Shown in pieces: positions 1 through 64,000 of a stretch of 64,000 bases of DNA. Both the position numbers and the translations under genes were made by a program. Origin of the DNA: Rhodamnia argentea (Eukaryota; Streptophyta; Magnoliopsida; Myrtales; Myrtaceae). The notes beneath the pieces are model-generated. The model was not told the origin of the DNA, made no database searches, and saw only the letters and a list, made by a program, of their open reading frames with translations. The DNA lies in contig NC_063150.1 of the NCBI RefSeq assembly GCF_020921035.1, forward strand, positions 32,659,826 through 32,723,825. Reading direction: 5' to 3'. Each line of letters begins with the position of its first letter. Position 1 is the first letter of the stretch.

Positions 1-537
1 GACCTCCGTCTACCATTGGGCGAGGGTCGCTAGGGTCGGCTAGCCCTCACTTGTGACTGGCAAGGGTCGCTGGCAAATGCTCGCTGGCTTGGCATAAAAC
101 AAAGGGAAAAGAAAAGAAGACAAAAATAACAAAAATTATCTATCTCGGCGTCGTCGATCGTGCCATATAGCACATCCGACGCCTATGTTAGAGATTTTTA
201 GCTAAAATTGATTGGATGTGCTCCCTTGGCAAAGTATCAAAATAATTAGAACTTAATTAATAAAATTGGAAATTTTAAAAGTGAATTGGCCAAAATACAA
301 TTTTGTTTTTGTCGAATGCAATCGATTTAGCACATTTTTGAACAATTTTTGCATGGCGCTTTGAGAGAGAGAATATGCGAAATATACCGGCACAAAGCCG
401 CGAGAAAGCGACGGCGGAGATATTTTATTTATGCGCGAACCAGACGCTGTCCGTCCGATCAGGAGCCTCCTCCTCCTCCTTTCATTATAATATGGCGCAT
501 TGACTCTGGAACTGTAAATTGTACAGCGCTCTCGCTC
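1..537. other. Left flank and upstream region of the unit 1 epimerase
   Basis: There is no gene here. Bases 1-159 have no counterpart in front of units 2 and 3 and include a GC-rich stretch with repeated GGGTCGCT-like words. Bases ~160-315 resemble the starts of units 2 and 3 only loosely, with many substitutions and small indels. From ~316 onward the three units are close to identical. The contrast suggests that 160-315 is a separate copy of a dispersed repeat used in recombination. A TATAAT-like run lies near 487-492, about 50 bp before the start codon; I do not claim it as a promoter. Confidence 0.55.
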
Positions 538-3500
538 ATGGCGATGGTTTCTACGACCTCTTCACTCGCCACCGTTACCCTCCCCAACTATCGCCGAGTC
601 AACCGGTTAGTGTCTCTCTCTCTGCGCAATTCATACGTGGAGGTCGTACTCCATGAACTTTGCGATCGATTTGCGAATTTCCAATTCTCGTTTTTTCTTT
701 TTCTTTTTTTGGCTGAAATTGGACCGCTCTCGCGGCGGTGGTGGTGGTGCAGATACAAACGCTTTCGCGTTGCAATGGCGTTCGCGAGCGCCGGTAAGGA
801 GACTGCGTCCGTGGGAGTGAGTGTGACGGAAGGCGAGGGGAAGCTGCCGAAGCTAGTGCTCACTTCGGCTCATGGTAGGTGAGTTACCGTCTTCAATCGC
901 TGCGTTGTCGTGATTTTGGATCTGAAAAACTGTGCGATTGTGGCCGTGGACATTTGAGTTCTTGCGTTAGTGGACTTGTTGTCGTGTTCTCTGGCGATAT
1001 CGGTAGTTTCGTGTTGCAGAATGTAGATCATCCAAAGAAGGAGTTCTATTGCAAAGTACATGTCTGAGAAATTCAGATTACGATCTCGTGATGTGATGCA
1101 TTCCCTACTTTGAAATGTCTTGTTGTGATTGATTCCATGAAAGGTTGAGTTAGCTTTGCGTTGTATCTTTGGATCGCACAAATCTGGGAAGTTGACCCCT
1201 GGAGAAATAGGGAGTGAGAATTTCTGACGAGACAGAGAAAGCAACTGTGCAACATATACTAGTTAGTCGCTTTCCTCTCCTGATCTTCACTTTCGACCTG
1301 GTTTGAATGGCTGTGGCGTGAATTCAGTATTCTTCTTCACGTTCATGAGAAGTTCCCAATTTGTACCTCAGGCTTTTGTGTGAGCGAAATGCCTCTTGTT
1401 TAACTGTTCAAGCATCTTTTAGTTGATCAGCCAGAGTACAAGTTTTAAATTGGTGCAAACTGCAAATGATGTCCAAGTGGTTTAAACTGTAGTTATAGTG
1501 CAGCTCTATGTTGGCTTTTCTATCAATTTGTTTTACTTTCGAAAAAAAAAAAAAATTGAATTGTTTTACTCAGACTTGAGTTGGGGTCTCAAGTGCAGCC
1601 CCATACACTGTTGCATGGCACCTTTCCTTCATGTTTCAGAAATGTGGGTTGGCAACAAGATTAACACTATGTATAACGTTTGAAAAATCATTTTCCTTTT
1701 CCGAATACAATACTAGGATGTGCAATTTTTAGAGGATTTCACTATTAAGTTGACTCCTATACTCTACGATTTTATCGTGATTTATCTTATGATGAGCATG
1801 TTTGAGCTTCTTCATTCACTTAGTTCTACCTTCTCAGTGAGGCAGAGATATATCTCTATGGAGGTTGCATCACATCCTGGAAAGTTGCCAAAGACAAGGA
1901 TCTTCTATTTGTTCGACCAGATGCTGTATTTAACAAGAAGAAGCCAATAAGGTGAACTTCTCCATTTCTAACCTCGTTCTTCTAGATTGCATTCTTATTA
2001 TTTGACAAAACTATGTGCATATGTCTTACTGAATTTGAGTTTCTGCAGTTGGTTTGACTGAATTTCGCAGTATGTTGAAGCATGCAAAAACTATTTTAGA
2101 GCACTGTACATGATGCTGGTATGAGAAAGTGACTACATTGACTTTGATTTGTGCCCATCTTTTTATTAATTCCGAGTTAGAATAGGCCAGTATATCCTTG
2201 AGTTATCACACTTTCCAATTGGTTCCATAACTTAAGGCCATTCATGTTGGGGAAATCAATAATCATCCAATGACGAAATGGGAAACTCATGCCTCTAATC
2301 CATGCTCCAGCCAAAGACACAGTGTGCTGTGGCAATCTGATAAGTCGAGCTGACATCTCAAACAAAACTAGAGAGATCACAGAAATTTCTCCTAATAGCC
2401 AAACTTTACACAATCTATGAACATAAATTTCTTCTAGTTGATTTGCATAGCTCCAGAGTGTGCTTCATGTGATCACTGCTTAGTGGTATAACTTTGCTCG
2501 TGTCTTTGCCTTGAAAATTTGTGGTTTCGCCTGCACTGACTTATATTTTCTGAGACAGTGGAGGAATCCCACATTGTTTCCCACAGTTTGGACCGGGTCC
2601 AATGCAGCAGGTATGCCTTGCCATTTTTCTTAGTGTCTTTATGAGGTTTTCCATATACACTCATGATCATTCACAACTATCATATGCTTGTACTAATGAA
2701 CTCAACTTTCGAGCAAGAGCCATCCACCCACGGATTACCTTGCTTGTGTCCCTATTTATTAACACTTGAGCTTGACAATGACTAGTAATGTTGTACATTT
2801 TAATCCAGTTACTACTGTATCGTGATTGCTCCTATACTTTGTTATGGCGGTGACGGAGAAATCATTCTGAAGCCAGCAATGGGTTAAGTAATTATGATTT
2901 TTATTCACTCTTCTGTTGGCTGTGAATTTTGTAGCATGGATTTGCAAGGAATATGGATTGGTCTGTTGCTGAATCCCAAAGTGAGGATGGGAATCCAATT
3001 GTAACCCTAGAATTGAAGGATGACCCTTACAGCCGTTCCATGTGGGATTTCAGCTTTCAAGCTTTGTACAAGGTGAGACATATTCCCCAAGCAAAAGATT
3101 CTGAGCTATCTGTCATGCTACCCTTACCCACATGATGCAAGACCCTCCAGTTAAATAAAGCACATCAACTCATTTTTGGGTTTCAAGTTTTAATTTTCCC
3201 TCGACCCTAAATTTGATTTTCAAGATTCTTGTGTGATTTATAGTTTAATAGCACTTGTTAGCATTTGGAAGTAAATTTTCTCTCTTTTGCAGATCAACTT
3301 AAGAGAGAAGAGCCTTTCGACCGAGTTAGTTATCTCAAATACAGACACAAAACCATTTTCATTCAATACTGCCCTGCATACATACTTCCGTGTAAGTACT
3401 GCGGTATAGTGCTCAGTAGATGATCTTAGAACGTGTACTACCCAGGAAAATTTACTTAAATCAAGGTGTAATTTGAAACTTACTGATCGGCGGACCATGG

Positions 3501-3851
3501 AACCATTGGAATCGTGGTGGATGTATGTAGAGTCAACATATCTATTTGTGGATATCTATAGGATGAGCACAAATATTAAGCACTGAATTCAAGCAGGAAA
3601 GTATGCTATGATTCTGCCTCAGATGAGCCTTATACTTGAGTATATTCCAGACTGTTGAGCAGATGATCATAATTGAATTGTTGTTCGATAGTTATTATCC
3701 TTGCAAGAATTGTGAAATTCAACATATCTGATCTTTCCATCCTATCGATTAGGCTTCTGTAACAGCTGCCTCTGTGAGAGGTTTGAACGGTTGTAAGACA
3801 TTGAACAAAGATCCCGATCCAAAAAACCCACTAGAGGGAAAGGAAGAAAGG

Positions 3852-3889
<38 letters not shown>

Positions 3890-4914
3890 CACGCGCATCA
3901 GAGTTACTGGAACATAATTTTGTTATCTCTAAAGCTGAAAGCTAAAGAGAGAAAATGAAGCCCTGATGGTAGACTTGGCAATTGGGCTGTTTTTTTTCGT
4001 GTATATCCATAGCACTTATGACATCAGAAAATTAATTGGAAGGAGGTAACCCAACCGTATATCTGGCACGCCATGTACAGTTAGTTTAACTATAACTATG
4101 TTGTAATTTATTTTCTGTGTCACCTGTGTTGAATTCTGCCTAGAAATACCCCGTTATTCTTCAAAGTGACTGTGGCTCACATGTTGGCTTGCCCACTCTC
4201 ATGTTTCCCTCACTCTATCAAAATGCGTCACAGCGATGTTACGTTGTCCAGATACATCAGCATCTCCGTTAAGCTCATTGCTTATGCAGTGGATCTCTAG
4301 CTAGAAATTATACTGCAGTTTCTAATAATGCCATATCATCTCAGGGGCATTGTCACATTTCCTGGATTTGTAGATTGCATTTATCTTGATGCTCCTGCTG
4401 AGGTGATTCTGGATAATGGTTTAGGAGATTCTATATCCATCCAGAATACAAAGTAAGTGTGTGTGGAAAACAGCCTATGATACTCTCTTGAGATCTGAAA
4501 ATTTTCCGTCTTCTGTATGGTTTACTTTTGGCCCTTGTCTCTATAGTTGGTCAGATGCTGTCTTGTGGAACCCGTATCTACAGATGGAGGCATGCTACAA
4601 AGACTTCGTTTGTGTTGAAAATGCCAAGGTACAGAACATGCTTAAATAGTTTAATGTGACTTGTTACCTCCAGGTTGTCTATTTATCATACTGGTGAAGG
4701 TGCGTTACTTTCAATAGGAGCACTGGCAGCCAATAAGAGCATTGGCAGCCAAGTGCTGAATGAATCGTGTTCAAATTTTTAAGAAACACTGTAAGGGGTG
4801 GGTCCGCCATTTTACCTATTGACTATTTGCCTCTTGATTTTGCGGCAGATTGGGAATCTGCAGCTAGAGCCTCAGCAGTCTTGGGTGGCCAAGCAGATAC
4901 TTAGCATTGCCTGA
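538..4914 (+). CDS. Glucose-6-phosphate 1-epimerase (aldose 1-epimerase fold), plastid type, intact copy
   Basis: This enzyme interconverts the alpha and beta anomers of glucose 6-phosphate. I read ten exons, all with GT-AG borders and matching phase: 538-605, 753-878, 1838-1951, 2559-2610, 2935-3072, 3293-3391, 3753-3850, 4345-4452, 4547-4628, 4849-4914. They give 316 residues, normal for the family. The Ser/Thr-rich start followed by basic residues looks like a transit peptide, so a plastid location is inferred. Family motifs visible in order are GGCITSW, GGIPHCFPQFG, HGFARN (H121), LHTYF (H195) and CVENAK (E292). H195 and E292 occupy the positions of the catalytic His/Glu pair known in yeast Ymr099c, as I recall it. 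It converges with the PPR gene 244 bp downstream. It is the only intact epimerase of the three units and resembles Arabidopsis At5g66530. Confidence 0.9.
3855..3886. repeat. (TC)n microsatellite at an epimerase 5' splice site, unit 1
   Basis: A run of about 16 TC units starts four bases after the GT of intron 7. The same site has a run of 14 units in unit 2 and about 31 in unit 3, so it is a length-variable tract next to a splice donor. Confidence 0.95.
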
Positions 4915-5157
4915 AGAGCTAAGAAGAAACTGTCCTTGTACTTTAATTTTTTTTTTTAAATTTCCCTTTAAATAATCATAAAGAATCCTTGAACACACAT
5001 AAGTCTATTGAGCTAGTGGAAATCTTGAGTTTGTATTTTTGGTTTCACTATTGTTTTAATTGTATTTTTATATTGTAATAACGTACTTTATAATTTCCAT
5101 GAGGAGACTATACTGCTCGATTTTTACTTTCATGTGGTTATACATGTCTGCATTTAT

Positions 5158-6978
5158 TCACCAGAAGTCCCCACAAGTACATATTCCATCTCTGAACAGA
5201 TGGAAACGACTTCTATGCCGCATGACTATCTCCCTAGAGTAAATCTTGGAGATCATTTTTGCTACTACATGGCAGTCCTCGCAAATACGAAGGTTTTTAA
5301 AGACTCGAATGATTGTCCCCAGTTTGGTGCTGATTAACCCAAATGCAATTGCCAGATTCTCACTGTGCTAATGAAGGGCTACCTCTTTTTCCTCATCCTC
5401 AAGATAAAGGAGCGAATTCCCAACTTCAGGTCTGTATCCCTCTAGTTCGAGTCTCTCCACTATCCGATCCCACATCTGGTGGATCTCCTTAAGTTGCTGG
5501 TGTTTACCGTCACCAGCTAAAAATTCGTGAACAGACCCGTTTATGGTAATGCTGCTGCACCCTGGAAATTTTCTTATTCCTTTTTCTTTCATCATTCTTC
5601 TTATTCTCACAGCTTCGTCCCATTCCCCTGATTCTACAAAAATACTCGCTGCATGAATATATCGACCACCATGTCCAGGGTCTACTTCAATCAGTTTCTT
5701 CCCAATCAGTTTGCCTAACTTGACATTTGCGTGCTTTTTGCAGACATTGAGGAGTGCTCCCCAAATGGCAGCATTTGGCTTGATGGGCATTGTCTCAATC
5801 ACCTCTTTGGCTTCCTTCAGCAACCCTGCTCGGCCAAGGAGGTCAACTAAGCAACCATAATGCTCAATTGTTGGGTTCAAGCTGTGAACTGACGTTATGC
5901 TCTTGAAGATTGATTTTCCTTCATGAACCAGTCCTGAGTGGCTACATGCAGTCAAAATTGCAGTAAGAGTGATCGAATTTGGCTTGATCCCTGCTTTCTG
6001 CATTTGCATATAGAAATGCATAGCTTCTCTTGCCTGTCCATGAATTGCAAAACCAGAAATTGCTGCTGTCCATATGGAGACACATTTCTTCTTCGATTTA
6101 GTGAAAACTCCTAAAGCTTCTTCCATGTGACCGCATTTGCCGCACATGTCTATCAGTGCACAGTCCAGCTCTGGGTCTACTTGTATCTGGTTCCTGTCGA
6201 TATATGTGTGAATCCATCTGCCTTGATCCACTGCTCCAAGATGTGCACATGCTGAAAGTGAACTTAACAGAGCTACATTGTCAGGTTTAACACCTGCAAT
6301 AAGCATATCCCGAAACAGTTTTAAGGCCTCCTTGTTCATTCCCACTTTCACGAAGCCAGATATCATCGTCGTCCACGAGACTACAGTTCTCTCCGGCATT
6401 TCTTTGAACAGTTTGAAAGCTATCCCCACTTCACCACTCTTAGCATATCCATCAATCATTGTATTCCACGACACAATGTCTCGTCTAGGAGCCTGGTCGA
6501 AGAGGAGGCATGCAATTTCCATTCTGTCAAACGCAGCATATGCATGGAGCAGGGTGTTGATGGCAAAGACATCCGAGCCAAATCCCATTTTCACAACTCG
6601 AGCATGGATTTGCATTGTCCCCTCCGAGGATGGCAACTTAGAACAGGCTCTGAGTAGGAAAGGTAAGGTGTGGGTATTGTGTGGGACTGAATTCCTTATC
6701 ATCTCACTGTACAGAAGAAGGGCTCGTTCTGATTCTGTGCTGTGGGAGTATCCTCTGATCATTGCATTCCAGATGAAGGTATTTCGACTGCTAGCCTTGT
6801 TAAACAACTTTTGTGCATATTTGATATCACCGGATTTCAGTGAGCTGCAGAAAGCGAGAAGTCTGCTTAAAGGGATGGGCTCCGAAACAAGTCCTCTTTT
6901 ATACATACTTGCATGAATCTGCTCTAGTTCGTCCATGGTCAAACAGACCTTGAGGAGAGAAAGCGGTTGCAAAGCCAT
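5158..6978 (-). pseudogene. PPR-DYW RNA editing factor, unit 1 copy, nonsense-truncated
   Basis: The open frame from ATG 6978 runs 536 codons to a TAG at 5368-5370. The same reading frame continues beyond it to the normal stop at 5158-5160. Units 2 and 3 have CAG at this codon (537), so one C-to-T change made the stop. The PPR array and E domain remain, but the catalytic part of the DYW domain (HSE at 538-540, CEDC at 566-569 in unit 3 numbering) is lost. The product could still bind RNA, as some E-type editing factors lacking a DYW domain do by recruiting a deaminase in trans, so complete loss of function is likely but not proven. It lies tail to tail with the unit 1 epimerase. Confidence 0.87.
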
Positions 6979-7944
6979 GGCTAGGCTCTGGAAACTTTTT
7001 GCTTCGAAGAAGACCAGCCTGTGAAGGAGTCAACTGACGAAATCCAGGATGGCGGCTTCTGTGGCTTTAATTCTTGGCAATGTGCATAAGGCCTGTGTGA
7101 TAAAGGAAAATATCAACTTCTTTGCTTCTGATTTGATATGGTATGTTGCTCTGCGTGTGTGCTGTGCTGGTCTTTCGTCACAGATGCTTGTCTTGATTCT
7201 GCTGGTGGGCCCTTTGCTGTTTGCTTCTGTTCTCATTTGCCCTCAAGTTGGCTATTAAGATTGAGGATTTTTACCCAGATTGGGGATGGTGTTTCTGAAT
7301 TTGAATGGGATTGACTTCGGGCTCAAGACAGCCGGCTCAGTGAGGCTCGGCTGGGTCAAAACGTGTGCGTGTGTGTTTTTTTTTCTCGTCTGTAAAGGGT
7401 CTTTTATCGGCGAGGATGGCTAGGTTCTTCCAGAAAGAAACAAATTCTAATTTCCTCTGTTGCGCGAGAATTAAGTCCGCCAAGATGTCAAATCCTTGAC
7501 CTTCTCACGCGTGTTCTTTTCGTTCCTAATTCTGCCCTTAGTTCTTTTTTCACTCATTCCACAACCACAAGGTATATATATTTTCTTCATCATGTGCCAT
7601 GTTGAAGAGGAATTGAACAATATTTTTTGTAATTTTGGATATCGCGGACTAATGTTTATGTATCATCGAAGAATATATATGCGGAATCAAGTAAATAACT
7701 TTGTATTATACATATGTCTCTTTTAATTGGGTGATTATTTTTGGGGTTTCATTCATCTTATTATCTTAAGTAGTGTTTTAGTAAATTTTAATCCTATAAA
7801 ATTAAACATAATCGGTAAATGCAATAGAAAATGTACTTAAATTAAACTGAACGGATCGAATATGAATATTGTCCTTTCGATTTTCTAAAGCAGAAAAAAG
7901 AAATCCTCAACACGGTTATGAGCTTGATAATCGGATTCCCCTAC
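6979..7944. other. Upstream region of the unit 1 PPR gene; nothing recognised
   Basis: This stretch is conserved in unit 2 (25794-26678), and its first ~280 bp in unit 3, where the duplication ends at 45776. It probably holds the PPR 5' UTR and promoter on the minus strand. The open frames on both strands are short and not shared in frame between units, so I call no gene. Confidence 0.5.
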
Positions 7945-8260
7945 TTGGTTCTTGCCTTTGTCACTAATTCTACTTTCACTTGCCATTTTTTGAGAGAATT
8001 GGGAGAATTGAGCGGATTTAAAGAATTTGAAGGAATTGAGATGAAGAGAGAATTTATGTGAAAAAAATGAGAGATATGAAGGGGTATTTATAATATAGGT
8101 TAGAAATTAGAAAAAAAAAAGAAAAAAAAAAGGAGGTGACCGTTGCTCAAACAAAGAGAAAGAGTCGTTGTCGGGGGCCGGTTCTGGTTTGGAATCGCGG
8201 GCTTGTCAATGGGCCGGTTCCAAATCGGTTCCGAGCCCACCTCAGCCCGTGGCCATGACT
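7945..8260 (-). mobile_element. hAT transposon remnant, unit 1 (5' end only)
   Basis: This matches 27587-27910 of unit 2, where it forms the 5' leader of a recognisable hAT transposase fragment. Here the adjoining ~908 bp of coding sequence are missing and only the leader with GC-rich GGGCCGGTTC-like runs is left. I could not define terminal inverted repeats. The assignment rests on the unit 2 copy. Confidence 0.5.
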
Positions 8261-8890
8261 AGGCATTGGTACTTAATCGAATATACGAACGAGCTGACTT
8301 TGTTGGGTAATCTAGTTAAGCTTTTGAACAAGGATTCAGACAATCCATTGGACTCTTGTGCTCCCGTGTTGGCTCTGTGAGCCGTTGAAAGTATCGAAAC
8401 CCGGCAAGGGTGTAAGGGACGGCGTTTCAAACTCATTATGGTGGCTGTTACGCGTTTCCTGCAATCACGTTATATTTTGCATGTTACCCGACAAACTTAA
8501 ACCTGTTGCCAACTTATGAGCTATGATTCATTTCAAGACGTGCCTTTGCAATTCAAATAACAGATTAAGTTAGAATCTGCATCACTAAATATATCGCACT
8601 CCGTACTTTTATCCTATTCGGAAACGACATACCCGAGCGTCGAAACTTCAGATGCACAGGAGAGGAACTTAGTTTGACGTGGCCAACAAACGAACGTTTT
8701 CAAAGTTTATGCAGTACAAAAAGGATTTAACATTTCATTAACGAAAAAGAAAAGTGTTTCTTCTTATGGAAATGATGCAAAAGGTTCAGGAATTAACCAT
8801 CCGGCTTGGCACGATGCGTTATAGACATTCTGAAAAACGTGACATATTCGTTTCAAGAAGCAAATTCGAACTACAAATAGGGAAATTCTT
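8261..8890. other. Shared intergenic DNA, unit 1; nothing recognised
   Basis: This is conserved in unit 2 at 27911-28548. A short open frame crossing 8168-8380 also exists in unit 2 with similar residues, but it has no family I recognise and overlaps the hAT-like leader, so it is not called a gene. Confidence 0.4.
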
Positions 8891-9895
8891 TCTGGGATAA
8901 TTGCATACATCCATATCTACCATGTTATAAATGAAAACTTTACAGCATCCGACCTTAGAGACAAAGCATGTTTTTCTTTTTGATACCAACTCCTAGCAAC
9001 AAATTGACAATATACAAGCTACAGGTAGGCAAAAGCTCCGGTAGTCTAAGACGACGCAAAATCACAAAGAAAAAAATGATCATTTAATCTTTCCTAGAGA
9101 AAGCTTTATCTTTGTAGGATGAAATCCAAATGTAACACCTATCAAAGTTTAAAAGGAGGACCAAAAACTCATTCGAAAAGAACCCGCAAAAATGGGAATT
9201 TCCAACTAGATCAAACACTCTATTTGATACCTCTAACAAGAAAGATGGTGTTCACAATGTTTAGTATTGGCCAGAAAAGCTTCCTTCATAAAATTTGTAA
9301 CGACTCTAATGAGGGTTAGTAGAGAAAGACTTTAAATTTAAATGAGGTCTCTCCAAATTTAACCAAAAAAAATATTGACAATGAAAAAAAAGAGAGCAAA
9401 ATTTCTGCACCTAATAATAATGGGATTTCTGCTCAACGGGTCATAGATAATCCGAGAGTGAAATTTCTCATTCCGCCCACGATTAAATTGAAAAAACGAA
9501 TCGTTGTTAGCTTTTTAATGGCATCTGAAGAAGAGGAGGGGGGGGATTTAAAAGGCCTACTAGCGATCTTTCTCGTTTTTTGTGTCCCGTGTCACGCAGT
9601 TTGTTTTCGAACTTTTCCTAATGGCATATATAATTTAGATCTTATCGACGGACGCTCCAAAAGCCATTTTCTTGTGTCATGTTTAGTTATGTTTTGGTAA
9701 TTGAAATATTTCTTGTTTGATGAGGAAGATCCTTCATTTATTTACTCAGATATTGCCAATGCATAACGACGTGACAAGAATAGGATGACCGGTACCCATA
9801 TATAAACTATCAAATTATTTCAATTCACATATAAATTCTGAAATTATTTATGGTCCAATTAAACCTCGTTGAGTGTTCCGTTCTTGCTGAACCGT
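8891..9895. other. 1005-bp segment present in unit 1 but not unit 2
   Basis: In unit 2 the flanks join directly at 28547-28548. A TTCTT direct repeat sits at both edges (8886-8890 and 9891-9895), and one copy remains at the unit 2 junction. This fits a deletion in unit 2 through microhomology, or an insertion in unit 1 with a 5-bp target duplication. The segment has no LTR ends, TIRs or recognised coding content. Confidence 0.75.
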
Positions 9896-10183
9896 CCTTA
9901 GACCCAGAAATTAAGGGGTAGAATCCATATATTGAAATTTTAATATGCCTAGTCTAAATTAAACCGAGCAAGTAAATGCAATACTTAAATTAAATCGACC
10001 GAACGAATATGAATATTATCTTTTTCATTTTTTAAAGCAGAAAAAATTCCACAACAGCAAGTCTAATACAATTAGAAATTTCCTAGAACCGTTCATATCT
10101 TCAACCGGTCAAATCATAATAGATCGCAAAAAAAATAATAATATCTCAATATTAATCTTGCGTTTTTTGGACGGAAATTGCCC

Positions 10184-10191
10184 TATAAAAA
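10184..10191 (+). promoter_or_regulatory. Candidate TATA box of the unit 1 NTF2-like gene
   Basis: TATAAAAA lies 126 bp before the ATG at 10317, followed by a GAGTGAGAGAAAG leader typical of a plant 5' UTR. In unit 2 the aligned site reads AATAAAAG (about 28843-28850), so the box is weakened or lost there. Confidence 0.5.
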
Positions 10192-10316
10192 GGAGTGAGA
10201 GAAAGACGAAACAAACCACAAACATCTGATTTCTTTTGCGCTGGGGCTTTCTCTCTCGTGGTGCCGGTATCGTCTTCTTCGTCGCGTGGGACTGAAGCAC
10301 AGAACCAGAAGCAGAG

Positions 10317-10868
10317 ATGACAACAATCGATGGAGACATCATGGATGTACACGCGGTGGCCAAGCAGTTCGTGGAGAATTTCTACAGGACGTTCGACGCT
10401 AACATTGCGGACTTGGCGAACCTGTACGAGGAAGACGCGCTGCTGATCCTCGACGGCCGGAGGATCCAGGGCAAGGAGGGTATCCTCGCCGAACTCACCT
10501 CCCTTCCCTTCGAGCAGTGTGAGCACCACATCGCCACCATTAGCTGTCTGCGCTTGGGGTGGCTGATGGTCTGCGTCCACGGCGACATCCGGCTAGATGG
10601 CAAGGAGGACGCCCTCCCTTTCACCCAGGTCTCTGTCTTCAACGAGGATCCATTTATGTTTTTATTCGTTTCTTTTCGACGGCATTCAATTGATTGAATC
10701 TTCTGCTTCTTCTTCGCTCAGACATTCTCTTTGACCCCAGCACCTCAAGGAAGCTTTTATATAGCGGTGGACGTTTTCCTGATGAACGATCACTGGGTAC
10801 AGGATGATGGACTCAACCAACGGGATTCTCTTCTCTTCGGGGGATATGTTTCTCGCTCTTTACATTAG
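10317..10868 (+). CDS. NTF2-like protein (nuclear transport factor 2 family), unit 1 copy
   Basis: Two exons, 10317-10628 and 10722-10868, join with GT-AG borders in phase 0 to give 152 residues. The body follows the plant NTF2 pattern: DVHAVAKQFVENFYRTFD, then LANLYEEDALLILDGRRIQG, LTSLPFEQCEHHIAT and FTQTFSLTPAPQGSFYIA. NTF2 carries Ran-GDP into the nucleus. Classical NTF2 has ~123 residues; this protein has ~9 extra residues in front and a different, longer tail of about 28 residues replacing the usual FRLNYA end. The central Cys-to-Val strand (CLRLGWLMVCVHGDI) is also diverged. It could be a specialised or drifting paralogue rather than the main transport factor. The unit 2 copy at 28975 is also intact. 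Confidence 0.82.
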
Positions 10869-11634
10869 GCCAGGAGTTTTAGTCTGTGTTGAAGTTCTCT
10901 TTCGGGACTTAGGTTGCATTTGAAACAGATTTCTATGTCTTTTTGTTAAAGATAATCATGTTCGAATTTTTTGATTGTTGACATGTTCAAGTTGTTTTTA
11001 GTGTGTTTTGATTGCACCATGCTTTGCCTGATTTGAATACAGAAACCTTGTTAGTTTGTGATGTACCCTTTTCTGTGGATATTTGTTGTCCACCAAAGTG
11101 TTTTGTTTTGTTCACCTAATTGATCTGATCCGATTTTGAATGTTAAGCATTCGGTTTTGCTTCGAAATCTTTTTGGATCAGATTGAAATAGGATTTTGGG
11201 GATAAGGAATAAACAAACCATGCAAAAATCCAAGCCACTCTTTCTTAAATCCAAGCGATCTTTTCGGGGGATCGAATTGATTGTAAAAACATGAGTTTAA
11301 TTAGTCTGACTTATTAGTGAACAAGGAAAAATATTATCTAGATGGGTAAATAGATTAACCTTAAAACAACAACAATTAATTACTATTGCTATAAAACAAG
11401 CTCGTATTTTATCTTTGCTACCTTTTCTTAATAATGAGAAATAATTTGAAAGGAGCAAGTCGACTGTTGGAACTACTAGTCTTAGAACCATTAATAAATA
11501 AATAAAAAGTAGACTTTACTTTACTCCTCAATTGAATCCAAATTCCAATTCAAATCCGAACTCAAACACGGATTGATATTTTTTTTGAAAGTCGAAATAA
11601 AAAAAAATGTAAACATTTATGAGAATTCAATCAA
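10869..11634. other. Downstream of the unit 1 NTF2-like gene; nothing recognised
   Basis: AT-rich DNA, presumably the 3' UTR and intergenic sequence. Around 11305-11312 is the intact empty site (ACTTATT once) that carries a MITE in unit 2. Confidence 0.5.
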
Positions 11635-12662
11635 AACAACGGCAATGGGCTTGGAGCTGCGGCGGTTGATCCGGGCACTGAGATGAATGAAGACGATACA
11701 AAGGAAGAAGGTGATGTGGGGATTGATGTGTATCCGGAGGATGGTGAAGATCCCGAGAATGGTTGTGGTGGAGCAGGTCGCCAGGAATGAAGTTGGGTTA
11801 AGGGATAATCTGGCTTTGGTCAGTAAGCTTTCCGTTTCTTGGAAGTCTCTGTCGATGTTGTGACCATTAAAATTTTGATTACTTAATTTTAAATATTTGG
11901 CTGTCATAGTCGTGCGGCAGGTGTCTAGTGAGCGCTTAGTCTGCATTTCGCGACCCATATACGAGAGCTAGCGAAAACGATGATAGTTATCTTGTTCTAA
12001 TTAAAAGAGAATTAGTTGCTAAGTGCACGATGCTTACATTTCTCATCTCCAAAAGTGAGCTCGATGCTTTTGCTTTTCATGGATGTTTGCATGACTCAGG
12101 CGAAATACACACATGCTTAGCTGCAATACTTACCCTTTTATGATAATGTTCATGCTTTTAATATTTACCGTTCTTTTCATCTTTCCAATCACGGGGACCA
12201 TATTAGGGCCAACTAAGAAAGGAGAATATTGTAAAACTTCAATGAACACATGCATTTTTTCCTATTACTGCGTTTTTGTTGGAAGAGAGTAGAATCATCT
12301 TATTGGTCATGCTTGACTAATCCGTTCGAACCAATGAAGTCGTTGAACATGCAGTTCTCAGTGGGTTGCAGTACCAATTATTCACTACAGCTTGCTGCAC
12401 TATATATCACTGGCTTGTTTGATCATGGTCCCAACCATGTGCAAGCTTAGTTTTGGAGAGATGATGTTTTCTCAATGTTGCTTTGATATTTTGTTGACAC
12501 ATGTTGGTGCTACAGAAAGGATGCGGCAACTGTAATTTCGACGATGCTATTTGTGTCTGGCATTGCTACGTTGCCGAACTCTTACTTTGGTACCCGTCTT
12601 CCATTAGTTCAAGGGAGCTTGTTTGTATTTTTACCGCCAGCTTTAGTAATAATGAATTCACG
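11635..12662 (+). pseudogene. Nucleobase-ascorbate transporter (NAT11/12-like) fragment, unit 1
   Basis: The clearest exon is 12516-12662, reading KDAATVISTMLFVSGIAT... then SYFGTRLPLVQGS and PPALVIMNSR, with cag/GT borders. This is the conserved core after the first membrane helices of plant xanthine/uracil permease-type transporters. Upstream, ~12390-12430 reads ISLACLIMVPTM in one frame, like the preceding helix, but it is out of frame with the flanks. An acidic stretch at ~11635-11788 (EMNEDDTKEEGDVGIDVYPEDGEDP) resembles the N-terminal region of NAT12 proteins. This last part is inference. No downstream transporter exons follow, so it is a broken fragment. Unit 2 has the same fragment with a further ~160-bp deletion. 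Confidence 0.7.
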
Positions 12663-13088
12663 GTATCGCAATCTCACTGAACATGAAACTTTCTTATGTT
12701 GATGACTTCATACTGTCATACAAATACAGTCCCTACCATTTATTCCACATGTTTAGGAATTAATGATGGAGCATGCACGGAAAAAGCTTCATGGAATAAG
12801 CGGGAAGAACGGCAAATGTGTCCCCTTGTCTTAGTCTACTTCGATTTTTTGAATATCATCTTTTATATCTAGCGGTACTTGTTTAGGTAAAAAAAAAAAA
12901 AAGGAGATGTATGGGCTAATCTCGACTGAAATGAAGTTGAGCAAGCAACCCAGGCAGTCATTTTGTTGTTTTCTTAAGAAATTCTTGCAATCATGCTAAC
13001 TTTTACTGCCCAATGAAGTGCAGAGGTGGTTCAATTTTCCAATGCTTTAAATTTAATGTCCCTCTCAATCAGGTAATTCGGATTTTAT
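12663..13088. other. Spacer between transporter and U-box fragments, unit 1; nothing recognised
   Basis: Contains an A-rich run near 12890-12903 that is shorter in unit 2. I see no splice-consistent coding sequence. Confidence 0.4.
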
Positions 13089-13971
13089 AGATGAGCGTTT
13101 CCGCATGTAATTTCTGTGGGAAAGAACTTGTTGATAGCTGGTGCGAGCAAAATGGTGTTCTTTTCCCACAGGGTCCTCCAGAGTCTCTTGATTCGAATTA
13201 CTGGAGGCTGGCATTGTCTGAGTCTGAGTCCAGAAATTCAAGGTCAATGAACAGTGTCGGTTCCTGCTAAGTCAAAGTGGTTCCTTTGGAGGAGAGGTGT
13301 ACCATTGAGGAGGAAGAAGAAGAGAAAGAAAATTTTTCTGCATCGGAACAGGTGCCAGAGGTCAATATTTTTCGAAGACGCGGCCATTTTCTTGAAGTGC
13401 TAAATGGAGGAGAGGAATTGTGCAGAAAGTGCAGAGTGGTAGGACAAATCAGGCTTGTGCTAAAGGATGAGGAGGAGACTAGAATTTTCATGGGAGCTAA
13501 TTGCTTTGTTGAAGCCCTTCTATAGTTTCTTGAGTCGACCGTCACATGAGAGGAATGTGGTGGTTCAGGACGTTGGAGCAATGGCTCCCTATTCAACCTT
13601 GCAGCCAATAATAATGGATTTCGCTTTTAGTCTATTGCTGCTTGAGAGGTCTGAATACTGTTTTGGGCATTTTGACAATTAATTGTGGCAAAGGCAATAG
13701 GGTATTCAGCCTTTAGTGGATTCTACAATTTTCCTTTTGGGCCAGTCAGTGGGTACAGTATTAGAGTTTCACGCACTTGGGCTCTATGTTGCTTTTATTA
13801 ACAGCTGTTGGGAATTTGCTGTTGTCTGCAGAAATGATCGATATTGTTTCCACACAATGCCCCTTATCGCTTCCTTTTCACTTCCTATTACCATAGGACT
13901 AGAGTTTCTTGCATTTTGGATCAATCTTGTCGTTTTGTCATTTATGTATTCCACTATTCCGTCTTTTCTCT

Positions 13972-14074
13972 TGTTAGAATAAGGGTAAAATAGTCATTTG
14001 AGTCAATTGGTCCTTTATATATAAGTGTAATCCTTTGTTAATGAATAATAGTCATCTTTTTCTAAACCTAAACA
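13972..14074 (+). repeat. 5' LTR of the unit 1 Copia element
   Basis: Starts TGTTAGAATAAGGG and ends CTAAACCTAAACA. Contains a TTTATATATAAG run that could serve as its TATA element. Confidence 0.93.
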
Positions 14075-14220
14075 TGGAATCAGAGCTCTAAACACCTTAC
14101 CACGCCTACTGCAGTAAATCACCCATCGCCAATCACCCAAAATCTGACTTTATCAGCCATCGCCTTGACTAGGCGACCAAGAGTTGGCGTCGCCTGACGT
14201 CATCCGATGTCGCCTGAGGC

Positions 14221-14366
14221 TGGTGAGCCCAGATCCAAGGTTGGGCGACCTTGTCTAGCCGTCAGACGCCCAGATCCAACGTCGCCCCAAGGCTGGTGAG
14301 CCTAGATCCGAGGTCGCCCGACCTCATCCAACTGTCGGACGCCCAGATCTCAGGTCGCCTAACACC
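14221..14366 (+). repeat. Two-copy 73-bp tandem repeat in the Copia leader, unit 1
   Basis: Two imperfect copies (14221-14293 and 14294-14366) begin TGGTGAGCC and share AGATCC..AGGT and GACGCCCAGATC words. The sequence is GC-rich compared with its surroundings. The leader of the unit 2 element has the same structure (about 32934-33080). Confidence 0.75.
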
Positions 14367-14881
14367 CTCTACCCCTCGTTTGACGCAGTCCAGCCCTTGT
14401 CTGCCTTGCCCTATGTCGTCCATGTAAGTAAGCCCAAACATGGACGTCATCTAGTCCTCATTTGTCTCACGCAACATCTAATGGTGTGCGATTTTGGATT
14501 TTGAGGTTGTCCTCTAGAGGTTTGTTGTTTTTTTATGTCTAATGATGCGCGATTTTGGATTCTGAGGTGATGAAATCTGAAGCGTGGGCTGAAGTAGAGG
14601 AATTCTTTGTTGCCGATTGTTTGTGCCAGTGAGTTCTTAAGGTGTGATATAACCTATGGGAATGTGGAAGGGACGAGATATGTGGTTTGTTTGTGATATA
14701 ATCTGTAGTTTGTTGTTCTTAAGTCTGTGCGCAATGGAAGGGAGGCTATTAGTGTGGTAATTGCTGGTTATAAGCAGATGATTGTTCTGCTTTGTAGACG
14801 TTTTTAATACTGGAGTTAAGTGATTTATTGTTGAGACATTGTGACATTGTTCTTGGGTTTAATCATGTTTTTAATTCACTG

Positions 14882-17800
14882 ATGGCCGCGTTTGGAACTC
14901 CAAATAGTCTACCACACTTGCAGTTAATCTCTGTAAAATTGGATGGAACAAATTATCCATCTTGGTCCACTGCTGTTGAAGTTTATCTTACTGCCTCTAA
15001 ACAAAGTGATTATCTTAAATCTACAACCCCTTTAGATCAGAGTAAGGTACCTGATTGGCTTGCTGGAGATGCAATGATCTGTACCATTTTATGGAATAGT
15101 ATAGACCCTAAAATTAGTCCTCACTTCATTCAGTGCAAATCCGCTAAGGAAGTCTGGGAAAAATGTGCCTTACTTTACTCTAGAGAGAATGACATGACAC
15201 GAGTGTGTAACACTTGGGAGGTTCTATTTGATCTTCACCGTGGGAATCAATCCTTATTTGAGCATTACGCTCGTTTCACGACGCTTTGTAGGCAATTGGA
15301 TACTTACATTCCAACTTCGAATGATCCGAATGTCCTCATTAATCGACAAGAGGATCTTTGAGTTATACTATATCTCAAGGCATTAGGGCCGGAATATTCC
15401 TCACTACGCCAGCATATTACTTCTCAGAGTTCTCTTCCTATCGTAGATGAGATTTTCTCTCGAGCTCTTCAGTCAACCCCTGCTGAAAAGATCTCTACTC
15501 CATCTTTGGAGACAAGTGTTATGATTGCTCATGGCACTAATGCACGTGGAGCTCATGGTCGGGGTTACAAGGGTCGTGGACATGGTTTTGCTCGGAATGG
15601 AGGTCGTGATGGTAGTATTGGTGCTCGTAGTGCCTCTATTTCTGGTGGTGGTTGTGGCTCCCGCTACTGTAGTCATTGTAAAAGAGCTGAACATACAAAG
15701 GCTTATTGTTATACACTGCATCCGGAACTTCGACCTATATTTACAGCATATATAGAGACGGACCAGACTCCACAAGAATCTACTAGTGTGCGCAACATGA
15801 GTGGTTTAGTTACGTTGACAGGTGCTGAGTACGATGCATGGTTTCTCTCCCAACAAGTGACAGGTTCTTCAGCTCCTACTGCAACTCTAGCACAAACATC
15901 AAAAGGTAGTTCATCCTGTTTACTCTCGGTAGCGTCCGACTATTGGGTCATAGACTCTGGAGCTATTCATCATATGGCTGGTAATTCTAAGTTGCTGTCT
16001 TCACTTTGTCTTAAATCTCCTGGCTTGTCAAACTTCGTCATATTAGGCGATGGCTCACAATCTCAAGTTCTTGGTACTGGAATTGCTCATTTGAGTCCAT
16101 CTCTTTCTTTGTCATCGATCCTTCATATCAAATCTTCATATAATTTAATTTATGTTAGTTCATCGACTAAAGAACTTAATTGTTCCGTAACATTCTTCTC
16201 TTCTCATTGTATCTTTCGGGATCCGAGGAATGGACAGATGATTGGTGGGAGACAAGAATCCAATGGTCTGTATTACCTTGACAAGAAGGTGCTAGTTGCT
16301 GCAATCGTGAAACGCACATCCTCCGATGTATTTAGGATGCATTGTCATACTGGTCATTCACCACCGAACACTCTTCGGCATTTGTTTCCTGACTTTGAAT
16401 GCGTGAGTTCTTTTCGGTGTGAGGCTTGTCCGTTTGGTAAACATCATAGGGTTTCTTTTCCTTCTCGTATTCAAAGTCGAGTGTCAAGTCCTTTTGAGTT
16501 GGTACACTCCAATGTTTGGGGTCCGTGTCATGTTTCGATATTTACGGTTTCGAGATATTTTGTCACATTCGTGGATGATTTTTTCCGAATGACTTGATTA
16601 TTCTTAATAAAAGATTGTATTGAGATTTTTCACTACTTCCGTTTGTTCTATTTTGAAGTACTAAATCACTACCACACTTTTGTTAAAACTTTACGTTCGG
16701 ATAATGCCAAAAAGCATCTTGCTATCACTTCGGGTTTCGAGTCTTTTCTTGATTCTCATGGCATTATCCATAAGACTTCTTGTTCATACACTCCTCAACA
16801 AAATGGTGTTGTTGAGCATAAAAATCGCCATCTTCTTGACGTTGCTCATTGCCTCACGTTTCGCATGCATCTACCTAAAACCTTTGAGGGATATGTTGTT
16901 CTTACAGCCTGTTTTTTGATTAATCGGCTTCCTACTTTTGTCCTTCAGGGGCGGACACCATTTTCTATATTACATCCAAATCATTCTCCCTTTGCATTAC
17001 CTCTACATGTCTTTGGCTGTGTTTGTTTTGTGCATCATCTTACTTCAGGTCTTGATAAGTTGGATCCTCGTGCGGAGAAATGTATCTTTGTAAGATACTC
17101 TCGAACTTAGAAAGGCTATAAATGTTATAGTCCTAGATGTCGTCGTGTGCTCGTGTCGGCAGATGTAACATTTTTTGAAGATCATCCATATTATATTACT
17201 CGGTTGGAACTTATAGCTACTCCCGAGAGCGGTGAATGTGTCTTACCGACACTTCCCCCACTCCCACTTCCTTCAAAACTATCAACAGGATTTCAATTTG
17301 TCGACCGCACATATCATTGGCGTGGTGCAGCTCCTACTACTGTGGTACAAACTTCACCAATACATGATTCCTCTATTCCCTCATCGGTTGCTGCACCATC
17401 CTCCGATCCCGATGTGCCCATAGCTACTCAAAAAGGTACACGTTCTTGCATTTATCGCTCCGTGGATCGTAATGCTCCTTATTCTGGTCTTTCTAATTAT
17501 CTCGCACTCGTCATCCTATTTCAAATTTCTTGTCATATGACTATTTATCTTTTAGTTTCTCTACATTTGTCTTGTCCTTGTCCTCTATTTCTGTGCCTAG
17601 CGGTGTTGCTGAAGCTCTTGCTCATCCTTGATGGCGGCAAGCCATGGAAGATGAAATGAGGGCGCTCATTGATAACCGTGCTTGGGAACTCACTTCATTA
17701 CCTCCGGAGAAACAAATTGTCGGTCGTCGTTAGGTATTCACTGTTAAAGTTCATCCCGATGGCACTCTTCATCGATTGAAGGCTTGATTGGTTGCAAAGA

Positions 17801-19100
17801 GATATACTCGGACATATAGTGTTGATTATGGTGACACTTTTTCACCCGTTGCCAAAATTCCATAAGTTCGTGTCTTTATTTCCCTTGTAGCACGTTTTGG
17901 TTGGCTTCTTCATTGGCTAGATGTAAAAAAATGCCTTCCTTCATGGTGACTTGTTTGAGAAAGTGTACATGGAGCAACCACCGGGGTTTGTTGCTTAGAG
18001 GGAGAATTTGGTATATCGCTTACATAAAGCTTTGCATGGACTCAAGCAATCTCCTCGTGCTTGGTTTGGCGGATTTAGTGATGCCGTTATCGGGTTTGGA
18101 TTAAAACAGTGTCAAGTAGATCATTTAGTTTTTAGTTCTATCTCCCTAGCCGGTTGTATTCTTTCGGTGGTATATGTGGATGATATTATCATTGCTGGCG
18201 GTGATTCAAATGGTATCCAATGACTTAAGCGGTTTCTGCATACAAAATTTAATACCAAGGATCTAGGACGTCTACGTTATTTTCTTAGTATTGAAGTTGT
18301 ATATCCACAAGCAGGTATCAATTTATCACAGCAAAAATATGTACTTAGCATTCTTGATGAGGTTGGATTTCTTGGAGCAAAGCCAATAGATACTCCTATG
18401 GAACCCAATGTGAAACTTGATGCGTAACATGGAGAATTGTTATGTGATCTAGGGAAGTATAGAAGATTAGTGGAAAGTTGAACTATCTTCTTGTTACAAG
18501 GCATGACATATCATTTGCTGTCGGTGTAGTTAGTCAGTTCATGAGTTCTTCCCGTACTACTCATCGGGATGCTGTACTTAGAATTATCAAGTACTTAAAG
18601 GGAGCGCCAGGTAAAGGGATAATTTTCAAGAATTGCGAACATCTGGACACTATAGGTTTCTCCGATGCGGGCCGGTCTGGATGTCCTAACGATAGGAGAT
18701 CTACATTAGGTTATTGTGTGTTTCTTGGAGGTAATCTAATTTCCTAGAAAAGTAAGAAACAATATGTGGTTTCCCGATCAAGTGCTTGAAGCGAATATAG
18801 AGCTATAGCACATATGACGTGTGAATTGCTCTAGTTGAGGATGTTATTATCAGAAATGGGTTTGCCTACATTAGATCCATCGGTATTATATTGTGATAAT
18901 CAATCAGCTATTCACATTACAAATAATCCTGTCCTCCATGAGTGAACTAAACATATTGAAGTTGACCGTCACTTTGTACGGGAGAGAAAGGGGAGATTAT
19001 TCCTCAACATACAAGAACGGAGAATCAACTTGCATATATGTCTTTACTAAATCTCTTAGAGGGAGTAGAGTGAATTTTTATGTAACAAGTTGAAATTATT
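14882..19100 (+). pseudogene. Copia gag-pol polyprotein, decayed, unit 1
   Basis: One long frame once encoded capsid, protease, integrase, reverse transcriptase and RNase H. Visible parts in order: gag (LDGTNYPSWSTAVEVYL), a CCHC zinc knuckle (CSHCKRAEHTKAYC, ~15665), a protease site (WVIDSGAIHHM, ~15945), the pre-integrase zinc region (~16340-16440), the integrase core (~16495-16860), reverse transcriptase with YVDD (~18172), and an RNase H tail (YCDNQSAIHI, ~18890). In-frame stops occur at 15359-15361, 16595-16597, 17108-17110 and 17657-17659. A 1-bp deletion lies near 18470. The first integrase aspartate reads VHSNVWGP (N for D). The element cannot make its own proteins. Confidence 0.9.
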
Positions 19101-19129
19101 TGATATTTACATCCCAACTTGAGGGGGAG

Positions 19130-19232
19130 TGTTAGAATAAGGGTAAAATAGTCATTTGAGTCAATTGGTCCTTTATATACAAGTGTAATCCTTTGTTAAC
19201 GAATAATAATCATCTTTCTCTAAACCTAAACA
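19130..19232 (+). repeat. 3' LTR of the unit 1 Copia element
   Basis: A 103-bp copy of the 5' LTR with four substitutions, preceded by the polypurine tract and followed by the TCTCT target duplication. Confidence 0.93.
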
Positions 19233-20884
19233 TCTCTTATTGTTGTACTTAAGTTGTGATGTCCTCTGAGGGCTTCTCTTTAAGCATGAGGTACTTTCTT
19301 TTTCGTTCTTCTCACAGCTTCAATGTGTGAAAACTAAGGGGAAGACTGTTCTGATTTTAGTTTGTCCATTACTTATAACATGTTTCAAGAGTTGCTTTTT
19401 TCTTTTTGTATAGGAGAAATTACCATGCTGTTCCTTACATGCTAAATGGCACAACATGATTATTCTTGCCTTCACTTTCTTTATCTCCCATTTCTCCACC
19501 TCCCCCTGTACTTTCTTGCATCGTTCTTTGCTTGAGGCAGCAGTGTGTTCTCCTTGCTTCTTTTTCCTCAGGAACAAGGAGTTGATATTAGCTGCCGGAG
19601 TCGTTCCGCTTCTCCAGGAAATGACATCCAACCATGACTCTCATCCATCAGCAACGGCTCTATATCTGAATCTTTCCTGCCTTGAAGATGCCAAGCCCGT
19701 ACTAGGCTTGAGTCAGGCTGTACCCTTTCTTACCCAGCTTCTTAAAGATGAAACTGCACCTCAGTGCAAGCTTGATGCTATTCACGCCCTTTACAATCTC
19801 TCCACCTACCATGACAATATTGGATACCTGCCTTCGGCAGGCATTATCAGTGGCCTTCAATCTCTTCTTGCAGATCTAGTGACCAAATGTGGACAGAAAA
19901 GTCAATAGCTGTCCTTATGAATTTAGATTCGAGCCAATCGGGGAACGATGAAATGACAATCTTGCCCTGAACTCCTAAGTTTACTTGCCATTGGTACTTG
20001 ACGCTGGGGAGCCCGTTGAGCAGGAGTAAGCTGTGTTATACCTGCATTGGTGTCCAAGACATGAGGGGGACCCTAAGAGGGAGAGAAAAAGCTCAGAAAC
20101 TTTTGATGCTGTTCCGTGAGCAATGGCAACGAGATCAATCTCCCGCCAATTTGAGCTAACAGCATCATCATCAGCCAGAGGAAACGAGTCACAGGACTCT
20201 GTCATCAGCTTCAGCAGCCAAGCCGCTTTGTAAATCTATATCTAGGAGGAAAACAGGCAAAGGCTGGGGCTTTTTATGGAAGAGCAGGAGTTACTCGGTG
20301 GTATCTTCTCTTTTTTGCTGGCCAGGATTTTCCTTGAGATGAAAAGAGATGTAGAGTTCCCCCATGCAATGAACGGAATTTGGTCTCTTTTCTGTGCGTC
20401 TGGACCTCTGGTAGGGGGATTGTTAATTCTTTTATGCCAGAATCAAAGGCTTAACTTGCACGGCCCGTTGTGTGGTGGTTGGTTCTGTTGTATACAAATT
20501 ACGTTAAGTTGAGAATCAGCTTCGGTTGTGTCATGTAGCATGTCCGGTATCCATATTAGCATATTCTAGCTAGAATTGATTGGATGTACTTAATTAGTAA
20601 AGTGTCAAAATGATTAGGACTCAAATAATAAAATTGAAAATATTAAGACTGAATTGGCCAAAATGAAATCGATTTAGCACATTTTTGAACAATTTTTGCA
20701 AGGTACTTTGAGAGAGAGAATATGCGAAATATACCGGCACAAAGCCGCGAGTAAGTGACAGCGGAGATATTTTATTTATGCGCGGACGAGACGTTGTCCA
20801 TCCGATCAGGAGCCTCCTCCTCCTCCTTTCATTATAATATGGCGCATTGACTCTGCAACTGTAAATTCTACAGCGCTCTCGCTC

Positions 20885-22682
20885 ATGGCGACGGTTTCTA
20901 CAACCTCTTCACTCGCCACCGTTACCCTCCCCAACTATCGCCGAGTCAACCGGTTAGTTCAAAATTGGAATGGCGTGGCGTCAATTCTTTATTTTACCTC
21001 AACTCTCGACATCGACTTTGATTTGTGCCCATCTTTTATTAATTCCGAGGTAGAATAGGCCAATATAGCCTTGAGGTGTCACACTTTCCAATTGGTTCCA
21101 TAACTTAAGGCCATTCAGGTTGGGGAACTCAATATTCACCCAATGACGAAATGGGAAACTCACGCCTCTAATCCATGCTCCAGCCAAAGACACAGTGTGT
21201 TGTGGCAATCTGATAATTCGAGATGACATCTCAAACAAACATAGAGAGATCACAGAAATTTCTTCTAATAGCCCAACTTTACAACGTCTAAGAAACATAA
21301 ATTTCTTCTAGTTGATTTGCATAGCTCCAAAGTGTGCTGCATGTGATTACTGCTTAGTGGCATAACTTTGCTCGTGTCTTTGCCTTTGAAACTTGCAGTT
21401 TAGCCTGCACTGACTTATATTTTCTGGACAGTGGAGGCATCCCACATTGTTTCCCACAGTTTGGACCGGGTCCAATGCATCAGGTATGCCTTGCCATTTT
21501 TCTTAGTGTCTTTATGCTTGTACTAATGAACTCAACTTTGGAGCAAGAGCCATCCACCCACAGATTACCTTGCTTGTGTCCCTATTTATTAAAACTTGAG
21601 CTTGACAATGGCTAGTAATGTTGCACATTTTAATCCAGTTACTACTGGATCGTGATTGCTCCTATACTTTGTTATGGCTGTGACGGAGAAATCATTCTGA
21701 AGCCAGCAATTGGTTAAGTAATTATGATTTTTATCCACTCTTCTGTTGACTGTGAATTTTGTAGTATGGATTTGCAAAGAATGTGGATTGGTCTGTTGCT
21801 GAATCCCAAAGTGAGGATGGGAATCCAATTGTAACCCTAGAATTGAAGGATGACCCTTACAGCCATTCCATGTGGGATTTCAGCTTTCAAGCTTTGTACA
21901 AGGTGAGACATATTCCCCAAGCAAAATATTCTGAGCTGTCTGTCATGCTACCTTTACTCACATGATGCAAGACCCTCCGGTTAAATAAAGCACATCAACT
22001 CATTTTTGGGTTTCAAGTTTTAATTTTCCCTCAGACCGTAATTTTGATTTTCAAGATTCTTGTGTGATTTATAGTTTAATAGCACATGTTAGCATTTGGA
22101 AGTAAATTTTCTCTCTTTTGCAGATCAACTTAAGAGAGAAGAGCCTTTCTACCAAGTTAGTTATCACAAATACAGACACAAAACCATTTTCATTCAATAC
22201 TGCCCTGCATACATACTTCCGTGTAAGTTCTGCGGTATAGTGCTCAGTAGATGATCTTAGAACGTATACTACCTAGGAAAATGTACTTAAATCAAGCTGT
22301 AATTTGAAACTTATTGATCGGCAGACCATGGAACCATTGGAATCGTGGTGGATATATGTAGAGTCAACATATCTATTTGTGGATATCTATAGGATGAGCA
22401 CAATTATTAAGCACTGGATTCGAGCAGGAAAGCATGCTATGATTCTGCCTCAGATGAGCGTAATACTTGAGTATATTCCAGACTGCTGAGCAGAGGATCA
22501 TAATTGAATTGTCGTTCAATAGTTATTAGCCTTGCAAGAATTGTGAAATTCAACATATCTGATCTTTCTATCCTATCGATTAGGCTTCTGTAACAGCTCC
22601 CTCTGTGAGAGGTTTGAAGGGTTGTAAGACATTGAACAAAGATCCCAATCCAAAAAACCCACTAGAGGGAAAGGAAGAAAGG

Positions 22683-22713
<31 letters not shown>

Positions 22714-23738
22714 CAGCGCACGCACATCAGAGTGACCGGAACATAATTTTATTAGCTGTAAAGCTGAAAGCTAAAGAGAGAAAATGAAGCCCTGATGGTA
22801 GACTTGGCAACTTGTCTGTTTTTTTTTTTTTTTGTGTGTGTGTGTCTATATAGCACTTATGACATCCGAAAATTAATTGCAAGGAGGGTAACCCAGCCGT
22901 ATGTCTAGCATGCGATGAACAGTTAGTTTAACTATAACTATGTCGTAACTTATTTTCTGTGTCACCTGTGTTGAATTCTGCCTAGAAATACCCGTTGTTG
23001 TTCAAAGTGACTGTGGCTCACATGTTGGCTTGCCCACTCTCATGTTTCCCTCGCTCTATCAAAATGCATCACAGCGATGTTATGTTCTCCAGATACATCA
23101 GCATCTCCATTAAGCTCATTGCTTATGCGGTGGATCCCTTGCTAGAAATTATACTGCAGTTTCTAATAATGCCATATCATCTCAGGGACATTGTCACATT
23201 TCCTGGATTTGTAGATTGCATTTATCTTGATGCTCCTGCTGAGGTGATTCCGGATAATGGTTTAGGAGATGCTATATCCATCCAGAATACAAAGTAAGTG
23301 TGTGTGGAAAACAGCCTATGATGCTCTATTGTGGTCTGAAAATTTTCCTTCTTCTTTATAGTTTACTTTTGGCCCTTGTCTCTATCGTTGGTCAGATGCT
23401 GTCTTGTGGAACCCGTATCTACAGATGGAGGCATGCTACAGAGACTTCATTTGTGTTGAAAATGCCAAGGTACAGAGCATGCTTAAATAGCTTAATGTAA
23501 CCTGTTATCTCCAGGTTGTCTATTTATCATACTGGTGAAGGGTGCATCACTTTCAATAAGAACATTGGCAGCTGAGTGCTGACTGAATCGTGTTCAAATG
23601 TTTTAAGAAACACTGTAAGGGGTGGGTCAGCCATTTTACTTATTGACTATTTGCCTCTTGATTTTGCGGCAGATTGGGAATGTCCAGCTAGAGCCTCAGT
23701 AGTCTTGGGTGGCCAAGCAGATACTTAGCATTGCCTGA
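20885..23738 (+). pseudogene. Glucose-6-phosphate 1-epimerase pseudogene, unit 2
   Basis: Exon 1 (20885-20952) is present, but exons 2 and 3 are gone: the sequence passes from intron 1 into a scrap of intron 2 and then intron 3. Exons 4-10 remain with good splice sites. Exon 5 begins TAT instead of CAT, changing the HGFARN histidine (H121 of unit 1) to tyrosine, and the following residues read AKNVDW for ARNMDW. Exon 10 has CAG to TAG at 23700-23702, removing the last 12 residues. Joining exon 1 (68 bp) to exon 4 would also break phase. No functional enzyme is expected. Confidence 0.9.
22686..22713. repeat. (TC)n microsatellite at an epimerase splice donor, unit 2
   Basis: Fourteen TC units directly after the intron 7 donor, at the same place as in units 1 and 3. 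Confidence 0.93.
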
Positions 23739-23966
23739 AGAGCTATGAAGAAACTGTCCTTGTACTTTTTTTTTTTTTAATTTCCCTTTATATAATCAGT
23801 AAAAGAAACCTTGAACACACAAAAGTCTGTTGAGCTAGTGGAAATCTCAAGTTCGATTTTTGGGTTTCACTATTGTTTTAATTGTAATAACTTACTTTTC
23901 AATTTCCATGAGGAGACTATACTGCTCGATTTTTACTTTCATGTGGTTATACGTGGCTGCATTTAT

Positions 23967-25793
23967 TCACCAGAAGTCCCCACAAGTACATATTCCATCT
24001 CTGAACAGATGGAAACGGCTTCTATCCCGCATGACTATCTCCCTAGAGTAAATCTTGGAGATCATTTTTGTTACTACATGGCAGTCCTCACAAATACGAA
24101 GGTTTTTAAAGACTTGAATGATTGTCCCCGGTTTGGTGCTGATTAACCCAAATGCAATTGCCAGCTTCTCACTGTACTGATGAAGGGCTACCTCTTTTTC
24201 CTCATCCTCAAGATAACGGAGCGAATTCCCAACTTCAGGTTTGTATCCCTCTAGTTCGAGTCTCTCCACTATCTGATGCCACATCTGGTGAATCTCCTTA
24301 AGTTGCGGGTGTTTACCATCGCCAGCGAAAAATTCGTGAACAGACCCGTTTATGGTCATGCTGCTGCACCCTGGAAATTTTCTTATTCCTTTTTCTTTCA
24401 TCATTCTTCTTATTCTCACTGCTTCGTCCCATTCCCCTGATTCTGCAAAAATGCTCGCTGCATGAATATATCGACCACCATGTCCAGGGTCTACTTCAAT
24501 CAGTTTCTTCCCAATCAGTTTGCCTAACTTGACATTTGCGTGCTTTTTGCAGACATTGAGGAGTGCTCCCCAGATGGCAGCATTTGGCTTGATGGGCATT
24601 GTCTCAATCACCTCTTTGGCTTCCTTCAGCAACTCTGCTCGGCCAAGGAGGTCAACTAAGCAACCATAATGCTCGATTGTTGGGTTCAAGCTGTGAACTG
24701 ACGTTATGCTCTTGAAGATTGATTTTCCTTCATGAACCAGTCCTGAGTGGCTACATGCAGTCAAAATTGCAGTAAGAGTGATCGAATTTGGCTTGATCCC
24801 TGCTTTCTGCATTTGCATATGGAAATCCATTGCTTCTCTTGCCTGTGCATGAATTGCAAAACCAGAAATTGCTGCTGTCCATATGGAGACACATTTCTTC
24901 TTCGATTTAGTGAAAACTCCTAAAGCTTCTTCCATGTGACCGCATTTGCCGTACATGTCTATCAGTGCACAGTCCAGCTCTGGGTCTATTTGTATCTGGT
25001 TCCTGTCGATATATGTGTGAATCCATCTGCCTTGATCCACTGCTCCAAGATGTGAACATGCTGAAAGTGAACTTAACAGAGCTACATTGTCAGGTTTAAC
25101 ACCTGCAATAAGCATATCCCGAAACAGTTTTAAGGCCTCCTTGTTCATTCCCACTTTCACGAAGCCAGATATCATCGTCGTTCACGAGACTACAGTTCTC
25201 TCCGGCATTTCTTTGAACAGTTTGAAAGCTATCCCCACTTCACCACACTTGGCATATCCATCGATCATTGTATTCCACGACACGATGTCTCGTCTAGGAG
25301 CCTGGTTGAAGAGGAGGCGTGCAATTTCCATTCTGTCAAACGCGGCATATGCATGGAGCAGGGTGTTGATGGCAAAGACATCGGAGCCAAATCCCATTTT
25401 CACAACTCGAGCATGGATTTGCATTGTCCCCTCCGAGGATGGCAACTTAGAACAGGCTCTGAGTAGGAAAGGTAAGGTGTGGGTATTGTGTGGGACTGAA
25501 TTACTTATCATCTCACTGTACAGAAGAAGGGCTTGTTCTGGTTCTGTGCTGTGGGAGTATCCTCTGATCATTGCATTCCAGATGAAGGTATTTCGACTGC
25601 TAGCCTTGTTAAACAACTTTTGTGCATATTTGACATCACCAGATTTCGGTGAGCTGCAGAAAGCGAGAAGTCTGCTTGAAGGGATGGGCTCTGAAACAAG
25701 GCCTCTTTTGGACATACTTGCATGAATCTGCTTTAGTTCGTCCATGGTCGAACAGACCTTCAGAAGAGAAAGCGGTTGCAAAGGAATAGCCAT
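23967..25793 (-). pseudogene. PPR-DYW RNA editing factor, unit 2 copy, internal stop and lost catalytic His
   Basis: From ATG 25793 the frame stops at TGA 25182-25184 (codon 204), where units 1 and 3 have TGG in VVSWTTM. The frame then continues open to the normal stop at 23967-23969. The intact C-terminal part ends in CTCGDFW. The deaminase signature reads YSE instead of HSE (CAC to TAC), so the zinc-binding histidine is missing even if translation restarted at the methionine after the stop. Its N terminus differs from the other copies (MAIPLQP rather than MALQP). Two independent defects make it a likely null copy. Confidence 0.9.
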
Positions 25794-26678
25794 GGCTAGG
25801 CTCTGGAAACTTTTTGCTTCGAAGAAGATGAGCCAGTGAAGGCTGTCAACTGATGAGATCAAGGATGGCAGTTTCTGTGGCTTTAATTCTTGGCAACGTG
25901 GGATAAGGCCTCTGTTATAAAGGAAAATATCAGCTTTGTTGCTTCTGATTTGATATGGTATGTTGCTCTGCGTGTGTGCTGCGCTGTTCTTTTGTCAGAG
26001 ATACTCGTCTTGATTCTGCTGGCGGTCCCTTTGCTGTTTGCTTCTGTTCTCGTTTGCCCTCAAGTTGCCTATTAAGATTGGGGATGATGTTTCTGAATTT
26101 GAATGGGATTGACCTCGGGCCCAAGACAGCCGGCTCAGTCTGTACAGGGTCTTTTATCGGCGAGGATGCGTAGGTTCTTCCAGAAAGAAACAAATTCTCC
26201 TTCCTCTCTTGCGTGAGAATGAAGTCCGCCAAGATGTCAAATCCTTGGACCTGCTCACGCGTGTTCTTTTCTTTCCTAATTCTGCCCTTGTCTCTTTCTT
26301 CACTCATTCCACAACCACAAGGTATATATATTTTCTTCATCATGTGCTATGTTGGAGAGGAATTGAGCAATATTTTTTGTAATTTTGGATATCTCAGACT
26401 ATTGTTGTGTATCATCGAACAATATATATGCGGAATCAAGTAAATAACTTTGTATTGTCCATATATCTCTTTTAATAGGATGATTATTTTTGGGGTTTCA
26501 TTCATCTTATTATCTTTTAAACAGTGTTTTAGTAAATTTTAATCCTATAAAATTACACATGATCGGTAAATGCAATAGAAAATGTACTTAAATTAAACGG
26601 AACGGATCGAATATGAATATTGTCCTTTTGATTTTCTAAAGCAGAAAAAAGAAATCCTCAACACGGTTATGAGCTTGA
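25794..26678. other. Upstream region of the unit 2 PPR copy; nothing recognised
   Basis: Collinear with 6979-7930 in unit 1, with a ~60-bp deletion near 26138. I see no gene. Confidence 0.5.
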
Positions 26679-27910
26679 AAAGCAATTCTAATACAATTAG
26701 AATTGTCCACCAAAAACGGGTTTACAAATACTTTCTAGTTCAACAATTAAAGCGGTATTTTCCATGGCATTATCAAAATTAATTGAAAAAATTTTATTAA
26801 GTAAATATTATTATTCTAAAATTTGCCTAATTTAATTTATAAATATTATATGCGGTATGCTTATCATCAAAAACTGTAAATGCAATAACTCTTTTTTGAA
26901 TATTTCAATCATCATCTATCCAATAATATGTTATACCCATACAAGAATGAATTTGCTAATGATCACTCCAAATATGCTACCTATATGCACACGTCCACTA
27001 AAATTCATAAAAAAAAAAAAAACTTTTATGAATCTTTTTTTCCTTTTTTATAAAGATCTCTAATTATGCATTTAAATGTATTTTTAGAAGCATGTTTTGC
27101 TTGTGAAACACATGCATTTTGTATAAATTGATTTAAATCAAATCTTTCACCAAAGCTAAATGATAAATGTTCAACGGAAACAAATTTACCTAATTCTTGT
27201 TTATAAGTTTTTTCATTATAACAAAATAAGGGAGGAGTGTTAGGGTTGGCGTTCCTACTTCGGCTGCATATTTCACCTTAAGATGCCGTTTAAATGTTCC
27301 ATATCCGGCTCTACCGATATATTTGTATTTTACCCCACAATGTTTACAAACTACATCATACCTTTTTGGAGCTATATCAAATCTTTCAATCTTCATGAAG
27401 TGAAGTGCTTCCATACGTTGGATGTAAACTCCCGCTCCGGCTCCTTTGTTGTTGACATTTCTTCGATAACGGTAGGAGAATGAACGCTCTTTTGCGTTTG
27501 GACTTGCTCTACATTAGGAATAATGCTGATTTCATCATCTACATCAACATCGAGTCCCCAATCTTCATAATAATGAGGACTACGAAGATAATTGGATTCC
27601 TCACCTGGTTCTTGCTTTTGTCACTAGTTCTACTTTCACTTGTCATTTTTTGAGAGAATTGAGAGAGTTGAGCGGATTTAGAGAACATGAGAGAATTAAG
27701 ATAAAGAGAGAATTTGTATGAAAAAAAGAGAGATGGGAATGGGTATTTATAATATAGGTTAGAAATTAGTAAAGAAAAAAAAATGGCAACAGTCACCAAA
27801 CTCAAACAAAGAGAAAGAGCCGTTGCCACGGGCCGGTTCCGGTTTGGAACTGCGAGCCCAGTCAATGGCCGGTTCTGGATCGGTTCTGGGCCCAACCCAG
27901 CCCGTGGCCA
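26679..27910 (-). mobile_element. hAT transposon remnant with BED zinc-finger transposase fragment, unit 2
   Basis: On the minus strand, broken frames read like a plant hAT transposase. From ~27555 down: an acidic leader (DVDVDDEISIIPNVEQVQTQ), SNVWKHFT, a frameshift and stop, then a BED finger (VCKHCGVKYKYIGRAGYGTF, RHL), then YKQELGKFVSVEHLSFSFGE in another frame. Nearer 26930-26690 come WIDDD-NIQKRVIAFTVFDDKH and a piece like ICKPVFGGQF from the RNase H-like core. The middle and the C-terminal dimerisation region are missing. The GC-rich leader at 27820-27905 is shared with unit 1. No terminal inverted repeats or target duplication could be defined. Confidence 0.72.
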
Positions 27911-28974
27911 TGACTAGCCATTGGTACTTAATCGAATATACAAACGAGCTGACTTTGTTGGGTAATCTAGTGAAGCTTTTGAACAAGGATCCAGACGGTC
28001 CATTGGACTCTTGTGCTCTCGCGTTGGCTCTGTGAGCCGTCGAAAGTATCGAAACCCGGCAAGTGTGTAAGGGATGGCGTTTCAAACTCATTATGGTGGT
28101 TGTTACACCTTTCATGCAATCACGTTATATTTTGCATGTCACCCGACAAACTTAAACCTGTTGCCAACTTATGAGCTATGATTCATTTTAAGACGTGCCT
28201 TTGCAATTCAAATAATAGAGTAAGTTAGAATCTGCATCACTAAATACATCACACTCCGTACTTTTATCCTATTCGGAAACGACATACCCGAGCGATGAAA
28301 CTTAAGATGCACAAGAGAGGAACTTAGTTTTGACGTGGCCAACAAACGAACATTTTCAAAGTTTATGCAGTATAAAAAGGATTTAACGTTTCATTTATGA
28401 AAAAGAAAAGTGTTTCTTCTTATGAAAATGATGCAAAAGATTCAGGAATTTACCATCCGGCCTAGCCCGATGCGTTATAGACATTCTGAAAAATGTGACA
28501 TATTCGGTTCAAGAAGCAAATTTGAACTACAAATAAGGAAATTCTTGCTGAACCGTCCTTAGACCCAGAAATTAAGGGGTATAATCTATATATTGAAATT
28601 TTAATATGCCTAGTCTAAATTAAACCGAGCAGGTAAATGCAATACTTAAATTAAATCGACCGAACGAATATGAATATTATCTTTTTCATTTTTTAAAGCA
28701 GAAAAAATTCCACAACAGCAGGTCTAATACAATTAGAAATTTTCTAGAACCGTCCATATCTTCAACCGCTCAAATCTTAATAGACCGCCAAAAAAAAAAA
28801 ATCTCAAAAATTAATCTTGCGTTTTTTGGACGAAAAGTGCCCAATAAAAGGAGTGAGAGAAAGAGGAAACAAACCACAAACTTCTAATTTCTTTTGCGCT
28901 AGGGCTTTCTCTCTCGTGGTGCCGGTATCGTCTTCTTCATCGCGTGGGTCTGAAGCACAGAACCAGAAGCAGAG
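27911..28974. other. Shared intergenic DNA and NTF2 promoter region, unit 2
   Basis: Matches unit 1 except that the 1005-bp segment is absent at 28547-28548. At about 28843-28850 the TATA-like site of unit 1 reads AATAAAAG. No gene is recognised. Confidence 0.5.
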
Positions 28975-29526
28975 ATGACAACAATCGATGGAGAAATCAT
29001 GGATGTACACGCGGTGGCCAAGCAGTTCGTGGAGAATTTCTACAGGACGTTCGACGCTAACATTGTGGACTTGGCGAACCTGTACGAGGAAGACGCGCTG
29101 CTGATCCTCGACGGCCGGAGGATCCAGGGCAAGGAGGGTATCCTCGCCGAACTCACCTCCCTTCCCTTCGAGCAGTGTGAGCACCACATCGCCACCATTA
29201 GCTGTCTGCGCTTGGGGTGGCTGTTGGTCTGCGTCCACGGCGACATCCGGCTAGACGGCAAGGAGGACGCCCTCCCTTTCACCCAGGTATCTGTCTTCAA
29301 CGAGGATCCATTCATGTTTTTATTCGTTTCTTTTCGATGGCATTCAATTGATTGAATCTTCTGCTTCTTCTTCGCTCAGACATTCTCTTTGACCCCAGCA
29401 CCTCAAGGAAGCTTTTATATAGCGGTGGACGTTTTCCTGATGAACGATCACTGGGTACAGGATGATGGACTCAACCAACGGGATTCTCCTCTCTTCGGGG
29501 GATATGTTTATCGCTCTTTACATTAG
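28975..29526 (+). CDS. NTF2-like protein (nuclear transport factor 2 family), unit 2 copy
   Basis: Exons 28975-29286 and 29380-29526 give 152 residues, the same length as the unit 1 copy. Over 459 coding bases I count six differences, five changing the protein (D to E, A to V, M to L in exon 1; L to P, S to Y in exon 2) and one silent. The frame, splice sites and NTF2 fold residues are intact. The lengthened tail is the part that changes most. A 213-bp hairpin MITE lies about 445 bp beyond the stop codon, only in this unit. The promoter TATA-like site is altered, so the two copies may be expressed differently. Confidence 0.82.
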
Positions 29527-29964
29527 GCCAGGAGTTTTAGTCTGTGTTGAAGTTCTCTTTCGGGACTTGTTGCATTTGAAACAGATTTCTATGTCTTTTC
29601 GTTAAAGATAATCATGTTCGAATTTTTTGATTGTTGAAATGTTCAAGTTGTTTTTAGTGTGTTTTGATTGTACCATGCTTTGCCTGAGTTGAATACAGAA
29701 ACCTTGTTAGTTTGTGATGTACCCTTTTCTGTGGATATTTGTTGTCCACCAAAGTGTTTTGTTTTGTTCACCTAATTGATCTGATCCGGTTTTGAATGTT
29801 CAGCATTCGGTTTTGCTTCGAAATCTTTTTGGATCAGATTGAAATAGGATTTTGGGGATAAGGAATAACCAAACCATGGAAAAATCCAAGCCACTCTTTC
29901 TTAAATCCAAGCGATCTTTTCGGGGGATCGAATTGATTGTAAAAACATGAGTTTAATTAGTCTG
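29527..29964. other. Downstream of the unit 2 NTF2-like gene; nothing recognised
   Basis: Collinear with 10869-11304 in unit 1. Probably 3' UTR and intergenic sequence. Confidence 0.45.
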
Positions 29965-30191
29965 ACTTATTGATGTAGAACAGTTGGCGTGCGATTATTT
30001 AGAATTACGTGATCGTCGGAATCGCCGGAAATAATCTCGGCATTTCGAAATTCGTTTGGATAAGTTTTCTAGCAGTTTTCTGTTTTAGGAAATTATCCAA
30101 ACGAATTTCGAAATGCCGAGATTATTTCCGGCGATTCCGACGATCACGTAATTCTAAATAATCGCACGCCAACTGTTCTACATCACTTATT
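29965..30191. mobile_element. 213-bp foldback MITE with perfect arms and 7-bp target duplication
   Basis: The element at 29972-30184 consists of two 92-bp arms that are exact reverse complements by my reading, separated by a 29-base spacer. It starts GATGTAGAACAGTTGG and ends with the complement. ACTTATT flanks it on both sides (29965-29971, 30185-30191). Unit 1 has one uninterrupted ACTTATT here (about 11306-11312), which gives a clean empty site. Perfect arms and absence from unit 1 show an insertion after the duplication. The superfamily is unclear: hAT makes 8-bp and Mutator-like elements 9-11-bp duplications. Confidence 0.93.
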
Positions 30192-30511
30192 AGTGAACAA
30201 GGAAAAATATTATCTAGACGGGTAAATAGATTAACCTTAAAACAACAACAATTAATTACTATTGCTATAAAACAAACTCGTATTTTATCTTTGCTACCTT
30301 TTTTTAATAATGAGAAATAATTTGAAAGGAGCGAGTCGATCTTTGGAACTACTGGTCTTAGAACCATTAATAAATAAATAAAAAGTAGACTTTACTTTAC
30401 TCCTCAATTGAATCCAAATTCCAATTCAAATCCGAACTCAAACACGGATTGATATTTTGTTTGAAAAATCGAAAGAAAAAAAAAATGTAAACATTTATGA
30501 GAATTCAATCA

Positions 30512-31382
30512 AAACAACGGCAATGGGCTTGGAGCTGCGGCGGTTGATCCGCGCACTGAGATGAATGAGGACAATAGAAAGGAAGAAGGTGATGTGGGGA
30601 TTGATGTGTATCCGGAGGATGGTGAAGATCCCGAGAATGGTTGTGGTGGAGCAGGTCGCCAGGAATGAAGTTGGGTTAAGGGATAATCTGGCCTTGGTCA
30701 GTAAGCTTTCCGTTTCTTGGAAGTCTCTGTCGATGTTGTGACCATTAAAATTTTGATTACTTAATTTTAAATATTTGGCTTGTCATAGTCGCGCGGCAGG
30801 TGTCTAGCGAGCGCTTAGTCTGCATTTCGCGACCCATATACAAGAGCGGAAACGATGATAGTTATCTTGTTCTAATTAAAAGAGAATTAGTTCCTAAGTG
30901 CATGATGCTTACATTTCTCCAAAAGTAAGCTCGATGCTTTTGCTTTTCATGGATGTTTGCATGACTCAGGCGAAATACACACGTGCTTTGCTGCAATACT
31001 TACCCTTTGTAATAATCTTCATGCTTTTAATATTTACCGTTCTTTTTATCTTTCCAATCACGGGACCATATTAGGGCCAACTAGGAAAGGAGAATATTGT
31101 AAAACTTCAGTGAACACATGCATTTATCACTGGCTTGTTTGATCATGGTCCCAACCATGTGCAAGCTTAGTTTTGGAGAGATGATGTTTTCTCAATGTTG
31201 CTTTGATATTTTGTTGACACATGTTGGTGCTACAGAAAGGATGCGGCAACTATAATTTCGACGATGCTATTTGTGTCTGGCATTGCGATGTTGCTGAACT
31301 CTTACTTTGGTACCCGTCTTCCATTAGTTCAAGGGAGCTTGTTTGTATTTTTACCGCCAGCTTTAGTAATAATGAATTCACG
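30512..31382 (+). pseudogene. Nucleobase-ascorbate transporter fragment, unit 2
   Basis: Collinear with the unit 1 fragment. The conserved exon is 31236-31382 (DAATIISTMLFVSGIAMLLN then SYFGTRLPLVQGS). The region around the preceding helix lost ~160 bp at about 31122, leaving IYHWLV-type text out of frame. It has the same absence of downstream exons as unit 1, so the fragment was already broken before the duplication. Confidence 0.68.
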
Positions 31383-31805
31383 GTATCGCAATCTCACTGA
31401 ACATGAAACTTTCTTATGTTGATGACTTCATACTGTCATACAAATACAGTCCCTACCATTTCTTCCACATGTTTAGGAATTAATGATGGAGCATGCACGG
31501 AAAAAGCTTCATGGAATAAGCGGGAAGAACGGCAAATGTGTCCCCTTGTCTTAGTCTACTTCGATTTTTTGAATATCATCTTCTATATCTAGCGGTCCTT
31601 GTTTAGGTTTAAAAAAAGGAGATGTACGGGCTAATCTTGACTGAAATGAAGTCGAGCAAGCAACCCAGGCAGTCTTTTTCTTGTTTTCTTAAGAAATTCT
31701 TGCAATCATGCTAACTTCTACTGCCCAATGAAGTGCAGAGGTGGTTCAATTTTCCAAAGCTTTCTATTTAATGTCCCTCTTAATCAGGTAATTCGGATTT
31801 TATAG
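31383..31805. other. Spacer between transporter and U-box fragments, unit 2; nothing recognised
   Basis: Near-identical to 12663-13088 in unit 1, with a shorter A-rich run. Confidence 0.4.
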
Positions 31806-32685
31806 ATGAGCGTTTCCGCATGTAATTTCTTTGGGAAAGAACTTGTTGATAGCTGGTGCGAGCAAAATGGTGTTCTTTTCCCACAGGGTCCTCCAAAGTC
31901 TCTTGATTTGAATTACTGGAGGCTGGCATTGTCTGAGTCTCAGTCCAGAAATTCAAGGTCAATGAACAGTGTCGGTTCCTGCGAAGCCAAAGTGGTTCCT
32001 TTGGAGGAGAGGTGTACCGTTGAGGGAAAGAAAATTTTTCTGCATTGGAACAGGTGCCAGAGGTCAATATTTTTCAAAGACACGGCCATTTTCTTGAAGT
32101 GGTAAATGGAGGAGAGGAATTGTGCAGAAAGTGCAAAGTGGTAGGACAAGTCAAGCTTGTGCTAAAGGATGAGGAGGAGGCTAGAATTTTCATGGGGGCC
32201 AATGGCTATGTTGAAGCCCTTCTATAGTTTCTTGAGTCGACCGTCACATGAGAGGAATGTGGTGGTTCAGGACATTGGAGCAATGGCTCCCTATTCAACC
32301 TTGCTGCCAACAATAATGGATTTCGCTTTTAGTCTATTGCTGCTTGAGAGGTCTCAATACTGTTTTGGGCATTTTGACAATTAATTGTGGCAAAAGCAAT
32401 AGGGCATTCAGCCTTTAGTGGATTCTATAATTTTCCTTTTGGGCCAGTCAGTGGCCACAGTATAAGAGTTTCACGCACTTGGGCTCTATGTTGCATGTTG
32501 TGTTGCTTTTTTTAACAGCTATTGGGAATTTGCTGTTGACTGCAGAAGTGATCGATATTGTTTCCACACAATGTCCCTTATCGCTTCCTTTTCACTTCCT
32601 ATGACCATAGGACTAGAGTTTCTTGCATTTGGGATCAATCTTGTTGTTTTGTCATTTATGTGTTTCACTATTCCGTCTTTTCTCT

Positions 32686-32788
32686 TGTTAGAATAAGGGT
32701 AAAATAGTCATTTGAGTCAATTGGTCCTTTATATATAAGTGTAATCCTTTGTTAATGAATAATAATCATCTTTCTCTAAACTTAAACA
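32686..32788 (+). repeat. 5' LTR of the unit 2 Copia element
   Basis: Begins TGTTAGAATAAGGG and ends CTAAACTTAAACA. Confidence 0.93.
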
Positions 32789-33593
32789 CGGTATCAGAGC
32801 TCTAAACACCTTACCATGCCTACTGCTGTAAATCTCCCATCGCCGATCACCCAAAATCTAACTTCATCAGCCATCGCCTTGATTGGGCGACCAAGAGTTG
32901 GCGTCACCTGACGTCGTCCAACGTCACCCAAGGCTAGTGAGCCCAGGTCCAAGGTCGGGCGACCTTGTCTAGCCGTCGGACACTCAGATCCGACGTTGCC
33001 CGAGGCTGGTGAGCCCAGATCCAAGGTCGCCCGACCTCGTCCAGCCGTCGGATGCCCAGATCTGACGTCGCCCGACCCCCTCTAGCCCTCACCTGACGCA
33101 ATCCAGCCCTCATTTGCCTTGCCCGACATCGTCCATGTAAGTAAGCCCAAACATGGATGTCATCTAGTCCTCATTTGTCTCACACAAAGTCTAATGGTGT
33201 GCAATTTTGGATTCTGAGGTTATCCTCCAGAGGTTTGTTGTTTTTTGTGTCTAATGATGTGCGATTTTGGATTTTGAGGTGATAAACTCTGAAGCGTGTG
33301 CTGAAGTTGAGGAATTCTTTGTTGCCGATTGTTTGTGGCAGTGAGTTCTTGAGGTGTGATATAACATGTGGGAATGTGGAAGGGACGAGATATGTAGTTT
33401 GTCTGTGATATAATCTGTGGTTTGTTGTTCTTAAGTCTATGCGCAATGGAAGCAAGGCTGTTAGCGTGGTAATTGCTGGTTATAAGCAGATGCTTATTCT
33501 GCTTTGTGGACGTTTTTAATACTAGAGTTAAGTGATTGATTGTTAAGACATTGTGATATTGTTTTTGGGTTTAATCGTGTTCTTGATTCACTA

Positions 33594-36500
33594 ATGGCTG
33601 CGTCTAGAACTCCAAATAGTCTCCCACACTTACAATTAACTTCTGTAAAATTGGATGGAACTAATTATCCATCTTGGTCCATTGCTGTTGAAGTTTATCT
33701 TACTGACACTAAACAAAGTGATTATCTTAAATCTACGGCCCCTTTAGATCAGAGTAAGGTACCTGATTGGTTTGCTGGAGATGCAATGATCCGTACCCTT
33801 TTATGAAATAGTATGGCCCTAAAATTAGTCCTCACTTCATTGAGTGCAAATCTGCTAAGGAAGTCTAGGAAAAATGCGCCTTACTTTGCTCTGGAGAGAA
33901 TGACATGACATGAGTGTGTGACACTTGGGAGGCTCTATTTGATCTTCACCGTGGGAATCAATCCTTATCTGTGCATTACGCTCGTTTTACGACACTTTGT
34001 AAGCAATTGAATACTTACCTTCCAGCTTCGAACGATCCGACTATCCTCATTAAACGACAAGAGGATCTTCGAGTTATACTATATCTCAAGGCATTAGGGT
34101 CGGAATATTCCTCACTTCGCCGCCAGATTACCTCTTAGAGTTCCATTCCTACCGTGGATGAGATTTTCTCTCGAGCTCTTCGGTCAACCCCTGCTGAAAA
34201 GATCTCTACTCCATCTTTGGAGACAAGTGCTATGATTGCTCATGGCACTAATGCACGTGGAGCTCGTGGTCGGGGTTACAGGGGTCGTGAACATGGTTTT
34301 GCTCATAATAAAGGTCGTGATGGTAGTATTGGTGCTCGTAATGCCTCTATCTTTAGTGGTGGTCGTGATTCCCGCTACTGTAATCATTGTAAAAGAGATG
34401 GACATACAAAGGCTTATTATTATACACTACATCCGAAACTTCGGCCTACCTTTACAGCATATGTAGAGACGGACTAGACTATACCAGAATCTACTAGTGT
34501 ACGCAACATGAGTGGTTCGATTACGTTGACAGGTGCTAAGTATGATGCATGGGTTCGCTCCCAACAAGTGACGGGTCCTTCGACTCCTACTACAACTCTG
34601 GCACAAACATCAAAAGGTAGTTCATCCTGTTTACTCTCAGCAACGTCCGACTCTTGGGTCATAGACTTTGGAGCTGCTCATCATATGACTAGTAATTCTA
34701 AGTTGCTATCTTCACTTTGTCCTAAATCTCCTAGGTTGTCAAATTTTGTTACATTAGGCGATGGCTCACAATCTCGGGTTCTTGGTATTGGAATTGCTCA
34801 TTTGAGTCCATCTCTTTTTTTGTCGTCGGTCCTTCATCTCAAATACTCATATAATTTAATTTTCGTTAGTTCATTGACTAAAGAACTTAATCGTTCCGTA
34901 ACATTCTTCTCTTCTCATTGCGTTTTTCAGGATTTGAAGAATGGATTGATGATTGGTGAGGGACATGAATCCAATGGTACGTGTTACCTTGACAAGAAGG
35001 TGCTAGCTGCTACAGCTGTGAAACGCACATCCTCTAATGTATTTAGGGTGCATTGTCGTGCCGGTCATCCACCACCGAACACCCTTCGGCATTTGTTTCT
35101 TGACTTTGAGTCCGTGAGTTCTTTTCAGTGTGAGGCTTGTTGGTTTGGTAAACATCATAGGGTTTCTTTTCCTTCTCGTATTTAGAGTCGAGTGTCAAGT
35201 CCTTTTGAGTTGGTACACTCCAATGTTTGGGATCCGTGTCGTGTTTCTGATATTTCCGGTTTTAGATATTTTGTCACATTCGTGGATGATTTTTCCTTGA
35301 ATGACTTGGTTATTCTTAATAAAATATCATACTGAGATTTTTCTTTGCTTTCGCTTGTTCTATTTTGAAGTACTAAATCGGTACCACACTTCGTTAAAAC
35401 TTTGTGTTCGAGATAATGCCAAAAAGTATCTTGTATCACTTCGGGTTTTCAGCCTTTTCTTGATTCTCATGGCATAATTTATCGGACTTCTTGTTCATAC
35501 ACTCCTCAGCAAAATGGTGTTGTCGAGCGTAAAAATCGTCATCTTCTTGACGTTGCCATTGCCTCATGTTTCACATGCATCTACTTAAAACCTTTTGGGG
35601 ACATGCTGTTCTTACAGCCTATTTTTTTATTAATCGACTTCCTACTTCTGTCCTTCAGGGGGAGACACCGTTTTCTATATTACATCCAAATCATTCTCCC
35701 TTTGCATTACCTCTGCGTGTCTTTGGCTGTGTTTGTTTTGTGCATAATCTTACTCTAGGTCTTGAGAAGTTGGATCCTTGTGCGGAGAAATATATCTTTG
35801 TAGGATGCTCTCGAACTCAAAAAGGCTATAAATGTTATAGTCATAGACATTGTCGTGTGCTCGTGTCGACAGATGTAACATTTTTTGAAGATCATCCATA
35901 TTATATTACTCGGTTGGAACCTATAGCTACTCCCGAGAGCAATGAATGTGTTTTACCGACACTTCCCCCACTCATACTTCCTTGGGAACCATCAATAGGA
36001 TTTCAATTTGCTGACCGTACGGATCATTGGCGTGGTGCAGCTCCTACCACAATGGTACAGACTTCACCAACACATGATTCCTCTGTTCCCTCATCGTTTG
36101 CTGCACCATCCTCCGATCCTCATGTGCCCATAGCTGCTCGAAAAGGTACATGTTCTTGTGTTGGTCGCCCTATGGATCGTTGTACTCCTTATTCTGATCT
36201 TTCTAATTTTCTTCGCACTCGTCATCTTATTTCAAATTTCTTGTCATATGACCGTTTATCTCCTAATTTCTCTACATTTGTCTCATCCTTGTCCTCTGTT
36301 TCTGTGCCTAGTAGTGTTGTTGAAGCTCTTGCTCATCCTGGATGGTGTCAAGCCATAGAAGATGAAATGAAGGCGCCCATTGATAGTCATACTTGGGAAC
36401 TCACTTCATTACCTCCGGAGAAACAAACCGTCGGTTGCCGTTAGGTATTCACCGTTAAAATTCATCCCGATGGCACTCTTGATCGATTGAAGGCTCGATT

Positions 36501-37815
36501 GGTTGCAAAGGGATATACTCAAACATACGGTGTTGATTATGATGATACTTTTTCACCTGTTGCCAAAATTCCATCTGTTCGTGTCTTTATTTCCCTTGCA
36601 GCACGTTTTGGTTGGCTTCTTCATCAACTAAATGTAAAAAATGTCTTCCTTCATGGTGACTTGTCCGAGAAAGTGTACATGGAGCAACCACTAGGGTTTG
36701 TTGCTCGGAGGGAGAATTTGGTATGTTGCTTACATAAAGCTTTGTATGGACTCAAGCAATCTCCTCGTACATGGTTTGACAGATTTAGTGATATCGTTAT
36801 CGGGTTCGGATTAAAACAGTGTCAAGTAGATCATTCGGTTTTTAGTTCTATCTCCCCAGCCGGTTGTATTCTTACGGTGGTATATGTGGATGATATTATC
36901 ACTACTGGTAGTGATTCGGATGGTATCCAATGACTTAAGGAGTTTCTGCATACAAAATTTAATACCAAGGATCTAGGACGTCTATGTTATTTTCTTGGTA
37001 TTGAAGTTGCAAATCCACAGGTAGGTATCAATTTATCACAGCGAAAATATGTACTTGACATTCTTGATGAGGTTGGATTTCTTGGAGCAAAGCCGGTAGA
37101 TACTCCTATGGAACCCAATGTGAACTTGATCCAAAACATGGAGAATTGTTATGTGATCCAGGGAAGTATAGAAGATTAGTGGGAAAGTTGAACTATCTTA
37201 CTGTCACAAGGCCTAACATATCATTTGCTGTCAATGTAGTTAGTCGGTTCATGAGTTCTCCCCATACTACTCAATGGGATGTTGTACTTAGAATTATCAA
37301 GCACTTAAAGGGAGCGCCGGGTAAAGGGATAATTTTCAAGAATTGTGAACATCCGGACACTATAGGTTTCTCTGATGCGGACGGGTCCGGATGTCCTACC
37401 GATAGGAGATCTACATCGAGTTATTGTGTGTTACTTGGAAGTAATCTAATTTCCTGAAAAAGTAAGAAACAACATGTGGTTTCCCGATCAAGTGCTGAAG
37501 CAAAATATAGAGCTATGGCACATGTGACGTGTGAATTGCTCTGGTTGAGGATGTTATTATCAGAAATGGGTTTGCCTACATCGGATCCATCGGTATTATA
37601 TTGTGATAATCAATCAACTATTCACATTACAAATAATCCTGTCCTCCATGAGTGAACTAAACATATTGAAGTTAACTGTCACTTTGTACGAGAGAAAATT
37701 CAGAAAGGGAAGATTACTCTTCAACATACAAGAACGGAGAATCGGTTTGCAGATGTCTTTACTAAATCTCTTAGAGGGAGTAGAGGGAGTTTTTTATGTA
37801 ACAAGTAGGGATTAT
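33594..37815 (+). pseudogene. Copia gag-pol polyprotein, decayed, unit 2
   Basis: Same domain order as in unit 1, but mostly different disabling changes. Gag breaks at a TGA near 33804, followed by a 1-bp deletion. TAG codons lie near 34136, 34475 and 35185. Integrase has several small indels between 35290 and 35570. The reverse transcriptase stretch 36487-36933 is open, with YVDD. The zinc knuckle has lost its last cysteine (CNHCKRDGHTKAYY). The protease site reads WVIDFGAAHHM, with F for the usual serine. The integrase N-for-D change (HSNVWDP) is shared with unit 1 and so predates the duplication. Confidence 0.9.
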
Positions 37816-37845
37816 TTGATATTTACATCCCAACTTGAGGGGGAG

Positions 37846-37948
37846 TGTTAGAATAAGGGTAAAATAGTCATTTGAGTCAATTGGTCCTTTATATATAAGT
37901 GTATTCCTTTGTTAATGAATAATAATCATCTTTCTCTAAACCTAAACA
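37846..37948 (+). repeat. 3' LTR of the unit 2 Copia element
   Basis: A 103-bp LTR preceded by the GAGGGGGAG polypurine tract and followed by TCTCT. Confidence 0.93.
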
Positions 37949-39018
37949 TCTCTGATTGTTGTACTTAAGTTGTGATGTCCTCTGAGGGCTTCTCTTTAAG
38001 CATGAGGTACTTTCCTTTTCCGTTCTTCTCACAGCTTCAATGTGTGAAAACTAAGGGGAAGACTGTTCTGATTTTAGTTTGTCCATTACTTATAACATGT
38101 TTCAAGAGTTGCTTTTTTCTTTTTGTATAGGAGAAATTACCATGTTGTTCCTTACATGCTAAATGGCATAACATGATTATTCATGCCTTCGCTTTCTTTA
38201 TCTCCCATTTCTCCACCTCCTCCTGTACTTTCTTGCATCGTTCTTTGCTTGAGGCAGCAGTGTGTTCTCCTTGCTTCTTTTTCCTCAGGAACAAGGAGTT
38301 GATATTAGCTGCCGGAGTCGTTCCGCTTCTCCAGGAAATGATATCCAACCATGACTCTCATCCATCAGCAACGGCGCTATATCTGAATCTTTCCTGCCTT
38401 GAAGATGCCAAGCCCGTACTAGGCTTGAGTCAGGCTGTACCCTTTCTTACCCAGCTTCTTAAAGATGAAACTGCACCTCAGTGCAAGCTTGATGCTATTC
38501 ACGCCCTTTACAATCTCTCCACCTACCATGACAATATTGGATACCTGCCTTCGGCAGGCATTATCAGTGGCCTTTAATCTCTTCTTGCAGATCTAGTGAC
38601 CAAATGTGGACAGAAAAGTCAATAGCTGTCCTTATGAATTTAGATTCGAGCCAATCGGGGAACGATGAAATAACAATCTTGCCCTGAACTCCTAAGTTTA
38701 CTTGCCATTGGTACTTGACGCTGGGGAGCCCGTTGAGCATGAGTAAGCTGTGTTATACCTGCATTGGTGTCCAAGACATGAGGGGGACCCTAAGAGGGAG
38801 AGAAAAAGCTCAGAAACTTTTGATGCTGTTCCGTGAGCAACGGCAACGAGATCAATCTCCCGCCAATTTGAGCTAACGGCATCATCATTAGCCAGAGGAA
38901 ACGAGTCACAGGACTCTATCATCAGCTTCAGAAACCAAGCCGCTCTGTAAATCTATATCTAGGAGGAAAACAGGCAGAGGCCGGGGCTTTTTATGGAAGA
39001 GCAGGAGTTACTTGGTGG

Positions 39019-39601
39019 TATCTTCTCTTTTTTGCTGGCCAGGATTTTCCTTGAGATAAAAAGAGTTGTAGAGTTCCCCCATGCAATGAACGGAATTTGG
39101 TCTCTTTTCTGTGTGTCTGGACCTCTGGTAGGGGGATTGTTAATTCTTTTATGCCAGAATCAAAGGCTTAACTTGCACGGCCCGTTGTGTGGTGGCTGGT
39201 TCTGTTGTATACAAATTATGTTAAGTTGAGAATCAGCTTCAGTTGTGCCATGTAGCATGTCCGGTATCCATGTTCGCAGATTCTAGCTAGAATTGATTGG
39301 ATGTACTTAATTAGTAAAGTATCAAAATGATTAGGATTCAAATAATAAAATTGAAAATATTAAGATTGAATTGGCCAGAATGAAATCGATTTAGCACATT
39401 TTTGAACAATTTTTGCAAGGTACTTTGAGAGAGAGAATATGCGAAATATAACGGCACAAAGCCGCGAGAAAGCGACGGCGGAGATATTTTATTTATGCGC
39501 GGACGAGACGCTGTCCATCCGATCAGGAGCCTCCTCCTCCTCCTTTCATTATTATATGGCGCATTGACTCTGCAACTGTAAATTCTACAGCACTCTCGCT
39601 C
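39019..39601. other. Unit 2/unit 3 junction and upstream of the third epimerase
   Basis: Bases 39019-39244 are the tail of unit 2 and match 20301-20527. Bases 39245-39400 are the dispersed-repeat copy at the junction, nearly the same as in unit 2 and diverged from unit 1. No gene. Confidence 0.6.
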
Positions 39602-39675
39602 ATGGCGATGGTTTCTACGACCTCTTCACTCGCCACCGTTACCCTCCCCAACTCTCGCCGAGTCAACTGGTTAGC

Positions 39676-39676
<1 letters not shown>

Positions 39677-39709
<33 letters not shown>
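39677..39709. repeat. (TC)n microsatellite after epimerase exon 1, unit 3
   Basis: Expanded TC run just after the intron 1 donor. Unit 1 has only about six units here. A (GGT)n run at ~39819-39846 directly precedes the exon 2 acceptor. Confidence 0.9.
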
Positions 39710-39714
<5 letters not shown>

Positions 39715-42519
39715 TCATACGTGGAGGTCGTACTCCATCAGCATTGCGATCGCGTTGCGAATTTCCGATCCTCGTTTTTTTTTCTTTTTTTTTGGGCTGA
39801 AATTGGACCGCTCTCGCGGTGGTGGTGGTGGTGGTGGTGGTGGTGCAGATACAGACGATCTCGCGTCGGAATGGCGTTCGCGAGCGCGGGTCAGGAGACT
39901 GCGTCCATGGGAGTGAGTGTGACGGAAGGCGAGGGGAAGCTGCCGAAGCTAGTGCTCACTTCTGCTCTTGGTAGGTTGAGTTAGCTTTGCGTTGTGTCTT
40001 TGGATCGCACAAATCTGGGAAGCTGACCCGTGGAGAGATAGGGAGTGAGAATTTCTGATGAGACAGAGAAAGCAACTGTGCAACATATACCAGCGAGGCG
40101 CTTTCCTTGCCTGATCATCTTCTCTTTCCATCCGGTTTGAATGGCGTCGCGTCAATTCTGTATTTTAACTCACATTCATGAGAAGTTCAAAATTTGTTCC
40201 TCAGGCTTTTATATATGTCTGAGAAAACCACCTCTTGTTTAACTGTTGAAGTATCTTTTAGTTGATCAGCCAGAGTACAAGTTTTAAATTGGTGCAAACT
40301 GCAAATGATGTCCAAGTGGTTTAAACTGTAGCTATAGCACAGCTCTATGTTGGCTTTTCTATCAATTTGTTTTACTTTCGACCCCAAAAAAAAAAAAATT
40401 TTGAATCATTTTACTCAGACTTGCGTTGGGGTCTCAAGTGCAGCCCCATCCGCTGTTGCATGGCACCTTTCCTTCATGTTTCAGAAATGTGGGTTGGAAA
40501 CAAGATTAGCACTATGTATAATGTATGATAAATCATTTTCCTTTTTCCGAATGCAATACTAGGATGGGCAAATTTTATAGGATTTCACTATTAAGTTGAC
40601 TCTTATACTCTATGATTTTATCGTGATTTATCTTGTGATGAGCATGTTTGAGCTTCTTCATTCACTTAGTTCTACCTTCTCATTGAGGCAGAGATATATC
40701 TCTATGGAGGTTGCATCACATCCTGGAAAGTTGCCAAAGACAAGGATCTTCTGTTTGTTCGACCAGATGCTGTATTTAACAAGAAGAAGCCAATAAGGTG
40801 AACTTCTCCAATTCTAACCTCATTCTCCTAGAATGCATTCTTATAATTTGACAAAACTATGTGCATATGTCTTACTGAATTTGAGTTTCTGCAGTTGGTT
40901 TGACTGAATTTTGCAGTATGTCGAAGCATGTAAAAACTATTTTAGAGCACTGTACATGATGCTGGTATGAGAAAATGACGACATCGACTTTGATTTGTGC
41001 CCATCTTTTATTAATTCTGAGCTAGAATAGGCCACTGTAGCCCTGAGGTGTCACACTTTCCAATTGGTTCCATAACTTTACAACGTCTAAGAAACATAAA
41101 TTTCTTCTAGTTGATTTGCATTGCTCCAAAGTGTGCTGCATTTGATTACTGCTTAGTGGCATAACTTTGCTCGTGTCTTTGCCTTGGAAACTTGCGGTTT
41201 CGCCTGCACTGACTTATATTTTCTGGACAGTGGAGGCATCCCACATTGTTTCCCACAGTTTGGACCGGGTCCAATGCAGCAGGTATGCCTTGCCTTTTTC
41301 TTGGTGTCTTTATGAGGTTTTCCATGTAGGCTCATGATACTTCACAACTACCATATACTTGTACTAATGAGCTCAACTTTCGAGCAAGAGCCATCCACCC
41401 ACGGATTACCTTGCTTGTGTCCCTATTTATTAAAACTTGAGCTTGACAATGACAGTAATGTTGCACATTTTAATCCAGTTACTACTGGATCGTGATTGCT
41501 CCTATACTTTGTTATGGCGGTGATGGAGAAATCATTCTGAAGCCAGCAATTGGTTAAGTACTGATGATTTTTATCCACTCTTCTGTTGACTGTGAATTTT
41601 GTAGCATGGATTTGCAAGGAATGTGGATTGGTCTGTTGCTGAATCCAAAAGTAGGATGGGAATTCAATTGTAAACCCTAGAATTGAAGGATGACCCTTAC
41701 AGCCGTTCCATGTGGGACTTCAGCTTTCAAGCTTTGTACAAGGTGAGACATATTCCCCAAGCAAAAGATTCTGAGCCATCTGTCATGCTACCCTTACTCA
41801 CATGATGCAAGACCCTCCAGTTAAATAAAGCACATCAACTCATTTTTGGGTTTCAAGTTTTAATTTTCCCTCGACCTTAATTTTTATTTTCAAGATTCTT
41901 GTGTGATTTATAGTTTAATAGCACATATTAGCATTTGGAAGTAAATTTTCTCTCTTTTGCAGATCAACTTAAGAGAGAAGAACCTTTCTACCGAGTTAGT
42001 TATCACAAATACAGACGCATAACCATTTTCATTCAACTGCCCTGCATACATACTTCCGTGCAAGTTCTGCGGTATAGTGCTCAGTAGATGATCTTAGAAC
42101 GTGTACTACCCAGGAAAATTTACTTAAATCAAGGTGTAATTTGAAACTTACTGATCGGCGGACCATGGAACCATTGGAATCGTGGTGGATGTATGTAGAG
42201 TCAACATATCTATTTGTGGATATCTATAGGATGAGCACAAATATTAAGCACTGAATTCAAGCAGGAAAGTATGCTATGATTCTGCCTCAGATGAGCCTTA
42301 TACTTGAGTATATTCCAGACTGTTGAGCAGATGATCATAATTAAATTGTTGTTCGATAGTTATTAGCCTTGCAAGAATTGTGAAATTCAACATATCTGAT
42401 CTTTCCATCCTATCGATTAGGCTTCTGTAACAGCTGCCTCTGTGAGAGGTTTGAAGGGTTGTAAGACATTGAACAAAGATCCCGATCCAAAAAACCCACT
42501 AGAGGGAAAGGAAGAAAGG

Positions 42520-42522
<3 letters not shown>

Positions 42523-42586
<64 letters not shown>
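42523..42586. repeat. (TC)n microsatellite at an epimerase splice donor, unit 3
   Basis: About 31 TC units after the intron 7 donor, twice the length in units 1 and 2. Confidence 0.93.
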
Positions 42587-43674
42587 GCGCGCGCACATCA
42601 GAGTTACTGGAACATAATTTTATTATCTGTAAAGCTGAAAGCTAAAGAGAGAAAATGAAGCCCTGATGGTAGACTTGGCAATTTGTCTGTTTTTTTTTTT
42701 TTGTCTATATAGCACTTATGACATCCGAAAATTAATTGCAAGGAGGGTAACCCAGCCGTATATCTAGCATGCAATGAACAGTTAGTTTAACTATAACTAT
42801 GTCGTAACTTATTTTCTGTGTCCCCTGTTTTGAATTCTGCCTAGAAATACCCATTGTTGTTCAAAGTGACTGTGGCTCACATGTTGGCTTGCCCGCTCTC
42901 ATGTTTCCCTTACTCTATCAAAATGCATCACAGCGATGTTATGTTCTCCAGATACATCAGCATCTCCATTAAGCTCATTGCTTATGCGGTGGATCTCTTG
43001 CTAGAAATTATACTGCAGTTTCTAATAATGCCATATCATCTCAGGGACATTGTCACATTTCCTGGGTTTGTAGATTGCATTTGTCTTGATGCTCCTGCTG
43101 AGGTGATTATGGATAATGGTTGAGGAGATGCTATATCCATCCAGAATTCAAAGTAAGTGTGTGTGGAAAACAGCCTATGATGCTCTATTGTGGTCTGAAA
43201 ATTTTCCTTCTTCTTTATAGTTTACTTTTGGCCCTTGTCTCTATAGTTGGTCAGATGCCGTCTTGTGGAACCCATATCTACAGATGGGAGGCATGCTACA
43301 GAGACTTCATTTGTGTTGAAAATGCCAAGGTACAGAACATGCTTAAATAGTTTAATGTAACTTGTTATCTCTAGGTTGTCTATTTATCATACTGGTGAAG
43401 GGTGCATCACTTTCAATAAGAACATTGGCAGCCGAGTGCTGACTGAATCATGTTCAAATATTTAAGAAACACTGTAAGGGGTGGGTCAGCAATTTTACCT
43501 ATTGACTATTTGCCTCTTGATTTTGCGGCAGATTGGAAATGTCAAGTTCGATTTTTTGGTTTCACTATTGTTTTAATTGTATTTTTATATTGTAATACCG
43601 TACTTTTCAATTTCCATGAGGAGACTATACTGCTCGATTTTTACTTGCATGTGGTTATACGTGGCTGCATTTAT

Positions 43675-45495
43675 TCACCAGAAGTCCCCACAAGTACATA
43701 TTCCATCTCTGAACAGATGGAAACGACTTCTATCCCGCATGACTATCTCCCTAGAGTAAATCTTGGAGATCATTTTCGTTACTACATGGCAGTCCTCACA
43801 AATACGAAGGTTTTTAAAGACTTGAATGATTGTCCCCGGTTTGGTGCTGATTAACCCAAATGCAATTGCCAGCTTCTCACTGTGCTGATGAATGGCTACC
43901 TCTTTTTCCTCATCCTCAAGATAAAGGAGCGAATTCCCAACTTCAGGTCTGTATCCCTCTAGTTCGAGTCTCTCCACTATCTGACGCCACATCTGGTGAA
44001 TCTCCTTAAGTTGCGGGTGTTTACCGTCACCAGCAAAAAATTCGTGAACAGACCCGTTTATGGTAATGCTGCTGCACCCTGGAAATTTTCTTATTCCTTT
44101 TTCTTTCATCATTCTTCTTATTCTCACCGCTTCATCCCATTCCCCTGATTCTGCAAAAATACTCGCTGCATGAATATATCGACCACCATGTCCAGGGTCT
44201 ACTTCAATCAGTTTCTTCCCAATCAGTTTTCCTAACTTGACATTAGCGTGCTTTTTGCAGACATTGAGGAGTGCTCCCCAAATGGCAGCATTTGGCTTGA
44301 TGGGCATTGTCTCAATCACCTCTTTGGCTTCCTTCAGCAACCCTGCTCGGCCAAGGAGGTCAACTAAGCAACCATAATGCTCAATTGTTGGGTTCAAGCT
44401 GTGAACTGACGTTATGCTCTTGAAGATTGATTTTCCTTCATGAACCAGTCCTGAGTGGCTGCATGCAGTCAAAATTGCAGTAAGAGTGATCGAATTTGGC
44501 TTGATCCCTGCTTTCTGCATTTGCATATAGAAATCCATTGCTTCTCTTGCCTGTCCATGAATTGCAAAACCAGAAATTGCTGCTGTCCATATGGAGACAC
44601 ATTTGTTCTTCGATTTAGTGAAAACTCCTAAAGCTTCTTCCATGTGACCGCATTTGCCGTACATGTCTATCAGTGCACAGTCCAGCTCTGGGTCTATTCG
44701 TATCTGGTTCCTGTCGATATATGTGTGAATCCATCTGCCTTGATCCACTGCTCCAAGATGTGCACATGCTGAAAGTGAACTTAACAGAGCTACATTGTCA
44801 GGTTTAACACCTGCAATAAGCATATCCCGAAACAGTTTTAAGGCCTCCTTGTTCATTCCCACTTTCACGAAGCCAGATATCATCGTCGTCCATGAGACTA
44901 CAGTTCTCTCCGGCATTTCTTTGAACAGTTTGAAAGCTATCCCCACTTCACCACACTTAGCATATCCATCGATCATTGTATTCCACGACACGATGTCTCG
45001 TCTAGGAGCCTGGTCGAAGAGGAGGCATGCAATTTCCATTCTGTCAAACGCGGCATATGCATGGAGCAGGGTGTTGATGGCAAAGACATCCGAGCCAAAT
45101 CCCATTTTCACAACTCGAGCATGGATTTGCATTGTCCCCTCCGAGGATGGCAACTTAGAACAGGCTCTGAGTAGGAAAGGTAAGGTGTGGGTATTGTGTG
45201 GGACTGAATTCCTTATCATCTCACTGTACAGAAGAAGGGCTTGTTCTGGTTCTGTGCTGTGGGAGTATCCTCTGATCATTGCATTCCACATGAAGGTATT
45301 TCGACTGCTAGCCTTGTTGAACAACTTTTGTGCATATTTGATATCACCGGATTTCGGTGAGCTGCAGAAAGCGAGAAGTCTGCTTAAAGGGATGGGCTCC
45401 GAAACAAGTCCTCTTTTATACATACTTGCATGAATCTGCTCTAGTTCGTCCATGGTCGAACAGACCTCGAGGAGAGAAAGAGGTTGCAAAGCCAT
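43675..45495 (-). CDS. PPR-DYW RNA editing factor (CREF7-like), intact copy
   Basis: This PLS-class pentatricopeptide repeat protein would bind a specific organelle transcript and deaminate a cytidine (C-to-U editing). One exon of 606 codons runs from ATG 45495. Residues ~10-405 are PPR motifs (NAMIRGYSHSTEPEQALLLY, WNTMIDGYAKCGEVGIAFKL, WTTMISGFVKVGMNKEALKL). Residues ~405-495 are the E/E+ region (GALLNVCKKHANV, PGCSSI). The DYW domain follows, with the deaminase signature HSE (538-540) and CEDC (566-569), and ends CGDFW in place of DYW. It is the only copy of three with an open frame and both signature parts. From memory it resembles Arabidopsis At5g66520 (CREF7), a chloroplast editing factor. 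The epimerase neighbour resembles At5g66530, which supports orthology. The target site is unknown. Confidence 0.9.
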   Translation of the reverse strand: MALQPLSLLEVCSTMDELEQIHASMYKRGLVSEPIPLSRLLAFCSSPKSGDIKYAQKLFNKASSRNTFMWNAMIRGYSHSTEPEQALLLYSEMIRNSVPHNTHTLPFLLRACSKLPSSEGTMQIHARVVKMGFGSDVFAINTLLHAYAAFDRMEIACLLFDQAPRRDIVSWNTMIDGYAKCGEVGIAFKLFKEMPERTVVSWTTMISGFVKVGMNKEALKLFRDMLIAGVKPDNVALLSSLSACAHLGAVDQGRWIHTYIDRNQIRIDPELDCALIDMYGKCGHMEEALGVFTKSKNKCVSIWTAAISGFAIHGQAREAMDFYMQMQKAGIKPNSITLTAILTACSHSGLVHEGKSIFKSITSVHSLNPTIEHYGCLVDLLGRAGLLKEAKEVIETMPIKPNAAIWGALLNVCKKHANVKLGKLIGKKLIEVDPGHGGRYIHAASIFAESGEWDEAVRIRRMMKEKGIRKFPGCSSITINGSVHEFFAGDGKHPQLKEIHQMWRQIVERLELEGYRPEVGNSLLYLEDEEKEVAIHQHSEKLAIAFGLISTKPGTIIQVFKNLRICEDCHVVTKMISKIYSREIVMRDRSRFHLFRDGICTCGDFW

Positions 45496-45776
45496 GGCTA
45501 GGCTCTGGAAACTTTTTGCTTCGAAGAAGACAAGCCTGTGAAGGAGTCAACTGACGAAATCCAGGATGGCGGCTTCTGTGGCTTTAATTCTTGGCAATGT
45601 GGATAAGGCCTGTGTAATAAAGGAAAATATCAACTTTGTTGCTTCTGATTTGATAAGGTATGTTGCTCTGCGTGTGTGCTGTGCTGGTCTTTTGTGACAG
45701 ATGCTTGTCTTGATTCTGCTGGTGGTCCCTTTGCTGTTTGCTCCCGTTCTCGTGTGCCCTCAACTTGCCTATTAAG

Positions 45777-47174
45777 CTGTAAAATGGCACTTGCCACTAT
45801 CAACTCAATTGCTACGTATCCTAAAAATGATTATTTGCATTGTTTAGAAGAAAAATTAGTAAACGAAAAAACTTTTATAATGGTCAAAACAACAATTTAT
45901 GAAGTAGATACTTTATGCTAGTCCAACTTTATGAGTGCTTTTGTGAAGAGAAGAGAAGAGAAGAGAAGAGAAGAGAAAGGGGGAGGGGGGGGTGTGGGGT
46001 TGGAATGGATACAAAATGATCATTATTTGACAAAAAAATTCCAGACATTAGTTTTCTGTGAAAAAGGCACATCCACAGTGATCCAAGTGCTTTTGTAGTT
46101 AAGAAGTGTCAAAGTTTTAATAGGAGAGAAAAGCACGTCCTAAGTGTTTTTGTAGTCAAGAAGCGTCATACTTTGAATGAAGGGTGTCGGAATTTCCTAT
46201 TAGCAAAGACTCAAAATGAATATTAAGCTTAGATTTGACGTTATTTGATTGGAACATGGATATGGAGTTAGATGTTACCTATCCCCAAGATTGAAGGACA
46301 AGAAACAATCGAAGAATCTATCGAAAATATTTGTCAATTACAGCAACATATCGTGGATCAAGACTTCGTGACGAGAATTTCTTGTTACGGAGCGTGACAT
46401 GACTGCTTGCTCAATCAATGAGCAAATGAAGAACGACTTGTCTAGTCGAGGTTTGTACAATCTTGCATTCAATGGCTGAAAAAAAAATGTTACATGGATA
46501 TGACTGCTCGATCGCTGCCGAGCCATTCATACACATTTTCTTTACATGACATGGAGAACTAAGGAGTTTTCCACTCTTTATCCCGTCATTGATGAGCAGT
46601 AGAAATTGAAGTGAGGAATAGTGCCGATGCTCGTGGAAAAGTAGAATATCACATGAAGGAAAAGCAAATGCACATGTACGAGGAGAATCTTTCGCAGGCT
46701 CCTAGAAGTTAATTGCAGAAGTCGGTCGATGTCGTCGCATCGGCCAGTCCCGCGCACAGCAAAGCGGCCAAAAAAGGCCTCTCTTTCTCCCATCATCGAA
46801 AGCAGTGAAAAACATCACACCTTCCCCCTCGACACCGGACAAAGAGATCCGCAATGCCAGACATAGAAATTGCAGGAAAAGATTCGAGCTTTATGGTTGT
46901 TAACAAGCCTGTTATACAGCCTTCCATGTCTCCAGCTTGCTCGCTTCGTCTTCACCGATGCGTTCATCTTTGGAACTATCGGATTCTTTGCTCCTATGTC
47001 GCTTGTTCCATATGCCCATTGCGCCGTTCTTTCCAAGATCGGCTATATAGTCCACGACCGTACTGTTCTAGATTCTCAAACTTGCTATACAACAAGATCG
47101 TTCTCGTTGGCATTCTGGGTCTTTCTCTTATGCCTGTTAAACGTTTCCGTTAGTCTTTTTCTTTTTTCCTGACG
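45777..47174. other. Unique spacer right of the duplication; nothing recognised
   Basis: This begins at the abrupt end of unit 3. It holds a (GAAGA)n run at about 45945-45977 followed by a G-rich tract, and otherwise AT-rich DNA. Two overlapping plus-strand frames near 46854-47172 precede the RFC3-like gene and show no family resemblance. They may be 5' UTR of that gene. Confidence 0.5.
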
Positions 47175-50100
47175 ATGGATAGTCCTCCCAATTATAGCAG
47201 GCCCTATCAGCTGAGAAGCGGTTACGAGCCGTCCGATACAGAGACGGAGTGGCAGGAAAATCCGCGGCGGGAGCAGAGACAGAACGACGACGATTTGGAG
47301 TTTGGAGGTCCGAAAGTTGATTTGAGCCGGCCCAGGAACATTACCCCACTGAAACTGAGCCGCAGGCAACCTTCCTTCGGTGGGCCTTCTCCTAAAAAGG
47401 AAACTGAAGCCGCTTCAGTTCGACGGAGACACAGCAGTAAGTCGCCGTACAAGCCGAGAAGAGATAATGGAAATGCTCTTTCTCCGATAGGTGGATCAGA
47501 TGCATGCAGAAATGTCAGCCCTTTATCAAAACCCGAGCACTGGAGGCATATTTCTCCTTATAGGCCGGGAAGAGAAGAAAATGCAAATGATGAAAATGAG
47601 ATTACAAGCTCAAACAGGAATTCAAATCGTAGAACACGATCAAGGGATGATAGGGAAGGCCATCTGCAGCTCCTTGATCTGAGTAGAGTAAGTTTGAAAT
47701 CAAACTACGGTCAGCGATCTGTTACTGCACCGAAACAGAGAGCAAGGGACAGGGAACAGCATAACAACTCAAAGGGAGAGCGGACCCTGTCACCATTGGA
47801 AAGAAATGTAATTCAGAAACAGCGGGAAGCTTCTCCCTTGAGAAAACCTTCTGTTGGTGAGATAAATGAAATGGTAGCAAATTTAAAACTCTATAGAGGT
47901 CCCGCTACTGCTACTACTTTTGAAAGCACAGATTCCATATCACCTGGCGATATCTTCTTTTCTCGGGACGACACAGCTTTGGCTTTTCAGAAGAATGTCT
48001 TCCCAAGAAATGATGGGCAGGAGACACGTTTTGTTCCACCACCCAAAACTGTTCCACATAGGGATGTTTCTCATCAACGGGTGAGATCAAATGGTGGCTC
48101 TGACAATAATCCACAAGGGAGTGCATCTAGTTTGAGGGCATCAAGGACGACCCCAAATTCAAATTCCAACATAAGTAGGCAAAGCAGCAACAGAAATAGC
48201 ACTGTGAGTAGTAAGATGAGTGACTTCAGTGCTGGAACAACTGATAGTATTAAGAAATTTACAGCCAACCGCAGGAAGAGCCAGACAGAAACATGGTTTG
48301 CTTGTATGAGGAAAGGGTCTTGTAGAACCTCAAAATCACCTGAACCAACTAGAGCCTTTGATGAAGCCTCCTTCATTGAGAAGGCATTTGTGGTAGAAAA
48401 CCTAAGGCAGTTTTGGGCTGATAAGCATCAACCTCATTCTCTCGATGGATTCAGTTGCCACAAACAGGAAGCACAACTTCTTAAGAAATTAGTAAGTTAT
48501 TCTGCATAATTGAATTTTATGACCTTCCTCTCTGGTGTTTGTCTGTGTGCTAGTTGATAAATTACATTCTTTGTGTTACAAGTAAATAGTACCCTGTGCA
48601 CTAGACTTTCGCATTGGGATTGCTCTTGGCTTATTCTTTTATTGTAAACGTAGTGATAACATTATATTTAGGGCCACTCTTAGTATTGTCCTCTCAATAC
48701 TTCCTGGATGTGTGATCGATTGAGACTATATCTGAATTTAAACTGTGAAATCTGCAGGTGTCAAATGATGTTTGCCCCCATATTTTGTTGAAGGGTCCTT
48801 CTGGATCTGGGAAAAGGGCATTAACAATGGCCCTTTTACATGAGATATACGGTGACCAATCTTGGAATGTACGTCTTTCATAATAATATGTATCAGTTTT
48901 GCAATTTTATATGCCAACGGATCTATAGCTGACTGTTGCCTCAATTTCCCACTATGTAGGTAACTCACGAGTTACGATCCTTCCATATCCAGGTACATAG
49001 ATACTTAGAGTCATGTTCTTCCAGATGGGAAATTCTGATAATGATGTAGTGTCTTTTGTATTTCCAAAATTTTAGCAACATTCCTCCTTTCTTTTTTCTT
49101 TTTGTTTTGGTTTCTCCTAATCCATGATTTTTCAACTGGTGCTTTGGATAATCATTCTTCCCAAAAATGACGCTGATCTCCAACACAGATTATTCTCGTG
49201 ACCGATTAATTCCCCTGTTTTTTCTGTACTAATCATGACATACTTGGTTCGTGCCTATTGCTATGCTTTCCATACACAGGAGAAAAGGCCTACTCAAGTA
49301 ATTATTCCGCTGGCATCCAGCGCTCATCATGTGGAACTGAATGCACATAAAGAAGCCAATTCCAGAATTGCACTAATGGCTTTAGTTAAGGAAATTAGTA
49401 GCAATCATGCAATCATCCCTGAAGTCAGTCATGCAGGTTTTAAGGCAGATCATAAAGGTCAGCATCTCTTAGAACGGACAAAATTATCTCTGCATTATGT
49501 TCCTTGTGCATATTTTTATGAGTTTTGTTGACTTCAGTAATAGTACTCTATGAGATTGACAAAGCAGCAGAAAATGTGCAACACTTGATCAAGTGGATAA
49601 TCGACTGCTATTCGGATTCTTGTAAACTTATACTTTGCTGTGAGGATGATGGGACTATTCTTGAATCAGTGAAAAACCGCTGCAAAGTCATCAAGGTTGA
49701 TGCTCCAATCACTCATGAGGTAATTTTACATTGGTTGCTTATTTGACATGCATAATTAAATAACAATATAGAAGATCAGATTCAATTGAAAATCAGCTTA
49801 TTTGTTGCTGTTGTTGTCACTGCTACTTATGATTTAAACTGGAATGTGTGGATGTGCACAGCTAGCGCATGACATTGAAATGACGTATCTTCATTTTTTT
49901 CAGCATGTCTCCATAGGCCTGTTTAGACATTCAGATTTTTACTTATCATCTCTTATGTTACTTCACAGTTAGGCCTAGCCAGCCCTGGAACTGCAGATAC
50001 AAATTGCACAGATTTAATTGATACACGCAAGTTAGTAGTTTGTGGATATATCTTTGGTTTCCATTTGATGACCAGGCACAAGTTTAGTGTATGTAGGAAT

Positions 50101-53100
50101 AATGTCAGAATTAGCCAGGTCGTCATTCTATTTTCTGTTCTTGGTTTGTCCAAAGGAAAAGTATGAATGTTTTTAAATACTGCTGGACAGCATGTACAGT
50201 GATCCATAAGGTGATTATTACTATGTGCTAGGCTAGTCTCATCTGATTCTGCTTCTCCCCAAACCTCTGCTGTCAATAGTAAGGATGAGGATGTGACAAT
50301 TTCATCATAACTATGTACAGTATAAATTCTCTGCAGCCAATTATATTCAGTGGACTCCGAATGCTATAACCAGAGGTCGTCACTTTTTCTCGTCTCTGCT
50401 CATGCCATCTTTGTTTTCCCAGATTATGGAGATTCTCATCCAAATAGCAAGGAAGGAAGACTTTGAATTACCAATGAGCTTTGCTGCCAAGATAGCCACC
50501 AAATCGAGACAGAACCTCAGAAAAGCTATTATGGCTCTTGAAGCCTGCAAAGCACACAAGTGAACACCATACCGTTAAAAGCACTTGCTTTGTTTTACTT
50601 CATATATTCATATCTCACATGGACATTTTCCTGTACAGCTATCCTTTCATAGATAACCAACCAATTCCATTGGGTTGGGAAGAGGTACTAGTGGAACTTA
50701 CTGCCGAAATTCTGGCTGACCCAACTCAAAAGAGGTATGTATTTGTTGCATAGGTTTGCCCGAATTTCAATGGGAATCGACACTTCCAGAAGTAAATTAG
50801 TTCTCTAAAGATAGATAGGGACTAGAAACATGGATGTGATATGACAATTTGAATTGCCATTGGACTTCTCTAATTGATCCCATTAAGAGGAAGAAATGGT
50901 GGTTCGTTGATTTTAAAAGAATCAGTCATGCTTCTGCTTTGGAGTGATCATTCTAGAATATGATATTTCTTTCAATTCCTTTGGTTCCTGTTTGTTTGTA
51001 GATCTCACAGTTATATTTTTCCATGAAAGATAACTTCCCATAAAATTCACTCTTTACAACTTCTTTGGACATAACTGAAACTGGAAAAGATCCGAAGATC
51101 AGATAAGTAGCATAACACAAGCACCGTGGTTGTTAGTTAAGTGGTCTCCATCTGACAAAGCTCTAATGGAAGTAAGCCTAAGATAATGCAATTCATGTTA
51201 GCCTCAGAGAGAACAACATAAGGCGCTCTCAACATTCCTTGGACGTCCATTACAATTTCATAATGAAGTTATGAAATTATGAAATTGTAATGGACGTCCT
51301 AATATTTTCGGCATAGTGTGGATGAAACAAGCAAATGATCTTGTTCATTATTTAAACAGATTATTCTTTGTAAGGGGAAAGATTCAGAAACTTCTGGTGG
51401 ATTTCGTGCACCCCAAACTGATACTCCTGGTAATGTGTTTGATACCTTTGACGTAATGGCTTATTTATAGTCGCAGGTCCTCATTCAGTGTTCATTTCGA
51501 TTGCGCAGAAGCTTGCAGAACAGTTTTTGAAGGCGGTAGAGGCTGGTTCTAAGAGGGACCTCTACTATTGGCATGCTTATTATGTAAGTTATATTCCGTC
51601 GAGTTTTGTTGTTCGCTATTTTGTCAGCATTGAAGAGACGCCTTTGCCTGTTGTTCTACAGGATAAAAGACTACCAACTGGGACGACTGCTTTACTGAAA
51701 TTAGAAGGTAATAGAAAGAGTTGATTTCCTATGCCACTGAGTAAATGGAATGCATATGAAGAACGTGCCGTCAAAATGCACTTAAACCCCGAGTCTTTCT
51801 TTTGGAATATGTCTAATTTGTTCTGAACGTTACCGCGGAGTTCCAAGGACTCCAAATTTTCAGTTTGATCCTGATTTTCATGAGCCATACAGTGCGAGCA
51901 CTGTCGCTGCTTAGCGGTCTGCTGCTCAATATTGACTTTCTTCAAAACATTGTTGCTCTGTTCTCCGTTTTAAACCTCGTAACCTGTATGAGATTTTGGC
52001 AGTCCAAAAGGCTTTAGATAAAACCAAAATCCATCTCAAGCAAACCAAGAATTCATTGTATCCTTCCCCCTCTTCTTTTTCAAGCAAGGCAATGGGGATG
52101 GAAGAGGGACGGGTTTGGAAAGGCTAACGTGGCCCCAAACCCGTCCCAAAAACTTTCTATTCTTCCCCAAACCTGCTCCAAACTCGTTATACGTTTTGAT
52201 ATAATATCCTAAACCTGCCTCACTGGAGTAGTAGGGCTTTTGTCAGGTACGTGCAATCCGCCTCAGTATTTTTAATGAACAATAATCTTGTATTAATAAT
52301 AAACAACCTCATATATGCAAATGCAACTATTTATTCGAAACCCCTGAATTGTAAATCTCCAATCATAAGTCTACAGAGTCCAAAAATATAAGATTAAGAG
52401 TTTAAGATTAACGATCATAAAAAAATCTAAGTTATAACAATCATTGGAAGCTAGGATTGAAATGGTGGACACAGTTGAAATATCTGATTTTATACTCTAT
52501 TAGGTTTTTAGTACTCACAAAATATCATAACTAAGTAATATGGAGAGTTTTAACAAAGTAGAAGCAACATAAAATATCTCAGCAACCACTATATATCATA
52601 ATAGAGTTAATAGTGTATATTTACTCAACCAACTAAAATAATGAAGGGAACGAATGGCGTTTTAGTGATTATACAATATTGGATTTGGATATCGTGTTTC
52701 TCAACTATGAAATCCCAAGCTCGTTCTATACCCTATGGCTGCGTTTGGTCGTCCGTATAAAACTCGGGATAGGATATGTTTTATCCTATCCAGTGTTTGG
52801 TAGGTGTCTCGGATAGTATAATGTCGGATATATGGGGATATAACCCGGATAAAAAAATCCTAGGGGGAGGGGTAGGATAAGGTCGGATAGGATTTCTCTT
52901 ATCCGTTATATAAAAGCTAACTTTCTTGTCTCATTTGCTTATATTTTCATTTTATTTATTTTTTTTGCAAAGAGGTTTGAAAATCTAATAAAATGTGTAT
53001 ATTTTCAATTTTTTTTTTGTGTATGAGAACATTATTTTTATAGTAATAAGATCGGAATATTTCATGAGCATCACGTAGGGCATATATGTCCTTTATATTG

Positions 53101-53604
53101 ATATACAATTTCTACCAAATGCGGGATATGATAGAATATAAGAATATCCGACTTTAAATCCGTAGTTCACCAAATGATGGATAGGATATGGCCAAATCCC
53201 TAGATTTCTTATCCTATCCTATCCAATCCTATCCCGACCAGAAATCCCGACGACCAAACGCAGCCTATATGGTTTTTAGCAATTGACCCCCAAACGCGTC
53301 CCGCTTTCCCAATTGCTGTACCCATTTACATATTGTTAGGGTTTGTGCTGGTCGGGTACCGTATTATACTCGTCCTGCTTGCATCCCTGGTATGAATGCT
53401 GCCTCACACATATTTAGTTTATGTTCTCCCTAAGTTGAAAGTCTTAGGGATCTCTTAAGATATATGCTGTAAGTTATTTTCTATAGTTGCTATTCCAAGT
53501 TGTGTTTTGTTGCTTACTGGTATCACTTGCAACATGACGCAGAGTTCGTGGCCAAGTTCATGAGCATATACAGGAAAAGTTCCGGCAGAAGTCTCTGTGT
53601 ATAA
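47175..53604 (+). CDS. RFC3-like clamp-loader ATPase with long N-terminal extension
   Basis: Eleven GT-AG exons in phase: 47175-48491, 48758-48868, 48960-48992, 49280-49457, 49538-49719, 50423-50559, 50639-50734, 51360-51429, 51509-51583, 51662-51707, 53543-53604; 768 residues. Residues ~1-435 are polar and low-complexity with many SP, RR and basic-acidic patches, likely disordered. From ~residue 440 the protein aligns with replication factor C subunit 3: Walker A GPSGSGKR (452-459), Walker B-like VLYEID (549-554), LILCC (577-581), NRC in place of the SRC motif (593-595), then [13 protein letters not shown], and an [14 protein letters not shown] end as in RFC3. RFC loads PCNA on DNA in the nucleus. 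The extension and altered motifs suggest a plant-specific paralogue rather than the core subunit; its function is unknown. Intron 10 (1.8 kb) contains a MITE. Confidence 0.85.
51241..51299. repeat. Perfect 59-bp hairpin in intron 7 of the RFC3-like gene
   Basis: Two exact 24-base arms (starting GGACGTCCATTACAATTTCA) flank an 11-base loop. It lies ~60 bp before exon 8. It could be a minimal foldback element or a small-RNA-forming hairpin. No expression evidence can be read from sequence. Confidence 0.9.
52737..53265. mobile_element. 529-bp MITE in intron 10 of the RFC3-like gene
   Basis: Terminal inverted repeats GGCTGCGTTTGGTCGTC and its complement end at 52737 and 53265. TAT flanks both sides (52734-52736, 53266-53268), as a 3-bp duplication would. 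Inside are several GGATAGGATA-like words in both orientations. The GGCTGCGTTTGG terminus is common among plant Tourist/PIF-Harbinger-type MITEs. There is no transposase. Confidence 0.88.
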
Positions 53605-54730
53605 TCGCCATGGTCCCTGTTCGACTCTTCAAGGAGCTTTCTATTTCCTTCTCCTTTCTCTGAGATCTGCTGCTGAAAGAGGTTACGGTACATTTAGGCA
53701 CTTGTCCCCTGCCTTGAACATCAAAACTCATGCAAATGTTCGTGTAAGGTTTAGCTTGGAAGGAGCTAAGTCCGCACGACATATGACTATAGTTTAGTGA
53801 GAAAAGCAAAGGGTATCGCGTGCTTCCCTGTCGTTCTACCTTAGTTTCGCGACCTCGAGCGACTTTCTTTACCATTAAGAGAACTTCACTAGCCAGCGAT
53901 GAGTTTGGGCTTTAGGAGCCGACTTTATGCCACTCCATTCCCATCTCTTGATGCCGGTATGACACAGTTTTATCCCTGGAACAAGATCAATACAGTTTCC
54001 AAGGCTCCAGGAGGTGTGGTGCCTGCACAAATTTGACTCCGAAATCAGTTGCCGGGTTGACCGATCTTGTCGGGTCAGCCCAGATGCACCGTATAGGGTT
54101 CGGACGTTAAAATTCGGACTCTGATTCCTAATTGTCAAATAGAATTGAAGTGTTTTTGCTCAACGCGTTCTTCATTCAAAACTAAACCGAAAGTTAAAGG
54201 AGAACAATGGAACAAGAAGATATGAATCTTGGGTCGAAGATGGATCTATTGACTATTGCTCGGTCCTAGTGGGAAAAGCACAAACACTTCTAAGACCTCG
54301 CGCTGTAAATAATTACAGGGTCATGATTTGATTTCCAAGGTTTAGTTTGTTTTGCAAAAAATGAATAATTTGAAAAATATTTTCTTAAAAATGATCGTTT
54401 ATATCGCTTGAAATAATTAGCTAATGAAAAAAAAAAACTTTATTGTTTATGATCCATTTTCAGGAAATTATTTTTTAAATTATTTATTTTTCGCTAAACA
54501 AAAGGCGCTTTAAAAACAAATACGCAAACTTGATTTTAATCCGATAATACTCTAAGCCTCTCGTTGTTGAAAATAACGCCCGATCGATGAACATGTGCTC
54601 GGTCCCGTGCACATTTTACGACTTTTCCAAGGACGTCTGTCTTGCTGGTTTCTCTCCAACCATGTTCTCACTAGAGCTCTCCTTTCATATCTGTTGCGAT
54701 ATTTCATTTTGGGTTTTCGGGAAAACGATG
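53605..54730. other. 3' region of the RFC3-like gene and intergenic DNA
   Basis: The first few hundred bases are moderately GC-rich and probably contain the 3' UTR. Open frames on either strand (for example 53558-53875 minus, 53597-53797 plus) show no family resemblance. No gene is called. Confidence 0.45.
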
Positions 54731-55521
54731 GTAATAGTTTCTGAACTTTTAAACCAATGTATAATGTCATCTTTAAACTTTTAATTAATTCAATACGATC
54801 TATTAACTATTACTAAATATTTAAGATTACCCCTGGACTTTTCTTTGTTCTATCTAATCTCTCACTTTTTTATAACAATGTCAAATCAGTCTTTAGATAC
54901 TGTTAACAAGTTTTTTTAGTTACTCTTGTATTTGGTTGGTTTTCTTGCTATTTTGACTATCTAATTTACAGATTTAATTAAGTTTAGACAAGAAAAGATG
55001 AAACTCAAGAGCTTGAAAATTTTATCTATCCAAAGAGTCAGGAACGAGATTTATATTAGTATAAACATTATTATTATGGATACGTTATTAGCGTTTTCAA
55101 ATGTACTTAGCAAAACACGTATTCTTACATAGCAAGAATATCAACCCCATACGACTTTTATGGAGGTTCTACTTATTTGTTATGGAGATCGTAAGTTACA
55201 ATATACTTAAATGGAAAGATCACCATATTTTTAATCACCAAAAAGACAAGAAAATTAACAAAAGGGTAACATATTTTTTGTTGGTTTAGGAAATGAATTG
55301 AAGTGAAAAGGTATTCTAAAATCTAGGCAATAATGTAATTATGAAACCTTGTGAATAACACTGATGGACAAATTTGACTTTGTGATGGACTAAAATGAAC
55401 AAATTGAAAGTTTTAAGGACCAAAATTGAACATTTAGTATTTGTTCAAGGACTGTATTGAACAAATTAAATGTCAAAAGATGACATTACATATTAGACAA
55501 ACGTTCAAGGACTACTAATTT
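54731..55521. repeat. Degenerate foldback element A
   Basis: The ends are imperfect inverted repeats of ~100 bp. Left, AATGTATAATGTCATCTTTAA; the complement of the right end reads TATGTAATGTCATCTTTTGA at the matching distance. The interior is AT-rich and noncoding. Confidence 0.65.
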
Positions 55522-56230
55522 TCCTTTTTTCCTCAGAAATTTTAGTCTATATTGAAGAAACCCTAATCATTTCTTTTCAATCCTTAAAGTTGGTGCAAAT
55601 ACGAGGCTTTTTAACGGTTTTTATGTGAGCGTAGGAATCACGGGACAAATATGTTTTTTGGGACTAAAATGCACCCGGAAAAGGGGCAAAAAACTTACAT
55701 AATGAGCAATGTTCATTGGTTGACCATTATTTTTTTGACCGCTATGAGTTAAGGAATTATTGGACGAAAGTGATCGAGTTGACAATGTATCAAGAAATAA
55801 AGTGAAGTCTGTGAGAAATTTCGAGAAATAGATGCCACTTTAGAGATTATTGAGTCAAAGCGAATAAGTTCGTGAGATATTTTGAAATAAAGTTAAGTTT
55901 CGAACGGAAATTTTAAGAAACGGACACCAATTCAATAAAATTCACCAAAGCTCTTTTCCACATTTCGTAGTAGAGGGAATTTGCATCATCTTTCAAACTT
56001 CTATTTCCTACGTAGGCGTAAGGCCTTTGCACGTTTGCCAGTTTCAAGGTAAAACGAGCACTTTCTGTCCATTCAGCGCTAGTCATGCCGAAACTGAATA
56101 CTTTTCCGACACGCTTTTTCTCTTTAGGAAAAACAAATAAAAGAAAGAAAAGTTCGAAAGGAAAACCAATTAAAAAAACAACCCCACGCCCCCCAAAAAA
56201 AAAAAAAACCCAAATCGATGAAAAAGAAAA
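55522..56230. other. AT-rich intergenic DNA; nothing recognised
   Basis: Low-complexity A-rich tracts near 56130-56230. No coding sequence or clear repeat. Confidence 0.4.
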
Positions 56231-56639
56231 GGGAAAAAGCCACCAAAAACCCTAAATTATACCTGCTGTGACACATTTACTCCAAACTTTTCTTTGTGAC
56301 ACAAAAAACCTTAAACTTGTACGTATGTGACACATTTACCCCAAACTTTTTATTGTGACACTAAAAACTCCAAATATATAGGCATGCGACACATTTATCC
56401 CAAATTTTGAGGTAAATGTGTCACATAGATATAAGTTTAAGATTTTTGATGTCACAAAAAAATATTTTAGGATAAATATGTCACACAAATATAAGTTTAG
56501 GGTTTTCGATGTCACAAGAAAAAAATTAGGGTAAATGTGTCATATGAGCAAAAGTTTAGGGTTTTTGGTGTCACAAAAAAAAGTTTGGGGTAAATGTGTC
56601 ACTGTTGACATAGTTCAAGGTTTTTGGTGGTTTTTTCCC
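56231..56639. repeat. Foldback element B: inverted array of ~60-bp units
   Basis: The ends are inverted repeats (GGGAAAAAGCCACCAAAAACC and, complemented on the right, GGGAAAAAACCACCAAAAACC). The arms consist of tandem units containing GTGACACATTTACYCCAAA and GTGACACMAAAAACC words; the second half is the same array in reverse. About three units lie on the left and four on the right. Confidence 0.85.
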
Positions 56640-58383
56640 AAAAGAAAAAAAGCACTCCGACCAACAATCAATCTGAATTTCCTAGGGGTGAGCATAGTTT
56701 CGAGTAGAACCCGAAACCCGAAATTGGATTAGTGACGTTCTAAGATATGCGGGATTGATTCCTAGTTCTAAAAATTGGGAAATATGTTCCGAAGGGTATG
56801 TTCGAAGTAGGCAAAACCCGAAACTTGAAAAGCGTAACATATTTTTGTATTTTTCTTGATATATCTCTTTATGCAATCATGCGGTATTCCGTGATCCGGA
56901 ACTACTAGTTTGAGCTTCCAATTTCGGCGATATTTATAATTAAGACTTTTAATTTGTTAATGTTTCGTATTATATTATGAGTTGTGGTCAGTGAATTGTA
57001 GTAGCAAATAGTGGTCATTAAAGGTGATTGTTTAATGCAACCATTTTATTAAGAATACAGTTGGAACATGTATAAGCCCCGAAACCGATCTTAGAACCTG
57101 TGACATGGTAGATTCCAAATTTCAAAGTATACAGGGTAAGATTTAGATTCCAAAAAAATGAGAAACCTGCTCCAAAGGATATGTTACAAGTTCTAAATGG
57201 AACCCGAAACCGCTCATCCGTATAACTTCCGTATAAATATGCAATCTCTCGCCTAATAGAAGTACATATATATATATATATATATATGCATAATAATCCC
57301 ATTATGTTGTCCCAATTACAAAGTTTTTTAATGTGACCTTTTAATTTTTTTTCTTCCTTTTTTAATTATAGGTAGAAGCTTCACTTCAAAAGAGAAAAGA
57401 TATGCCATCACAAGAATTGGGGTCACCTTATGTAGAGAAAATTATCCAAAAAGTCATAAATTTATCGCACTTTTGTTGATTTAGTGATATCCATATAAAA
57501 TTACTGATATAAACGCCGACCGTCCTACATGGCATGACCTCCGCCGGCCATCAATGAGATCCGACAATGGTCGACGTTGGCGAAAAAAAGTAAAGAGGAA
57601 AATTAGAATGAAAATAAAAAATCTAAAAATTATTTCAAAAAAAAAAATGTGCAGGCAGGCCTTTAATTCTACTCATACATTTTGTGCTCCCCACTATGTA
57701 TGCCGACCAAGAAATGTCAATGCTGGAAATTAGGGTTCATCATTGGCAACAAGAAAGACCCGTTCTGCGTACGATTTCGTGATTGATGCGCACCACTAAC
57801 GTCGACAGGTCCATCGGAGGAATTTCTAGGTGATGCAATCTTGCACTTGATGACTGTCTTGCAAAAATGTTGTTAACAAAAACTATACGATTGAAAACTT
57901 CGATCGATGATCGTGACGACTAATAAGTCGAGATTAAAATTCCACAGCCGAGCCATCGGCAAAGCTTGGTGTAACATTTTTTTTTTTTTAACCTAGAAAA
58001 CATCCCTTGAATAAACTCGACTCCAACATCGAACTCATCTCTCATCAGCGGAGCGAAGTCGAAATATTTCGAGATGCTAGTTTACAATATCGGTTTCCAT
58101 CTTGCGAGACGCGTAACGGTTCATTTTTCTCACACGTAATAATACTTTTAAAAATGGTGTCGAAAAGATTAAATTAGATTTTTGGGTGCCCGATATTTGT
58201 TCAAACGAGTTGAACCGGCTGGAATCAATTAGAAAATGCGTTAAGAACCGGTTTGGACATATCCAATCAAAACCGATCCAAATTGACTGTTTCTTTTTTT
58301 TCCCAAAAATAGACGCATAAGATTTATGTTGTACCGGCACGACACGCGACCCGTTATTATGTATATATAAAAATATCGATGAG

Positions 58384-58416
<33 letters not shown>

Positions 58417-60924
58417 CTTCTATTACGGATTCACGATTAAATTTTTTTGGGTTGGTTGGATATGTTAATTTTGGAATGGCTAGGCTGGATATATGAATTA
58501 AGTAAATATTTTTTTTATACATTTGCATTTTAATTCATAATTTATTGAGAATAATTAAAATAGATTCCGTGAGTATCAAGATGTTGTTGGACTCGCATGT
58601 TACTAATATGTCTGAAGTGCTGATCACGTGTTAGTGACATGACACGATATGATACGAAGATTTGTGGAGAGCGTCCGTGTAACACAACACAAGATGCGGA
58701 GCACATACAAATCAGTGGAGTAGACTTAATTCCAGCAAATGATGACAGCTTGAGCCCAGCAAAGGGGGTGGGGGCCCACAGGAGCTGCTCTTTCTTGCAA
58801 TCGTGGGGCCCACCTGGATTGTTCAATTATTTCACTCCGAATCCCTCTTCTTCTTCTTTTCCTTATTATTATTTTTTTTTTTTGTTCCTCATGTGTTTCT
58901 GACAAAATTCTGGAAGTTTCAGACAAATTCAGAAGCTGCATTTCCTTGCTTTTTTCCATATGCGAATTGCAGCTGTTCCACGGACGAGAAGCCACCTGCC
59001 ATAAAAAAAAAAAAAAAGATCTGAACTTTTACAAAAGGCCAAAAAAAAAACACACACAAGAAAATGTGTCGGAAATTGAACTTTGTCCTTTTTTTTTTCG
59101 CGGAATTTTGCTTTTTGGATCTTTGAATAATGCAAAGGAGGAAAAATTGGAACTGTGAAGGTCGTAAAAGGGGCATAAACATGTGCTTTTCAAGTATTAT
59201 TTTTTTTTGTCCGACCAAAAAAAATTGAGGTTTATTTGGCAGGCTATACAGAGACGGAATATGCTTAAGTGACGATTTTTTATTTATTTATTGTGAGATT
59301 AATGGCATGTTACGAACCATAAAAATTAGATACTAAATAATTAAAAATTATTATGGAGTTCACTCATTTAAAAATTTGAAGTCCACGATATGATGTTATT
59401 TTCATAATCATCTGAAGATTATTATGCCAGCAAAGTCCGAAAAAGACAAATGCCAAAGTGAGAAAAAAAAAAAAAAAAAGACTCTCCCCCTCTCTCTCTC
59501 TCTATCTCGTGGTTCTATACAGACAGACTTCAAAGCTAACATTAAGGTGGATTGTCAGCAACAAGAACCTCGTTTTATGCTTTTTCATTTTCTTGTGTCT
59601 GTGAGAGAGAGAGAAGGTAATGATGGGACACACAAAGCTTCTAAAATAAAATAAACAAAAAAGAATAGAGTGCGGAAATAGAAAAGAAAAGAAAAAAAGA
59701 AAAGAGTATCGTTAAAGCTTGTCTCGGGACACTGATTAAGTAAATTTTTTTTTTGCTCGGTTCGGTTTTTCGAATCTCGATTAAAAGTAATAGGAGAGCG
59801 ATTGTTGTATCGAAAATTATGAATTTGCTTTAATTGATTGTTTAACAAGTGTCTCTAGAGCAATGTTTAACGGATAAGACTGTAGCACAAGCTCCCCTCT
59901 CTTTCCTTTTCAACGAAGTTTCCAAGTTATGGACAAGGCATGGTTTCTTCTCATGATGGATGTTTGGCGGCAAAACTATGTTCTAGGCTTATTTTTATTT
60001 TTTTCTTTTCCATATTTACTTACTTTTTTTTTTTACGGTTTTAATAAAGTCCTTGCATTTGTTCTTTATCTAATTAAAGCATTCTATCTTCATTGATTTT
60101 TCCTAACTAAATCCCTACGACACGATGCCAATATAAATCCAGCCAATGTGGCCATCGGCCGACATCATAGTGTGGCATGAATAAAATTTTCCCGACACGG
60201 ACGTCCATATTGGCTAAGTTTTTATTAATATCATACTCCGACATCGTCCGCATTGCCCAAATTTTTCACGATGACCCCATGGGCATATCATAGTTTGTTT
60301 GCATCACACATTGATGTCGTCTAGCAGCCATATTGGTTGAATTTTATTGTGTTTGGCATCAAAGGGTCTTTATTATAAAATTTGCATAAGTATACTGATT
60401 TAACTGGACAAATTAAAAGTATAGAAATCTGACTAGAAAAATGCGCGAAATTACGTGGACAAAAGGTAATTTTTTCTTAAACTCTATCACGCAAGCTAGC
60501 CACTTATTTCCTAGGGGAGACATTGGATTAACTATTCCTATCGGGAAAGATCAATGAATAATGTAATGAAACTCATCAAAAAGATAGATAAAAATGTAAA
60601 ACTATCCCTAGATATAGCGTCCTGGGATAAAAACATGTAATTGACAATACATATATAGAGACATGTGGGGCTAATAATGAATTAGGACCACGACCACCCA
60701 TAAATTTTGTTTCTATGTTAGCAGTTGCAACAGAGATCTTCTGAATGTGTAATAAATGTTATTCAGGTTTAGCATGGTCCTATTATCCAGCTCTAGCTTC
60801 TTCTGTCTCAGCTATTTATTTTATGTCCTTTTGCTTCTTTTAGTTTTCTCATGAGTTGGATGAGAGATCTTACTGGCGCACCATCATGGATTTCAATATC
60901 ATCTTATATAAATTTTTATTATAC
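56640..60924. other. AT-rich intergenic region with simple repeats; no gene supported
   Basis: Contains a (TA)n run at about 57264-57288, a (CTT)n run at about 58386-58420, a (TC)n run near 59490-59508 and many A/T homopolymers. Repeat-like GC-richer patches at 57520-57590 and 60115-60350 mention CCGGCCATC and GACATCATAGTGTGGCAT words seen in interspersed plant repeats. Open frames up to ~100 codons are composed of homopolymer-derived residues and look like chance. Confidence 0.55.
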
Positions 60925-61295
60925 CAATGGGATAATCACAAAAATAGTTTTTGAATTTTAGCTCATTATGTGATGTGGTACTTGAATTTTTATTTTGACC
61001 AATATGACCTCCGAACTTTTGGAACGTATTCAACTTAGTCCAGGAATTATAGGAAGATGTTCAATGTAGTCCTTCCACTAATCCAATGTCGACTTTGAAC
61101 ATGTTCTTATAGTTCGGGGACTAAATTGAATATGTTTCGAAAGTTTGAGGACAACATTGAACAAATTGAAAGTTTAGGGACAAGATTACACATTGGTTTA
61201 AAGTTCGGGGACCATATTGGTCAAATTAAAAGTTCGGGGATCCCATTGCACATTGAACCAAAGTTCAAGAACATTTGTGTTATTTTCCCTATTGA
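60925..61295. repeat. Foldback element C
   Basis: Inverted arms of ~100 bp or more: left contains TTTGACCAATATGACCTCCG and the complement of the right contains TTTGACCAATATGGTCCCCG at the matching place. The interior holds tandem AAGTTYGGGGACYA words. A 61-codon frame inside it is a by-product. Confidence 0.75.
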
Positions 61296-61335
61296 TTTGG
61301 ATGAAGAATAGAATAACAACATATAGAATTATAGG

Positions 61336-61952
61336 TAAATACTACGAAAAATCATAAAATGGTTCACTTGTGATGTTCTTACTATAAACTATTTTCTTGA
61401 CCATAAAAAATTTCAAGCAGGTATATCGATGACAAATCCATCATAAACAATTTTTTTGATAACCAAAAACCCCAAACTAGTACACCCGTGACGAATTTAC
61501 CCCTAATTTGTATACTTATGACAAATTTATCCTATGTTAGTTTTCGTTAAATTTTATCATCAAATTGCTAAGTTAGATGAAATGTGACAGTTAAATGATG
61601 TACTCATTTGGGGGTTTTTACCCTTTATTTATCACAAATGTATCAATTTGAGATTTTTCATGGTATAAACTCAATTTAACGAAATTAACTAAGGGTAGAT
61701 TTGTCACAAGTATACCGGTTTGGTATAAATTCATCACATGTGATAACTTGGAGTTTTTTGTGGTCAAAAAAATAGTTTGAGGTAAATTTATCACGGATGT
61801 ACTAGTTTGGGATTTTACATGGTCAAAAAATAGTTTTGAATAAATTTGTCACATGGTATCGGTTTGGAGTTCTTCATGGTCAAAAAAATAGTTTCGGATA
61901 AATTTATCACAGGTATGCCAATTTGACTTTTTTCGTGATATTAATCCTAGAA
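61336..61952. repeat. Foldback element D, related in motif to element B
   Basis: Both halves carry repeated TGACAAATTTA(T/C)CC words, forward on one side and complemented on the other, with spacers resembling CCAAAAACCCCAAACTAGTAC. The ends pair imperfectly. Noncoding. Confidence 0.65.
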
Positions 61953-63600
61953 TTATTAATGACATAAAGGGTTTATTCACGATCCGTTCCAAAAATAACG
62001 CACAATAATAGCGCAAACAAGCTCTAGCTCAATTTCTTTATATTGAATAAATCATGTGAAGTGCTGCTTTAATTTAAAAGTTAAAGTAGTATAATGATTG
62101 GCTTCAAAGATTAGGAGGATTTAAATAGTACGTCCACACCCCTTTGTCTAGAGACAACGAAAAGTTCGTTACAAGATTGTTTCGAATGGCCTGAACTTTT
62201 GGCCTTGTCGTATGAGCTAGTGAGTGATTGTTGACTTTTAATGTTAATAGTGTCTCTTGATAAACGTACAATTCAACTTGAATTCGAATATAACCTTGCT
62301 TTTAGATTGAAAAAAAAAGTATAGAGAAATGTAGGATAAACTACAAGTAGCATGCACAAATAAACAAAAGGGCAAGAAGGGTTGAGTTAGGTGAATTTCT
62401 ATTAGATAAAAAGGACAATTACTATCAAAAATCCTAAATTGGTACCCTCATAGCACATTTTTGCCAATTCAATTTTCGTCTAGCAAAAAATCTCAAACTA
62501 GTACTACCATGATACATTTATCTCAAACTAATTTAATCTTGTGAATATTCTCGGAGCAGTACTCATGACCTTACTAATGGACGATGGATCTAGGTTAGGA
62601 GTATTTGCATGAGATTTTTCATTAGACGAAAATTAATTCAGCATAAAAGTGTCACGGGGTTCGAATTTGGCGAGTCGAAAATCAATTTGCAATAGATGAT
62701 CGTGGGGTATCCTAGATTATAATTATTTTACTCCAACATTACTATGCAATTGGATAACAGAAAAATTATTCATGGGTCCAAATTCAAACTACTAATAAAA
62801 TACGAGTTAAAACTACAAAAAAATCCCTCTTTTAAGTTCAAGAGAAGATCCTCGTCGGATCTCAGTTTAGCCCTAGTTTGATTCCATGATGTTAGTTCCG
62901 GTAGTGCATCCAAAAAAAATTTGCTAAATAGTGATAAGGACTTTATAATTTTTTTTTTTGTGTTCACCCAAAAATAAGAGTCCTCATCATTGATTTAGGA
63001 CAGTTTGGCGACAAATTATGTTCAACGTGGATAGCCACCTAAATTTCCAAATGCATGGCCAGATTTTATTTTCGTTTCAATCGTGACATTGAAAAGGACA
63101 AGGGGGGAAAAAACGAAATAGTTAGATTCGCCAAGTGTAAATGTCCAATGTCTTTATATGATGGTGAAGTACATCTGTCTTTAAATGTAGTACGTGAAAC
63201 CAAATCAGAGTTTACGACAGAGAATTGATGTATTGTTTTGCATTAAATCAAGGGTTAGTTTGATTAACTTGTAAGCTACCTCCACGAGCATCAATGATTC
63301 GCGTTCGTGCAGCTTCACCTACAAGCGTGAAGCCCAGCAGAACACAGGATAAACTTTAAGATTAGGGAAATAGAATAAAAGAGAATTTGCTAAAAATTAA
63401 GTATTTGAACTGAAGGGAGCTGTCGAGATAAGATTATGAAATGCCATTATTTTTTCAAACAAGAATATGAAATGACCATGTTAGTTTCAAATAAGAGTTT
63501 GAGTGACCATGGCAGTTTCAAATAATGACCTCCCTCACCGATCGACTAAATATCTCGACCGGTCAAAGCCACTTTTGTCCATAGACAAATTTTATTCTTA
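61953..63600. other. AT-rich intergenic DNA, including a possible foldback fragment
   Basis: At about 62410-62660 the words ATAGCACATTTTTGCC, GATACATTTATCTCAAACTA and AAAGTGTCACGGG recall elements B and D, but I could not pair clear ends. The rest shows no gene or defined repeat. Confidence 0.4.
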
Positions 63601-64000
63601 TCTTTTTATTCATTTTTTTTCATGTTTCTTTCGTTTTCTTTGCTGCGGTCGGCAAGGGTCCAGTAACCCTCATCGGGTCTTGGGGAGGGACGGCCTCGCC
63701 GGTTGCTTCAAGGGCGGCCCTCGCCCGGCTCTCTCCATGCATCCCCGAAGATCGACCACGGGCGAAAAAAAGAAAAAGAAAAAAAATTAAGAAAACAAAG
63801 AACCCGAGGTTAAGCCCTTATTAAAAATTGTCATGGCCACTTGAGGTTTGATTTGAAAAGAGGACGTTTCATGCTCTTATTTGGAGTTTTCTCAAAATTT
63901 ATATAGTCTATCAAAATCCGAATGCAAAAAGGAGTGACACCGATAAAAGAATTTTCACTTTTGCTCTGCCTTTTTACGTAGCGCGGGAGTCGAACCTCGT
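63601..64000. other. GC-rich repeat patch and right edge of the window
   Basis: Bases ~63640-63765 are GC-rich (GGTCGGCAAGGGTCC, GACGGCCTCGCCGG) within AT-rich DNA and share word style with bases 1-90 (GGCAAGGGTCGCT). They are probably parts of a common interspersed repeat. A short frame at 63503-63790 overlaps it and is not called a gene. Confidence 0.4.

Follow-up and report, generated by a model that had tools for sequence, protein, structure and literature searches.

Complementary survival of an epimerase gene and a PPR-DYW gene across a tandem triplicate in Rhodamnia argentea

Introduction

Tandem duplication followed by the loss of different genes from different copies is known from mitochondrial genomes as tandem duplication and random loss (TDRL), as described in the available text of PMC4430869. 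A second described process is divergent resolution, or reciprocal duplicate loss, which causes hybrid incompatibility according to the accessible portions of PMC8042742 and PMC10837208. The nuclear locus of Rhodamnia argentea described here resembles TDRL in that tandem copies of neighbouring genes have undergone complementary loss of a different gene per copy. It differs, however, in its nuclear location, its three units, the relics which remain in place, the position of the survivors at the array edges (perhaps non-randomly) and the 38.8 kb which now separate the two whole genes. With divergent resolution it shares a single working copy left after duplication and a possible loss in some recombinants, but that process needs different copies to be silenced across genotypes, whereas here two different genes are involved on one assembled chromosome.

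Both genes have likely counterparts in Arabidopsis. At5g66520 is CREF7, a factor required to edit site 1255 of ndhB (PMC8774829 and PMC4359148, in the portions available), and the accessible part of PMC10493611 names At5g66530 as the Arabidopsis match to a tomato protein of the stroma, a putative glucose-6-phosphate 1-epimerase. Our PPR gene is likened to the former by its PPR-DYW architecture and a predicted footprint which fits ndhB C1255, and our epimerase gene to the latter by membership of the glucose-6-phosphate 1-epimerase family. The two locus numbers are consecutive, which points to neighbours of long standing; if this means adjacency, the Arabidopsis genes lie side by side as they do here. 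On this comparison of architecture and family, Arabidopsis, which we take to hold one copy of each gene, contrasts with the three of each in R. argentea, most of them broken.

Results

The window, meaning the whole stretch of 64,000 nucleotides analysed here, covers positions 32,659,826 to 32,723,825 of contig C1 (NC_063150.1) in a genome of 346.66 Mb and 74 contigs, with PPR genes and plastid contigs supporting its plant origin. Self-comparison and self-BLAST resolved an array of three units and two related spacers of ~13 kb (Table 1). The unit copies lie head to tail, and each carries a glucose-6-phosphate 1-epimerase-like gene on the forward strand and a single-exon PPR-DYW gene on the reverse strand, placed tail to tail. 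A preliminary description had proposed three tandem units with one gene of each kind, and the self-comparison bears this out; its unit layout is amended in that the units measure 5.6–7.1 kb and no spacer copy follows the third. No fourth unit appeared when the self-comparison was extended upstream by 49,826 bases and downstream by 20,000. Outside the window, local tandem repeat arrays flank the locus at -13453 to -10441 and at 67475–68529. An open frame of 444 aa adjoins the array at 47175–48509 (+) and had no Pfam match at E 0.001.

Table 1. Features of the array, in window coordinates.
Feature	Position	Strand	Content or lesion	Basis
Unit 1	154..7259		epimerase (+), PPR-DYW (-)	self-BLAST, unit alignment
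Unit 1 epimerase, whole	538..4914	+	10 exons, 316 aa	Pfam PF01263; PDB 2hta, 2ciq
Unit 1 epimerase, exons 1-5	538-605, 753-878, 1838-1951, 2559-2610, 2935-3072	+		
Unit 1 epimerase, exons 6-10	3293-3391, 3753-3850, 4345-4452, 4547-4628, 4849-4914	+		
Unit 1 PPR-DYW relic	5158..6978	-	TAG at codon 537 (5368-5370), DYW zinc motifs beyond stop	
Spacer 1	7260..20521		carries Copia-like element	
Unit 2	20522..26076		epimerase and PPR both broken	self-BLAST
Unit 2 epimerase relic	20885..23738	+	exons 2-3 deleted, exon-9 acceptor lost, exon 10 stop	
Unit 2 PPR-DYW relic	23967..25793	-	TGA at codon 202 (25182-25184)	
Spacer 2	26077..39244		related to spacer 1	
Unit 3	39245..45776		epimerase relic, whole PPR	self-BLAST
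Unit 3 epimerase relic	39602..43540	+	two splice sites lost, two stops, frameshifts, exon 10 cut off	
Unit 3 PPR-PLS-DYW gene, whole	43675..45495	-	606 aa, CREF7-like	
Unit 3 PPR upstream sequence	45777..47170		no counterpart behind units 1, 2	

With an assembly in that many contigs, end-to-end joining of allelic haplotypes or of reads might mimic such an array. If haplotypes had been joined, the adjoining flanks should reappear between units, however the sequence next to the outer ends does not recur there, and the spacer ends scored no higher against the adjoining flanks than shuffled sequence did. A sensitive search returned one right-side match of 64 bp (72%) about 28 kb away, together with short or broken left-flank pieces. 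Furthermore, most 350-column blocks differ by 1–9% between units, with unshared indels. Because the sequence adjoining the outer ends is not repeated between units, concatenated haplotypes are unlikely, and we judged an assembly artefact very improbable.

Relationships among the three units are patchy: the 351 single-difference sites fall into 183 runs, where shuffling gave 223 on average (P = 0.0005). Across 3435–3664 all 15 of 15 sites place units 1 and 3 together, apart from unit 2, and units 2 and 3 mostly group together across 154–441 and 3922–5482; within the PPR coding sequence alone the run test was not significant (P = 0.24). This patchiness probably reflects exchange or conversion among units.

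Both spacers contain a Copia-like element (13972–19233 and 32686–37949), so labelled from its open frames alone, with 104-nt terminal direct repeats which lie at 13972–14075 and 19130–19233 in spacer 1. The element body differs between spacers by 8.4–12.4% per window and is transition-rich; the other spacer windows differ by 1.4–6.8%, except one at 14.0%. The spacer end at 19521–20521 has relatives at 33.82 Mb on C1 (91%, 78%) and on contig C10 (76%). Broken pieces in 9552–12366 and 29232–31123 share 75–90% identity with the left flank (-10446 to -8643).

The introns of the whole epimerase gene in unit 1 are all GT-AG. Its product matched Aldose_epim (PF01263) over nearly all of the protein (E = 2.9e-45; residues 56–313 to profile positions 2–298 of 299), as well as the hexose-6-phosphate mutarotase structure 2ciq (E = 2.9e-23) and 2hta; a comparison with NCBIfam gave no match. 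The gene probably encodes a glucose-6-phosphate 1-epimerase of the plastid type, presumably that of At5g66530, as judged from its family. Other PF01263 matches in the genome lie on contigs C2, C3, C4, C6, C7, C8 and C11. No close second epimerase was found among ten loci compared (16 fetched), three of which gave short matches only, at 32–64% identity, and seven none.

The two relics of this gene have no lesion in common. The exon-9 acceptor of unit 2 has changed from AG to CG, and its exon 10 stop arose as CAG to TAG. In unit 3, the exon-2 donor is altered by a 1-bp insertion which keeps the GT itself, the exon-3 acceptor reads AT for AG, and exon 5 carries paired -1/+1 shifts; exon 6 combines a TAA, a 2-bp deletion and a donor changed from GT to GC, followed by a TGA in exon 8 and a +1 shift in exon 9. 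Branch counts over the codons ungapped in every unit (about 212 of 317) were 2 synonymous and 7 nonsynonymous changes for unit 1, 1 and 9 for unit 2, and 4 and 10 for unit 3. None of these branches shows clear constraint, not even that of the whole unit 1 copy, for which the sites are few and the branch is unrooted.

The unit 3 PPR product has the PLS repeats, E/E+ motifs and DYW deaminase domain of a PPR-PLS-DYW editing factor. Pfam returned PPR families, E_motif and DYW_deaminase (residues 514–606, E = 4.9e-37), and the E+ motif scored 21.4 bits, under its curated cut-off of 24. Each of the other two PPR frames is open apart from its one nonsense codon. The exon lesions and PPR frames thus agree with the preliminary description that the epimerase is intact only in unit 1, the PPR gene only in unit 3, and neither in unit 2. 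No close second PPR gene was found elsewhere among the 72 of 869 candidates scored, the next-best by score being 43% identical and the other listed matches at most 47%.

With two three-state sites excluded, the PPR branches carry 6 synonymous and 18 nonsynonymous changes (unit 1), 14 and 16 (unit 2), and 8 and 6 (unit 3). Omega on the unit 3 branch was 0.21 (P = 0.004 against neutrality). The unit 2 branch, at 0.32 (P = 0.002), indicates purifying selection despite the stop, and the unit 1 branch stood at 0.83 (P = 0.42). Differences in omega among branches were not significant (unit 1 vs 3, P = 0.08; 1 vs 2, P = 0.16; 1 and 2 together vs 3, P = 0.23). Two apparent changes in unit 2, M1I and A2P, were rejected as alignment artefacts of a 6-nt indel.

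The TAG of unit 1 falls after the E motifs and directly precedes the HxE motif of the DYW domain, such that a truncated protein of 536 aa would keep the E and E+ motifs and lose the deaminase zinc motif. Such a protein might work as an E+-type factor with a DYW domain borrowed in trans, and DYW2-dependent editing at the sites of E+ proteins is named in the accessible part of PMC7076377. Against this stand the omega of the unit 1 branch, with 12 of its 18 nonsynonymous changes upstream of the stop, and the loss of editing when the deaminase motif of CREF7 is mutated (PMC12906803, in the text available). We regard a working unit 1 protein as very doubtful.

The repeat code of the unit 3 protein was read from positions 5 and last of each repeat, with the last motif set at -4 and the motifs cut in the way we assume to be right, which places repeats NN, ND, NT, TD and TN at -13, -11, -10, -9 and -6. 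ND specifies U, and NN and NT specify C or U. The assignments of TN to A and TD to G, as well as the -4 register, follow the available text of PMC9750133, where the code is described as only partly predictive. For the target, ndhB was read from nuclear plastid copies; contig C23 ends at 82,500, short of the plastid inverted repeat. The copy at L065 reads GGTTTTTTCGGAAAACTC upstream of a CAT codon, and in it all five scored repeat positions fit ndhB C1255 (C or T being accepted at two), the score covering five of the 11 motifs and leaving the remaining six (three L and three S type) outside. In two plastid loci, counting both strands, 13 of 2,276 C's fitted equally well (0.57%). On this predicted footprint, the unit 3 PPR fits the editing factor CREF7, with its known site ndhB C1255. 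The nuclear copies of plastid ndhB at L062, L065 and L067 are in several states of decay, and those at L065 and L067 still encode His (CAT) at the position of the codon which Arabidopsis edits.

The unit extends 384 bp upstream of the epimerase ATG at one end and 281 bp upstream of the PPR ATG at the other. The left flanks of units 2 and 3 match each other and that of unit 1 is different, and the right flanks of units 1 and 2 match each other and that of unit 3 is different. In unit 1, position 154 lies within a dispersed repeat, which is cut in units 2 and 3 (at 154 and 160), hence the left context of unit 1 looks older. Among the dispersed matches listed, 12 of 37 span position 154 and 25 do not (40 of 119 candidates scored). 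A weak inverted repeat (-275 to -24 against 63 to 362; 56% identity, with a score of 34 where 50 shuffles reached at most 20) hints at a transposon across this position, however our argument relies on the dispersed-repeat matches instead.

At the right edge, the spacer start (7260–7925, searched with the repeat starting near 7926 excluded) matched, beyond itself and its spacer-2 copy, two short stretches within the spacers and three in the left flank, at about -2152 to -2065 and -1550 to -1381 (five of five candidates scored). The sequence at 45777–47170 gave one match in the genome, itself. Judging by the spacer-start matches, the joint that follows units 1 and 2 would be derived and unit 3 would have its native right flank, and older sequence is probably kept upstream of the unit 3 PPR. 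Copy number alone does not polarise this edge, both candidate upstream sequences being local in genome searches.

Discussion

The locus is a tandem duplication with complementary loss, an already known kind of event, in which each gene keeps one whole copy and does so in a different unit. The preliminary description termed it reciprocal silencing. Complementary loss is real on this one assembled chromosome, but the term overstates the case, as two different genes have each kept one of three copies, survivors would differ by unit in two-thirds of random cases, the two genes are unlike in lesion number and in selection signal, and no second haplotype was seen. Decay is unequal, with the epimerase relics wrecked and the unit 2 PPR still showing purifying selection.

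This kind of decay after duplication is ordinary, and the place where the duplication was cut may have decided which copies survived. On the simplest reading, the array would be new at its internal joints and native at its outer flanks, and it is the copies beside the native flanks which are whole. We think it rather probable, from the layout of the sequence, that duplication breakpoints clipped the 5' sides of the genes and that the outer copies survived for this reason. A convergent nuclear pair, the epimerase and a CREF7-like PPR-DYW gene, would have been duplicated in tandem, and the array would later have reached its present three units and two transposon-bearing spacers. The breakpoints most likely clipped the 5' side of both genes, as proposed from the 384 bp and 281 bp between the unit ends and the two ATGs. 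Native upstream sequence would then remain only in the outer copies, namely the unit 1 epimerase at the left edge and the unit 3 PPR at the right, and unit 2 would retain that of neither gene. The inner copies would have lost control sequence and then decayed, and exchange or conversion probably made the relationships among units patchy.

The three units, two related spacers and distinct outer flanks support this history, as do the older-looking left context of unit 1, the spacer-start matches, the low omega of the unit 3 PPR, the unshared epimerase lesions and the non-random runs of relationship among units. Counting against it, the unit 2 PPR, which on this view lacks its native upstream sequence, is constrained, and so either was functional at first or received its sequence by conversion from a live copy; omega does not differ significantly among the PPR branches; a purifying signal is lacking on the branch of the whole unit 1 epimerase; the right-edge argument uses short, locally repeated matches; most of the dispersed matches listed (25 of 37) do not span position 154; and the left flank at about -10 kb has broken pieces in common with the spacers (82–90%). 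Some of the same observations would suit a plain tandem duplication in which all six copies were expressed at first, chance mutation left one of each, and complementarity was luck. The unit 2 PPR, with its one stop and its constraint signal, was probably long live, lesions are independent between copies, and survivors in different units are the commoner random outcome, as noted above. Yet the two copies whose upstream flank looks older are the very ones that survived, an outcome which by arithmetic has a chance of 1/9 if survivors are random; this is weak evidence, and we consider pure luck an unlikely, though serious, alternative to clipping by the breakpoints.

The preliminary description further held that haplotypes losing a unit by unequal exchange could lack an essential plastid function. 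The exchange risk is reasonable by arithmetic: from gene and unit coordinates, and assuming uniform crossovers, a unit 1–unit 3 exchange would keep the two genes whole only where the crossover falls within about 351 of 7,106 bp (~5%; unit-1 coordinates 5017–5367). Lethality and an essential function are not supported, as the PPR fits CREF7, a factor for ndhB editing, and other ndh-editing mutants have reduced or unchanged NDH activity (PMC8774829, in the text available). In the accessible portions of the literature searched we found no statement on the growth of cref7 or on the loss of this epimerase.

An automatic annotation could report three genes of each kind at this locus, although only one epimerase and one PPR gene are whole. 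As the locus shows, tandem duplication can move two neighbours, whose products are probably plastid proteins, about 39 kb apart. We tentatively offer, as possible but not yet probable, a general rule by which geometry sets the survivors of a tandem array, with the copies at opposite edges of a convergent pair keeping their native promoters. If true, complementary decay would be automatic whenever a duplication ends just upstream of both convergent genes, and the neighbours would be pulled apart. Duplication breakpoints may then predict surviving copies, a pattern which is countable across plant genomes.
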